From assembly GCA_002224055.1 (NCBI GenBank), contig AZLU01000038.1:124001-188000 (forward strand): a DNA stretch of 64,000 nucleotides, written 5' to 3'. Below, piece by piece: positions 1 to 64,000 of the stretch. The notes under the pieces are model-generated. The model was not told where the DNA came from and did no database searches. It saw only the letters and a program-made list of their open reading frames with translations. The position numbers and the translations under genes are program-made. This DNA is from Pezizomycotina sp. ARF18. Its lineage: Eukaryota; Ascomycota. The stretch's first letter is position 1; each line of letters begins with the position of its first letter.

Positions 1-1003
1 CACTTCCGATTCCACAGACTGGAGCTGATTGGGAATGTCAGATCCACAGAAAGGAATCTGGGTATTCAGCAACTCCACATTATCCACATTATCAGCTAAG
101 AGCGAGATTATGAACGATGTTTTTTATGCCTGAGTTAAGAAGTTGCTATTTGGTGCCAGAGATTGAATCTGAGAAAAACGGAAGGAGGCTTTTTTCGCCT
201 TCGCCGACCTTCTGAAATAATGCTCCTCCACGCGATAACCACTCCCGCTCGCGGCCTTGTGGATTTCTTGGATCTCCACGAAAATATATCCAATGGCCTT
301 GGCGAGCCCCTCAGATCGCATACGATCCGGGTTTAAGGGCCTATGGCTCAAGACTGTGCACGTGGGAGCTAAAGTTGAAAAGGCGGAGTCCTGAATCTAG
401 GAACACCATGCCGACTGTTACTTAACTAAAGGGTTCCTATGGCAGTGGTAACCTATCTCTCGTGATAGATTAGTACCCTAGGCATAGGCTTTATTGTTCA
501 TCCTGACATGACTATAGCAGAAGTTTAGAGGCACGCTTAAACAGGTGCTGTCGTCGGCGGCCTCATTTCTAAGATCCCTTAAAGTTTCCATGTAAAAGGA
601 GCGTTTGAGCTTTAAGTTCAAGATCAATAGTAGAAAGTCTGTTTTATACTTTCCCTGCTTTCACACCGTGACTTTTATTATCTTTGCCAATAGTATCACG
701 ATATAGCGCTATCGTAGAAAAACATACACGTACTAAATTCCGTCGAGGCAATCTAGATCGCAGGCGATGGCTAGCTTCGCCGTATCACGACTATCATCCG
801 TGATCCGACCTCGCAATAGGCCTCGTACTTGTCTGGTCCTGTCCCTGCTATCAGTTGTAACTTCAAAGATGGTCCACATACTCGCATCAATCTGATCAGG
901 CCATACCAACCTGACATGGCAATGGTTCCTCTACTTTTCCGCATTCTTCATCAAAGATATCACCATTATCATCCTGATAAGTCTAGCACTCTATCCCGCC
1001 GGC
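1..1003. other. Left-edge stretch, no confident gene
   Basis: No convincing gene is visible. A 75-codon minus-strand frame at 124-351 has its first ATG about ten codons in and reads as a basic, unremarkable peptide; it may be chance. The stretch 351-830 is AT-rich and shows no repeat, tRNA or promoter that I can support. A short plus-strand frame (829-1020) overlaps the start of the membrane-protein frame that follows. Confidence 0.3.
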
Positions 1004-1483
1004 ATGTTTCGTTTGACTAAATTTATTTACCACTGGGGTTGGCTTGCGCGTTACATTTTGAAATTGGTCTTCACGGTATTTCTCCTGTCGTTCGGCATCT
1101 TGTTGCCATATATTAGCGCCATTGCAGCGTCATGTGAGGTGTGGATATACACATACTCAGGCGCTTTGGTTATCTGGCAAGAGGTCCCTGCGTTGTTCCT
1201 CGACGCAAGGTCATATATACCGCAGATACGCGACCTACGGTATGGCGACCTAGCGGTTCTCTCATTCGTCACATTAATCCTCCTGGCAAGAATAGAGCAG
1301 GAGATCTCCTTATGGTTCGTACGGGAGAGACGAAGCTACCAACATCTTCCAAACTACGCGGAGCAACAAATGAAAATCGCATGTCGCGATAGTATCGTAA
1401 ACGATACAGCACATAAAGATAGAGTGAGCCAACTGATGACCCGTGCGCGAAATCGGTTCTCTGGATCGCAATGGCTGTTCTGA
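1004..1483 (+). CDS. Predicted multi-pass membrane protein fragment, unknown
   Basis: A 159-codon ATG-started frame encodes a protein with at least three hydrophobic stretches. The first lies at residues 10-45, rich in Leu, Phe and Ile, and others at about 50-65 and 80-100. A basic, soluble tail follows. I do not recognise the family. The frame ends just where coding-like sequence resumes in other frames downstream (about 1,560-3,240), so this is probably the N-terminal part of a larger multi-exon or decayed gene rather than a complete protein. Codon use looks ordinary and not RIP-altered. Confidence that it was once coding is moderate; confidence that it is a functional gene is low. Confidence 0.35.
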   Translation: MFRLTKFIYHWGWLARYILKLVFTVFLLSFGILLPYISAIAASCEVWIYTYSGALVIWQEVPALFLDARSYIPQIRDLRYGDLAVLSFVTLILLARIEQEISLWFVRERRSYQHLPNYAEQQMKIACRDSIVNDTAHKDRVSQLMTRARNRFSGSQWLF

Positions 1484-1494
1484 TGGTTTTGTCG

Positions 1495-3240
1495 CTATTG
1501 CGGCCACCACTCGTATACGATTGCGTATCTAACTCCGTTCCTTACATCCTGATGGAAATGATAATGCCTGGCACGATCGAATACCGGAGACACCACGATA
1601 CAAATTTGTTCCAGGCGATAACGACTGGAACATCTCCGGGATGCTCGGATTGCCGTTCTCGTAGCTAGTAGGACCAAGCTCAAACGACAAACATGGCATA
1701 GACTACTTGATAAAACGTTTTCTCGGAGTGGCAGAGCTCCCGATGGGTTCGCGAGGTTCACTAAAGAGATCGATGATTCGTGGAGGAAGGCGAATGCCAC
1801 ACAGAAAACTCCGCAGGATACCACCACGACTACGATCCGCTAAAAATATCTAACCTGGATAACTCCCTCCACACAGAACTGTTCACCCCCCCAACAGAGC
1901 AATTTGGAATGTAAATATCCGAAATATTCTCCATATAATTGTTGAATCAACGCGCGAGGACGTATTCCACTTAAAACCGGATAATCACTTCGGCGAGATC
2001 ATCAAAAGGGATCGTGCTCGCTACCCAGACGAACACCGCGAGCGTATATTTCTCCTAACACCTTTCGAAAGCAAAATCCGTGAGAAGGTGGGAGTGTTGT
2101 GGTTCGCGTGCGTAGAGCCAATCGTCACTCTCGGTAAAAAGCCATGTCCAGCCTGTGCGGCTGTCAGGCGATTCCGCGCGGAGGGCTGCAAGATGCGTAC
2201 GGGGAGATATACTAGCCTTGTGTTTCATATGTGCTAAGGATGCTTGGTGATAACGTTTCCAAAAACGACTGGTGAACGTACGCGTGGACGACCCAGTATT
2301 TGCAAACATGGACGGGGAACTTTAACGGCAATTCGGAGCTTCTGAAGAAAACAGGCTTCGAAAACTCAAATGTAGTGAAGCCAGAACGGAAACAGGAGGA
2401 ACAAATGCTACCGGAGACTTTGGCTTAAACTCTTATATCCGCGATATTATTCGGCGATCGAAAGACGAAGACCGAAGGTTCCACGCCGCTGTCTGGATAA
2501 ACTTCACTCACTGAAATTCACAATGCCAGATGAACAGTCCTTGGAGGGAAAAGTGTTGCCAACGATGAGTAGATGAATAACTACGTTAACTCCATCGCCT
2601 TTCAAGATCAGTGGCTCTCCGGTACAATAGAGATGTTGGAAGAAGAAGGAATATGTAAAGAAACATTGCTGGTATTACAGGGGATCACACATTTGCCATG
2701 GAGAAGGATGCAGAAAGTGTCGATTTGAGCAATCCAATCGGAAATCCCTACCATACCTTTTTGATATACCTATGATATTTCATCATCCCAATATGCTAAA
2801 ATTAAGTATCTACGCGAACGCATCCACGCTATCTATTCTACCGACTATTCTAGATATTTTTTGGACTCTGATAGTTTCCCGAAAGAATCGGAGACTGAAA
2901 AGCTGTTACAATCTTCCTCTCTTTATCTACAAAGGGCAATCTTTGCTGCGACCTCTGAAATACAAGAGCCAAGGCGGGCTAGACGAGTATCAATTCGCGC
3001 TGCCGAATCACGGTGGCTTGGTCACTGCTGTCAGTTCATTAAGCCCGGAGAATAAACTGAGATTATCGTACCTATCGTGGAGCATTTTCCGTACGCCGTG
3101 TCAAGCCTGGAGGAAGACCCGCTAGAGGAAAAGCAAATACGGTGCTGGACGGACAATGAACTGCTCGAGCAAGCGGAGGAGTGATGGGGACGGGCAAAAT
3201 ATAAGTAGATCGAGGCAGGCATGGAACTAGCGTACTAGTG
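1495..3240 (+). pseudogene. Decayed large host gene, unknown family
   Basis: Several protein-like stretches lie on the plus strand in different frames. One runs open for about 109 codons (about 1,910-2,236) without an ATG and includes a CPAC motif. A second (about 2,305-2,427) is rich in Glu, Lys and Gln. A third (about 2,791-3,054) reads as a charged helical segment. No single set of GT-AG introns joins them cleanly, and they follow directly on the membrane-protein frame at 1,004-1,483. The simplest reading is one large gene (membrane N-terminus, soluble C-terminus) broken by several frameshifts and stops. A gene with many introns is the alternative. The function cannot be named. Confidence 0.35.
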
Positions 3241-3547
3241 GAGGCTAGAAATGGCGAGAAGATGGAAGAAAAAGGAATTGTAATGTGGTTTTACGGGAGT
3301 TAACACTTCTAGTATGGGTAGGTCGAATCATGGATGACTATTGACTCTCCCAACTACCGATCGCGATTATTGATCAAAATATTCCAGAGCGTACTGTATA
3401 ATACTAAATAACTAATTTTGCTATCATAAAGGAATATTAACTCTGTACGAAGCGACTGGTTCTAGCAAATCTGTTAATAATCGATATACCGACACCGATT
3501 TGAAATTAGTGACTAGTCGCGAACCTTAATATGATCCAACCTATCTG

Positions 3548-5492
3548 TTATTCCCCCAGGAGCCTAGTAAAAGGAATCATCGTCTTCTGCAAAATGAAAT
3601 CCGACGATGGTACCATACTTCCCCCAGCGCTAGTCCCGGGTGCCCCGTCCGTTCCCTCCACAGGCCGCTTTCTCTTCCTCAATACCTCTTCGCAACCTAT
3701 TATCTCTTCTACAAATATTCCCCTTTCAAGGCTCTCTAACTGCTCCTCCCTCTCCTCTGCTGGAGATACGCTTCGCGTTCCCTGTGGCTCGATTTCTCCG
3801 CCTGGCGTTTGCCTTTATAGTAGTCTACCCATAGCTCAAACTCCTTTCGACGTCCCACTAGCTGGATTTCCTGATCTCGCAACTGTGCCTCTCGTTCGTT
3901 CAATTGTTTTTCTCGTTCCGCCAACGAGGTATTCCGTGCCCCTTGATCCTTGCTGGTGTCTTTGACGTGCTGAGTTCTTCTACGCAGTTGCAATGAATGC
4001 CAGACCTTTCGCGGCACTTTAACAGTTCATTTTCACCCGCGTCGACTAGTGTCTTGCCGCGACTCTGGCATTTGCCGGCGGGTTCTGCCGTCTTTCCTCG
4101 CTTTCTTGGTGAGAAATTTGCTTCAGCGGTCAAGTAATCCCCTTGGTGGTTTCTTTTCCTTTTACCGACGTTTTTTGTTTTTCCTGTTTTGCCTGTCTCT
4201 TCACCTAGCGCGAAATCCTTGAAAGTGTTTCCTCCTGGACGATCTGGCGATATGCTGCTTGATTTATCCTCCTGCCCCAGAGCTCCATTCGTAGCTTCGA
4301 GAGAGTTCTCATTACCGTCGTGACTAGGAAAGTAGTCAACTGTGACTGTGCCTCGTTTACTTTCTAGAGCGGGGAGTCTCGCCACCTCTGGCCCGGGAGA
4401 AGTTGATGATGACAGGGGTTCTTGCGCAGATCTCGCTTCGTATGCTTTCATGAGGGTGCTAACCTCAAGACGGGCTTCTTGTTCGCTAATGGCTTTGTGG
4501 CGCTCTGCATCCTTCGATACCGGCCCGGGGCTGTTCGTGGTTTCGTCCGCCGTCTCGTTTACCGCAGCTGTAAGTTTTTTATCCTGTGATTCCGGTAGCG
4601 TCTCGGAGGGGGTCTTTTTTGTACCGGCATCGAACATAATTTTTGTTTTGTGACCAGATAATGGTAACTCATGCCAAAAACCTCCACGTCTGACGTTTCT
4701 AATGTCACAATACGTCGTTTCCTGCTTCTCCGTTGAAGCACGCCTAGGGTGCTGGGCCTTCCGCCTTCCAGCTTCCTGTTCCATAGTTGCTATAATCTCT
4801 TCTTGGATCTCGGTAGAGATCGTGGGATAGTGTCGTTGTGACGAAGCAGTCTTGAGGGACACCCTCATTGGCGTCATGGAAGGGAAAGGTGGCTGTGGTG
4901 TTCCAAAAGTAGGTTGTCGTTCTTGCTCTGTTTCCGGCAGTGTCTCCGGATCGGTCGGTGCTCCGAAGCCCCATGCGTACTCCAGCCAGTCCTCAGAGTC
5001 TGGCGGAAGGGGATAGTCGTCAGAAGACTCTTCGGTTAGTTGACAGCAACAACGTCTTGTATTCCCGACGTTCCTGGCGAGAAGATCCCGGACGCCGGTA
5101 GTCGAGCTTTCCATCGGGATGGTCAGGTGGCTGTATAAGCTGTATGCGCCGTAGTTTGATTGAACCTCACTTCTGTTCCCCTGAATAGCTGCTATCGATC
5201 TCTTTCTGAAAACGCTATATCGTACTTTGGGAGTATTGTTATCCGTTTGTTCAAGCTGTTGACGGAAGATCGCGTCTGCTTTCGAAGATTTCTTGGGTGA
5301 CCCGGCTAGCGTCGTAGGACTTCCGGAGCTCAGGTTGCGATATGGCGACTTATCGGGGCTTGTGGATGAGTTCATGTTGTATATCCAGTCCTCGAGGTCC
5401 TCCGGCGCCGTTTCAGTAGTTGGATGGCGGGGGAATCGCTGCGGTGTGAATAGGCTCGGGTCGTGCGTCATGTTGGAGGCGTCGTAGTCCAT
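3548..5492 (-). CDS. Unknown nuclear-type protein with C-terminal coiled coil
   Basis: A long minus-strand frame runs from an ATG at 5,492 (Met-Asp-Tyr-Asp...) to about 3,900. It encodes about 530 residues rich in Ser, Thr, Pro, Glu and Lys, with few hydrophobic stretches, so probably disordered. Near residue 440-460 lie two basic clusters (KRKR and RKRGK) that look like a bipartite nuclear signal. Coding-like sequence then continues in a second frame (about 4,010-3,736) as a coiled coil of repeated LxxREKQLxxRE-type heptads. A third frame (about 3,790-3,548) adds a further Glu-rich helix and a short tail. The two frame changes could be very short introns but look more like one-base indels. 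No enzymatic motif is seen. It is probably a scaffold or nuclear protein, but this is inference from composition only. Confidence 0.5.
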
Positions 5493-5529
5493 GATTGTTC
5501 GATCGGGGATACAAATCGATCTGTGCACC

Positions 5530-5970
5530 GATGTACAATTCTTATAGTAAATTGTTTGATATTAGCTGAAGCTCGCAAGAAACGCTTTCAAGATACAGGG
5601 TGTTCCGGTAAAGCTTCGACCTTTTCAATCTTTTATACAAGTTCCTGTTCCCCTCTGTTCAATAAAGGTCGGTTCAAAAATATAGTGAAGATCTGTCGCA
5701 TAATCCTGTTCGATTTTTTGTAGACCGGCTTTAAAGAAAGAGGCTTGACATGAAGAAATCTCCAGTGGAAAAAAAGCTGTTGAGCTGTTTGATTTGTACT
5801 GATGTAGAAAGAAGATCAGCAAAAGATAGAGTTAAGCTTGATGCCACCAGGGTGACATGCGAACTTCCGTCCTTGCTATCTAGCTTAAATTAGCCTCCCT
5901 AGAACTTTTTTATTGTAAAAGCTAGAGAAAACTCTTTGCAAAAAATGTCAACTACCTTGGCTGAACCGCC

Positions 5971-6003
<33 letters not shown>

Positions 6004-6960
6004 GTGGTTGAGAAACTAGACGCGCGGATAGCGGCATCGACAACGACGGCGCGTAGCTCCCAAAATATGGGCTATTGTGAAAATTCCCAACCTCCTCAGG
6101 TCGGGTAGATGCATTCTGCCACGTAAAATTTGCGTTCAATCTCCTGAGGACGATGACAATTGAGGAAAAAATTGAACAACAAAGTTCCTCGTTGCCAAGC
6201 TAGAAACGGCGAGATGCATCTGCTGAGCGTGGAGTCTCTGACTTCATCTCATGTCACGATTTCTTAGAAATGGATATCAGACGTATTGGCTATGGACAAC
6301 AAATCTGCGCGAGAATGTCTCTATATTTTCCTCTTGCCAGTATTAATTCGTACACTGTACTCGCCGTCGTTTTGGATATAACTTATTCACGGTCATCAAG
6401 AGGAACAGGAACATCGTATGCCGTCTACTCCCGATAAACTTGAACATGAAATGGGCATGAAAATATCGTGAGGAAATTCAACAGCAATCCCCTATCAGCG
6501 TCGATCACATCCGCTCCCTTTAAGTTTATATTAACTATAGTCGGCGTCTAGAACGGAGATGATGAAATTAAACCTCTGCAGAAGAAAGGCGTGGTGAAAG
6601 TGATGTAAAACATACGAGCTATTTCCATTGAGTGTACGACTACTGTATAAAAAAAAGGACAGAAGTTTTTGTATCTGTCAAAGGCGTTGCTTTATACAGA
6701 TGTATATTTATCGTGCCCTAGCTCCTAACTCTTTCTGTAAACGAAAGCCTGGCTAGAAGCGATCATGTTGATAGAAACATTTAAAAATTTCGACAATGAA
6801 AGACAGAGAGAACAGAAAGAAGACGATTAGGGAAGAAAGAGAATTTAAAAAGAACGAGAATTGAGAAAAGGCAGAGAAGTAAGGAAAGAGAAAGAGAGAT
6901 TAGAAAATAATATATAACCAAAAAAAAAAAAAAAAGGGAAGAAAGTAACAATTACTAAAT
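5530..6960. other. Intergenic, AT-rich, with a long T homopolymer
   Basis: No supported gene. The stretch holds an uninterrupted T run of about 30 bases at about 5,972-6,001 and an A run at about 6,921-6,934. The rest is A/G-rich tract (about 6,790-6,905) and low-complexity sequence. The small frames here are short and without conserved features. The T run could mark the tail of an old retroposed copy on the minus strand, but no recognisable body sits beside it. Confidence 0.4.
5972..6001. repeat. Poly-T homopolymer
   Basis: A pure T run of about 30 bases. Similar long A or T runs occur at about 10,688, 15,548, 32,287, 50,445, 52,230-52,273 and 62,520. They are usual in AT-rich fungal intergenic DNA and are places where read errors and length changes accumulate. 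Confidence 0.8.
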
Positions 6961-6967
6961 ATCCCCA

Positions 6968-8239
6968 CTAGGGCCAGGAAACAACGCCGAAGAACAAGTC
7001 TCCGTAGTTCCAGCAGTTAAGCAAGTTCGCTCGCACAGCCCGCGCAATTTGATCCTGCGCCATTCTTACCGCCTGAAGGATACCGACCTCAATGCGGGAG
7101 TGGTCCTCTGGCCGGGGGTTATCAAGACTGTGCGTCAGCTGTACTAAACGAATTTCGAGCTGCACCACTTCGACAGACCCAACAGCATGGCGGTCTCTTT
7201 CTTGCGTCGTCGAATCGAACGAGGCTTGTAGGGTCGCGCGGAACTCGACCATACTGCTGAATTTAACGCGCGTAAGTTTTCTTAGCTTGAAGCCGACTGA
7301 GGAGATATGGGAAAAGAGGGGTTCAGGTGATGGGGTTACTGGCGGCGGTTCCATGTCAGGGGTTTTGAACTTGCCTCCGGCCTCTCCGCGGGGTTGCGCT
7401 CGACTTGACCAGCGGCCTGACTGTCGCCATTAGCCCCCTGACTTCCTAAGCTCGGGTAGCTCGCCCTTCGCGCTGGGTTTGCGGCTGGCGGGGACCGTTT
7501 TGTCGAACTGGACCACGGTAGAGATTGGGTTTGGCCCCTCTGGGCCTGAAAGTCGGATCGTATTCGCAAGCCCATTTTTTTTGTACGCCTTCTGGGCTTT
7601 TAGACACGGCCCGCACAGATTTCCGCCATCGATCTGTAGAATTTATTGCGTAGTTAGCATCTCAAGGGAATAATCGAAGTCTAAGCGTTGTCGTGATGGA
7701 TTTCTTGGAGAATGTAGACTTCAAAAGTGGCGTGAGGGGAAGGGGGCTAATTTGAGGTCTTCACTTACCGCCTTCTTATTCCATTTGCAAGCAACACATC
7801 GGTTCCTGCTAGCCTCCAAAGCACGCTGCATCGCAGGAGAGCGCCGCGCCCCGTTGTGGGTTCTAGTATAGGTATAGCATGCATCGCAAATGATATCCCC
7901 TCCGCCGAAAATTGTTTCATTGTCTCGACGTCGAACTTGCATCGCAATCCCTTGGGAGAAAGAGATTTAGTGATGTTGGAGATTAGCTTCATCGTATTTG
8001 GCATGATATATATTGGTAAAGGAATGGACTTACTCGCAACTCCGCGCTTCCACACCTTCTTCACCTTCACCTTCTTCACCTTCGTCACCTTCTCTATCTT
8101 CCATTTCCTCCTCGGCGCGGTCCTTCTCTGAACTAATCCCTTCCGCCTCCGCACCGCGTTCGACTTCGTTGGGTGGTGGGGACGCTCTCGTCAAAAACTT
8201 CCCAGCGTTGGGACGACTATCTGGACCAGGTTTAGCCAT
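6968..8239 (-). CDS. GZ1: GATA finger / Zn2Cys6-like protein, damaged copy
   Basis: Exon 1 (8,239-8,034) starts at an ATG and encodes an acidic N-terminus (runs of Glu and Asp) ending in Ser-Cys at a GTAAGT donor. Exon 2 (about 7,950-7,769) carries the second half of a GATA-type finger, with CDAC followed by a YxYxxxH segment, then a CVAC-K-W motif and another GTAAGT donor at 7,768. Exon 3 (from 7,633, after a CTAAC branch and CTACAG acceptor) gives CGPC and, one frame over, W-x-C-x-Y-D-P-x-F. The frame change falls in an A8 run near 7,578. A C-terminal helical segment follows to 6,968. The third Cys of the Cys6 cluster is absent, and exon 2 needs a frame correction. It is probably a decaying DNA-binding protein gene, or intact with sequence errors. 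Function is inferred from the finger family only. Confidence 0.55.
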
Positions 8240-9540
8240 TGACACAGTACTTGCTTCTATTAGAGTCAGTCGGGATTTATGAGTTTGACCTCGGGGAACC
8301 GTTTGTTGACTAGCACATGTTATTTATTTTGTTTGATTCTCTGTTTGTTGCGTTGGTGGTTCTAGCAGATTTTTGACAGGTGGAGAGAAAAATCAAGCAA
8401 ATTAATAAATTATTAAAGGAATCAAGTTTGCAGGTTAGTTTTTCATCTCAGAAGAGATTTGTCTCCAGGTGGCGACAACGTGGTTCGAACGCGAACGAAC
8501 GTACAGTAGGGAGGGATTTGGCTACGTTATGAAGCACGCCGTTACAATCGGCGCATGATCGCGAGGTTGGGTCCCACTCTCTTGACGTAAAATGCTTATA
8601 TTAGGGAAGATTGACCTCACCCATGTGTTCACAATGCCAAAAGGCGGAAGGCCGACTTTATAACATGTCCGCTTATTCATGCCCTCCAGTATCGCGATCC
8701 CGGAAATCGATGCAGATTTCCCGTCGTAATAGCGATATCTCAGAAGAACAATCAACTACCCCGCGCTACACAAAGCAATCGTCCGCACAATTGTGTAGAA
8801 GATGGATAATATGCTGATGTGGACCCGACAATGATAGCGTATGTGGTGTATAAAGGCGACCTCGTGGTGATGACCTCACTACAGCCTAGGACGGGTTGGT
8901 GATACCGATCTGTTGATGGCACGTTAATGGTATGAGACCAATACGTTTGTGAATTAATTTCTTCAATGGATCTAATGCCGATAATTCCATGAGCAGGATG
9001 GCGGTGCTTCTTTTGACATGAAGGTTAATGGTGGTGGGGAAGGTACCAAGAAGAGGGAGACGTAGACTTAGTTGAGGTCTTGATATAAGGGAGATGTTCC
9101 GACTCTTATTGCCATTCTCTCAAAGGAGGTTGGACTTAAGGCGCTAGTTGTATAAATAAGCTGGTGAATCATTTGACAATCACACATCAATCGCTTACGT
9201 CGCACTGAGTATTCAGACATTTTAAATGTCGCTTGAAGGCTTAGAAGAAAGCAGTGCTTCCTGAAGCGACGGGGAGTATGCACCAAGTCTAGGAATATGT
9301 CTCGTGCATTCGATTAACATTTCTTAATAAATGTAATTTTAGTTACTAACGAACATTTTCTCGTATATTCATCTCATCGTCCAATTTCCCGACTGTAATG
9401 GATTAAACTTATAATCGCAAGTTGTTTCGTGAAGGCCCGGGGTTGCCTCCTCGGGCCACCTTTTAGCCTTTTCTACAAACATAAGGCCTTTTCTTCTAAA
9501 AACAATACTCCATTTTCTCTTCTCATCTCTTCTTAAGCCC
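8240..9540. other. Intergenic with one dispersed repeat copy
   Basis: Between GZ1 and the cerato-platanin gene I find no supported gene. The start region of GZ1 (8,240-8,340) should hold its promoter. A dispersed repeat copy lies at about 8,470-8,620 (listed separately). The remaining short frames at 8,522-8,817 and 9,068-9,286 have no recognisable features. Confidence 0.4.
8470..8620. repeat. Dispersed repeat, copy A (tRNA-like segment)
   Basis: This block matches the one at about 12,945-13,090. Shared pieces include TTCGAACGCGAACGA, CGCATGATCG and an ACGTAAAA tail, in the same order and with similar spacing. Read on the minus strand, the block has a GTTCGAAC B-box-like segment and a possible anticodon-like hairpin. 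It may be an old tRNA-derived SINE or a decayed tRNA gene family, but it does not fold into a clean cloverleaf by eye, so no tRNA is called. Confidence 0.4.
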
Positions 9541-9993
9541 TCATGGGCACTTTGCAGCCGCGACAGTAGCCCTTACAGTACCCAGTTCCGTCGCCCTTCC
9601 ACCGGTCAAGTAGTCTAGCGCAGCGTGGCCGACGTTAAACGTAAGTCCGGCGTCTACGGCGATAATATTGACCGTCTTGTCCTGGAAGGTAATCGTGTAA
9701 CATAATCCGCAGTTGGGGCTGCCCCAGCCTGCGACATCGGGACTGGCGGCTACATTCCAGCCGTTGGGATTTACGCCGAACTGCGGAACGGAGCCGAAGG
9801 TGGGGTATTTATGGTCGAGGCCGTAGAGGCCATTAGAGCAGGAAACAGTGTCCATGGACTGTGCGGCGTTGTCGTAGACGGAGTCCCATTTGATTGCTTG
9901 GGACCCTACGGTGGCACGCTTACGGAGCTCTGCGGGTAGCGCGGAAGCGACTCCGGCGGCGACGGCGGCGATGGCGATGAGTGAGAATTGCAT
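9541..9993 (-). CDS. Cerato-platanin family secreted protein
   Basis: A single 150-codon exon encodes a signal peptide (about 1-18, ending ASALP), a short pro-segment with Lys-Arg, and a mature domain of about 120 residues typical of cerato-platanins (Snodprot/CP/EPL proteins). Visible hallmarks are the VSYD-like WDSVYDN start, the SCSNG segment, the 'PNCGLCYTI' cysteines, and the AVDAG segment before the C-terminal Cys. Four cysteines are present, as the family's two disulphides need. These proteins are secreted, bind chitin oligomers, loosen cell walls and act as elicitors or virulence aids in plant-associated fungi. Length and motifs agree with an intact gene. A TATATAA box lies about 145 bp upstream. 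This is the best-recognised gene in the window. Confidence 0.95.
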   Translation of the reverse strand: MQFSLIAIAAVAAGVASALPAELRKRATVGSQAIKWDSVYDNAAQSMDTVSCSNGLYGLDHKYPTFGSVPQFGVNPNGWNVAASPDVAGWGSPNCGLCYTITFQDKTVNIIAVDAGLTFNVGHAALDYLTGGRATELGTVRATVAAAKCP

Positions 9994-10134
9994 TTTTAAA
10001 GCGAATGTAGTGTGGATGGTAACGAGAGCAAGGGTGATGATATGGAAACTTTCGTGAAGTTTAGCTTCAGGTCTGAACGAATGTTTAATCGATGAGGATG
10101 ATGATATCGGTGGCTTTTGAGGGAACTTCGGGTC

Positions 10135-10143
10135 TTTATATAG
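10135..10143 (-). promoter_or_regulatory. TATA box of the cerato-platanin gene
   Basis: On the minus strand the sequence reads TATATAAAG, about 145 bp upstream of the ATG at 9,993. That distance leaves room for a 5' leader of about 110 bases. A pyrimidine-rich stretch lies between the box and the ATG. No binding site for a named regulator could be assigned. Confidence 0.55.
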
Positions 10144-10144
10144 C

Positions 10145-10870
10145 CATCACTACGCAATCTATCTTTAGCTCCAGGATCTTTTCTACTCCCCTTGGTCTTT
10201 TGATTCTACGGTTCGGCTAAGTAAAGTAGGGATCATGTATTGTTGAAATCCGTTGAACAATCCGTCCTTTCTTCCCCAACCCCCAAAAAACGGGTTAGGT
10301 AAATGTAACATGGAGTGATCATTTGGTGAACAATCCAAGCCCGTTCTATCCCTTCCTTCATCCTCGTAAACGCACTACCGCTAAAAAGGGACAGATAGAA
10401 CCCGACTTGGAGAACCAAAGCAGATCAAAGCTCTCAAATAGTTACTCTCATCATAATGCTAACGGTCAGTATATCCGTACTTTTGGGGAAAAAAATATCA
10501 TCCCATTGTCTAACTATGCTCGGGAGCTCTATAGCCATTTTACAGTGGAGTAACCCCGTTTTGAAAATAGCTTATGATTGGGTTACAGTGCGGGGAAAAC
10601 AGGAGGAATGCTCGGATCCTTCCGGAAATCGTCATCACTCTTACGCATCTGGAGGTTATTTTCGGGAGACAAGCGTTAGTTAAATGTAAAAAAAAAAAAA
10701 AAAAAATTGCCCCGCCCATGGGCATAGTCAATAACGGAGACTCGGGACTTGGGTTTGCGAGCGCAATAGCAGCGAAGCCTATGAACGATATTTCGCGGGC
10801 TTGTTTTTTTTTTCTTATCATGCATAGGAACAACGACGCATCTTATACGGCTGTTTCCCTGCGGAATCGT
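10145..10870. other. Intergenic, no confident gene
   Basis: Short frames on both strands overlap one another and carry homopolymers (A run at about 10,688-10,706, T run at about 10,803). None has a recognisable motif or a clean start and stop context. I see nothing to support a gene here. Confidence 0.35.
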
Positions 10871-10879
10871 TCCCATTGA

Positions 10880-11583
10880 GGAAAGCTGCCTTTGGGTGGC
10901 GAGCTACATTTTTAAACCACGGAAAACTTTCCGCGAGAACAGGGAGCCGCGTGGCTTTCAAATCCCCAAGTTTTTGCTACGTTTCTTTTTGTTTGGTTCA
11001 AATTCATTCTAGCTCCCGTGCCATTTACCCCCAGCTCGAGGGATGGCACTGCAACTACTACACAGGAGCCCGATTTGATGCGTAAACTACACCTTAGGCG
11101 GACACACGCAAATGATCCACAACAAGCCGGTGCGGTTGTATGGAACACCTGTTATAATTATAAACGTCACCGTGAAGTCGATCGGCCCGTCGCTTTACAG
11201 GGCAGGCTCCGTCTAAAGAAGAAAAGCAGGTCATGCTAGTAATCCGTCACCTCTCGAATCTCCGAGCGAAAGCGGACCGCAACTACTGTCCAAAAAGGCT
11301 CAAACTCGACAGAGCCCTGTTTTTAGCTATACATATATTCAGTCGTAAAATGGCGTCCTTAATTATTCATCGCTCACCTGAAAAACGCCACAGGTTCCAA
11401 TAACACGAAAAATACTGTCTCCTATCCTCGCTTGGATTTCCCTTCGGTGGCGTAATGGGCCTCCTTGGAGAAATGGAAGCAGAAGTTATGAAATTGACTC
11501 AGGAACTAGACTGCATTGACGCTGAACATCAGCGTCGAGTTCTTCTGGAGAATCGGCTCCTTAACCTACGAAGAAACCTGTAA
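10880..11583 (+). pseudogene. GZ2: relic of the GATA / Zn2Cys6-like family
   Basis: The second half of a GATA-type finger reads in one frame at about 11,090-11,190: WNTCYNYKRH, then a D-R-P, matching the C-x2-C-Y-x-Y-x3-H-x-(5)-R-P pattern of the other copies. The third cysteine of the finger has become Trp. Upstream (about 11,045) a CNYYTGARFD stretch in another frame matches the first half. At about 11,420-11,583 an open frame ends in a charged helix (with an internal ATG at 11,454 and a stop at 11,581) that matches the family's C-terminal domain, including the G-V-x2-L-x3-M-x3-V-x2-L pattern. The Cys6 cluster between them is not readable. This is a broken copy. Confidence 0.5.
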
Positions 11584-13924
11584 AACTGCGTATTTATTGA
11601 TATCCGGGACGTGAAGAAGGGTTTGTGTCTTCAAACCTAGTTGGAGAAATTCTTGCTGAGAAGGTGAAGACGGACGTAATGGAGCTATTATCCTTCGGTG
11701 ATTGGCTGAACGAACTTGTGCCTGCCAGCTAATTAATAGCGCTGATCTGCATGAATGGACACAGGCGACATTTGTAAACCGGTGTTGAAACTGACATTTA
11801 TACCTGCTGTCCATCCTTCTATATTCTCATTTATGGGGCGAATCCAATAACAAATCTGTCGGATAAAAGACAGAACAATAGAAACTATGTAATACTAAAG
11901 CAGTTTGCAAAAGTCGTTTCCCCAAGCATTGAATTGTACTTTCACCATATGCTAGCCGGTTGGTAGATCAAAATGCGGCATTCATTGGGATCAGTGTTGG
12001 GAACCCAAAAAAGATAAATAAATATAAATCATATTTCCCGGCGTTCGCTCGACATCTATATCAGGATAGAGGTATTCTTATCAGCATTTGAACCCCAGAT
12101 ACATGTATTTTGAGGAGCGGAGGCTGCGCAGGTGCTTCAATTTGCCGAAGGCCTTTTACAAGTATTAAAAACTCCTTTTTCTTGACCTTTAAAGCCGTCC
12201 CCTGCGTATGGGGTCCGATATTTTAGCAATATCAATGAGAGTACGTAAATGAGAAAACAAATTAATAAATAAAGAGTCTCTAAGTATTATTACATCCATG
12301 CAGAGGATTTGAGGCCAAAAAAAAAGGAGAGAGGGAGAGAAAGCTATAAATTAAATATTTTGGTGGACTTCGAAATATTCCGCTTCTAACAACCGCCGAC
12401 GACAATAGTAAACAGAACAAACAAACTTCAAACTGCTATTCTAGCATTCCTACAAGTCTCTATTATAACTCGATTGCCTATCGCCTTTCTTATCAAGTGA
12501 AAGGTCTCTACTTTATCTGTGGAAGTGTTCTTAATTGATATATCTTTATATCGTTTCATCGTTACCGTTAAATCAAGAACGATCAAGAGTCGAGGCGCAG
12601 ATAGGGAAAAAACTACAGCCCCGGAAGGAGGTACTAGAAGGACATAAGGCTTTGGATCTAGGATACTAAGGGGACGGGTCGATTGTTCAAACCTTTATAT
12701 ACTACCTATCATGCATGGATGGATTGATAGACTATTATTCCTTGTTGATGTTCTTTATTTCATGAGTTCATATGGTTTGAAGAATCCTTCTGTTTTCAGT
12801 GGTTAGTGATCATCCAGGTCGCATCACTATCCCGTTCAGAAACCTTCTTGATTACTGCCAATCCCACCGACATAGCGATAATCAAGGCTTTTTTTTATGT
12901 TTCATACTGTTATTTGCTCTTTTAAACTCGGAATAAATTCTTATAATCGGCGGCAACGGGTTTCGAACGCGAACGAATCTACAGTGATCGAAAAGCTCAC
13001 CCTGACAACTCCCGCATGATCGTGAGGTCGGACCCAGGCCTCTTCACGTAAAACGTGTATGAAAAGAGGAATTCGACTGTGCGCTATATTAACAAGCGAA
13101 TGCATTCAAGACCGAGTTTGAACCCGTTCTTCTTCTCCTTGAAGTCGTCCACTGTGGTCATGTCCAAACTTCTCATATAGAAGCCGTTCAACAGATACCC
13201 GCCTTGAGAGCCTTATCAAAATCGGTCCTTCCACTACCATTGCCGGGTAAGCATCCAGTAGCCCTACTTCTATATGCGATCACCGCCACAACCAGGCTCA
13301 CCTGCTAGATCTAAAGATGTCTACATTTTCAAAGCTAGATCGTCAGCACGGTATCAATTCACTCGACAGCAGAGATATTGCCGACTGCGTTAGTTACTTG
13401 TGTAGGAATAACGGCGCGTAATATCTCTTAAAGATGTTAGCCAGTATTAGTCGCAGTATAAGACGGAAGCAAGAGAAATGGCGGAATTGTACCAAAAAAC
13501 CAAAAAAAGAAAGAAAAAGAAAGAAAAGAAAAGCACTATAAATTAAACCAGCAACCAAAAAAAAACAAACTTCCCACTGCAAACAACGAACAACAACTAT
13601 CAACTTCAACCATCGAAGGGATGTACAAAGGATAATATTTGTATAGTATTTTGTACAAAGTCACTACGGAATTCTTCTTTTTCAAAAGTACACCCTTAAT
13701 TCTTTCTCTTGTTTACCTTTTTTCGTTCTTATAATATACTGTGGTGTCGGCTTTTAAGAGGTTCATGGTGGAAAATAAAAGGAACTTCGCAACTCGTATA
13801 ACGATCAACTATGGTGCAGGCCTTTGGGAAGTATATCGAAATCACCCACTCAACACACAGATCTCATCCGGTACCATCAGTGACTACGTAGGTAACTCCA
13901 TCTCGATCGATCATCCTCAGTGAT
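11584..13924. other. Long stretch without a supported gene
   Basis: About 2.3 kb of AT-rich sequence. A minus-strand frame at 11,566-11,814 and others at 13,394-13,609 and 13,741-13,923 are short and unremarkable. One copy of the dispersed repeat lies at about 12,945-13,090. No family copy, transposon ends or RNA gene could be recognised in the remainder. Confidence 0.4.
12945..13090. repeat. Dispersed repeat, copy B (tRNA-like segment)
   Basis: This block shares TTCGAACGCGAACGA, a CTACAGT segment, CGCATGATCG and an ACGTAAAA tail with copy A at about 8,470-8,620, in the same order. The two copies are the best evidence that this is a genuine dispersed family. A third partial copy flanks the Tc1/mariner element at 15,927. 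The minus strand carries a B-box-like GTTCGAAA. Confidence 0.4.
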
Positions 13925-14330
13925 CGTTGCAGGGTTACGGAATCGCCGAGGTTTGTGGCGGGGCGATGTTATAACTGCCATGACTACTCCAAGAGGAATC
14001 CTGGCAGTGAAAGGCCATTGGAACTCGAACAAAACGCGCCAATAGAAAAACCCGGAAATGGTGCCTCACCATCCAAAGACCTAAGGCTGCACTGCTCGCA
14101 AGAACAACCTCTTGAATTAATACAAAATATCAATACAAAGCATTCATGGTGTAATAGTCCAATACCATCTTTAATATTCCCTTTCCTTTCTGTTCCATTC
14201 GATACAAAGACAGGTTATATATCTCGCATCTCACTCAGTGCGTAGGGCAGATATACCATAGTTCAACGGCTCCAAGAGTTGTGCTGTTTCCTCCTTTGAT
14301 GGAGGAAATCCAGTTGCTTAAATTCCTGGT
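13925..14330 (+). pseudogene. GZ3: partial relic of the GATA / Zn2Cys6-like family
   Basis: At about 13,927-14,060 one open frame reads a Cys, about twelve residues, then CYNCHDYSKRN, a short gap and E-R-P. This matches the end of the GATA-type finger of the other copies (C-x2-C-x2-Y-x2-R-N...R-P). The loop between cysteine pairs is shorter than the usual 17-19 residues. A Lys/Glu/Gln-rich linker follows for about 60 codons. No Cys6 cluster is visible and only a weak trace of the C-terminal helix appears near 14,290-14,330. It is probably a truncated copy. Confidence 0.4.
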
Positions 14331-14930
14331 CATTTCATACCTTCCATCATCGTATATTTATCGGAGTGCATGGTACTGGTACGTTTCCAGTCTCCTATCT
14401 CAGCATAAACTAAATACCAGCTAGCAGCAAGTCAAAATACCGGCCGCTCTATGGTACCAGGGCTTTATCAACCATATGCGGAATACTTAACTAACTAAAA
14501 TCCCTCGGTATGGCTATTTTTTTTTTATATTTTTTTTTTTTTTTCATTAAGGAAAAAATTGGGAAATTATTTTTACCCGCGTCAACATCGAAATGCTTAG
14601 GCTAAGCCCGAAATCAAACAACTCACCAAACACTGCAAACCATCAATTGAACAAACCACGACTTATGAAACCTATCAATTATAGATTCTAGTAGATTGTA
14701 TTCTCTATTTAACTCCCTAATAATACCCTACTTCGTTATCAAGATCTTCTCATTCACACACATGTATTTCTGTCTCGATCAGAGATTGATCATTTATCCA
14801 TATCAATTCTTCGATAAAAGGAACGGTCGAAAGGGCGAAGGAAATATCCGAAAAAACAACTTCACTCAAAGTCAAAGAAAACTGCTTTCCCTATAGTATA
14901 CCGGCTATTTCTGGATCATTACGAAATGAG
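14331..14930. other. Intergenic, AT-rich
   Basis: No supported gene. T runs lie at about 14,519-14,545. The 66-codon plus-strand frame at 14,696-14,896 is hydrophobic at its start and then basic; it has no recognisable feature and could be chance. Confidence 0.35.
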
Positions 14931-14970
14931 TAGTAGCAAAGACTAAAGCAACAACTGCACTAACACGCCG

Positions 14971-15490
14971 TTGAAGTATCCGAACGACGAGAGTACGGAG
15001 AACACTGAGGATGACGGGAGCACGGTCAATCCTGCGACGAATCAAAGCGAAGTATCCACGCCCGACGCCGGCGTCTCCGCCCAGGTTCAGGAGCGCGCGC
15101 AGTCTGGACGGCTCTTGGGGAAGCAGAACGACACCCGCCGCAAGCGCAAGGAGAACACGAAACCCAAAGGCATGATCTCGACCGCGGCTTCCTTTTTACC
15201 GAAGGAAGGATTAACGGACCTGACGGAATCTTCGGAAAATACACATACCCTCCGAGCAGAACCAACGTTTAGCGATCGCGCAGTTCGGAGCCAGCGCCGG
15301 GTCGTCTATGAAGAATGTCACGTCGAATAATCGGGGTGCGTCAGGTGCGACGAGGAACCCTGCTGATGCCAGTGCTGCTGTTGAGGGGCTCGGAAACGCC
15401 GGCGGTAACGGTATCAAAAGTGGAGTTTTGGGTTCCGAGGAAGCCGTTGGAATAATTCAGGCCGCGCGGGTGATTCGGATGAGAACCTGA
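14971..15490 (+). CDS. Unknown hydrophilic protein, possible GZ-type N-terminus
   Basis: Two adjoining plus-strand frames (14,971-15,330 and 15,308-15,490) together give about 170 hydrophilic residues. The first is rich in Asn, Glu, Ser and Thr, with a basic RRKRKEN cluster near residue 60 that could serve as a nuclear signal. The second is Gly/Ala/Asn-rich. The first frame opens at a TTG; the true start may be upstream with a frame change or intron. Composition resembles the N-terminal parts of the GZ genes, but no finger follows before the Tc1/mariner element, so membership cannot be claimed. It could also be an unrelated gene, or a GZ copy cut short. Confidence 0.35.
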
Positions 15491-15926
15491 CATGCAAGTC
15501 AGTTTTTCGCCTCAGTACTACTACTCCACATCCTTCTCTTATCTAAGAAAAAAAAAAAAAAAAAAACTATGGAGCTAATGCATACCCACGCACGCATCCC
15601 CTCTATTAGCTACTGCCTATACTGTCCTTGAACGCTGTGGGTACGAGGGTTGAGCGATGGGGATTGGTACATGTTTCTTCTCAGCTTTTCCTATTATTAC
15701 TATTTTCTGGTTCATAGTTCAGTTTTATTGTCGTCTATAAACATTCGCCCACGGTTTACTTATTTGAAAGGGAGGATTTTTCATATTATTGTTTTTATTC
15801 CTGCATGTACTTTTTCTTTTCAATGTTTTCAAACTTGGAGCGAATTTTTCTCAATTAAATGTAATTATGTATCTGCAAAAGCCAACAGTCTGTTTCGAAC
15901 GCGCGGCGTAATTAACCAGCTACTTA
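15491..15926. other. Intergenic, with partial dispersed-repeat sequence at its right end
   Basis: An A run at about 15,548-15,566 and AT-rich sequence fill most of this gap. The last 35 bases (TTTCGAACGCG onward) match the start of the dispersed repeat seen at 8.5 and 12.9 kb, and the match resumes on the far side of the Tc1/mariner element at 17,873. The 95-codon frame at 15,650-15,937 is hydrophobic, runs into the transposon end and is not a credible gene. Confidence 0.4.
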
Positions 15927-16994
15927 CAGTCAGTTAACATAATTGTTAGGACACTTGCCTAATTGGAAGCGAAACACCTTAAATCTATCAACCCACGATA
16001 TAGAAAATATCTAATTATAAGTTTAGTACTTAGTATAGCCCCCCTTATTCTTTATATAGGCGTTAACCCGTTATAACTAGCTATTATATAGCTTATTAAC
16101 TACCTTAATATTAATAGCCTCCTATTTAGCCTATACTACCTCCCATAGCTCGTCCTCTATATAAGGCCGTTTAAAAGGATCTAAGGCTCTAAACCGACGG
16201 CGTAGATACGCCTTTAATATCGCCTATAAGTTTTTAATAAGATTAAGATCTAGACTATTTATAACCTAATCTAACTTTAAAATCTTATTATTATTAAACT
16301 ACTCTTACACGTACTTCCCGCGATAAATTAATATACCGTTATCTATAAATAGTACTCCTATATCGTCTACGCCTAGATCGTTATAAAATAGAAAGAATTT
16401 TAAGTCTAATATTTTATCAATATACTATTATATATTAAACTAAGCTAATCTATCTTACTTATATATTCCTTAGGCGTACGCTATCTATAGCGTACGATAG
16501 GGCCCTTCCGGCTATATATAATATATACCTATATTATAATCGACGTTTTAGGCGTTTTAAAGGCCGGCGTAAAATATTTTTATTATATTTATTATTAATA
16601 GCGCGTCAACGTATATTTACCGAGTTTAACGGCTATTATATATAGCCGTCTCGTTACTCTATACGATATTTCTTATATCTATTATATTATTATCCTTATA
16701 CTATAGATATAGAGTAAGCCTAGCGGCCTCTTTCTTTACGTCTAACCATAACTTTTTAATAGATATTTATACCTTAATACCGTGCTTTATAATATTTAGT
16801 CGATAGTACGCGGAGAGACCTTAAGGCCGGTATACCGTATTATTTTAGCTAATATATTAAATAGATAATTATTAGTATATTATATAATACGCCGTACGTT
16901 ATATTTAGTAAGTAGATAACGTCTACCGCTCGAGGGGAGGACGTTAAATAAGCCCGTAGATATATAACAGGAAACAATACGTTAGTATATACTA

Positions 16995-17220
16995 TGTCAG
17001 GCGCATCCGGGCGTGCCATGCCGAATGTGGGACCTTCCTTAGTGCTATGGCCTGCTACTGGGCCAGCTGGCAAAAAGGTAGACGAGTGAATAAGCCACTT
17101 GTTCGCTTAAAGGCACGCTACATAAGGTAGGTAGGGGACTACCACCCTGGTACTATACGGCCGTTGCGTATAGGCTCGAGCTACCTTAAGGCTTACTACT
17201 TATAAGGCACTAGCCTTATA
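16995..17220. repeat. Left long terminal repeat of the TRIM-like element
   Basis: It aligns along its whole length with 17,425-17,649. Differences are mostly C/T and G/A transitions. Confidence 0.8.
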
Positions 17221-17424
17221 TTATCCCCCTTAGGCGCCGTTATACCGCGTACGGTACTGAGGCGCCGTACTACCTTACGTATATACCCTAAAAGGGTATA
17301 ACCCCTTTTACCCTCGGTACTTATCTAGTAAGACTAGCGCTAGCGCTAGGGCTATATACCTAACACGGCTAGTATATATATGCTGGCGCCGGGCTTGAAC
17401 CGAAGGTAAATCGGCTTGTTCAGA

Positions 17425-17649
17425 TGTCAGGCGTATTCGGGCGTGCTATACCGAATATGGGACCTTCCTTAGTAATATGGCCTGCTACTGGCTAGCTAGT
17501 AAAAAGGTAGACGAGTAAATAAGCCACTTGTTCGCTCGAAGGCACGCTACATAAGGTAGGTGGGGGACTGCCACCCTGGCACTACACGGCCGTTGCGTGC
17601 AGGCTCGAGCTACCTCGAGGCTTACCACTTGTAAGGCACCAGCCTTACA
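17425..17649. repeat. Right long terminal repeat of the TRIM-like element
   Basis: Direct copy of 16,995-17,220, somewhat less altered (it keeps more CpA and TpG steps). Confidence 0.8.
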
Positions 17650-17872
17650 TACTACTTAAGTAACCGAGTATATCTCGTATTTAGCGATACGAGTATCCTA
17701 GCGCCGCATAATAAATAATTTCTACTCGCTGACTTATATCTAAGCGTTTTCCTAGTATTTATATGGTTATTATTGTTAATAAGGCATCGCGATACGGCGC
17801 GTCCGATATTAGATATGGGAAATTCGCTTCCAAATTAGGCAAGTGTCCCAACAATTATGTCAACTGACTGTA

Positions 17873-18579
17873 AAAGCGAACTTACCCAACTAGCGCATGA
17901 TCACGATGCTGCTGATAACTTCCACAGAGTCAAATGCATCATAAGAGGCGATGAAATCCAGTACCACTAACAGATACTAACGAAGGATGTTTCGACTCTT
18001 TCCCTTTCAACCTTCCATGGTCACAAACCTCTCCATTCCCAACTGCGCAGTAAACTCACTGCACGCTATATCTCGGCAAAAGGACTCGGCAGGCTCATAG
18101 TGCATGCTGCGTACCGGAATTACTGCTTGGGCCGAGAACTTGAGGGTTCAACCAGCGGATCCGCCCCGGCCAGCAAAATTGCCGCTCTATAGACCTCAAG
18201 TTCTCTCATGTCCAGTATCCGGCCGAAGATAGAGTATAGCACTTCGAACGTAAAGGTAATAGTATCGCACAGTCAGGTGTCATAGAGAGGGGAAAAAACA
18301 GGACGAAGAAAAAAAGAAAAATGTGCTGTGAAATATAGTAGTGTATAAATAAAATTATGAACCTCGCAGGCAAAAGAAAAAAAAAATAACTCTTGCAACA
18401 TGCCATACTCCGTCAATCAAAATCAACCATGATTGATATTATAGTATGTTATTTATCTTAAAAACATTCAAAATATTCAGATTTCCTTCCTTCTGGGATA
18501 ACACTATTATCAAGCTCCGCAAGATTCTCGCAGGTACGTAAAGTCCAAACCGAATAATGGACACTGCTAAAATCGGGCC
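17873..18579. other. Intergenic; continuation of the dispersed repeat at its left end
   Basis: The first 50 bases (with GCGCATGATCACGATGCTG) continue the dispersed repeat interrupted by the mariner. The rest has no supported gene; the frame at 18,206-18,406 is hydrophobic and A/T-driven. Confidence 0.35.
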
Positions 18580-19657
18580 GCTAAATTCTAACGTCTATGT
18601 GGAAACTGCTGGAAGTACTGCGATACCCACGGTAAACATTGTGCACTCGATCTGCAGGTAAAGCTTGACAAACGAAACCGGAGCAGCACCAACTTGAGGT
18701 TCCTGACGACGACGAAGACGCAATCCAATTGGAGGTGATTCAGGAGGTTTGATTTGATACCCTGTTCATGCAAACCGCTCTATCCTGAGCTTTTCAGCGA
18801 CATAGATGTCATTCCTGACTAACTTGGGTTCTCCGTTTATTCAGGGTGACGACTCCAGCAATGAACACCACAATCAACAAGACGAACTCCATCAAGATCC
18901 CCCGACGGCGACTCTCGCTCCGGAAAGCGCCGCAGATCCTCATTAACATGGCGCCGAAGTTCACACCGATACGCGCTTCAACGGCGTTTCTCACGGCAGT
19001 GTCCAGGGCCTCATTGACGAAAAACGTGCAATCAGTCGCCGTCAGCGTGAAGAGCAGTACATATATCCTCCCGGCACCAGAAAAGGAATACTATCGCGCA
19101 CCGTTTGGTTGATCTCGATTCCAATATCACGCACCCCACACTCTAGCGTTTCCTCGGGCGCCGGGAAGTTATCCTCCGTTTAAAAATGCCGCTACGTACT
19201 GCGCGGGCTGAATTGCGTGCCAACATGGACGAGCTCATGCTAATTATCCCGGTAATTTCCAAACACACGGACGTAAGCAAAATTCATTCTCCCTAGGCCG
19301 TCCCGCAAACCAACCCCAATAACGGTCTAGCTGAGGCATGGTATTACCTTGCACCACGTCCCCTTCCGCACGGTTCGAGAGTTTGTAGCCGCGCTGCGTA
19401 GTGGAATTGAGCACCTTGAGGACACTCGCGACAACAATCTTCCTGGCAGTGTCCCCCGTGCGGAAGCTGAACGCACCCTCGTAGATCTCAAGTATAACAT
19501 CCAAAATCCAATAATCGAACGTCATATAGGCCGAGAAGAAGGTATCCAGATGGCTGTTGTGCCGACGGAAATGATCACAAACGCTCTTACAGCCAATGTT
19601 CGCGAACTACTCGCTCGGGGCGATTGTTTTTTCCATTTAATTCCTTGGGTAGAGTAA
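18580..19657 (+). pseudogene. GZ4: damaged GATA / Zn2Cys6-like family copy
   Basis: At about 18,595-18,735 one frame reads CGNCWKYCDTHGKHC followed by a basic linker, matching the second half of the family's GATA-type finger (C-x2-C-W-x-Y-x3-H). The first half is only traceable just upstream in another frame. A long hydrophilic stretch follows at 18,845-19,180 (Asp/His/Gln-rich, one stop inside). The frame at 19,349-19,657 then encodes the conserved C-terminal helical domain (V-x-E-F-V-x2-L-R-S-x3-H-L-E..., ending N-V-x-E-L-L) and closes with a normal stop. The Cys6 cluster is not readable. It is a broken copy, although its C-terminal domain is well kept. Confidence 0.55.
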
Positions 19658-20029
19658 CAAACTAACCGGCGGCGCGAGTAGACGCGTTTAGGCTATGCTG
19701 CTCCGAGCAGCTATGCGTAAATTAGCCGTATAGTGCACAAGACTGCACCAATAGTTGATTAAGTGGTGGATTTTAGGAACCATTATGAGCCATATTGTGA
19801 GCAACTGGGGTCCAAAAATTGATTGACTCTCTAGTGCTTTCTCAATAGTAGATATGAACTCGTCGTTTGACTAATACTACAAATCGTCTCTTCGCTCATA
19901 TCCACTTCTTTTCTTCTATCATCATATTGTGTTACGTATACCAATTCCTCATTGTAGGCCAGTCTATTTCGCCAGATAGGTTATGAATTTCGGAGTTGAG
20001 TTTGTAACTCCTATCTATCTAACTGAGTA

Positions 20030-20798
20030 CCGTAGAAACTGGAGCATAAGCATGCTACCCTGGGCATTTTGGAGTTTTAAGAAATACTACACATGCATGC
20101 TTAATCGCAAGTACATGTTTATTCGATACTACGTGCCTATAATACACCATAACCCTAACCTAATTTTACACATATTTTATATATTAAATCGACGAGATCT
20201 GTCGTTATTTGATAGTTTTGTGAAATTTTATAAGTTTTTTTATATATGGATTATAGCATACATGCTTATCCGCGATCTTTTGATGGTTTGTTGGAAATGT
20301 TTTCGCATGCATATATAGAAATCCCCCTCTTCTATGTACTAACACGAACCGGCGTGTGTTAAACGAACAACACGCACAAGAGAGTGCCATAATATCGCAT
20401 CTTCATGATGCACAGAAGTGTACCTTCATGATGCACACCAACCTTTGTATGTAGAACCAAAGACTATATAGGATATAGGATTTCCCTTAACTAGTAAGAG
20501 CAATCACCAGTGATAAATGTAGCCATCATTCAATATATACTATTAATATTAGATAACCGCAAACACCTTATAAGCAAGCAATAAAGCTTACCTTAGGCGT
20601 CACTACGACTAAGGACTTCATATGAATAAACGCCCCGCCTAGTACAGTGCCTTGACAACTCCCCCTTTGAGTGAAGACACCGGATAGGGAAATACTCGGT
20701 ACTTCTCTAGGTATACCGAAAGGGAGCCCACGTGACATATACTTATTAGCGAGTACATGTTTATTCAAGCGTACGCACTTCTGCTCCAGTTTCTACGG
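20030..20798. mobile_element. Candidate non-autonomous DNA element (MITE-like)
   Basis: The two ends are inverted copies: CCGTAGAAACTGGAGCA at 20,030 and its reverse complement ending at 20,798, with similarity extending about 25-29 bp inwards. Each end is bordered by TA (20,028-20,029 and 20,799-20,800), as Tc1/mariner-type insertion gives. Total length is 769 bp and no transposase is visible. A further pair of related segments (AAGTACATGTTTATTC and GAGTACATGTTTATTC) lies inside near each end. A second copy was not found in the window, so the mobile origin rests on the ends alone. Confidence 0.5.
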
Positions 20799-20800
20799 TA

Positions 20801-21350
20801 TATTCTTACGAGACTTTCTAATTTATCCTTTTCAATTATACAACGATCTCATTATGTCTAGCCGTCTAGTTCTCCGAACACACCTAATGTGCTGATGCAA
20901 AAACAAAGTTTCTCCAGGCGAAACGACCGATGTCATTTCTAGACCTGGGTTTGATTATGTTGGGCGAAAGAGTCTAGCTGTGAAACAGGCCGTTCAAAAT
21001 GAGCTCTCTCAAGTTCGAGCCAGTCACATGGCACGGATCGAACTGAGAATCGCCGGGTCACATTTTCCCCGTTGAATACCTCAGTTTATATAGACAGCTG
21101 AGTCTTGCCGTGTATTCGGTTCTAAACCTCTTAATGCAATCGCTATGAAGCTTGATACCGAATAGAACCCCTTTTCTCAACTCTGACCATATATACGTGA
21201 ACCAGGTTGTGATACAATCGAGATTTGATCCGTTTTGAATGTGATAATAGTCCCTAGTTTCGTTCCCTCATCTTTGGGCAGAGAGATGTTCTGTTTCATC
21301 TCCATCTAGATAGAAAAATTCGGATAACAAAGGAATTGCTTTCGGAAAAG
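20801..21350. other. Intergenic, nothing recognised
   Basis: No frame, repeat or regulatory site that I can support. Confidence 0.35.
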
Positions 21351-21666
21351 TTATAGCGCCTTGTTCGCGCATGTCCACGGAATTTCTTTGAATTTTCGAA
21401 CCTGATAAAGCCAAGGGGCCAGTTTCTGCCTTGAGTCCTGTACTTTCTTGTTAAACAAAGCTCCGTTCATTAAAGCCTTACATGAGTCCGTTTGGAAACA
21501 AATTTTTTTTCTATTCCTCTGTCGGGCCTTCTCAAAACGAAACAAAACATCCAGTCCGTCACCACGAGCAAATCTATCACCATACTGTAGTTCATTCTCT
21601 CGCAATCGTTTCCCTGCGATTCTTCTCTGCTGCTTGCGAGTATTTAAAGCCTTCGAAAAAGCTCAT
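21351..21666 (-). CDS. Small basic protein, unknown (frame-shifted)
   Basis: An ATG at 21,666 opens Met-Ser-Phe-Phe-Glu-Gly-Phe and runs about 22 codons before coding-like sequence moves to a neighbouring frame. That frame is rich in Arg, Lys and Glu (RLREN, FEKARQRNRKK) and reaches a stop at 21,351. Total about 105 residues. The change falls near a GGGAAACG step. It may be a genuine small gene or part of a larger one; the antisense strand is also open, which weakens the case. No family is recognised. Confidence 0.25.
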
Positions 21667-21999
21667 CTTGCTGAATTATATCAATCTAGCGAAACCGACG
21701 AACTTTCAAGTCTCTCCTCGCTCATTCGGAATCAGCGGCTAGAAACATCGATTCGGACCTCACGGAAACCCACCCAAACCTAGTACATAAGAGGTCCACA
21801 TTTCAGCAAACGGCCCACGGTCGAGTTCAAGACCAGGCGTGTTGAATATTTACTTACCCTAAATCATCCCTTGCCGGGGAAACCTCGGAGACCCAGGCGG
21901 TACTACGCGTCCCAGTAATGCCAACCGATCTCTCGCCACCCTCTCTTCCGACTGTACAAGCCAAAATTAGCTAATCACACGCAGAACGAATACTCCGAT

Positions 22000-23386
22000 A
22001 TGCTTACGAAAAGCGCCTGGGCAGAGGCTGCGGAGGAACATTTGGCTACTCGGCTTCGAGAACTAGATAAAAGGGAACAGGCGCAGAAGGAAGCGATCCT
22101 GACGAATACGGGCTCGTGTGACATATCTTCCTACAAGAACCACATCGACACTCGGAAGATAGCCCACTCGCCCACTGATTATTCGATAGCTACAAAACCC
22201 AGTGACACTTGAAAGAAGCTTCCCACATCACAATGCCAAAAATGTCACAAATAAACAAAGCAAGCGGCCTATTAAATCACCCAAAAAGTCAACCCAATTC
22301 TGTCTACAATTCTGCGAGTAAGCCTCTCCAATTTACAAGAGTAAAAACTTGAACGAAAACTACGTAGGAAAGAAAAATAGCCGGGGCTAATATTTCATGC
22401 CAGCAATTGCAAATCCGATCGAACTACCAACTGGAGGATTGGTCCTGACGGCACGATCATTTGTCAGGCCTGTTGGATGTACTGGAAAGCGCACAATAGA
22501 AACCGCCCAGTAATAACGGACGACCCTAGCAAACACAAACGATCAACTACAAACAGCGATAAACAATCCTCAATGAAAAGGGCCGCAACGACGTCTCCTG
22601 CCTTTCAAGCATCCGTGCCTTGCAAATGGAATATTTCAGGTGTAAGCCGCCTAAGACTTCAAACTTGTTTCAATATGGTTGTCGTGTACACCTTGTTTCA
22701 TGTAGCTTGCTGACTTTCTTTGATTCCTTGTTTCTTTTTTTTAGTGCCGCGACGGCGACTGTTGTTCTGAGTGCACGGATATCAAACCGCAGTATCCGAC
22801 GGATAACAAAGTAGATACTTACCAAGTTCCCACGACAATCGTACACGACGTCTCGAAGAAGCGTAAATACGAGAATTCTGGTAGAGCAGTCGAACCGGTT
22901 AGACCGATGAAAAAGCGTGTCCGCACTGCTTCGGTCGATAATATAGCAATCACTTCTTGCGATAAACCCGCCGCAAACCGCCGAAAACCGAACCTTCGAG
23001 TCCGGCGATCAAATTAAACCCCGTTCACCGAGAGTAACGCGTTCACGATCACCAGCACCGCCAGCTTACAGCGCCGTCCTTGCTACTGACACCGCTACCG
23101 CCGCTGAGAGGAGCTGTGTCATACCCCGTTCGGTCAGGATCTTGTTGACGGCATAAAGTCCGAGTGTAGCAGGCTGAAGAAACTCTATTCGTCTTACCCC
23201 GAGAACAGCCAGTTAAGAGACGTCGCCAGGAAAAGTGGAGAAAGAGACGAGAAGCTGCGTGATAGCTTATTGAAACAATATCTGCACGCCGAATACGAAA
23301 TTCTTGATTTGGGTTTTACTCCAGACGTGGAGAAAGAATTAATTCAAGCTAATGTTACGGGCCTGCTTCAGAGCTTGAGCCTGTAA
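22000..23386 (+). CDS. GZ5: GATA finger plus Zn2Cys6-like cluster protein
   Basis: Exon 1 (from an ATG at 22,000; one frame change near 22,195) encodes a charged helical N-terminus and a basic KRPIKSPKK segment, ending Cys-(Asp) at a GTAAGC donor near 22,318. The next exon completes a textbook GATA-type finger: CDNC, 17 residues with a T-x-W-R-x-G-P-D-G core, then CQAC, W-x-Y-x3-H and N-R-P. A linker leads to C-K-W at about 22,620. A second intron (22,641 to about 22,743, T-rich acceptor) splits the Cys6-like cluster, which resumes with CRDGDCCSEC. A long basic linker (KKRKYEN, KKRVR) follows, and the C-terminal helical domain (about 23,130-23,386) ends in LLQSLSL. Two or three frame changes interrupt the linker. 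A nuclear DNA-binding role is likely from both fingers. Confidence 0.65.
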
Positions 23387-23589
23387 GGCTTATTATATAT
23401 AGGAACATAAATTAGTTGTCTAGGAGGAAAGATTAATTAAGCTACGAAACGCAAATTCGGAACTATTAGAAGCAGATCCGCCATCATTCGTTCTCTCAAG
23501 ACAAATCGAAATCAAAGTCACAGATAAGGTCAAATTTTGTAAACCAAAATAAATAGGAGAAGTACTCTACTTCATATAAACTTCTCTCT

Positions 23590-24248
23590 CTAATCACCTT
23601 CTTTCAGCATTCTTTCAAATTCGCCTCCATCAATTGTGCCTTCTTTGATTCGCCAAGTTGTTTCGCTTGGATCTTCTGTTCAGTCTGTAAGCGCTGCGTC
23701 AGCTTCCGATTTGGAGGTTCTTGGCAATCTCTAGGACTTGGCACTTTGCCACCGCCTTCAGGAGATTGTTGGTAGGATCCGAGGAAGTGAGATCCTTCAG
23801 TTCTTGCATGTTAGAGCGCATGGCGTCCATAAGGCCCTGTACGGACTTATAGGGAACGTGGTTGCTCTTGTTCGTACTTGTTTTTAGTGGAAATTTTGCG
23901 GCGCTGGCGCTTTGCAGCCAACTCAATATTTGATTCAAGCTCGGTCGCGAAAGCGGAACGCTTCGTCACTCGTGCACTATGAGTCTGCTTTTGCCCCGGA
24001 TTGTATCTGGGTACTTATACATCTCTGGTAAATCGCTCGGCGCTCGAATTAGGGTCGTACACGCATTCCCATTTGTTGCCGTTCGGGGACACCCTATACG
24101 CGCAGCCGCCGCATTCAGGTTTCTTGCGGTCGCACTTTTTGTTGATGTTCAGAGTGTAAATTAGCAAAGAACTGAGATCGGTCGGGGTCAAAGTGCAAAG
24201 CCTACTTTACCGCTGGCCCATCTACAACGGTATAACGGGATAGAGCGA
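23590..24248 (-). pseudogene. GZ6, distal part (cut off by the Copia element)
   Basis: Next to the left LTR the minus strand reads C-R-W-A-S-G at a GTAAAG donor (about 24,204), an intron of about 75 bp, and then CDRKKPECGGC with a W-E-C-V-Y-D-P motif at about 24,045. This is the Cys6-like cluster of the family. The C-terminal helical domain follows at about 23,850-23,699 (V-x-G-L-M-x2-M-R-S-N-M-x2-L-K-D-L). Its upstream part, including the GATA-type finger, lies on the far side of the retrotransposon at 29,135-29,574. The pieces carry the same strand, order and family motifs, so one gene was split by the insertion. It is now a pseudogene. Confidence 0.65.
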
Positions 24249-24253
24249 CTACT

Positions 24254-24566
24254 TGCTAGCTATTGGGCATGCCAAAGAGGCATGACAAATCTATAGGCAT
24301 CGAGGTGATGCTTGTATAGCTAAGGAACAAGGAACTTCAGCTAGAGATATCAAGATCTCAGCTAGAGATGTCGGGGAGATTACGACGACAAGGCTCTACG
24401 AGCCGTCGAGGCAAATTATATACATTATATTAAGATTATAGTATTATTAGTTATTATATATAGTATCGTATATTCCCTCAGTTAGTCTAGTTAGTTCTAT
24501 AGTTAAATCTATAAGTTCGATCCTATCCTATATTATTAGATATTATACCATATATCTACGCTAATA
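24254..24566 (+). repeat. 5' LTR of the Copia element
   Basis: It matches 28,816-29,129 throughout. Start TGCTAGC; end corresponds to the GCGCCAGCA end of the right LTR. Confidence 0.9.
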
Positions 24567-24583
24567 GGTTATAAGCCCGGTAG
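24567..24583 (+). other. Primer-binding site of the Copia element
   Basis: The bases just after the left LTR read GGTTATAAGCCCGG. They resemble the complement of the anticodon arm of initiator-methionine tRNA, the internal 'half-tRNA' primer site known from Copia elements. Confidence 0.6.
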
Positions 24584-27500
24584 TAATATATCTTAATAAA
24601 CGTATAGACTTACTTCTTAATCTCCCTAAACGATATATCTTACGATATTTCTTTTACTAAAGTTTAACGAGGTAAAGTTAAAGGCTAACTTACGAACTAC
24701 CTCGATTAGAGTACCTATATAACTACGTTCCTTAAGTATAATAAAGTCTAGGATATTACTAGTAAACCGCTTAAGGCTACGGCAGCCGATATAGAGCTAA
24801 GTACTAAAGATTAAGATAACGACTTAAAGGCGTATACTATTATCGAAACTTACTACGAGGTAGAGACTCGACGGGCTTATCTACGATCTATTAATAGTAG
24901 CGCGAATAAGGTATAAGATACCTTAAGTTCGGCGTATATCGCTATTACCGCTATTAGTAAACCTTATATTAGAAAGTAGCTAAGGTAGATTTAACTTAAG
25001 AATAAAGTTAATATTTAAGGATTTATATAGAAGTATCGAGATCTTATTAGAATATATAATAAGATATTAGGCTCGATCTTAATAGAGAAAACTAAGGCGG
25101 AAACGGTAAAAAAGACGGAGCTAGGTATAGGCTTAAAGGATAATATAGCTATAATAGAGGCTATTAATTTTATCTATAGTAATTTAGTAGCGACTAGAAA
25201 ACGTTATTATAAATTTTTAATAGATAATAGATTTAATAGTAAAGAATTGACCCTCGATATACTTGAGAAGACGCTACTCATTAAAAAGGTAAAGCGTAAA
25301 ATACGATATACCGGAGACGTTAGCTCTAAGAATAATAAGGCGCTATTTAGAAGGAAATAGTTAAGGTAAAATCTAAAGAAACGATAAAAAGGTTTATAAG
25401 TTTAAGATAATATTATTATTATGATAAGGTTAGATATAAGAGGACCGACTATAGAAGTATATAAAGGATAAAAAGGATAGCGGTAATAACGGAGTATTAG
25501 GCTTATAGTATAAACTTAGTATAAAATACTAGCTCTTAAAGAACGATCTGATAGTTCCTCGACTTAGGTATATCTTCTTATATAATAATAGAAAAGAAGT
25601 ATTCTCTACCTATAAACCCCTCTTAAAGCTATAGAATATTATAATCGGTAATAGAGAAGTACTATAGGCTATTAGTATTAGCTTAATATTTATAAGGCTT
25701 AGTAGGGAGTATAGCGGTAGTCTTATTAAACTTAAGAATACGCTATACGCTCTAAAGATAAAGTATAGCCTATTTTAATCTCTCGCGTAGATAAGGTAAA
25801 ATATATAATAATGATCTAATAAGGTAGATATACGTAACTAGACCGGGGCTAAGAATTAAAGCTACTATAAAAATAGAACTATAAAAGATCTTAGGTAAGA
25901 TTATATATCTAAAGGAAGAGTTTAGCTCTCGCTACTATATAAGAAGTATATAACGGCTTAGATATATCGGTAAGGATTATATAAGTAAATAATTAAGTAT
26001 AGAAACGTTATCGGTATTACTAAAAATAGTAGAGATCTATAGGGCTATATTAACTACGAGGCCTATAAACTTACTAAATTAAAGGCTATACTAAACCGCG
26101 GAAACCCCGTTTAAGTAAGTATAAGCTAATAGAGATAATCTTCTTAGATTTTACTAATAGACGTATATAAAGAGTCTTAGAGATTATATAGGGTTTATTA
26201 CCTTCTTTAAAGGAATAGTTAGAAGTCTTAGATTTACTTTATAAAAGATAAAAGTAGAGATAATCTCTTATACTTTAATAGTACTCTTAAGATAGCTAAA
26301 CGTTAGTTAAACCTTAAGCTTATTAAACTATAATACGATAGAAGTAAAAAATATACTTTAATCGATAGACGCTATAAAATAAAAATATAGTCTATATCTT
26401 AGCTATATATATCTTAATAAAATAGCGTACCTAAAAGCTTAATTAGATTCTTATCGATAGATTAAAGGTAATATTAGCCACATCAAAATTACCGCCGTAG
26501 CTATAGATAGAGCGGTAAATTATTATAATCTAATCTATAACTATACGCTATTAAGGCTACTCGAGATACTAAAAGATAGTAACAGACGATACCGTAGAAA
26601 AGATAGGAAGATAGAACTCCCGACATCTTAAACTTTAGAATATTTAGTAAACTATATATATATATATCGATAGTAAACTTTAGAAGAAGCCAGATAATAC
26701 TACTAAGAAAATATATTTTATAGGCTTAGAGGCTTATAATATCTACTAAGTCTAGGATCTTACTATCTAGAAAATACTAATCTATAGAGATATTAAATTC
26801 CCGATTAAATCGACCTTTAAAGTATATAACTTCGTAGAGGATAATAAAGATTCTCGAGTACTTAAACGGTAACGGCGCTAGATTATAATTAAAACTTAAC
26901 TTCCGATTATTAATTAAATATCTACGAGACATTACGTTAGAGTAGCCTAATTAGCTAGATTATAAGGATAAGAGCGAAGATCTCGATAACGCTAGCCTAT
27001 AGCTAAGATCTAAGGATACTCGCTCTTATAGAGGAAGTTACGTAATACTATAAAATAGATCTACGATAATTAATTAAAGGTATTAGGTATATTTCTAAAA
27101 TTGCTAAAGATAGATCTAGTAGTTAAACTACGAAGATACCCTATAGACTAGGATACGTTAATAAAGATCTAATAGCTATATACCTTAGAGAAAAGGCCTA
27201 TAAAGGATTAATAATATATATTAATAAATTAGAGCTACTTACCTATAAAAAGGCTATAATTCTATAAACTATAAAGAATAGTATATATCGATAGATTAAG
27301 AACTATCTTCGATTAAAGAATAAGACGTATAGAAACTTATAGATTCTTAAGATCTCTTTTAGAAGATAATATCGTCGATAGTAAATAGATATTTAAGTAT
27401 AAGCGCGATACTATCGGTCAGATTATAATACTTAAGTCGAGACTAGTTACTCGAGGTTTTATATAAAAATAAAAAATTAATTATAACGAGATATACGTAC

Positions 27501-28803
27501 TAGTAGCTAAGATATTAATAATAAGGCTATTCTTCATATTAGTAGCCTAGCTTAATCTAGAATATAAGTAGATAGATATAATAATAGCCTTCCTCGTACC
27601 TAAACTAAAATAAAGAATTATCGTTAGGTCTCTAAAAGGAAGTAGAATCGATAGATTAGTTTAGTTAATAAAGACTCTATACGGCCTTAAATAATTACCT
27701 CGAAAATAATACGGAGAACTTACCTTAGTTCTTAAATTATTTAAAGTTTAAAGTTTATTAGCTTAATAATAGCTTATTTATTAATAAGGATTATCGGCTA
27801 ATAATAATTATCTACGTCGATAATCTATTAATAGCTAGATCTAATAAATATAAAATTAAGATACTTAAACGAGATCTTAATTTATATTTTAAGATAAGGA
27901 TATAGAGTCGGTAGCCTATTTCTTAGATATATAGGTAGAACGGACTAGGTCTAAAAAATAACGCCGCCTAGTACTATATTAGTCGTATATATATAATCGC
28001 TCTTTAAAAGATTTAGGCTCGAGGATACTCTTAAGATTAATACTCTTATAAAAAGGAAAAATATTCTTTAAATAAAAGATTAAGATACTATACCGGTAAT
28101 ATAATATTAATAGATAGTAAGAAATTTAATCTATATTCTATTTACTAGGCTAACTAATACTTTCGCTATCTTAACGCTAGGGTAATACGTTAACGAGGTA
28201 ACTAAACTTATAAAAAGGTAATAAGAAGAGTATTTTAATATTAGAGAGGATCCCTTAATCGTACGCTTATGTACTATACCTATAAGATAGAGGATAAGAT
28301 ACTAGATCTACGTATTTACGTAAACGCGACTAGGCTAGATATAAGCTTACTTATAGATCTACTACCGGCTATATAGTAACGTTTAATAGAATAGCTATCT
28401 TATACTATTTAAAGAAATAACGTACTATAGCTACTAGTAGTACTAAGGTAGAATATATAGCTATAGGGAAGGCTTTACGGGAAGCTCTCTAGGTACTTCG
28501 GATACTAAAGGATATATAGCGAGCCTTTAAGTTTAAGGCTCCTAATAGTATTAAGATATATATAGATAATTAAAGCGCTATTAGTATTATAAAGGATCCT
28601 AAATACTATAGTAGAACTAAGTATATCGATATATAATATTACTTTATAAGAGAACTAGTTTGAGAAGGAACTATTAAGCCTCGATATATAAGATCGGAGA
28701 ATAATATCGCGGATATACTTACTAAACCGCTTATAAAGATATCTTATGATAGCGCTATAAAGGCTATAGTATAAGAAGATAGGATAAAGATTACTAATAT
28801 TAT

Positions 28804-28815
28804 CGATAAGGGAGG
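28804..28815 (+). other. Polypurine tract of the Copia element
   Basis: A short AAGGGAGG tract sits directly before the right LTR, where plus-strand priming takes place in LTR retrotransposons. Confidence 0.55.
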
Positions 28816-29129
28816 TACTAGCTATTAGGTATACTAAAGAGGTATAATAAATCTATAGGCATCGAGGTAATACTTATATAGCTAAGGAATAAGGAACTTT
28901 AGCTAGAGATATTAAGATCTTAGCTAGAGATATCGGGGAGATTACGACGATAAGGCTCTATGAGCCGTCGAGGCAGATTGCATATATTATATCAAGATTA
29001 TAGTATTATTAGTTTATTATATATAGCATCGTGTATTCCCTCAGTTAGTCTAGTTAGTTCTGTAGTCAAATCCACAAGTTCGATCCCATCCTACATTATT
29101 AGATATCATACCATACATCTGCGCCAGCA
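28816..29129 (+). repeat. 3' LTR of the Copia element
   Basis: It matches 24,254-24,566. It is less altered at its right end, where it keeps the GCGCCAGCA terminus next to the CTACT duplication. Confidence 0.9.
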
Positions 29130-29134
29130 CTACT

Positions 29135-29574
29135 CTCAGGGAGGAGCGTTAGCCGCTTTAGTCGCCGTCAACCCGGCTACCTTCTCAACTTTGCGCTGGC
29201 GTTCCAGCTCTAGCCCTATAGGACGAGATTGGCCGTTGTGATCTCTAAGATATTTGTAACAACTTCGCGGTTCCTCATGCCGTTTTTATCTTTCCTCCAG
29301 GAATAGCTTGCAACCTTAACAACGTTGCAGTTGCTGAGATACTATTGTTAGAATCTGGTATAGTAGAGGGAGCCAGTCTATAGAGGAAAGCCTTACTAGC
29401 ATTGCAACTCAGGTTCAAGCGTATTGCTTCAGGAGTGCCACCCCCTCGAAAATCATCGTCGTTGTTATTATCATCTCCTTCATCCCCTGCCTCCTCCTCA
29501 CCCTCCTGGAATCGCTCTTGCTGACTGCAATCCGAGCTTAGGTCACCCTGGCTCCCGTTTGTCGGCCCCTTCAA
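29135..29574 (-). pseudogene. GZ6, proximal part (acidic N-terminus and GATA-type finger)
   Basis: The minus strand encodes a strongly acidic, Asn/Asp-rich segment (about 29,560-29,430) like the N-termini of GZ1 and GZ10, then S-C-N at a GTAAGG donor (about 29,410). After a CTCAG acceptor (about 29,342) it gives N-C, a loop with S-W-R-K-D-K-N-G, and, one frame over, CYKYLRDHNGQSRP, the end of the family's GATA-type finger. The third Cys of the finger appears lost. A basic linker runs up to the Copia insertion at 29,134. The rest of the gene (Cys6 cluster, C-terminal domain) is on the other side of the element at 23,590-24,248. Confidence 0.6.
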
Positions 29575-29599
29575 GCGACCACTCCTGGTCGAAACGCGG

Positions 29600-30031
29600 T
29601 GCCGTGAAGACCGACAGATCTAGTTGTTCCGTGGTAGCGCTTGGACAAGCCACGCGCGTTGCATAAATACCCACCTTGTCCCACATCACACCTCCATAGG
29701 CTCGTGTTATTTGCACCGCAGTTGTTGCAACTTCTCTCTACGCGACCCGTCCCGATCGAGATTCATCGTCACTTTCGGAAGCAACATTTTCTTCATTTTT
29801 CGACCCATTATCAGGAGGTCCATAGCGTCATCCAGTTTTGTCCTGACTTTGTCCTTTTGGTCCGTGCTCGACGCGAGCTTTTTCTCTCTCAGCAGCATCA
29901 TTTCGCGTATTTCGTCGGGCGAGAGGCTGAGAGCCCCGACGCGACTTCGAAGTTCACATCTCGAACGGTCGCGTGGGTAGCGGAGGATTCGCCGCTTCTA
30001 TTTTTGCCTGACCGAACGGGGGAGGCTCCAT
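29600..30031 (-). pseudogene. GZ6b: second GATA-finger relic next to GZ6
   Basis: An ATG at 30,031 opens a Pro-rich stretch; Glu/Asp/Lys-rich coding-like sequence follows in changing frames. At 29,729-29,650 lies the most canonical GATA-type finger of the window: CNNC, eighteen residues with a N-T-S-L-W-R core, and C-N-A-R, followed by G-L-x3-Y-H-G-T-T-R. Compared with the GATA consensus (C-N-A-C-G-L), the fourth ligand is Arg in place of Cys, so the finger should not hold zinc as it stands. No Cys6 cluster follows before the acidic start of GZ6. It may be a truncated neighbouring copy, or an extra finger of GZ6 itself. Confidence 0.5.
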
Positions 30032-30099
30032 TGAATGAGATAATTGTATGTTACCAAGAAGGGGCGGACGATACGTGGATCTTGAATCGAGCGCGATGA

Positions 30100-30627
30100 T
30101 CTGCGCATAGTGAGACTACTGGTTCTAGCAAGACACGAAGCTAGCTATGAGATGTTATATCCTAAGAATACGAAATTATGAAAGGTGTAAGTATTGCTTT
30201 CTTCTTCACCACCAGTATAAAGTTGGTGCTCTAGGTAGCAAGGAGTACCGAAGCATTGTTTGCTATGTAAAGTCCGGATTGTAAAGTCAAGAGGACGAGC
30301 GCGAGAAAACCTAACAAAAAAAGACAAACCGCCGCCGTAAAAACAGAAGAAAATCGCACGAAATATTCAGCAATGCCTATTTAAACAATTTTACGACTAC
30401 ATATTAACCAATAAAGTGACCGGCAACTTGCTACGTATGTACATTGCTGAATAGAATGATGACACTGCTAAGACTTTCCGACAATCCACGGCTATGCACA
30501 CTGTCGCGGCGCTCTTACAGGTGGGAGATTGCCAGCTCAGCTTCCCCTGAACCAACGCTTATCTAGGGGGTCCGCAGCCAGATACGTGCAGTCTCCCGCC
30601 TCGAATGCTCTCCAGATAGGGCTATCT
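30100..30627. other. Intergenic between GZ6b and GZ7
   Basis: No supported gene. A 60-codon minus-strand frame at 30,145-30,327 has no recognisable features. Confidence 0.35.
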
Positions 30628-32160
30628 TTACGCTTCAATATGCGTTGCAAGGAAGTCCTCAAGGTTTGCCCGAAGGAGTTTCTCTTCGTCTGACTTTGCA
30701 AACTCGACGCTAAAATCTCCGCTTGAAAGTGAAGTGCTAATTCTCGCCGCGGAGCTTTCGTAGGCCATCCGGTGGTATTTTTTGACGGCAGCTTTCAATG
30801 TTTTTTGTTCATCGCACGAGGGATGCAATTCTTTAAGCGCAACAAGCTCAGATCTAAGATCATCGATGAACTGTCGAATTGTGCCAAACTTATCGATACT
30901 AGGCCTTGTGATGGAAGACCGCTTCGTAGTGGTCTGGACATTGTCCTTCGCAAGTGTCTTGGGGCATGACTGGGATTTTGTGGGCAATTTCGTTACCGGG
31001 AGAGACGGCGTTTCTTGGGTCTTTTGCAGGTGTTCGCCCTCACGTTTGATGTCGAAATTGGAACAAAAGCGCTTGGTGGCAGGGAAATTTTTTATCTCCG
31101 ACCTCGCAGTTTCGCTTTAATATCTCCTTGGAGACTTGCGTAGGTGTTGCTCTGTACATATCCGGCTTGCTAGCTGTGGCGTACTTGAAGTTTGGATCGT
31201 GATAGCATTCCCACCCACGTCTTGTTCCATTTACGCATTTTGTGACGCACTCTATGCAAGGGCTTCCACCACTACACTTTTAAAATAAAACGCCGGAAAA
31301 TTTGCGTTAGAAAAATTTCTATTTATCCAGCAGTAAGTGTCAATCCAGAGACTTTTACTTACGCGTATACCATCCCACTTGCAAACAACACGGTTGTTTG
31401 TTGCGGCTGAGCTCCGACAGCGTGGCAGCGGATCCTAGTTTTCCATTCTCTTGAAGTAGAGCAGCCGTTTCCATCCTGTTAACGCGAAGCCTCTGTTGAC
31501 GGGCCTCTTCCATGACCTGTGGTCGTTCTTTATTATATCTCCTCCAATGCACCCAGCAGGCCCTACAAACAATTTTACCGTTGTGGCCAGGGCTCCAAGC
31601 ACTCGTTTCTTCAGTTCCGCAGTTTCTACGTCGAGATTGGTTATGGAATGACAGTTAGCGTAGTGAAGTAGCCACACTTCTCCTGATGCGAGGACTTACG
31701 AGCAGGTTCGAACGACTGCCGTCTCTGTAGTTGTGCGGGATGAGTTAGTCTCGGGTTTATCATCATCCGAGGAGCGGTTCCTGTTTTTGCGAGAAGTAGA
31801 AGAACGCGATATCAGATCAAAAGCTCTTGGACCGAGACCCGTGTTTAAGTGCCAAGTTACTTCGAACACTTTCGAGTTTTCAGTCCAGCATGTTAATGCA
31901 CTGCTTGTGAGATTGGGATCACCAGACTCTGGCGTGTCCGTGACCAACGCCTCACGACACGCCGTTGGTGGTGTTACTTTCTCAATATTTTCTTGCGAGC
32001 GAGACGTATCGATCTTCAGCGGTGCATAATTAGTTGAAAAGAACGCCTCGGATCGCGAGATGGATCGAGCATCCCAACACCGGTGTTCGGCGAGCCGGCG
32101 AGAGGACAGCCTTTTAGAAGCGCCGGTTTTCCTGGAAAATTCGTCGATAGTTTCGGTAGG
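30628..32160 (-). CDS. GZ7: GATA finger plus Zn2Cys6-like cluster protein
   Basis: An open stretch without ATG from about 32,160 to 31,700 encodes a Ser/Arg/Thr-rich N-terminus, so an upstream exon or alternative start is likely. It ends Thr-Cys-(Ser) at a GTAAGT donor (31,699). After a 74-bp intron with a CTAAC branch, exon 2 (31,625-31,363) completes a perfect GATA-type finger: CSNC, 17 residues, CRAC, W-V-H-W-x3-Y-N-K-E-R-P. A linker with one frame change leads to V-V-C-K-W, and a second intron (31,362-31,277) splits the Cys6 cluster, which resumes CSGGSPCIEC...W-E-C-Y-H-D-P-N-F. The first Cys of that cluster reads Arg. The C-terminal domain (30,900-30,628) is intact: F-I-D-D-L-R-S-E-L...L-R-A-N-L-E-D-F-L. 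One of the best-preserved copies. Confidence 0.65.
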
Positions 32161-33430
32161 TTATGATCCACAGAACCGAGGAAGAGGGGAGGAATGATAT
32201 GGGAATTGGGTATCCTGAACTTTCCACTTGCCGGGAGGCCTTGGAGGATTTAATAATACATGTTTATGACCGCCCAAAAACTTAGCAAAAAAAAAAAAAA
32301 AAAAAAAAAAAGAAAGCACGCGTTTCCAGTATACTACAGGTTTGGCTACAAAAGTACCTTGATAGTTGGTGTGCGCTATTGAGCAGCTGGCGAATCTCTT
32401 GTTTCGTTTCCGCACTCATCCAACCCTTTATTTTGTTCGCTCTTTCGTTCTCTCTCCGATTCTTTGATCTCAGACCCAAGCCAAGCCCAAACGATGAAAG
32501 AAACAGCGAGCTTGTAGTAAGATGCCATCCCTGTACGCTTTTCCTGAGATCAAGGAAGCATAATAGGCGGCGCTTGTCTCCTACCCTGCCCAGCTTCTCT
32601 AAGGGAGTTACGAGACAAGCGGAGCTCAGACGTCCAAAGAAAATATTTCGCAGCGTTGAGAACGTTTCCCCCAAATTGCGTTTCAAGGTAGGAGTGTCCG
32701 GAGAGCTTTTCATTAGCGAAGTAGATCACCTTTGTTTAGATCTAAGGAGGGAATATGGAGGAGTCTTCGTGCACTCTACTATTATAACTAACGAGTCCAA
32801 ACAAGCTGAAATAATAATTGACCAATAAGAAATTGACTGTGGCAAAGGAAATGAAGCGCTGGAATTACCCGGACTTAATATTACTGCAATGAATGTAACA
32901 AAAATAGAGGAAAGAGTGAAAGGAAGAAAATAAGGCACGCGCGAACCCGGAAAGAATGAAATCGATTTTAAATCTCCTTTCGCAAATTCGTAACCATTCG
33001 GCGACTCGGGCCGCAAGTGCCGGGGAAATCGAACTGATATTGGTGACCTCTATGTCCATGTCGGATCTTTGTATACCAAGTAGCATCCCCATCCCCTTGT
33101 TTAGGAATTTGGGGGTCCACGCGCTGCTGGCCTGGCATACCATGAAGACTGTTTTGCACCACACCTTCTTTGACCACCCTAGTTGGTCCACCTTGCCTGA
33201 AGGGTGCGTAGCAAATTTTGAATTTTCGCGGCTAAGATAATGGCGTTCGCGTCGGGGCTGGAAGGCGCGATCGAGGTGGCGTTATCATGTCCATCAGACT
33301 TGGTTGTGACTTGGGATTTGATATTACTGGAGGAGACTTTTCTTCATCTTCCAAAACCCCAGTGCCGGAGCGGCTTCGACACCCAGGCTAGAACCGAAAG
33401 AAGGAAAACCAACAGGTGGGATAAATAGAC
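32161..33430. other. Open frames on both strands, coding strand unclear
   Basis: A plus-strand frame (32,379-32,828, 149 codons) and minus-strand frames (32,282-32,713 and 32,865-33,191) overlap each other. Both strands stay open, so composition alone cannot decide. The minus-strand pieces lie upstream of GZ7 on the same strand and could belong to its missing 5' exon. An A run of about 25 bases sits at 32,287-32,311. No motif, signal peptide or known domain is visible. Confidence 0.3.
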
Positions 33431-34150
33431 GAGGCTTTTCATAGTAAGTGAAAATAGCGGTTATAAGAAACGTATAATAAGCATAAGAATCAAAGTCGAT
33501 CCTTCGGTTATCTCGAAGACTGGCTCGGAGCGGTACGTAAGGTAATACAGTGACTTCGTCGGTTGCTATGGCGTAGAAAATGAAGGAAAGTTTTCAGTTG
33601 ACTCAGACTATCTCCGCAGAGGACGAATATATCGAATAGTTGGATATCGAAGTTGCGTGATGATGGACTGCCTATACCCGACCTGCCAAGGTTCTTGCTC
33701 AGTTATATAACTGGCTCCGAACAGCCATAAACACTATCCGCAGGGTTCGCGGTCACCCAATATAGTAACTATAGTCATCTGGGTAAATTTTGTTTAGCCT
33801 TGTTGTTCATTAGTGTCTGTTTGGATGAGAAATCCAGAAACAAAACTCCTACACGTACGCCCATAGCCTAAATTCCGCCGAGCAACGCGCCACGCATTGA
33901 TATTTAGATCCTCGCCATTCGTCTATGCGGGCAATATTGTTTCATGAAACGAAACCAGACGTCTCCATAATTCATGCAAGTCTCACGTCGCCGATCGTCA
34001 GTATAAGGATTAATGACTAGATGCTCCAAAGCGGTTTAGCCCTTAACCCTGCATCGTCGTGTTTGGACAACATGATCGAAACAGCCGAGTTATTTCAGGA
34101 TTTAAAGGACATATAATATATAAACATTCATTTTTGTTCTGAGGGCCTGT
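33431..34150. other. Intergenic, no gene recognised
   Basis: No frame above about 60 codons and no repeat recognised. Confidence 0.4.
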
Positions 34151-34184
34151 AATACTCCTCTAAAAGTTTAGACGTTTCTTTGAG

Positions 34185-34262
34185 CTCGTTTGTAAAAATC
34201 TCACGATACATCTCGCCACGAGGATTGGGGCTCGAAGCGCGGTTGACATACACGGAAAAGCC
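34185..34262 (-). promoter_or_regulatory. Orphan copy of the SP-array upstream block
   Basis: The sequence CACGATACATCTCGCCACG with its flanks matches the block found upstream of SP1, SP2, SP3 and SP5. Here it lies downstream (3') of SP1 with no SP gene in front of it, so it may mark a lost member of the array. Confidence 0.45.
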
Positions 34263-34626
34263 ACAACCAAAAGCCTCGAGACTTGTTGCGAACGAAACAA
34301 AACACCTTTTCCTAGTATCGCCATCGCTATGTCTGTATTACTATACGAAGATTTAGGGTAGATTTTTACGGTGCTTCGATGGATTCTACCTGGAATGAAT
34401 TCACTCGCGGCTGGAGCGATCATGCCAGATTTTTCCGATTGCTGCCATCAAAGAGAGCAGATTAGATTGGTCTGCAGCCGCAGAGCTACTGGATGTCTCA
34501 ATTTGAGTCAAACAAGTTATACAATAGGAGGCTCGGGATTGAAGACAAGCAAGATCGACAACGAGACCAATAATTTCAACGAGGAAATACACGAAAAAAA
34601 AGAAAAGAAAAGAAAAAACGCCTATT

Positions 34627-35514
34627 TCAAAGTCTCTGGGTCTGTCTTGGATAATACGTGTAGGGGTTGGGAACAAAATAGTGCGGAAATCGGCCGTTCA
34701 CCTGCTGGCCTAGATCACGGCTCAGACTTGCAACGGCGCTTGGTAGAGTTTCCAGTCGCTGCTCGTATTGAGAATTTATGATAGAAATTGTATCTTGCGG
34801 GAACGCGGTCCCTGGGAGGAAGTTGGCGGCTGCGGGAGTTTGGTTGCTGCGAGGGCGGGTGTCGCTTTTTTGTTCCATGGGAGCCAACTATTCTTAAAAG
34901 GTTTCGCTTCTATTTTGTTCTTGCTCTGAGGACGCGCGGGGTCGCGTTGGAGCCCGGCCCAGCGCCCTGTGCTGGCGCCGCGTTCCTAGAACTACCGAGG
35001 CCGTACACTGGTGGTTGCTTGTGATAGAGATGGGGGTCAGTGGAAGCTGGCAGACCCGCAACGTTGGCCCTTGAGCTCCCGCCACCCGCGACGGCGTTTT
35101 TGGGATTTTGGGGAATTATTAATGTTAATTTTGGGCGCTTTCCGATCTGTCCTGCAGCATGTCCGGGCCCTTGATGAGGACCCTGTCCAGCCGCGGTTTG
35201 CCCTAAGGGCGGTACCTGTGTACCCGCGGCTGGCGGAGGCGGCCGTACAGGCACTCCTGGTAGAGGAAAGGGCGGTACCTGCGTACCCGCGGCTGCGGAG
35301 GCGGCGGTACAGGTACTTCTGGCAGAGGAAAGGGCGGTACCTGTGTACCCGCGGCGGCGAGGCGGCGGTACAGGTACTTCCGGTAGATGCTCGTCTACCA
35401 CCCCAGGGTCGGCGATTCCTATCTGGTTATGTCTGGTAGGAGCAGCTTCAGCTACCGAGCGAACGCCAACGAGAAGACAACCAGGAAATGATACCAAGAA
35501 ACGGAGGGCTTCAT
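34627..35514 (-). CDS. SP1: secreted proline-rich repeat protein
   Basis: An ATG at 35,514 (Met-Lys-Pro-Ser-Val-Ser-Trp-Tyr-His-Phe-Leu) opens a signal peptide that continues one frame over as C-L-L-V-G-V-R-S-V-A-E-A-A-P-T, like the other array members. The mature part is rich in Pro, Gly, Ala and Gln. It holds three tandem units of about 60-66 bp (about 35,205-35,395), each encoding a Pro-rich segment close to P-L-P-x-V-P-V-P-P-P-P and G-T-Q-V-P-P. The C-terminal part (about 34,887-34,627) reads in another frame, ends in a Tyr-rich tail (Y-T-Y-Y-P-R) and has a normal stop. The frame changes may be short introns or indels. The protein is probably secreted and disordered; target unknown. Confidence 0.5.
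35205..35395 (-). repeat. Three tandem ~63-bp units in SP1
   Basis: Three imperfect units contain GGCGGTACAGG and GGAAAGGGCGGTACCTG. They encode repeated proline-rich segments. Unit lengths near a multiple of three suggest selection for frame. Confidence 0.7.
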
Positions 35515-35782
35515 GGTTGAATGTTAAAGCAGGGCCGGTTAGGGAGCTTAGCACAATCAGAACGCGTGCGATACTAAGACTTGATGCGGAGAGGAGATAT
35601 ACAGAGAAAGTATATGATGGATTCGAAGAGAAGAATGCGAAGATGTTGAATGAGCCCACTGTAGTACTGCGAAGAGGAAAGTTCTAGTAAGGGTTGCTCA
35701 ACGGACCTATATAATAGCAATTGGGACTTTTTTGTTATTCAGAGACAAAGAATAATGCCTTCTGTTAAGTCGGATATCATGC

Positions 35783-35860
35783 GATGATAGGCTAATACCG
35801 CCACGATACTTCGCCTCGCGTTTATGAGGCTAAATTTGTTTCCACGATGCAAAAACCAAG
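35783..35860 (-). promoter_or_regulatory. Conserved upstream block of SP1
   Basis: About 280 bp upstream of the SP1 ATG, with AGGCTAATA, a CCACGATACTTCGCC core and a second GAGGCTAA. It is shared with the blocks upstream of SP2, SP3 and SP5. A TATATAA-like box lies between it and the gene at about 35,707. Confidence 0.5.
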
Positions 35861-36124
35861 ATACTTAGCCTTGCTAGACCTCGGACAGTATACCACTATA
35901 TACATCCGATCATTCATCCACCACGTATCGATAATTTCCTCAGAAAGCTCTTTCTTCTACCCCTAAGCCCCTGCTTTTTCGTCTCTAGATTAGCACGAAC
36001 GATTTTGCTTTCTAGATCATATATATCTTGAGAAACAGGTTTCAGGGCGGTTTCTCGTCATCTACAAAATCGTGTTCATGACACATGAAGGCACAAAGGG
36101 CCCTAACTGGATTTAACAATGTGT

Positions 36125-36433
36125 TTATAGGTTATGAGAAAGATTGAGGCCCAGAGAAACTAAAAGAGGAGAGGTAGAACGCCTGCGTGAATCAGCGGCG
36201 CCTGCCAGTGTGGGCGTAACAATCGGCGTTCCTTTGATAGATTTGTTAGTGAACGGGGGCAATCTCCTCTTATACGCGATTGAAAAAATAACATCATAGC
36301 TATCTTGGAGAAACGCCGAAGCCGCCAGTATCGGAAACAGAACAAACAAAACATGGTGATAGCAATACAAATATAATTTACACACAACTAAAGACATGCT
36401 TGAAAAACCAAAGTATATACGAAGAACGTCCAT
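36125..36433 (-). CDS. Possible small secreted or membrane protein
   Basis: A 102-codon frame contains an internal Met followed by a strongly hydrophobic stretch (V-L-F-V-L-F-P-I-L-A-A-S-A) of signal-peptide or membrane-anchor type, then a soluble basic tail. It sits just 3' of SP2 on the same strand and might be a later SP2 exon. A second frame of this region is also open. No family is recognised. Confidence 0.25.
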   Translation of the reverse strand: MDVLRIYFGFSSMSLVVCKLYLYCYHHVLFVLFPILAASAFLQDSYDVIFSIAYKRRLPPFTNKSIKGTPIVTPTLAGAADSRRRSTSPLLVSLGLNLSHNL

Positions 36434-36483
36434 TTACATGCCGAGAAGTGACGTTAAGCGATTGCGCAATATGTCTAAGAATT

Positions 36484-36642
36484 TTACCCGCAGCCCGGAG
36501 ATGACCGTCCCAAAGTGTCCTCCTCTTCTAAGGTCGGCGGGAGATGGTAATTTGAATAGTTCGGAGGAGCGGCTTTCGCAGCCAGATGAACTCCCATGAG
36601 GCAGGCAAGAATTAAGTGGTGAAGTGCGACTGAAATGTTCAT
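36484..36642 (-). CDS. SP2: short secreted protein, intact signal peptide
   Basis: A clean ATG-to-stop frame of 52 codons. Residues 1-24 form a signal peptide (Met-Asn-Ile-Ser-Val-Ala-Leu-His-His, a hydrophobic core with L-M-G-V-H-L-A-A-K) ending before A-A-P-P-N-Y. This matches the array consensus of an H-H/Y-H motif, hydrophobic core, A-A-E/K-A-A-P. The mature part is short and acidic. The stop lies at a G-GTAAAA step, which could instead be a splice donor, so the true protein may be longer. The upstream block and a TATATA box lie about 300 and 205 bp before the ATG. Confidence 0.5.
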   Translation of the reverse strand: MNISVALHHLILACLMGVHLAAKAAPPNYSNYHLPPTLEEEDTLGRSSPGCG

Positions 36643-36933
36643 CCTCGCACGTACTGCAGGGGAGCGATGAACCCTGCCAATGCGACCGACCAATCGCAGA
36701 CGGAAAAATCGATTCTTAGAGGGATAAAGTTCTGATGTACTACAAGAAGCTACAGTACTCGGAATTGCACTAGAATGCTCTGCCGTGATCTTACTGCAGG
36801 CATAGGCGATAATATAATCGAAACATCGCACATCCTGGAATACAAGATCTATATAAAGCCCTTTCGCGGGCGTCCTTGTGAGACTTTGCGGTGCTTGTCC
36901 CGTGGGGCTGGAAGATTATTTTGGGCGCTGTCT

Positions 36934-37010
36934 GTAGAACAGGCTAAAATTCCACGATACACCTCGCCACGAGAATATCGGAGGCTCAATGTACGGTTAA
37001 TTTCACGGGA
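36934..37010 (-). promoter_or_regulatory. Conserved upstream block of SP2
   Basis: It begins with ACAGGCTAAAATTCCACGAT and continues with CTCGCCACG and a GGTTAAT segment, matching the blocks before SP1, SP3 and SP5. It lies about 300 bp before the SP2 ATG. Confidence 0.55.
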
Positions 37011-37896
37011 TCGGAAAGTAAAGTCGAAATGCCTCCATGCCTCATGTAAACGAAAAAAAAAAACGTTTTTTTTCCCCGGATTCTATGTACCAGTAATTTT
37101 CCAGTGCAGCGAATGAAAACGAGACTTTAGCCTGTGGCAAGGAGTGCCATATCAAACAAGGAGTGCCATATCAAATCTCCGTTTCACAGTTTCTCTGGCG
37201 ACCATTCGTTTTCATGGTTGTGAAATCGAGGCAGCACGTAGAGAAACATCCACAAGGAGATCAGTGTACTGAGTTCCAGGGGCTCTATTCTACAGAATGG
37301 CGACAGAATCCAAGCACTATTCACGTTTTCTTCGGAAAAACGTGACCAGACTCTCAAGAATTCGTTGGGTCTCAATTAATCAAACTACCTTGTTAACATC
37401 ACGATCACTGGCATGACGATTGCGATAGCTGTAATGAGTAGACTTAAAAAGACGGATTTACAGTAAACAGGGAAGGAAATTGATATAGTATAACATGAAG
37501 TTAAAACAATAAGAGCAACATTATATATCAAGGGACGTGAGGGTGCTCTGTGGAACAGACCACGGATTGAGAAAGAAACGCATGAACTCCAGCCAAAAAG
37601 AAAGAAATAATGAAAAACACAAAAAAAAAGAAAAAAAAAAAAAGATCGGAAAGGAGAGAAGAAGAACGAGGGGAAGGGGAAGGAGGAGAAGACAAAGAAG
37701 AAAACCATGCACACACTTTTGCAATTTAAAATTTTGCAATTTAAAAAATAAGTCAGATAGTGGGTTAAAATCACATGTACATGATAAAGTACAAAATATT
37801 TGAATACAGCTATGTAGGTCGGGGAATCATAACAATCAAAGATAACCATAATACTCTTTTTGGGCACGGGTCAGTTCAGATATTTAATCCTGGTTC
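37011..37896. other. Intergenic, low-complexity purine tracts
   Basis: A-rich and GA-rich tracts (about 37,051-37,070 and 37,610-37,705) give long hydrophobic frames on the minus strand (37,385-37,867). They reflect base composition and are not credible genes. A short direct duplication (AAGGAGTGCCATATCAAA) lies at about 37,138-37,176. Confidence 0.45.
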
Positions 37897-39313
37897 CTAG
37901 GTCAGTATGGAAGGCGTCCTGCCAGTGCACTGGCTTGTGGTCCGTTGTAGGAACCTGAGGCAGGGTGATCGCGGTATCCGAGGACGTTCGGGAACTGGCG
38001 CCCTCTTTTGGTCGTCTGAGGCGAGCGCAGGCGCCGTAGAATGATGCTGATCCGGGTTCTGGAGCGAGCCCACCTGCTGGGAGGAATGAGCCTCAGGCAC
38101 CTTTGGAGGTATCGGCGGAGGCGAAAGACTAGAACCCTGCGAGCCGCTTGATTGTGGTCGTGGAGAGTGCTGGGGCGAGCCTCCACCGAAGAACTCTGCT
38201 TGGGGGCCCTGGATGCTGTGACGTATCAGGCTCAGGTGCCTTTGGGGGATCCGGCGACGACATAAGACTCGATTTCGTCGAGCCACTTGAATGCGATCGC
38301 GTAATTTTCTGTTGCGGCGTATTTTGTTGCGGGTCTGCCCCAGCGTTGGCGTTGTGTGAAGATCCTAAACTACAGGTCCACCTGCAGGCACATTGGACAG
38401 ATACTCTGCGCGGGCATCCCCAGTTTGGTGCGAATCGTGTGCGGAAATAAAAGTGCTAGGGTTCTCTCTCCCGCGTGTCAGGGCGTTCGCTGGCCGCTGG
38501 ACGTCATTTGGCTGTCCGAAACCCGGGTGCCAGTCGGCCGCAAGAAAGCTCAAATCTTGGCGTTGCTGCGGACGCTGCGGAGGCGGCGGAGGCGGAGGCG
38601 GCGGAGGCTGGGGCTGCGATGCAGTCTTTTTCTTGTTAGGAACGAACGCCATTATCCCGGATATGAAAGTTGTAGCTTTTTTTATAGGCTTGGTTGTAGT
38701 ACCGCCCTTTGAGAGGATATCTGCGCCGAAGTGCCGCCGGGTGATGGTTGGCCGCCTTGAGCAGAAGCCCCCTTCTTTCCCACAGCCGCCACAGCTACTG
38801 TTGTCTTTGTCCTTGTTTTATTCTGCGTGTCCGTGAGGCCGGCACCTTGTTGGGAAGCTGTATTTGCGTAATTACCCGGAAGCCCTGTGTGGCCGGCACC
38901 ATGTTGGAATGCTATATTTGTGTAAGTACTCGAAAGCCGGTGTTGTCGCAGCTCTGGTTATGGGCTGGTAATTTGAGGTACGGGGACCACTGCCAACAAG
39001 GTTCGCCGTTGAGCCTTGGCCGATAGGCGAGTTCCGTAGACGAAATTGTGGTGACTTTGTAACGAAGGAAGATATACTGCCGGTCTTGCAGGTAAACCCC
39101 GAGCAGGTTCCTGTCCGTTTGCAGCCGCGGCGGGCGGTGGAGGCAGCAGTTTCTCTTCTGGGAAGGGTTTACCCCTGCAGGATAACCGCCGGACTTTGAG
39201 GATCCTTCTCCCGGTCCAGGTGAGTTGTAATGTGTAGGGGCAGCTTCAGCAGCTAGTTGGACCCCGACGAGGAGGGTAAGGACGAAGTGATAAGAAGGGA
39301 TCGGGAGCTTCAT
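37897..39313 (-). CDS. SP3: secreted proline-rich protein, largest array member
   Basis: The ATG at 39,313 opens a clean signal peptide: Met-Lys-Leu-Pro-Ile-Pro-Ser-Tyr-His-Phe, a hydrophobic core with L-L-V-G-V-Q-L-A-A-E, and cleavage expected near A-A-P-T. The first frame stays open for 133 codons. Coding-like sequence continues on the same strand in other frames to 37,897: a poly-Pro run with QRPQQRQ (about 38,610-38,560) and Ser/Pro/Gln-rich stretches (about 38,210-37,897). Total about 470 residues if joined. Two imperfect 57-bp units lie at about 38,828-38,940. The frame changes could be introns or indels. The mature protein should be disordered and wall-exposed or secreted. The upstream block and a TATATAAA box sit about 255 and 105 bp before the start. 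Confidence 0.5.
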
Positions 39314-39414
39314 GGTTGCTTTAAACTAAGGGGTTGGACATAGGATACGTCCGTCCGTGGTGGCAAGAGTAAGTTTAATGAGCTCGACTGCCCATATAAA
39401 AAATAGTTGGACTA

Positions 39415-39424
39415 GTTTATATAA
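39415..39424 (-). promoter_or_regulatory. TATA box of SP3
   Basis: TTTATATAAA about 105 bp upstream of the SP3 ATG, at a normal distance for a fungal core promoter. Confidence 0.5.
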
Positions 39425-39564
39425 ACAGGAGTCGGAGTTGCGAGAGCCTGAGGACTACCCAACAGACATATATATGAATAAGCTGCTACATTATCGCAGC
39501 GACATCGCCTAAACACGTTTCCAAATACTGCCAGGCCTTTTTTTTGGTGTAGAAAAAGCCCTGT

Positions 39565-39645
39565 GTAAACAGGCTAATATCTCTGCGATACTCCGCCACG
39601 TGTTTTACAGGAATTTATTATGCGGCTAATATGCTTCCAAAAAAC
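39565..39645 (-). promoter_or_regulatory. Conserved upstream block of SP3
   Basis: ACAGGCTAATATC, then GCGATACTCCGCCACG and a later GCGGCTAATATG, in the same order as in the other SP blocks. It lies about 255-330 bp before the ATG. Confidence 0.55.
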
Positions 39646-39649
39646 CCTT

Positions 39650-40329
39650 CACCAAAGCCACCCCAAACGAAACGAGAAAGCCTCGAAAAAAGAAAGAAAA
39701 AAAAAAAACCGCTTCAGTTTTTGGACAAGAGGATGATATCGAACGGAAGCTTTACGCTGGCAAATGAATTTTGGTCGTTTCACAACAGACTCTGTATTGG
39801 CCTTTTTTAGTTTAAATTAGTTTCAAAGTACTACGGCCTGTTGTTGTATTAAGTTTAATTAAGCTTTGCATTACAAAACTTCTCATATTTGCGCAACTGC
39901 ACCTAGTTTTATGTGGTCCAACTCACTCTGAACGCGCTATTCTATAAAAACAATAATGAGGTATGAGTTAATCGAAAAGTTGAAGTGTTAAGGAATCTCC
40001 GCGAGTAAAACGAATCCAGACCACGTAGACTCGGAAGCAGCAAAAAGCGGGCATTACAAGAGCTAAAAGCAAATAATACACAATTGCTGTGACACGAATC
40101 GTACAATGAAGGGAAACTTAAATAATAAAGCAAACGAATAACTCCAAGGTGACTGGCTACATGGTAAGAAAGAAAAGAAAAGATATTAAGAGGAAAGGAA
40201 AACTGAAAATAAAATACAATAAAATACCTAAATATTTTCTCGCTGGCTCCATCTCTACCCGGCCATAGTTCAAAGTCTCAGAGTTGTTCCTTGTGCGTGC
40301 ATAAGCGGGTCCAAGTATTAGCGTCCTGT
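39650..40329. other. Intergenic between SP3 and SP4
   Basis: An A-rich tract at about 39,690-39,710, then ordinary AT-rich sequence. The frame at 39,942-40,133 (minus) has no recognisable features. Confidence 0.4.
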
Positions 40330-41511
40330 CTATAAGCCCGAATCATGGCCGCCGCGAAGAACCGCCGATTTGGGTCGCTGGAGTTGTGTGGCTGGAGTGT
40401 TGTGATCAGGACTATTTTGTTGCTGCGACTGGGGTTGTAATGCCGACGACGGCGCGGTTGACCGGTCGATCACCGGTTTAGCTCCACCTAAACGAGAAAA
40501 CCAGCCTTTACCCGTTCTAGTCCGAGTTCCAGGACCGGGATTCTGCGAGGACGAGCCGCCGGCTGGTGCTGGACCATCCTGAACCGGTGTTGCTTTCTTT
40601 TTTCCAAGCAGAAAAGAAGGCCACCGCCAACGATTCTGACTACTGCTTTTACTCTGAGGGTCTTTAGGTATCGGGCTTGAAACCTGGTCGGCACTCTGGA
40701 GCGATGCGGGGTTCTAATTCTTACCGAACCGGGTCCAGCTCTTGCCTGTTGATAGATTAGTCTGAAGCCGAGGATCGGGGAATGTGGAGGAGGCGGAGGC
40801 AACACTTTCTCTGGAATGTGAGGTAAGGGTTTATAAAGGTGAGGATTTGAGAGCATATGTTCATCTAGGAGTGATTGGAGGGCCTGTGTTCGTCTAGGCT
40901 TGTATTTGGAGGGATTATGCATCTATGTTAGGCGGAACGTTGTGGTCTTGATCTTGTCTCGTGCTCGAGGATTGTGTCTGAGGCTTCCGGCCTATGTGTC
41001 CTCTGAGCCATGCCCTTCCAAGGGAGTCGGCTCATATTTCTTGCCTGGGGGTTTGCGATCAATTCCGATGGAGATGGCTTCTTTCCTGGTGTAAGCGATC
41101 CGGTATTCTGGTCTTGCTGACGCAGACCTATGATATATCTAGTAATGTAGGATGGATAGAACTTGTGGATTTGACTATAGAACTAACTATTCTAACTAAG
41201 GAAATGCACGATACTATATAATAAACTAATAATACTGTAATCTAGATAAAATATATACATTCTGCCTTATATGGCGCAGGCGCCGTATATACGTAATCTC
41301 TCGAAATCTCTAGCTAAGAACTTAATATCTCTAGCTAGAGTTTCTTGCTTCTTAGCTATATAACATTACCTCGATGCTGTGGCTTTGTCATGCCTCTTTT
41401 GGCATGCCCAATAGCTAGCAGGTCTGTCACGGTGGGAAGAGCTTCGGCAGCCTGGTGAGCACCGAGTAGAAGAGCGAGGAATAAGTAATAGCGAGGGCCA
41501 GAAATCTTCAT
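40330..41511 (-). pseudogene. SP4: secreted protein gene interrupted by a solo LTR
   Basis: An ATG at 41,511 opens a clean signal peptide (Met-Lys-Ile-Ser-Gly-Pro-Arg-Tyr-Tyr, core L-F-L-A-L-L-L-G-A, then A-A-E-A-L-P-T) of the array type. A few codons later the gene is interrupted by a 306-bp solo LTR with a GGTCT duplication. Beyond it, coding-like sequence resumes on the same strand (about 41,110-40,930) as a Lys/Pro/Arg-rich stretch. It continues in another frame to a conserved C-terminal part with F-L-L-G-K-K-K-A-T-P, G-K-G-W-F-S-R-L-G-G and a stop at 40,330. That basic Trp motif recurs as K-R-K-W-W-R-G-K in SP5 and K-K-K-F-S-A-W-N-L-K in SP6. Host gene, disrupted. Confidence 0.55.
41115..41420 (-). 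mobile_element. Solo LTR of the Copia family, inside SP4
   Basis: A 306-bp block matches the Copia LTRs at 24,254 and 28,816 in reverse orientation. It has TGCT...AGCA ends and a perfect 5-bp duplication, GGTCT, at 41,110-41,114 and 41,421-41,425. It is only lightly altered by RIP compared with the full element. A solo LTR is left when the two LTRs of an element recombine. Confidence 0.9.
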
Positions 41512-41571
41512 GAATACTCGATGGTCGTGGCTATATGAATGATGCTCTTTGTAGCGATGAGCGTAAGGTTA

Positions 41572-41808
41572 TTAATAGGCCTGAGATGGTCTGGGTTCGT
41601 TAAGAAACTTAATTGTAGGAAGTCTCGAGAATTCATGCAACCGAACCTGAATCTTCTCTAGCCACTTTCCACATTTTCCGGGACTCGGTTTAACCCTTTC
41701 CCCTTGATGATAAAATCGATGTTCCGGTTGGTAGCAATGCGCTAAACCGATGTCCATCATGCCATAGTTTTGATTATGATGAAAACCTGTCTCTTCTACA
41801 ATGAGCAA
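41572..41808 (-). CDS. Possible small protein, unknown
   Basis: A 78-codon frame opposite no competing frame. It encodes a mixed hydrophilic peptide with several His, Tyr and Trp residues and no signal peptide. It sits just upstream of SP4 and overlaps the place where the promoter should be. No recognised motif. It could be chance. Confidence 0.2.
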   Translation of the reverse strand: MLIVEETGFHHNQNYGMMDIGLAHCYQPEHRFYHQGERVKPSPGKCGKWLEKIQVRLHEFSRLPTIKFLNEPRPSQAY

Positions 41809-41819
41809 GCATTTCCTAG

Positions 41820-42880
41820 GTCATACGGAACTATTTTGACAGCTTTTGACGTGGCCTTTGAGTCTCTGCCGCAATTAGCCTGCCGAGAGACAAGTGTGAT
41901 TAGTACATATAATGATGGGCAGCTATCTAGCAACATGTCCACATTTTAATTTCTCTAAGTAAACGAGGCGAAGCGTATTTAGCCTTAATCTCAGAAAAGC
42001 AAATGCTCACTCCGCCCCCAAAACATCCTTCCTAAGGCCAGGAAGAAACAAACCCCCCAAAACGTCATGGGATGTGTGTGCATTAAAGTAAACAAGTAAA
42101 CCCCCGAGCTTCTAGAAACACCGGTTGAAAGGTTGAAACGCCGGACTCCAAATAACTGCACCTCTGAACCAGAAGATGGTCGAAAGCGATGCAAATAGCG
42201 CGAAACCAGCACGGTCCACCATCGTCAAGCCCTAATTCGCGGTCCCAGGCGCCTGGGTTAATGGGAAGTCAAGCCAGGGTAGGAGGGACATGTTATCAGT
42301 GGTAATTATACTTTCGCAATGGAAATATGGATATATTACTGTTAGATACAGCATTCTATAACTGGCTTTGGTTGCAGAAATGCGATTTTGCATCCAGTAC
42401 TGTGTTCCCCAATATTTATAAGCTCTCAAACTTCCGTAATATCCACGAGTTTTCTGCCAGGAAAAGAATCTTTATTACTTGAAATCCGGCTCAATAGGAC
42501 ACAATACAGATGATATTGAAATAAGAAAGAAACTACTACCACTATAGAATTTACGAGAAGAGAATATGTGGGGTATGAACACTCAGGCACATAAACGACG
42601 TAGCGTGTGCCGTGATGCTGTTAGCTGGGGTTGTTATAGATCAGTTGCTCACTCTAAGCGGTGTCGCAGGTCTTGAGAGTAAACTCAAGGTTAAAGCGGT
42701 AGTATCGATAGAGGTGGAGGTACTCGCTCTCAGCCGGCCAGGGAGTCGTCCATGTATTAGATGACTCTTGGCCGGCGTAAAGCGTTCGGGATCGATTATC
42801 TCGGGAGGAGCTTCGAGAAGTGCTCCCGCAGAGCTGGCAGGTCTTGTTTGGGGATAGGTCGTGGCGAGGAACCTACACTC
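41820..42880. other. Intergenic, no gene recognised
   Basis: Short frames only. The upstream block expected for SP4 is not clearly visible here. Confidence 0.4.
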
Positions 42881-42881
42881 G

Positions 42882-44295
42882 CTACGGAACTCGAACTGCT
42901 ACTCGGGGAGTACAAATGCCCCTCCGCTGCGCCTGTATATATCCCGGCGGGAGGAGTATGACCGTCTGCGAGAGCTTGAGCAGGGCCAGCGTGCTGATGC
43001 CCGTCGGGCCGGGGAGCGGTGGCGGGATTGGAACTCCTTGATGAGAATATTTTTTGGGTTCTGCAGCTGACGGGGCTGGGGTATGATCGTGGATTGCGCC
43101 GAATTGCGGGTGATAGTAATTTCTGTTGAGTATCGGGACCGGTCGGGCTGGAACGGGTTGGACTATACTGAGCATTCTATGAGGAGCTCTGTCATGATGG
43201 CTCGACAGAGCACCCCAAAGTTCTTGTTGTGAAGCTGAGGGTGACGCATAGTCATTATGAGAGCTGGGAGTCATTGCCTGCAGCGAGGGTGGCAGGCCTG
43301 AGACATGATGGGAATCCTCATGTTGACTGGGGTCCGGGCTTGCAGATGAGGATAAGCCATGTTTAGCACCGTAAGGACTATTATTTGGTGCCTTCGTGGG
43401 CGGGGTGGAGCTATAATGGGAATCCTGGTGCACCTCTGGATGGGAGCCCTTCGCCGGTGAAGGATTATAGTTGACGTAATAGTTGTGATCGGGTCCTTGT
43501 GGCGGTGGGGATGATGCGGTGGGGTAAGCCTGATGCGGCCGAGGATTAAGGCTCCAGGTCAAGGGCGAATCATAGGGAAACCCTTGATTTGGTCCTGAGC
43601 CCTGAGCTTGGTCGGAGCATCGACGTGTTCCCCTATTTCGCCCCCACAAAACTTGCTTATCGTGGAGAAATATCCGCCCTTCTTGCCTTGATTTGGGGTC
43701 CGGCGGCCTGAGAGTCGGGGGATGGTATTCCGCACCGGGTGTCCTGCCGCATCGCCAACACCATGGCCATTTGCCGGCGTCGAGGGTGATTCTTTGCTTG
43801 TGAACCCCATCTTTCCGCGCCACCATTTCCTTTTTGTTTTCGCCGGAGTTGGGTTAGGGCAGGGAGAGTCAGGGATGGGTTGCTGGGCTGCTGTGTTGGT
43901 ATTTAGAGCTGCAACGCTCACGGACACTCCGGTCTGAGGCGCCGGCGATAGTACCGGTGGTTCTTTCTTCGGTCGGAAACAGTCGGCAAATGACCTCCTT
44001 CGTAGAGAATTCTCGTTTGTAGGATTCGCGAACGGTGGACGACGTGCGACGGCCGTGTCGGACGTTCCGGCGGCGATGCTTCCGATCCATGACGGCGCGG
44101 CCGGCGCCTCCTGGCTCCCCGCCGCTGTACTCCACCATGATCCTTTGCTCGAAGGTAGAATAGTGAACGTGTCCGCATGTCGAAGTATCGGCTTGTTGTC
44201 TCGTCTATATTTTGTAGGAGCAGCTTTGGCAATCAGTTGAACTTTGGCAAGAAGCGCAAGCAAAGAGTGAAAGGAATAAAATTCGTGAACTTCAT
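42882..44295 (-). CDS. SP5: secreted Pro/Ser/His-rich protein
   Basis: The ATG at 44,295 gives Met-Lys; the rest of the signal peptide (F-Y-S-F-H-S-L-L-A-L-L-A-K-V-Q-L-I-A-K-A-A-P-T-K) follows one frame over, so one base appears missing or extra right after the second codon. That second frame stays open to 43,559 (about 225 codons) and carries the array's basic Trp motif K-R-K-W-W-R-G-K near residue 140. Coding then moves to the frame that ends at 42,882. That part is very rich in Pro, Ser, His, Asn and Tyr, with repeats such as H-x-D-S-H and P-S-x-x-Q. Total about 470 residues. It is probably secreted and disordered. The upstream block lies about 390 bp before the start. Confidence 0.5.
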
Positions 44296-44684
44296 AATGA
44301 CTTAAGCAGAGGAAGCGCTAGGAGAGGGTAGAGATTCCCAGTCAGTAGAAGCGTGGCAGCGTGAATGAAATTTCCCCACTGATTGGCGGTGTAGGGCGTT
44401 ACAGTTTTGAAGAAGGTTTATAACGAGGGCGAGATGGAGGGAGATTGGGAGGAGTCCTTTTGAGAAGATGCAATTTGCTCTTAAGTTTCCTTGAGGTGAT
44501 TCACATCGCCGTACTCCTGCTAGCACGGGATATATATATCATCGCCCTGTAATAGGAATACTGGAAATGCAGGTTCTCGACAAGAGAATAAGCGTCGAGA
44601 ATAGACCTACTCTAGTGCTCTAGTAGCTGCATCACTCCGGGGGCGGCGGTATGAACACTGCTAAAACTCCAAGGTGCATGCCAA

Positions 44685-44762
44685 ACAGGCTAAAAGTCCC
44701 ACAGTACTTTGCCATGTATTAGTGGAAAACGAGATTAATGCGGTTAATGTCGTATCACAGCA
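44685..44762 (-). promoter_or_regulatory. Conserved upstream block of SP5
   Basis: ACAGGCTAAAAGTCCCACAG, then TACTTTGCCATG and GCGGTTAATGTC, a somewhat altered version of the SP1-SP3 blocks, about 390 bp before the SP5 ATG. Confidence 0.5.
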
Positions 44763-45759
44763 AAAAAAGAAAGAAAGAAAGAAAGAAGAAAAAAAAAACA
44801 CAGCGCAGCACGTACCATAGAATGAAGCTACATGTTTCGGGAAAAAGAGAAGGAGCTGTTGACATTCATTATACCGGCTTTGAAATCCTCATGAAAATGG
44901 TGTATTGCGAAGAGAAAGTTCATCAAGTCGCTGATAGGCAGTGACAGTGACAGTGGCGTCCATCTTCCTGGATAACTTTCCATGATCTAGCGCTACCAGT
45001 CGCATAAATAGACGCGCCTCAGCGACTATTTTCCATCCCCACCCACCTTCATGAAACATGTTACTAGGCTTATACGCGCACACATGATAGTCACTGGGCA
45101 GAAGAAGACAGGTATGGTCTGAAGGCGACCCGAGCAGTCGCATAGCCTTACGGCTCGTTATGCCCAGGGATGCTGATAGAAAGATGGTGCAGCATTATTA
45201 GGCTAAATACGATAGTACAGCTGGTCTTAGGAAACTCAGTCTGCATCTGCATCATCGTATTTTTACATACTTTTAGCGGAAATATTACCAGAACAACATT
45301 CTAGACTTCGAAAATTCAACCGCCCGCTCGTGTTCCTCAGGACAGATATATCAGCGCTACCCTAAATTACAACGGAACGCTTCAATTGAAGTTAAAATAT
45401 CATTGGCATAATTCAAAATCCAGAAGCAAGGCCTGGAAGCGAAAGGGAGAACACAAAGAGATTAGATACATGAGCGAATAAAGGAATATACAAAGAGGTC
45501 CCGAAAGAGGCCTAACTTATGGTACATAAAAGCCTGTGCCGAAATAAATGCAGAAAAATAATTTACATATCAGGTAGATAGAAATAGTCAAATCCGCCAC
45601 TTAAGATTTATAATAATAGATCGCAGTCGTATTCAGAACAACAACTAAATTTACCACATATTAGGGTTCCCGGGTGCGGACTGTTCAGGCTAACACTACT
45701 TTTCGAGGAATGGGAACCTGACGGACCTTTCCCAAGACCTTGTATTCCAGTAGCAGCAT
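44763..45759. other. Intergenic between SP5 and SP6
   Basis: A GAAA-repeat tract lies at about 44,766-44,800. An 84-codon minus-strand frame (44,889-45,143) reads like a protein fragment, but has no recognised motif or companion exons. The rest is AT-rich without features. Confidence 0.35.
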
Positions 45760-46582
45760 CTAATCCAGGTTTTTCGGAAGGCGCAAAGCGTCGTTTTGGC
45801 GGGGCGATAGGCCACTTGGATTCTCCGCCGCGTTATTCAGGTCGGCATCGATGGAAAGTCTGGGCCTTGGTCTTGCAATGGTACCAGTTGGAGCCTGAAT
45901 GTCAACGGGTATCGACGAGGACCCACCCTCGTGGATCGAACCAGACCCGGCGATCGACGAAGTGTCGCTAGCGGGCCTAGAACTGATACTAGCCCCGGAG
46001 AGGATTGATGGGAGTCGTAAGGGCTGTCATGATGTCTGCCTTGAGATGGCTGCGTCGATAAATCCGGCACTAGGGAACTGTAAGAAGATCTAGCCTGCTG
46101 GATTTGGCTTAGACATTTTTCTTTGAGACTGCCGATGCTACACTTTGACCTCAACTTCAACTGAGTCTGGAACCTAGCGAGTTTGCCCCTTTCCTTGACT
46201 TGGGAGTTGGCGGTTAAGGGATGTGGAGCGCGTGGGGTTTGTTCCTGGAACGACGTCAGCGTGGCCGGGAGTCAATGTCGCCGTTGATTTTGTGCTTCTC
46301 AGGCCTCCTAGCTTGTCCTTCAGGTTCCAAGCGCTGAACTTTTTTTTCACCGGTGCGTCTTGATTGGGTGAATCGCTGGGGGGTTGCGGACCTGCGACGG
46401 TAATGGTTGGTTGGGCTCCGGCGGCGGCGGGAACACTCGCTCCAGAGTTGCTAGTTAATGTCCGCTTTAACAATAATTCTTGCTCGCGCTTGTATTTCGT
46501 AGGAGCAGCTTCGACCACTAGGTGAAAGCAAGGAGAGCAGCAATCCATAGGTGATACAGGGAAATAGCGCGTGGGACTTCAT
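45760..46582 (-). CDS. SP6: secreted protein of the SP array
   Basis: The ATG at 46,582 gives Met-Lys-Ser-His. The signal peptide core (I-S-L-Y-H-L-W-I-A-A-L-L-A-F-T) and its end (V-V-E-A-A-P-T-K-Y-K-R-E) read in two neighbouring frames, so at least two indels or very short introns fall in this exon. The mature frame (46,520-46,174) holds the basic motif K-K-K-F-S-A-W-N-L-K-D-K-L-G-G. A Ser/Ile/Gly-rich C-terminal part (about 46,000-45,760) ends L-P-K-N-L-D with a stop at 45,760. The KYKRE after the signal peptide could be a Kex2-type processing site (inference). Member farthest right in the array. Confidence 0.45.
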
Positions 46583-46589
46583 AATTGCT

Positions 46590-48369
46590 TGCGGTTTTAG
46601 CGCGGCTGATATCGGATCCTGTCGGGTAATTTGGGTAATGGTATGAATTGATGGAACGAAGTCGAATATGTTTAGTGATCGATATCGAAAATCTTTGTAT
46701 GGCTGCGGATTCCGAATGGTCAGGAGAGATTTCCGTATACGTAGCGATCGTGAAGACGGATGTCAAGGTAGAAGTTGTCTGACTTTAGTGAGATAGATAA
46801 CGGGGGGTATGCGAAGAGATATATGTGTCATCGACTCATCCTCCAAGCGCGCCCTGTTGACAAAATAAAATACCTGTCATGCTAGAGCTTGCGTAGCGAG
46901 CTGAATCGAAGTGTCAGAAAGCTACGGCTCCCCTTTTTTCTTTTTTTCTTCTTGAGAAAGAGGCTAAAGTGCCCAGGAGGAACATTACCAACAGTTGTTT
47001 CATGGCGATGCCGCCCAACAATGCCGTTAATATGGTTATTTTTCATGAAACTCGACACACGAGCGAAGAGAAAAAGGCTTGGTCTGGTCAACGTCAACCG
47101 GAGCGATATTATTGTCTACAACGTCCGTTGTTGTGTCATTATGAAAAGTTATTTTTCCACCCAGAATATGTCTTCCGATTCTATAGGACTACGCACATGG
47201 TTCACATGACGAATGGTATTATTAGGAATTCAGATTACAACTTCATGAGCGTATAAATGCTAACCTCACCACGCCGTGCCTCGACCTTCTTCCGGCAAAC
47301 GGAATATATTGCATTCTCACACTTTTACGGGGCAGTTGGTCGGCTCGACAGGCGTCGAACCGGTCTTTGTTATAAACAGATTCGCGTTATAAACGGATTT
47401 TGAAGCCATGCTGTGCTGGTTACGGGAACTTTTGCTGTTTACTTCGCCATGCTCTATTTCGGCTATTTCAGGCTAAAATTGGCCCGGGGTGGGGGGGGGA
47501 AGAAAACCAACGGAGCAAACAAACAACTCCTGTTCAACCTAGCATAGCCCGTTCTTGTCGTCGATGCCTACGTTTGTCTGCCGATTCGCGTTTCTGGGAA
47601 CCTTTTGAGAACCATATCAGAGTGACCGAAGCGGTGTTGTATGGCAATCAAGAAGCCTACTTGTATACGAGGAGGCTTCGGAGATGACCCTGAAGCTCCG
47701 TATTTACAACGCAATTTATCGAGCCGGGATGTCGTCGACTGGTGAGACTGGACAGGACAGTGATACAAATAAATGTTAAGCTTGAAAAGCCATGAATATG
47801 AATACAAGTCTTGCATCCTAGGGGAGAACATCTTGGAAAACTGATGTAAGTTTACTGTCTGTACTCTACGAGTTATTGGATGAGAGTCAACAAGTTTAGC
47901 GTTATAACTCTAAATGACGCTGAACAATCGCTCTACCAGTACTTTCCCTTGTAATCGCTAACCGTTTGATATAGTCTTTATTTGCCCTGAAGTTTGGATA
48001 TGTGATACTGGTACAAGCACCAGAAAATCTTTCCTGGCTCGCGATACATATACTAGACACCTCGACGGTTCGGCCGATCTATAGTATGTACAAGATTTCA
48101 ACGAAAACGATAAACAAGAATGAATATAGGAAAATGAAAGATCCATATGCGTGTACAGTAACCGTGAGGGCGTTATTTTGGCGTGCCCTTTTCATTTTCT
48201 TCTTGATCTTTTACAAACTGGTGTTCTGGAGGTGCGAAAGGGCGTAAAAACGACGAGACAATTTTAAACCAGAGAAAATCTGTTGGAACAAACATCATTA
48301 AAGAAAAGAAAGGAAAATCACGTAAGATTATAGCAAAACCGTATAGATTTCAAATCCGAAAAGCTGAAA
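46590..48369. other. Long stretch without a supported gene
   Basis: Frames at 46,889-47,256 and 47,400-47,687 (plus) and 47,568-47,831 (minus) are short, overlap each other and carry no recognised motif. A fragment TTTCAGGCTAAAATTGG at about 47,467 resembles the start of the SP upstream block, but the rest of the block is missing and it is about 890 bp from SP6. Confidence 0.35.
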
Positions 48370-49298
48370 TCGATATCCCGTTCATGACGATATCCGTCCT
48401 CCAATTCCCGAGCTTCTTGCAACGCTTCAAGACTGCTCCGAGACGCTGCACCTCGATATTGTCGCGCAAGGCGTCATCCTGTTGAATTGCGGCTTGCTTC
48501 TGCCAGATTTGCTGAAAGTTAGATCCGTTCCGGTTTAGCTGCGTATTTGTGCCTTCTTCTCGCGGACCGCACGAGCGTAGTCTCCGGGTGGGTATCTATT
48601 CGTGACGAGCTTGAGGGCGCAATATCCTTCAATAAAAACTGGTGCAGTTCGTGAATGGAATCGTACATGTAGAGCGTATCGTCCACGTCGGCGATGTAGA
48701 TGTGCTGCTGAATGATGGCGGCACCGCTACCGACGGCGGCGGACCTTTCCTCGACGACCCCCTGCGAGCCTTCAGCGTTTCCATGGCAGAGTTCGCGGCG
48801 GGTTCGTCCTCCGTCTCTTCCTTGCGCGAGTTAACGACCCCGTGGTAGTCGTCAACGCAGTGGATGTCTTCGGCTCGCTCTTATTTCCAGACGCTGCTAC
48901 TTTCCCACCAGGGATCTTTCGCTCCTTTTCCTCCGAGTAAAATAGGCGATGACGACCGTGTTTGTGCTCGTACGAGTGACAAGAATCACACAATTTGTCG
49001 CCATTCTTGTCGCTCCTCCGCGAGTGCCGGGACCAAGTGTCCTCGTAGCACAATTACTAAATTCTTTCAAAATGCTAATGTCAATGTTATTCGAAATCTC
49101 AGCTGTGTTTGCGCGCTGGGGGTCGTTTGGGGGTGTGAAGGAGCCGATTCAAACCGCTCTGCAAATAAATGGAGAGTACTTACAAGTAGGTTTCCGTGAG
49201 CGTCGAATTTCAATACCCCTTTCGCCGCTCGTCCTGGCCTCGCCATCGACCGGGCCTTGAAAGGCACGGGGGTTGAATTTATCGAGGTCGTCACTCAT
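48370..49298 (-). pseudogene. GZ8: damaged GATA / Zn2Cys6-like family copy
   Basis: The ATG at 49,298 (Met-Ser-Asp-Asp-Leu) opens a short charged exon ending K-P-T-C at a GTAAGT donor (49,183). The following exon (about 49,053-48,772) encodes the rest of a GATA-type finger: C-Y-E-D-T-W-S-R, D-K-N-G-D-K-L, CDSC and H-S-Y-E-H-K-H-G-R-H-R, then a basic linker (RARKRRR). The acceptor and second cysteine do not join cleanly. Downstream, the C-terminal domain is only traceable (S-I-H-E-L-H-Q-F-L-L at about 48,650, a Glu-rich helix at about 48,450) across several frame changes. No Cys6 cluster could be read. It is probably a decaying copy. Confidence 0.5.
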
Positions 49299-49614
49299 AT
49301 GCATCGTCCTTCGATTGCTTTATTCTGGAGTCGTGTATTAGTCTTCTAGGGATGTGTTTGTTTGACGTGGCAAAGAGTGATATGTAGGAGATATTTATTT
49401 TGAATCTAGGTGAAATTCTGGTATTGCGTGGCCCAATAATAAAAAATAAAAAAAAAAAAAAATAAATCAATCAATAAATAATAAATAAATAAATAAATAG
49501 ATAAATAATTCTGTCTAAATATATGGAAACCTCACTTGATTTATGTAAATCAATTTATTAGCGCTAACTTAAACAGCACCTCGATCTTGATACTACCCAG
49601 GATGGTAGAATTAT
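49299..49614. other. Intergenic, A-rich
   Basis: An A run and an AAAT/AAATA low-complexity tract fill about 49,440-49,510. No gene. Confidence 0.45.
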
Positions 49615-49883
49615 TATTGGCGTAATTTATAATATATCTAATAATATAAAGTAAGATTAAACTTATAGATTTAATATAAAACCAAAAATTCTAACTAAAA
49701 AATATATAATATTATATTATATAATAAACTAGTAATATTCAAGTTTTAATAATAATATATATACAATGTACCCTAACGGCGCATAGTATTTTATTATTAC
49801 AATCTTCTAATATTTTAATTATATAAATATTATTTTAATGTCTATAGATTTGTTATGCCTCTCTGATTACCTCATAGCTAGTA
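49615..49883 (-). mobile_element. Solo LTR of the Copia family, strongly RIP-altered
   Basis: A 269-bp block aligns with the Copia LTR in reverse orientation from TTGGCGTA to the ATAGCTAGTA end. It has a matching 5-bp duplication ATTAT at 49,610-49,614 and 49,884-49,888. It is shorter and more TA-rich than the solo LTR at 41.1 kb, so probably older or more strongly hit by RIP. Confidence 0.85.
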
Positions 49884-49888
49884 ATTAT

Positions 49889-50615
49889 TATATAATTGGC
49901 GTTTTATTTGTAATAATATTATACATGATCGCTTTGAGAGTTCTCCCTTAAACATATATAGCTTTAAAGCTTTGCTTAAAATCTGCGCAACCATTCGTCT
50001 CGTATCCCCGTATGTGATTCCAGAGGTGAGTAATAGGAGAGTATATACCGCATATAAGTTATATTAGGAGACAAGCTTTGTGTAATATTACTTTCAACGA
50101 AACGAAAAACCATGATAGACTCGCACAGTTCAAGTTATATGAATAGTGTTACCTCACGCAGGCTCGAACGGTCCTTGCTCGGCACGCTTCGAGTGATTGA
50201 TATACATGCTTAAGTAGTACGCTAATACAACATGTCAATTGTATGCTGGAAAACTGCTAGAGCCGTAGTAAATGTACCAGAAACCAATAAAAATCCAGAG
50301 CTCCCTGTAAACTGAAGGAAAAAACCTGCATGAAACAGTAACCATCGTCTTTGGAGGTGAAACGATTACAGAAGCGTTGCACAATACTGAAGAATATAAT
50401 ATTCATCCTCCTCCTTTGCTATTTCTTCCCTTATGATTTCTCTGTTTTTTTTTTTTTTTTTTTTTTTTGATGTGTTTCCATGTAAATCCGTAAACAATAT
50501 ATTTGAAAAATAACAGAGAAGGAAGGCTACAAAGCCCGCGATATCCCGAAATCCTATATTAAACGACATCCCCAAAGCTCAACGAAGTTCCTCGCGCATC
50601 GCTAGCTTCGTTACA
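49889..50615. other. Intergenic, with T homopolymer
   Basis: A T run at about 50,445-50,467 lies just downstream of GZ9 (minus strand). No supported gene. Confidence 0.4.
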
Positions 50616-51110
50616 TTACGAGCTCCCGTGGGTTGCAGCTTGCTCCGAGCTCGTAGCGGTGCCCCTCTCCTGCCTCGCCGTGGAGTGGTTCGGCGCCCGA
50701 TGGCAGTCGCAGACGCAGCGGTGATCCTGGCTTGCTTTTTCTTGGCTCGCCTTGCCGCTGCCTGGGCTTAAGGCTGGGTCTCTCGGGTGGCCGGTTTTAA
50801 ATTCGGAGCTGTGACAACTGTTACACAAATTTTCCCGCTACTCGACTCTTCCTCCAATGGGACCGGAACCAAACGTATTCGAACCACAATTGCTAAAGTT
50901 TTTGTTTCGAAATTTTAGCGTCAACGCTACGCGGATTGATCATTCAAACTTTTCTCGCCGTTGGTGACGGGCTTTGATGTAAAGTGTTGATCGGAAGCGG
51001 TATGTAACCAAAGCGAGGGTACTTACAACACCTCGGGGCGGGAAACGGTGGACTGATGTTCCTGGTCTTTTTCCACGTATTACTCGTTCTCAGGGATAAT
51101 CCGCAATGTG
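50616..51110 (-). pseudogene. GZ9: truncated GATA-finger family copy
   Basis: After a GTAAGT donor near 51,026 and a TTTAG acceptor near 50,894 the minus strand reads N-C-G-S-N-T-F-G-S-G-P, one in-frame stop, then L-CNSC-H-S-S-E-F-K-T-G-H-P-R, the two halves of a family GATA-type finger in a single frame. The aromatic core residue is Phe rather than Trp. A Lys/Ala/Gln-rich linker with a C-V-C-D-C run follows and stops at 50,616. No Cys6 cluster or C-terminal domain is present before the poly-T tract. It is a truncated, non-functional copy. Confidence 0.5.
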
Positions 51111-52459
51111 ATTGGAAAGGATCCTTCGGGCTGGTGCTCTAGCTCTAAGCTCTTGCGTCCTGCTGATGCACGAACATTGCCTGGTTTCTTACGCTCGGCT
51201 GAGAGCTATGAGAAGAGCCGAGCTTGTAACCGGAGTTTCGGGTTAGTCTCCCATCTAGTTCGAGAGGTCGCCCCCGCTATTTTTTCTTTATCCACCTTGA
51301 CATCGTGAATACCGTATTTTATGCACATGAGACTGGCAGCGCGTGCGAGTGTCAGCGCATCAACCATTAAAACTGTTTGAAAAGACATTCAGGGTAAAGT
51401 ATTAGATTTTGGGGCAATGTTGTGGATGCTATTGTGGGTAAATACAGGTAGTTTGATTCTGGTTAAGGGCATATGTAATCCAGTCTATCCAGTTCCTAAT
51501 TGAAAAATATTATCTTAAATCGATAACGATACCCGCTCTAAGGAAGCCATCATTTCCATATTGCTAATTCAAGTTGGGGACATCAAAGTGGAGGAAACAT
51601 GAACCAAAAACTCGCAAATCGGACTGGAGATATATCCTCGAGAGAGGAAATGTCAGATTCAGGAATTCTTGAATATAACAAGATATTAGCCGTTAAGCTT
51701 AAAAAACAAGTGTAGGTGACTATTTTCAAATATATATTTCGCAAGAACTAAGATCTACAGTATTAAGGGAATCGAGCTTTCTTGTAATTCCTTTGAAACG
51801 AAAAATGGGAAGGAGGTAACGAAATTTGGGAAATACAAATTCTACACGGATTCAGGGTACGATAGGTAGGAAAGCCTGCCAGCGGTAGTGCGTACTGTTA
51901 CAGATGGCTCATAGGAATAGTGCGCCGCGCTGGGCCTAGACTCTGTTCTTCCGAAAAATAAAAGCTACCGAAGTATTCACCTAACCCTAGCTATTAAGTA
52001 TATCTCTCCGAATACCCTTGACAATAACAACAATTCTATGGTCAGGTAATTTACTGCTCTAGTGTGATACTGACCAATAGCATCTTCGCGACTTATATCG
52101 TAAAACCTGGCGAACAAGGATGCATCATTATGGTCTTATAAGGACTCGGACGATGCTTACTTTACGTCGAGGAATTCAACAAAGCACACTAAATGTATAC
52201 ACCTATCGACGAGTATACATTAATTCCTTTCTTTTTTTTTTTTCTTTTTTTTTTTTTCTTTTTTTTTTTTTTTGCTGCTCAAATTAATTAATTAATTATT
52301 TATTCCTTTCATCAATTTTTTCGTTGACTCCTTTCTCTCCTCGCTAACCACCAACGGAAAAAATCAATCGTCAACCAAAACCACCAATAGACAAAAAGTC
52401 GACAAGAAAGAACAACTTAATCATCAAACCGACCTGGTAGGTATCTGAAACAAAGCATC
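51111..52459. other. Intergenic, T-rich tract before GZ10
   Basis: No supported gene. A nearly pure T tract lies at about 52,228-52,273, followed by TTAATTAATTAATTA and a pyrimidine-rich leader up to the GZ10 ATG. The short frames at 51,108-51,388 are overlapping shadows. Confidence 0.4.
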
Positions 52460-54334
52460 ATGACGAGGATCCGTTTCCACCTATCTCCCCCGGCTAACCA
52501 TTCCGTTACGGGTACGTCGCCGGCAGCGATGCAGATCCCCATCCCACCAGAGGAGATCATGAAAGGCTTCTATTCTCCCAGCCAGGAGCCTGAGAACGAC
52601 AAACCAGAAGACCAACAGGCCATCGCATTACGGCGGACGGGTACCTGCAGCCGAACTACCCGAGGAGGAAGACTCCGAGTCGGGCTCGGACTTGTCTGAC
52701 CTGTCGATCGACGGGATGAAAGATCACACGCTTGAAAACGGCATCCAGCTCTCCGGCGATGAGGACGAAGGAGAGTTCACCGATATGGAGATTGATATGT
52801 ATGGTAATGAAGAGGAGGAGCTCGGAGATATTGAAGAGGAAGTTGAAGCTGGGGAAGAAGAGCTTGAGGAGGCGAACTTGAAGGTATTAAGGATGAGACC
52901 CTTACCGGAAACCAGAACGAGAACGGCGATGACGTTTGCAGGTAAGAAACGTCGCCTACCCCTTCACTTAAATTCTAGTTCCCTCTCTATCACAAATCGT
53001 TGCTTCAACTACTTCACCACTAGCAAACTCACTGTGAATTAACTAGCAACTGCCACACCAAACGGGCCGACACGTTGAAGTTCGTTCAGACTAAGGACGG
53101 GCCTGTCCTATGTGTCAACTGTTACGTCTATCAACGCAGGCACCACAAGGACCGCCCTCCGGGTTTGGAAGCCGAGCGCCTCGCCGGCACCCGTGGAAAG
53201 TCGGTTCTTCAGAACATAGGTCATGACTCAGATCACGAGGCCGAGGACAAAGATGTCACCGCCGGTGTTACCAAGCCCAGGCGCAGCGGGAGGAAGTTCC
53301 AGCAGCCCATCACCGCTGCTGAAGAAACTATCGCCAAGCAGGTTGCTCCTGTCAACGGGAATTCCGGAGCCGTCAAGGGAAAGGCTGTTCAGACGAAGCC
53401 GGGGAGGTCGTGCGTTCCTTGTAGTTGGACCGGTAGGAGGGTATGAGCTCACCCGCGCACTTCTACCCCTTCCCATTCGCATAAGAACTCTTTGGATCGA
53501 TGCTCATAAAACCATGTTTCACTAGTGCGACAAGGAATCCCCTGCTCCTCCTGCACCGAATGGCAGGCCAGGCGTGGAAAAACCTGGGACTGCTACTACG
53601 ACCCCAACTTCACTCGTCCGAAGGGTCCCACGCCAGCTATCTACAGGGTGGAAACGATCGCACCCACCCGGCGCATGGAAATACCAAAGGCAAGAAGGCT
53701 CTCCTTGACAAGGTATGTTTATTCCCCTACCCCTTCTGACACAAAAAAACAGCTCATACTAATGCAAATTTTCCACAGCCGACCAACGTCAAGCGCGCGG
53801 GAGTCCCCGCCACCACCGAACCGCGTCCCCAACGCCGCCACGGCCCGCCATGAAAGCCGCCACCGAAACCACTCACGCATCCTCAAACGGTATCTACTCG
53901 ACCATGGAAAAATCCCCGCCCGCTTCATCCCCAAAACCCCATTCCTCCACGTCCCGGTCCATTACCACCGTCCGCGCCCTCAAACTTTCCCTCGAGACGG
54001 ACGTCCGCGCCTCAACGACATCGCGGAGACTTCGCCGGTCACGCAGCAGTTCCTCCGCTCGGCTGCCGAGAAGCGCGTTTTGGAGTTGGCTAGCAATTTG
54101 CGCCATGCGAAGCTCGCGGCGTATTTGGCGACTGAAGAGCAGATTGAAGGGAGTGGGTTGGCTGAGAGTATTAAGGAGGAGATGGTTAAGGAGAATTTAA
54201 AGGGTGTTTGGCTGATGGGGATTGGAAGGGGGGTTGGTTGTTTGAAGAGGGAGACGACCTTGACGATTTGGATTCTCCGGAACCTAACGATAACGGACTT
54301 TTTTAACTTTGCATTTCATACCGAAACATTATAG
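52460..54334 (+). CDS. GZ10: most complete GATA / Zn2Cys6-like dual-finger gene
   Basis: Exon 1 (52,460-52,941) starts at an ATG and, after one frame change at about 52,620-52,690, encodes a long acidic domain (D-E-D-E-G, E-E-E-E-L) ending D-V-C. Intron 1 (52,942-53,046) splits the GATA-type finger. Exon 2 (53,047-53,440) completes it: CSNC, 19 residues, CVNC, Y-V-Y-x3-H-H-K-D-R-P. A linker leads to C-V-P-C-S-W-T-G-R-R. Intron 2 (53,441-53,525) splits the Cys6 cluster. Exon 3 (53,526-53,712) gives C-D-K, then one frame over I-P-C-S-S-C and W-D-C-Y-Y-D-P-N-F. Intron 3 is 53,713-53,777. Exon 4 carries a Pro/Ser/Thr linker and the C-terminal domain (L-K-L-S-L-E-T-D-V..., K-R-V-L-E-L-A-S-N-L). 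Probable nuclear DNA-binding protein. Confidence 0.65.
52942..53046 (+). other. GZ10 intron 1, inside the GATA-type finger
   Basis: GTAAGA donor and ACTAG acceptor, 105 bp. It cuts the codon after the first zinc-ligand cysteine. The same position is used in GZ1, GZ5 and GZ7. Confidence 0.7.
53441..53525 (+). other. GZ10 intron 2, inside the Cys6-like cluster
   Basis: GTATGA donor and CACTAG acceptor, 85 bp, placed just before the third cysteine of the cluster. GZ5, GZ6 and GZ7 have an intron at the same place. Confidence 0.65.
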
Positions 54335-55259
54335 GGAAACTTACCTGCATTATTACGATATGTTCTCCTTTCCGAAGGGCATAGAACTGGGTATTCTAAC
54401 TTTATCTTTCCTATCTCTTTTTTTTTCACTCTACCGACCTCTTTCCTCCTTATTATCTCTGAGTTTTTTCCTACCTTTCTTCATGGTTTTTTTTCCCTCT
54501 ATTTATTTGGATATGTTTTATCAACTTACTCTTATTACTACCTAGCTAGATGACAACTATGTACCTAGGCTCTTTACTTTCTTACCACGGAACTATAATT
54601 AATACGAGAGTTACTGGGACATAACATCAAACAACATCCTCCCACTGCGGGATATTGTGGGATCGTCTGCTCTTTCGCAGGTTTCCCGGCAATCTCTACG
54701 TCTTTCGTTGTTTAAGAGGGTTTAGCTATAACCATCAATAGTCCTTACACAGTACATCTAGGAGGCATGTTGTGATCCATTGGGCTGGCGACCGCTCTGG
54801 CTTTTGCAGTGTGTTGGTTCACAGTGCGGTACCGTCGACGGCTGCTTGTATCAACTAATCGGAGGTTCAATGCGATGCTAGTAAGTCTACTAGATTTAGT
54901 CCCAAAAATCCTTAAGTTCAGGACCGTGAAATAAACTGTTATGTCCTCCTTGAGCTTGAACAGGGAATCAGCACGGGATCCGACAATAGCAAACAGCTCC
55001 TACGCGCAACCCGTTTCAAATGCCGTAGTCCGACGAGGCGTGTTAGCCCGGAGATAAAGAGCGCAATGAATACTCCGGTCAACAGGCGCGTCTAGACCAC
55101 GGCAGGCCGCGTCGAAAGCTATAGAAGAAAAAGGCCGCGTTGACGTGGCGTTAAACATGAGAGTTAAGTCCCTTGGTCCTAGGCCTTGGTAACGGATCTT
55201 CCACTAGCAGGAAAAGCGGATCTTCAAAAAGGTCGGAGTTCCCCTTTCACCTCAGTTTT
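54335..55259. other. Intergenic, no gene recognised
   Basis: Pyrimidine-rich sequence after GZ10 (about 54,400-54,520, T/C tracts) and ordinary sequence beyond it. No supported feature. Confidence 0.4.
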
Positions 55260-55732
55260 TTACTTTACCAAGATATCTGCCCTCCTAAGTCTCCTGAAGG
55301 AGTACACTTCGAGTGAACTGCAAATTCTTTCAATATCCTTCGAAACCCGTTGAAGCATAGCCGCTGATGTCGAAATTGCTGCACCTTCTGTGAACGCGAA
55401 TCCCCCTCCCAGAATAACTGCTTTCCACTGGACTATCCAGCCCCTCCTCATGCTCACGCGAAGAAGGCACCTTTGGCGATACCGAGAATACCATTACCCC
55501 GCTAATGTCATTACGACCGTCGACATTAGCGACAGCGAGAGCAGTGGAGGGAAAATATCCCTGATAAATGTGGAGCGCCTCCACGAGACCCTCGATTGGG
55601 TATTGAAAGACTCGCTGGCACCTTTTTTTTTTTTTTATCAATGTGGCTTTCACGGTTACCGAACAAAATTTGAATGCGACGCGTCCGAAACATCTCTGCA
55701 AAGCCTGTTACTGCCATCTCCGCAATCTAACT
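55260..55732. other. Open frames on both strands, truncated by a Copia remnant
   Basis: A plus-strand frame (55,390 on, about 115 codons before the LTR) and a minus-strand frame (55,330-55,701) overlap almost fully. The plus frame ends where the Copia LTR begins at 55,733, so an older gene may have been cut there. A T run at 55,622-55,636 lies within. Neither frame has a recognised motif. Confidence 0.25.
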
Positions 55733-56249
55733 TGCTGGCGCAGATCTATAATATATCTAATAATATAGGATAAGATCGAACTTATAGATTTAATACTAAA
55801 CTAACTATTCTAACTAAAAGAATACACGATAATATATACAATAAACTAACGATACTATAATCTTAATAAAATATATATAATCTGCCCTAAAGGCGCGTAG
55901 CGCTTTATTATTATAATTTCTTAATATCTTTAGCTAAGAACTTGTTTGTTTGTAGTTAAAGTTTCATTTTTAGCTATATAAATATTATCTTAATATTTGT
56001 AAATTTATTATACTTTTTAATATATTTAATAGCTAATATTTCTTTTATCAATAATATTAGTAATTTTTTTTATATCTATAGCTTCTATAACGTTATTATA
56101 AAATATCTGTATAAGCGGTTTAGTAAATAAATTAATAATATTATTCTTTAATTTTATATAGTATTATATATTTTTTACTTCGTTTTATATTAAATTTATA
56201 AGTTAATTTTATCCTATATTATTAGATATGCTGTAGATCTGCGCCAACA
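55733..56249 (-). mobile_element. Rearranged Copia-family remnant
   Basis: From 55,733 a Copia LTR in reverse orientation (TGCTGGCG start, about 300 bp) is followed by sequence matching the reverse complement of the full element's 3' internal end (about 56,035-56,165, compare 28,690-28,815). The last part (about 56,185-56,249) instead matches the end of the LTR in forward orientation, up to GCGCCAACA. No matching target duplication was found. The remnant is heavily RIP-altered. It looks like the product of rearrangement or of two insertions of the same family in opposite directions. Confidence 0.7.
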
Positions 56250-56829
56250 ACATCATCATTTACAAGGATTAGATTCTCAGTTCTACGCAGTCTTTATTTT
56301 CAAAATAAACGGAGACAAATCTCAGAAAATCGGTTTACATAATTATTAGAATGACCTTACAGAAGTATTAGGATCAGGATTGGGCTTGGGACCCTCAAAT
56401 CATGTAAACAGCTTAATCTTGCAGCTTTACATGTACTTTATTCTTACTAGCTAGACAGAAAGATTACCTTGAGTATTCTTTTATTTATAAATCTAGACGA
56501 TTCTGGCCCGGCATATGGATCTATCTAAGTGTAGCTCAACACCCTGATTACGCTCACACTTTCCTTACTCCTTTTTCTTACTCTTGTTCTTGTTGATCTT
56601 GTTCTATTTTCATTTCTATTATTATTATTATTCTTGTTTCTCTTGTTGTTGTTGTTGTTGTGTTTCTGGTTCGTGCTCCTGTTCTGGTTCTTGTTCCTGC
56701 TCTGGTTCTTCTTCTCTTTCTCCTCTCTCTTGATTCGAGCCAACATCTTTCTCATTTTCTTCTTCATAGAAGCCCTATAAGCCGCGATTTATGTTAATTA
56801 AACGTGCTCACTATGAAAAAAAAAAATTT
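56250..56829. other. Intergenic with TTG/TTC-rich simple repeats
   Basis: A pyrimidine-rich, low-complexity tract (about 56,570-56,720, TTATTATT and TTGTTGTTG runs) gives a long Asn/Lys/Arg-rich frame on the minus strand (56,525-56,767). It is a composition artefact rather than a gene. Confidence 0.5.
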
Positions 56830-57324
56830 CATGAATTTACCGCCAGTTGTCAGGGGTTCGCTTACTGGAGCTTGCGCAACGCCGCCTTGAGCTCCTCCAT
56901 CTCAGCGCGTTTCTCTGCCACCGCAAGCGACGAATTGTATCGACGTCTTCGTTTCCGCTCGACCTCAAGTTCCACGAGTTCGTAAGTTGCTTGATGTAGT
57001 GTCCATCCCTAGCTTCCGGGTTGTACTCCGCCAGCTTGAATCTCGGTGCGAATAGCTTTGTCCGGTCGTCTTTGTCGCTCTCGGCCGATTGGTGGTATAG
57101 CAAGTGCATGGCTAGTGTCTCCGGGACCACTTTCCTATATGCAACTTGGTCCTCACGGGAGATCGTTCCCGCGGCTCCGGATGGTGGTGATGGATATTTT
57201 CGTAGACTAGACGCCGGAAAGTCATATTGACTTGCGTGTAAGTGAAATACATGCCCGTATCGCTAAAGCTTGACGATGAGGCAAGGACCTCGAAGGGGAA
57301 ATGAGTGGGACTGTAGCCTTCCAT
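56830..57324 (-). CDS. Small protein with C-terminal coiled coil, unknown
   Basis: The ATG at 57,324 (Met-Glu-Gly-Tyr-Ser-Pro-Thr) opens about 50 good codons. Coding-like sequence moves to a second frame (V-P-E-T-L-A-M-H-L-L-Y-H-Q-S, about 57,150-56,990) and a third that ends at about 56,863 with a Glu/Arg/Lys-rich coiled coil (E-V-E-R-K-R-R-R, M-E-E-L-K-A-A-L-R-K-L-Q) and a TAA stop. Total about 155 residues. The two frame changes lie near CCGCGGG and GGGATGG steps. No known family. It is the first of a run of five small minus-strand genes up to 63.6 kb. Confidence 0.45.
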
Positions 57325-57679
57325 ATTTTACACAAATCGCGTGCGCGCAAATCCTACGGTCGGATTTGAAAACCTTTGAGGGAGTGGGGTGCTTGTTTAT
57401 ATAGTGGACAGATATCTCACAGCCTTGTTTTTGTGCAATGTAACGCACAAGGCTAAGAGCCTGAGACCGTGAGCAAGGCGCGTTTGATTTGATTAATTGG
57501 CGCATCTGGCGCCTCACGGAGCTCTTAATTTCCGAACTTGGAAAGCCAAAGCATAAGGCTTTCCAACTAAAATACACCAGGCGTAGCAAATTTTGCTATC
57601 TAATGATAGACTCTACCTCTAAACCTTGACCCCCGTTCTGCGGTGAATAGCCTCCCAACACCAATCACGCCATTCCGCC

Positions 57680-58048
57680 CTATAATCTTCCTATACTATG
57701 TAAGCCATCAATAAAAGTGGTTCCCACCAGCTGTATACGACAGGTCGCCCACGTCTCCGTTGTGGACCAGTTCCAGCTACTATGCGGGGTATTGCATACT
57801 ATAAGGTACTGCCGACCGAGTACGCTCCCAACCTGTTCGATACGGACCTGGTGGCCGGCCGCGCAGGGTCTTTGCCATTCTTGCTGGTTGCGGGGGATGC
57901 AGACGCGGCCCTGACAGTACTGCTGGTTGTTGTCGTTGAACCATGCGGTCATGCAGTGGCTGCCGGGGTCGACCTGCCAGTGGTATTGCAGGCAGGCTGC
58001 GGCGGATCCGGAATGGGCGAAGGCGAGGATGATTGTTGAAAGCTTCAA
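57680..58048 (-). CDS. Small secreted cysteine-rich protein
   Basis: The minus strand encodes a signal peptide (L-K-L-S-T-I-I-L-A-F-A-H-S-G-S-A-A-A) and a mature part of about 100 residues with seven cysteines (A-C-L, H-C-M, Y-C-Q, V-C-I, P-C-A, V-C-N, T-C-R) and many Trp and Gln residues. The expected ATG before K-L-S reads TTG (58,046-58,048); the frame stays open upstream to 58,129 without an ATG. Either the start codon has been lost, an upstream exon supplies it, or a non-ATG start is used. A TATATAT box lies at about 58,074-58,080. Size, signal and cysteines are those of candidate effectors or antimicrobial secreted proteins, but no family can be named. Confidence 0.5.
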   Translation of the reverse strand: MKLSTIILAFAHSGSAAACLQYHWQVDPGSHCMTAWFNDNNQQYCQGRVCIPRNQQEWQRPCAAGHQVRIEQVGSVLGRQYLIVCNTPHSSWNWSTTETWATCRIQLVGTTFIDGLHSIGRL

Positions 58049-58073
58049 TTTAAAATCCGACGGGGCGGTGTTA

Positions 58074-58082
58074 CGGGTATAT
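58074..58082 (-). promoter_or_regulatory. TATA-like box near the small secreted protein start
   Basis: GCATATATA-type sequence about 30 bp upstream of the expected start codon. If it is the true TATA box, the start must lie further downstream or the leader is very short. Confidence 0.3.
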
Positions 58083-58129
58083 ATGCGCCTTTGAATCGCT
58101 GAGTCTAGAGTTTGGTCCCGAGAAAACAC

Positions 58130-58948
58130 TATCAGCTGTTGAAGGAGGTGACATTATCTTTACGAGAGAGAGATACAGAAATAATAGAGCGTCAACGTCT
58201 TTTATAACCGATATTCACCCGTCGAACGGTTCCTCCCAGATGTATTGGATCCATCATTGGGCGGAGCTTCCTATTGAAGAACGAAGTTCTAAAATATCTC
58301 GGGCCGAGATGGTTAGCTTATTCCATTCGGCTAATTCTTGCAGCCTATGTCGCGAATATTATTTCAGATTTTGTGCGATAAATGTCTTTCTCGCGACCAT
58401 GCCGAAATACGTCCTTTCGTAGGAAACTAAGTGCAATAACTCGGACCATGATTATTCCGAGCCAATTGGCAGCACGGATTCAGCAGAAGCCAGGATAAGT
58501 TTATATATCCACCTAAGAACCTAGTTGCCGTTACCGCTTAAAATAGGAGGTAGCACCGTCCTGCGCGCGGAATCAGACAACGTTTTCCCGAAATTCGGTC
58601 GTCGTCTTCAGAATTTTTATCATTGCTAAAACGTTGAAATGGCCTTATTATACTGGCATCGGCCACTGAATTAGCGTCTCGTAACGTGATCACTAATCGT
58701 TGTCGACTTATCTACTCAACGACTTTAAATCCTGACAGGGTGCTGTCGTGTTAATATAACAACATCTCTATACTTATTAGTAGGATGTTACGGTTTTCAG
58801 GTTTCCCGTATCCTTTCCTCGATCAAGCTCTTTGGCACTATGGGGATTGAAGCCTATCATTGTGACGGCAATACACCTACACATAGATTTTCTATTCATC
58901 TCTCAGCTACTCTACAAGACATCGAAAACGGAAGCCAGGTCCAGATTA
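58130..58948. other. Intergenic, no gene recognised
   Basis: A 60-codon plus-strand frame at 58,240-58,422 has no recognised motif. Otherwise empty. Confidence 0.4.
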
Positions 58949-59295
58949 TTAATATCTAGTTGCCGATGGTGTTTCTCTCATTCCTAGTCGGAAATTTATT
59001 CGCGTGTGGTGGCCATCAAGCTGATTGTTTGGTATTGGCGCAGTGCGATTTGCCTTGAACTCGAGGTCCCCACGATCGATCGCGAGGTGAGACAAGTTCA
59101 GATATACCGTCATAGGTTCCGCTTCACTACTATAATTCGTGCTGATCACGACGGCGCTTCAGCTGACACGAGTTCGTAGCCAGCATGATTCGCGATGTCG
59201 TGCGGAACCGCGTAAAGAGGCGCGTAAATAGGAGGCTTCCATGGAAAGACGCCCGTGTAATACCTGCCGTCGGCGTAAGCGATAGAACTGGTCAT
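58949..59295 (-). CDS. Small hydrophilic protein, unknown
   Basis: The ATG at 59,295 opens Met-Thr-Ser-Ser-Ile-Ala-Tyr-Ala-Asp-Gly-Arg-Tyr-Tyr and runs about 48 codons (with W-K-P-P-I-Y-A-P and Y-E-L-V-S-A-E-A-P). Coding-like sequence then continues in another frame from about 59,147 (V-I-S-T-N-Y-S-S-E-A-E-P, L-N-L-S-H-L-A-I-D-R-G) to a stop at 58,949. Total about 115 residues, no signal peptide or membrane segment. The junction needs one frame change near 59,148. The protein looks soluble with alternating beta-like segments. No family recognised. Confidence 0.45.
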
Positions 59296-59379
59296 GTTGT
59301 CGATGAGCGGTATATGCTAGTAATGTTTGAATTATTCGTGCTACCAACCATGGCGTTACAAGACCAATCTTAGGCCATA

Positions 59380-60130
59380 TAAATCACGAACATGTATTTT
59401 CTATCCGTTGCCTACCGTAAGTACCTAGCGTTACGATGCTGTAACTATGAAAACTCCCCTCCACCAATGAACACCCCATCTAAAGCCCCGGCTTATTCGA
59501 TTCAGACGACGGAGTTTGTCGAGGCGCAATGAATTTCATCATCAAGTAAGAATAAAGACCTAGCTTGGTTTCGGTTAGAGGGAATGACCAATAGCGTCCG
59601 TCATTAAATTATATGAGATTATCGTAACTGAATCTCTGATACACTAATATATGATGTTATAGCTTAAGTTATGCTTGATATTCTTTAGGCCTTCCTAGGA
59701 AAGGTGCTTCTCTCTTCTTAAAGCATATTTGATAACAGAATTGGCGGATTAGGCAAGATCCAACACTGCTACGGACACACGTAGAATCAAGAGTTAGGGC
59801 AGTTCAGTCGCAAATAATTCTCCTTCGGTAATAAGCAAGAGAAGTATCCTAAAGTATTGGTCCAAATGCTGGTAAAGGGGCTATCTCAGGTAGAGGATTG
59901 CATCACTCAATATTGAATGGAAGGCTTTAGATCTAGAAGGAAATACATGTGTAACCTGTGGGAATGTACAGTACTTCTGCTTTATTAGATAAAAGAACAA
60001 TTATGTCCAGTTAAAGGCACACCACGGAACAAAGCGAGGAACCAGGACTTCAAACCATCCCTGGTATATGGTGTCTAGAGCTGAACAGGCTCCCTTCTAA
60101 GTAGATACAACCCACTGGCAATTAGAGTAT
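59380..60130. other. Intergenic, no gene recognised
   Basis: No frame above 60 codons and no repeat that I can support. Confidence 0.45.
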
Positions 60131-60151
60131 CCTGGAAAGACTTTGCCTCAT

Positions 60152-60616
60152 TCATGAGTCCTTAAACTGGGGCGCATCCGGGTCAGCCTGGAATTTAGCG
60201 GAGGGACCCCCACCTCGCCAATGAAAATAAGGTCGCTGCTTTTCACCTCAACTCCACCCGAAAGGACGACGCCATCTGTTCGTGCGCGTTAGCAAGAAAC
60301 AAATCACTCAATCGTGCGAAAAAAACTGGGAGTCTAATCTTACATGCGAGAAGCAGTTTAGCTCCCTTTTTGAATTCCACGACCTCGCCTTGATCGCCAG
60401 TCATGTAGTATTCGCGCTCGGGCCTGATTCCAACTTCGAACACGGTCGTTATCTTGTTGGTTCTGCCGCCGCCAATTTGGTGCTTCCCTTTCGAGAAAAG
60501 CTTTCTCTCCTCGCCGGCTAGGTTGAGATAGACTCCCTGAAAACTTCGCCGCTGATGTCGACATCTACCTCGTTATCGTTCAAATATGTCTGGTACTTAG
60601 GGTTAAGCTCCGCCAT
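60152..60616 (-). CDS. Small beta-rich protein with one intron, unknown
   Basis: The ATG at 60,616 gives Met-Ala-Glu-Leu-Asn-Pro-Lys-Tyr. After one frame change near 60,535 the exon continues G-V-Y-L-N-L-A-G-E-E-R-K-L, T-T-V-F-E-V-G-I-R-P-E and K-K-G-A-K-L-L-L-A, ending at 60,344 on a GTAAGA donor. The 68-bp intron (60,343-60,276) has a GCTAAC branch site and ACAG acceptor. Exon 2 continues Y-G-V-V-L-S-G-G-V-E-V-K-S-S-D-L-I-F-I-G-E. A G5 run near 60,205 then seems to shift the frame; the better tail ends F-K-D-S at 60,152. Total about 130 residues, Gly-rich with alternating hydrophobics, suggesting a compact beta fold. No family named. Confidence 0.55.
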
Positions 60617-60619
60617 TTT

Positions 60620-61914
60620 AATTATGAGGTAGGAAAGGCGGGTAATATTGCTATTGGAGAGTTGCGATATGAAATTGAGACCTTGAAATAGTCGGGTTGA
60701 GTTGAAAGTGTGGTTAGTGAATGTTTTTTGCGTGATTTGGACAGGGTCAAAAAGATAGCAGAAGGACAAAGAAGCGTCCTTATATGCCTCTTTCCTACTC
60801 TCGTTGCCTTTTGCCATCTTATAAGAATTCATAATCCCTAATTGAGCCAGATCAGTGGATACAGATGAACCGGTGTTATAGTGACAGTTGGAGAGTCATT
60901 CCGTGTGTACGTGAGATTATATGACGCACGCGAAGGTATATGCACTGCTTCTCCACGAAGAGATGCAATCGATTACAATTCTACGTTAGCGAAGCACTCG
61001 AAATCCTTTTTAACTCAGCCCAGCTATGCAGCTTGGCCATACTGGGGCCACATGCAGCTGAAATGACGAGGTTTAACTAGGGTGGATATGTCCATGTTCT
61101 TCGTTTACCCTTTCTTAACTTTTGTCGGCCCATCGTTGGTCCCGGAAAATTCAACTTAGCACGGCGGCGTCATTTCAAGCACGAGTAATCCTGTTTAAAA
61201 TGTGGAGGGTAAGAAGACAATCAAGGCAAAGGTGGGGAAGGGTACCTGGAGGGGTTGCAAGGATAACGGCAGCGACCGTAGGAAACACCTCAGCAAGATA
61301 TGACTACATATCCTATCGACTCTCGAAGGCCCGCCAGACGCTCGGCCCAGACTGTAACTCAATTCTTACACGACATTTGACCACCGGGCCAAAGTTCGAT
61401 CTGCAATATGCACCAGCGGTCCACTCTAGAGAGCCCATAATGATAAATCTGTACATCTATCAAAAATGACGAAAGAGGTTCCTCGCGAGGCGGAGAAGAT
61501 CCAAGGGTTTGGCGTTTGCACTTCGGGGTGTTATAGTAATCGCGATTGTGCAGCTGGATTCCTGGATTGGAGTTGAGAGAAGTAGAGGACTGCATACTGG
61601 CATGACGACGTGCCACATAGCAGTGGTATTTATGTCAAAAGCGAATTTCTGTAAGTGTGCGACTTGTGCAGAGTACTAGAGGTTGATTGGCTGTTTGTAC
61701 CGGGTTGAACCGATTGCCGTCTCCCGGCTATTTTCCGACGCGCTAAACCTTTCTAAGCGGTCCGCTTGTGCATATGCACAACAATGTCAACTTCCAGCTG
61801 AGATACTCAGTGCGGGCACTAGTGGGCGATTTTGGGTGTGAGCGAAACCATTCTTCGACTGGATGATAAAAGCCCATGCGAGAGTAGGCATTTCTGTAAG
61901 AATTCCGGCGAGAC
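60620..61914. other. Intergenic, no confident gene
   Basis: Short overlapping frames at 60,881-61,066, 61,122-61,469 and 61,359-61,616. None has recognisable features. Confidence 0.35.
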
Positions 61915-62355
61915 GTGCACATAAATCAAAACCAGTTCCATATGGGTTTACCAAAGTTTAAAATAAGAAATATGATCGAAAAGACTAGGAAAACTTGCTT
62001 CAAGCGAGGAAGCAATATTTCGAAAGTTGCGCTAGCCGCGACATTTCAAGTATTTCGCGTTGGGGAAGATCTCGACATCACAATGCATGAACTCTCGACC
62101 GCTACAATTCGACTTGGCGAACAAGTGATCGGCGTCAGTTGGGTAAAGGAGAAGATTAATATCAATATGATTTATCCAGGATACTCTTATCTTATCGTCC
62201 TTCGTCGCAGACTGCTTACCTACTCTTTCCGCTTGCTTCCACACAATTTTTATTTCCGGGGTGGAGAAGTGCAGGGTGGGATACGTCCTATGTTCGGGAA
62301 AGGATTCCGATGTTGCCAGGATCCCTCCCTCTCTAATCCAATCCACTAAACTCAC
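61915..62355. other. Open frames on both strands, coding strand undecided
   Basis: A plus-strand frame (first ATG at about 61,940, stop 62,349, about 136 codons) lies opposite a minus-strand frame of 107 codons (62,032-62,355) without ATG. Both have mixed composition. Neighbouring genes lie on the minus strand, but the plus frame has the better start. No motif decides. Confidence 0.3.
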
Positions 62356-63157
62356 GAGTGCACCGCCAAAACTTGTCCACCCTTTGTTGTACCTCGCAAT
62401 AAGCTAGAGCATATGCGATTCGGTGAGAACAAAGTTATATCTATGTGGATTAGCCTACTAAGCTGTCCCCTGCACCTTAAGAGATCGGCACTAGCTCCGT
62501 ACGGGGAGAACACTTTCGCTTTTTTTTTTTTTTTTTTTTTTGTAAAGCTTGCCACTGGCGACAGAAACCTCCGCAAATTTCAAGACTTACCCGATCCTCC
62601 GTATTGTTCGGCCCATAGGTAATACCGATTAACACTAATCTCGTATTTATATTAAGGCATATTATACTTTTTCCAGCTCGAAGCTCTAAATTAATCCATG
62701 TACTCAATCTATTAAAGTTGTCACTCTGTAGTCACTCACGACCATTATCGTATATTAATGAGATAATTACAGCAAGGTGTTTTTGAAGGGTTTTATCGCG
62801 GCTTAGATTTAATGCAAATCCCGAAGCCCCAGTACACAAGTGCAGTATCATCGTAGAACAAATCCTCAATGTTCGCTGCTGCAAGCCTATCTTCTAATAA
62901 TTATGAGCCTTAGGTTCCCAAAAAGTTAACGCCACGGCTAAGTCTTAAGTATGATTAGATCCATCTATATTTTTTAACTGCTTCAGCAAAGTACCAATCA
63001 TGCAAATTAGATCAGACTCAACGCATTGATTATAGAATCAGCCTTGAAAATATAAAGACTAAAAAATATTTCGAGACTCTCGGAGATTGTTATTATCAGC
63101 AGACCAGTTTCGAATGTCTCGGTCGAAAAAGCAATAATCTTGAACCGCACACCCTAG
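62356..63157. other. Intergenic, with T homopolymer
   Basis: A T run of about 22 bases at 62,520-62,541. No supported gene. Confidence 0.4.
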
Positions 63158-63612
63158 CTAACAAATGCATGCTTCTCTCCGCGTGAGAGAACGGTCAATG
63201 TTGACGACAAACAAGAAGATGCTTAGTAGAGCCATACCATACCCCTGCGAGGATGCCTTTAATTCAGAGGTCGAATTGCCATGGGAGGCGAGGAGCACCA
63301 TTTCGCTGCGTGTTGGCATTGCGGTAAACTGCCATGTCCCCTTGTCTTTGTCATGCTGAAAAACATCCAATATGTTACCTGAACATTCATATTTTATTCA
63401 CTCGTAACTTAGAATAAACATACCTTGAAACGAATAGGACCGCCGCGTAGACCTGCGTAAGTCACACCTAATGTGACAGACTTGTGATTTCCCTCGGCGT
63501 CCATTTGGGACCCTATTGCATAGGCGTCTTCAGCTGTATCGGCTCCCAATTGTCGTCATTCTGAGCGTTGAGAGGTCGCGGCCCGATGAGGAGAGCTTTG
63601 AAGACCACCATG
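63158..63612 (-). CDS. Small protein with one intron, unknown
   Basis: An ATG at 63,612 opens Met-Val-Val-Phe-Lys-Ala-Leu-Leu-Ile-Gly-Pro-Arg-Pro-Leu-Asn. After one frame change near 63,545 the exon continues T-A-E-D-A-Y-A-I-G-S-Q-M, L-G-V-T-Y-A-G-L-R-G-G-P-I-R-F-K to a GTATGT donor. The 68-bp intron is 63,423-63,356 (TTTTCAG acceptor), in phase. Exon 2 encodes H-D-K-D-K-G-T-W-Q-F, M-P-T-R-S-E-M-V-L-L-A-S-H-G, then a hydrophobic stretch and a Cys-rich tail (E-A-C-I-C) to a stop at 63,158. About 145 residues. Size, strand, an intron of the same length and Gly-rich beta-like pattern resemble the gene at 60.2-60.6 kb, though similarity is too weak to claim a family. Confidence 0.5.
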
Positions 63613-63699
63613 TTGTCTAGAAAGAACCTATTTCCGCTGAGAACTGCATTACCCCTCTTTCTTCTGATTTCTCTGTTTCTCTTCCCCGTGTTCAATGAA

Positions 63700-64000
63700 A
63701 TGATGAGGGTATGTTATAGTAAGAGTTAGCTAGATTTTAAGATTTTAGAGTATTTCTTCCTGAAGGATTCGCTTTCCAGAACAATAGAGGAAGAACGCTA
63801 TGAATTATAGACACGGGAAGGCCCATTTTAAATCGAAGCTACTCAGAGAAGATCATACGGTTAACTACGAGCTCGAGGATCATAAATGAAAGTAGATTCG
63901 GATCCTCTATAGCCAACGAGCTTCATCAGAGGTAAGTGCAAAACATACCAGTGCCTCTCGAATTGGTGCTAGCCTCGGACGATAAGACAATGCAGGGACC
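63700..64000. other. Right-edge stretch, no gene recognised
   Basis: Nothing that I can support before the window ends. Confidence 0.4.

Follow-up and report, generated by a model that had tools for sequence, protein, structure and literature searches.

Table 3 of a published survey of 191 fungal genomes lists dual-specificity factors that join a GATA finger to a Zn-cluster in five of them, never more than one per genome (Shelest 2017, PMC5415576). The same survey gives dual factors of the C2H2 plus Zn-cluster type (Cmr1/Pig1, the A. nidulans set) for 140 of the 191 genomes, with up to 23 genes per genome (PMC5415576). SREA-family genes, as described in PMC2848559, conserve an intron in each of their GATA fingers.

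We analyzed a 64,000-nucleotide stretch of contig AZLU01000038.1 from Pezizomycotina sp. ARF18 (the window), in which GATA-type fingers (C-x2-C-x17..19-C-x2-C, followed by R-P) and a six-cysteine (Cys6) module of the form C-x2-C-x6-C-x5-C-x2-C ... W-x-C-x-Y-D-P are present. About two dozen diverged gene copies in this organism fuse these two zinc-based, putative DNA-binding modules. The same pair of domain classes occurs in one fungal protein in the GATA plus Zn-cluster factors tabulated by Shelest 2017 (PMC5415576), whereas the present family has ~27 loci and its Cys6 module goes unrecognized by Pfam, the comparison being one of domain classes and not of homology. Like the C2H2 plus Zn-cluster factors covered there (PMC5415576), the family has two predicted zinc DNA-binding modules per protein and paralogues that have lost a module, but its first module is different. 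The first-pass annotation had regarded the family as not described; the singletons in the tabulated part of PMC5415576 already hold this combination, but a multi-copy GATA plus Zn-cluster family was not found in the literature searched.

The window was searched with profiles built solely from loci outside it, and 30 dinucleotide-shuffled windows served as background. The best E-value in the window against the best in any shuffle was 1.5e-9 against 0.002 for the GATA finger, 8.9e-14 against 0.022 for Cys6 and 4.9e-17 against 0.25 for the C-terminal domain, which bears out the two motifs reported by the first-pass annotation. Its count of ten or eleven copies held in part: we read ten loci, but its copies GZ6 and GZ6b are the two halves of a single gene with an LTR element in between, and in only eight of the ten loci did at least one part exceed the shuffle thresholds (none did at ~13.9 kb and 50.9 kb). 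It had also placed both motifs in at least four copies. We found both zinc modules above threshold at four loci (7.9, 24/29, 31 and 53 kb); that of the 22-kb copy with six cysteines is recognized by eye only.

The copy at 53 kb (GZ10; 52460..54334, + strand) has splice sites and gave the best value for each part (GATA 1.5e-9, Cys6 8.9e-14, C-terminal 4.9e-17). Its exon 1 spans 52460-52941, exon 2 (53047-53440) holds the finger and CVPC, and exon 3, from 53526, holds the remaining Cys6 and the C-terminal domain (~53951-54229); one base is missing within CDK/GIPC. The 31-kb copy (GZ7; 30631..31740, - strand) matches Pfam GATA at 2.1e-8 and the outside-only profiles at 4.8e-5 (GATA) and 1.3e-9 (Cys6). 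Exon 1 ends at 31700, followed by exon 2 (31625-31363) and exon 3 (31276-30631), and in the frame matching the motif the first Cys6 cysteine is replaced by Arg. At 22 kb (GZ5; 22206..23386, + strand) the finger matches Pfam GATA at 2.1e-10, with outside-only values of 3.4e-5 (GATA) and 0.0027 (C-terminal); exon 1 ends at 22317, exon 2 spans 22404-22641 and exon 3 starts at 22745. The Cys6 module of this copy is degenerate, with Ser at the first cysteine and no WxC. The 7.9-kb copy (GZ1; 6968..8239, - strand; outside-only GATA 5.6e-4, Cys6 5e-6) has an acidic N-terminus, a frame-slipped finger, CVACKWNKKA, a second Cys6 half with Ile at the third cysteine, and WACEYDPTF. The 49-kb copy (GZ8; 48380..49240, - strand; outside-only GATA 4.3e-5) shows the latter half of a GATA-type finger, within which the frame slips, and no Cys6 was recognized.

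Two segments of the - strand, 29762-29130 and 24253-23600, together make up a single gene with a copia-like LTR element inside it. The 5' half (GZ6b, 29130..29762; 27.4 bits against Pfam GATA, outside-only 8.8e-5) carries two GATA-type fingers at 29762-29574 and 29341-29139, the latter frame-slipped, and the 3' half (GZ6, 23600..24253; outside-only Cys6 1e-7, C-terminal 1.4e-5) carries the Cys6 exon, with the third-cysteine codon at 24134, and the C-terminal domain. The RIPped Ty1/copia-like element between them (24254..29129, + strand, 4876 bp) has TG...CA ends, direct repeats of ~306 bp and a CTACT target duplication at both sides; its RVT_2 match (E 5.7e-4) lies under the Pfam cut-off. The ratio (CA+TG)/(AC+GT) is 0.06 within the element against 0.93-1.27 for the five family sequences tested (three copies and two gene halves).

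The remaining loci are weak or doubtful. GZ2 (10916..11740, + strand; outside-only GATA 3e-4) has a finger tail with Trp at the third cysteine and a possible C-terminal helix. GZ4 (18592..19654, + strand) has a C-terminal domain at E 0.026, the best of 30 shuffles being 0.25, and a finger tail that is not significant (E 0.27). GZ3 (13892..14242, + strand) is a finger tail only, with E 0.0065 where one shuffle reaches 0.002. GZ9 (50640..50900, - strand) reads SNCGS...LCNSCHSSEFKTGHPR with a stop in between, and is absent from the outside-only profile matches.

The first-pass annotation described a family expanded within one island and proposed a genome-wide profile search. The one-island reading was rejected, since the family comprises ~27 loci spread over 7 contigs; both modules are above threshold in nine of them. 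The assembly drops bases: in 9132 bp of five HSP70 genes (counted on 35 of 38 rows, leaving out two from C44 and one from C10) we found 21 frame switches, 14 of them a single missing base. Because missing bases break frames, an open reading frame such as 6968-7429 does not mark where a gene begins and ends.

In one locus on contig C289 (L015) the finger (~aa 77-121) and the six-cysteine cluster (~aa 149-203) lie in a single uninterrupted frame of 346 aa, and the two modules are therefore one protein, as the first-pass annotation had proposed. L015 would thus unite, at the level of sequence, DNA-binding domains from two different classes in a single protein, which defines dual specificity. This locus is without both introns that other copies have. 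Its frame has no ATG 5' of the finger, a likely start sits in another frame, and Pfam detects neither module. A finger profile trained on the window matched (E<=0.05, right strand, 5' of the other parts) at 7 of 19 family loci and at 0 of 28 control loci, eight of the controls being overlapping stretches of four HSP70 genes. Among the 19, L033 was originally fetched with the whole L015 protein and L046 with a finger exon, and neither matches; wrong-strand matches at L020 and L048 were left uncounted. A search of the L015 frame against 5.8 billion proteins returned none at E<=0.1. The window also encodes a cerato-platanin (PF07249, 9.4e-30), for which the same database returned none at E<=1e-5; the database therefore says nothing on fungi, and absence from other organisms was not used as evidence.

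Three window fingers (22, 31 and 29 kb) pass the Pfam GATA (PF00320) cut-off of 26.8 bits, with 42, 35.3 and 27.4 bits, those at 53 and 49 kb stay under it (17.4 and 16.2 bits), and L015 and L017 have no Pfam GATA match. Against the PDB the best match of the finger profile was GATA-3 (1.4e-18), and among 18 matches at E<=1, 16 are named GATA or AREA, one is MTA1, which we take to be GATA-type, and one is CasX (0.69). The PF00320 pattern is C-x2-C-x17..20-C-x2-C, and family spacings are x17 (22 and 31 kb), x18 (L015, L017) and x19 (53 kb), with x24 in one L054 finger. GATA fingers conserve W-R-R and N-A-C-G-L-Y; in ten aligned family fingers W is present in seven, and neither W-R-R nor N-A-C-G-L-Y in any. 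Typical DNA-contact features are thus weak, which counts against a DNA-binding reading.

The family finger intron lies at the same codon and phase (C-S|N-C of finger 1, phase 2) as that of an SREA-like gene on contig C114, while the other four canonical fingers of the genome have no intron at this site and run straight through. Nine family copies were looked at, and donor and acceptor were found in five and one of the two in four. All ten family fingers scored best against finger 1 of the C114 gene among the five canonical fingers, of which two (finger 2 of C114 and the C4 finger) are truncated or damaged; the first 29-kb finger did so by less than 1 bit. The family resembles SREA/SRE/Fep1-type iron-responsive GATA factors, as far as these are described in PMC2848559, in its similarity to finger 1 and in its intron position, and the members at 24/29 kb, L054 and, by eye, L014 are likewise two-fingered. 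In contrast to that type, the family adds the Cys6 module, L054 has no Cys in the region between its fingers where an SREA-style Cys-rich region was sought, and the genome retains the separate SREA-like gene on C114.

A search of the PDB with the Cys6 profile gave 19 matches at E<=10, all of them Zn2Cys6 proteins by name (about seven different ones) and the best being GAL4 (E 0.014). Two column-permuted controls, in which gapped rows lost cysteine spacing, gave 2 and 3 matches, none Zn2Cys6. No single E-value against a Zn2Cys6 structure is better than 0.014; what carries weight is that the list is pure. Comparison of seven of the ten rows of our Cys6 alignment (in which L016 was joined without an identified donor) with 11 Zn_clus domains of the same genome by hhalign gave a probability of 93.9 (E 1.6e-7). 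These results support a relationship to Zn2Cys6, in line with the spacing noted by the first-pass annotation. The pattern C-x2-C-x6-C-x5..12-C-x2-C occurs in L015 unspliced and in L017, L018 and L023 spliced. AG stands immediately 5' of the third-cysteine codon in all 13 intron-bearing copies for which that codon was located, and not in L015; the 15 anchors were chosen by eye, that of L048 was not found and the codon of the 7.9-kb copy is Ile. A canonical Zn_clus gene on contig C55 has an exon starting at the same codon and C-x5-C spacing; a literature search found no paper on Zn2Cys6 intron positions.

The family is thus like Zn2Cys6 proteins (GAL4, PUT3, Cep3; PF00172) in C-x2-C-x6-C-x5-C-x2-C, in CD before the fourth cysteine, in C-x-Y at the last cysteine and in the exon start shared with C55. 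It differs in a Trp second after the second cysteine in most copies, present in 0 of 11 Zn_clus domains of the genome, and in fewer K/R between the second and third cysteines (mean 2.3 against 3.9 in those of the genome, p 0.002). The last spacing in Zn2Cys6 (PF00172) is 6-9; it is 6 in GAL4 and 11-14 in the nine aligned family rows that reach the last cysteine. Pfam Zn_clus has no match at E<=1 in the family pieces scanned, and a genome search with it gave 23 matches, none at family loci.

Behind Cys6, an NLS-like basic motif is present in 7 of 14 copies examined, followed by a conserved, helical-looking C-terminal domain for which Pfam returned nothing at E<=0.1. Codon positions 1/2/3 differ at 0.38/0.42/0.59 in the Cys6 part and at 0.48/0.46/0.67 in the finger part, indicating coding constraint. 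The architecture, the sequence homology of both modules, the intron positions, the dispersal and this third-position excess are established for the family. Beyond these, we infer a nuclear role, DNA binding, dimerization and regulation. The proteins are probably lineage-amplified, chimeric nuclear proteins, most likely DNA-binding regulators. In the model we favor, an SREA-type GATA finger, encoded with a phase-2 intron within its first CxxC and doubled in some members, would recognize a GATA-like core, and the Zn2Cys6-like cluster joined to it, with a phase-0 intron just 5' of its third cysteine, would bind a short neighboring half-site. The C-terminal domain may dimerize or bring in partners. 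Such regulators would have composite sites, with rapid divergence from copy to copy. Against this reading counts the loss of a zinc ligand, or of an entire module, in several copies.

We considered whether finger and Cys6 belong to separate neighboring genes, since intron-bearing copies place most of the Cys6 module in a different exon from the finger. This is hardly credible: it is already refuted for L015 by the single frame, and seven loci, spread over five contigs, have all three parts in a common order. That the likeness to Zn2Cys6 is due to chance or convergence is very improbable and largely refuted. The missing Pfam matches and the weak single PDB values would fit it, but the pure PDB list against permuted controls with none, the hhalign result on seven of ten rows and the exon start and spacing shared with C55 speak against it.

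Two further readings concern function. The zinc modules could be relics kept for structure or protein contacts, in co-regulators or adaptors that do not bind specific DNA sequences, which would fit the sparser basic residues of the Cys6 loop, the loss of typical GATA contact residues and the variability of the modules between copies. We consider this unlikely, though a serious candidate, as K/R are kept at Zn2Cys6-like positions in some copies (CKWRGKKC in L023, CKWRKMSC in L018) and NLS-like motifs occur in half of those examined. It is also rather doubtful that the old amplified family is mostly a graveyard with pseudogenes in the window, to which the many copies with slipped frames, the zinc ligands absent at 22, 31 and 7.9 kb, the LTR-split copy and internal stops in 6 of 12 C-terminal matches would point. 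Since the five HSP70 genes slip in the same way, broken family frames are no sign of decay, and we dropped frame slips as a test of this reading; moreover, the third-position excess is also seen in pairs with window copies, and none of the five family sequences tested shows a RIP signal.

If the proteins are DNA-binding regulators, as we favor, a speculative and rather improbable extension is that a Zn2Cys6 gene captured a duplicated SREA-type finger, or the other way round, and that the product was amplified to about two dozen fast-diverging, dispersed regulators of composite GATA-plus-half-site elements, which may compete with the SREA-like repressor. One lineage would thus have rewired part of its iron or a related regulon through a new class of chimeric transcription factor. 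Where the tabulated survey (PMC5415576) has GATA plus Zn-cluster proteins as rare singletons, this organism has a dispersed family. Counting regulators by Pfam misses the Cys6 module of this family as well as some fingers. An intron for each module, an intronless member and a member split by a retrotransposon are readable marks of origin, through which fusion, amplification and module loss would be traceable.

Full-motif scans in single frames gave no match because the genes contain introns, and the copies were read exon by exon in the assembly (46.36 Mb, 408 contigs; window at C38:124001-188000). Where introns are present, the boundary of exon 1 falls within the finger's first CxxC (GATA-type finger; TGC NN|GT...), exon 2 carries the remaining finger, the linker and the opening CxxC of the six-cysteine (Cys6) module, and exon 3 begins exactly at the third cysteine (C3) of that module and continues towards the C-terminal domain. 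We found that one locus on another contig, L015 (positions 1069-2106 of the fetched locus; C289:31120-32157, minus strand), lacks both introns. There a single open frame of 346 aa holds finger, linker, Cys6 module and C-terminal part, and its residues 63-121 align with GATA-3 (phmmer against PDB, E 8.1e-7). No ATG lies 5' of the finger in this frame, a likely start being in another frame, one base out. A short A-rich run is found about 150 bp 3' of the stop. Since both introns are missing, L015 displays the intron cut sites of the other copies; its intronless state reflects either a retrocopy or intron loss. The finger and the Cys6 module thus belong to one protein, as the first-pass annotation had claimed, the uninterrupted L015 frame bearing this out.

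Copies were sought genome-wide with profiles that included members as seeds, using shuffle-based thresholds. Among the matches listed there were 29 clusters. Removing four with canonical GATA genes left 25, among which two hold two genes each (by part order) and two are halves of one split gene; a further locus, C1:99.2 kb, came from a separate search. The family thus stands at about 27 loci on seven contigs (C1, C22, C38, C78, C136, C161 and C289) among the matches listed. Both zinc modules score above threshold in nine of these, with the split gene as a tenth, and all three parts occur in order in seven of the nine, on five contigs. Several loci were counted on one part only, where the fetched 3 kb ends, the part is lost or the match is weak. 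When only the window was used to train the finger profile, a finger in the right place was recovered in 7 of 19 family loci versus 0 of 28 control loci (Fisher p 0.0008); the 19 include L033, fetched by the whole L015 protein, and L046, fetched by a finger exon (neither with a match), as well as L020 and L048, whose wrong-strand matches were not counted, and 8 of the controls are overlapping stretches of four HSP70 genes. Two GATA-type fingers are present in L054 (C1:108.0-109.6 kb), where no Cys6 module was recognised, and, by eye, in L014 (C78). L053 (C1:105 kb) has a C-x2-C...C-x2-C stretch at the expected Cys6 place.

Broken frames are common among the family copies and could reflect decay or assembly error. 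Five HSP70 genes used as a control (C49, C70, C303, C208 and C3) contain 21 frame switches without intron room in 9132 bp, one per ~435 bp; 19 of the 21 are net losses and 14 are a single missing base. Because conserved genes show such switches too, the frame slips in the family are of the kind that this assembly introduces into conserved genes, and any ORF-based reading of the window is affected. In both modules, divergence is higher at third codon positions than at first and second ones, in pairs that are not independent. On the other side, a ligand cysteine reads as Ser, Arg and Ile in the copies at 22, 31 and 7.9 kb, respectively, and 6 of 12 C-terminal matches have an internal stop; a part of the copies may therefore be altered or no longer functional.

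One member in the window is interrupted. Direct repeats at 24256-24561 and 28818-29124 are the LTRs of a RIPped copia-like element (24254-29129, 4876 bp; TG...CA, with a CTACT target duplication on both sides). The LTRs differ from each other by transitions at 33 of 35 differences, the interior (GC 0.285) shows a RIP-like dinucleotide ratio of 0.06, and a 47-aa piece matches RVT_2 (5.7e-4). Two GATA-type fingers (29762-29139) lie on one side of the element and a Cys6 exon (C3 codon at 24134) on the other, all on the same strand, and we therefore take GZ6 and GZ6b, previously listed as two copies, to be halves of one gene. Elsewhere in the window a cerato-platanin gene (9541-10146, minus strand; PF07249, 9.4e-30) was found. 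Five minus-strand ORFs (34910-35683, 36484-36915, 38912-39325, 43559-44317 and 46174-46578) begin alike, with a signal-peptide-like stretch and then [EK]AAP[TP]. The two scanned, 34910 and 43559, had no Pfam match at E<=0.1; the five are possibly a local family of secreted proteins.

The Cys6 module (consensus C-V-P-C-x-W-x-G-x-x-C-D-x-G-x-P-C-x2-C-x11..14-C-Y-Y-D-P-x-F) was not recognised in a Pfam search, and none of 23 matches in a genome search with Zn_clus is a family locus. A ten-row profile of the module was run against PDB (177,635 distinct sequences, E<=10). All 19 matches were Zn2Cys6 proteins by name, about seven different ones: GAL4 (0.014), PUT3, Cep3, Pho7, HAP1/CYP1, RSC3 and LEU3. 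Two control profiles in which the remaining columns had been shuffled matched 2 and 3 sequences, all unrelated, though these controls are imperfect since cysteine spacing is lost in rows with gaps. Seven of the ten rows aligned with 11 Zn_clus domains of this genome at E 1.6e-7 (hhalign). The last cysteine spacing is shorter in GAL4 than in the family, and the C2-C3 loop averages 2.3 K/R in ten family loops versus 3.9 in 11 Zn_clus loops. The module is thus a divergent Zn2Cys6 relative, which we do not file as PF00172 on the grounds of its spacing and the Pfam result.

Besides the family, a GATA search of the genome found five canonical fingers at four loci. One is a two-finger gene (C114, about 20.8-21.5 kb, minus strand) with a Cys-rich region, CPGGGKCNGTGGAEGCNGC, between its fingers, which we take to be SREA-type. 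Its finger 1 is split TGC AG|T AAC TGC, the codon and phase of the family finger intron, whose donor and acceptor were both found in 5 of 9 copies inspected, while the remaining four show either the donor or the acceptor. The other four canonical fingers are uninterrupted at this site. For all ten family fingers compared, the top score is with C114 finger 1; in one case the margin is <1 bit. A study of SREB (PMC2848559) describes introns in each finger, at a location conserved among SREB, SRE1, SREA and SRE. All 13 copies found with introns (13 of 13) begin an exon at the Cys6 C3, as does one of nine canonical Zn2Cys6 genes inspected in this genome, C55, for which no upstream exon was recognised. 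The comparison lends support to an origin by fusion, from two gene parts that are each ordinary.

Shelest 2017 (PMC5415576) counts the GATA plus Zn cluster combination among dual-specificity factors and lists it for 5 of 191 fungal genomes, at most one per genome; another dual family is said there to have undergone module loss after duplication. For scale, Pyronema confluens is credited with 8 GATA and 63 Zn_clus genes (PMC3778014). No multi-copy GATA plus Zn-cluster family was found in the open-access literature searched. An NLS-like motif is present in 7 of 14 copies examined. Because DNA-contact residues are degraded, we leave room for a non-DNA role; judged from sequence, the family proteins are most probably nuclear regulators in which the GATA-type finger and the Zn2Cys6-like cluster would together read a composite site.
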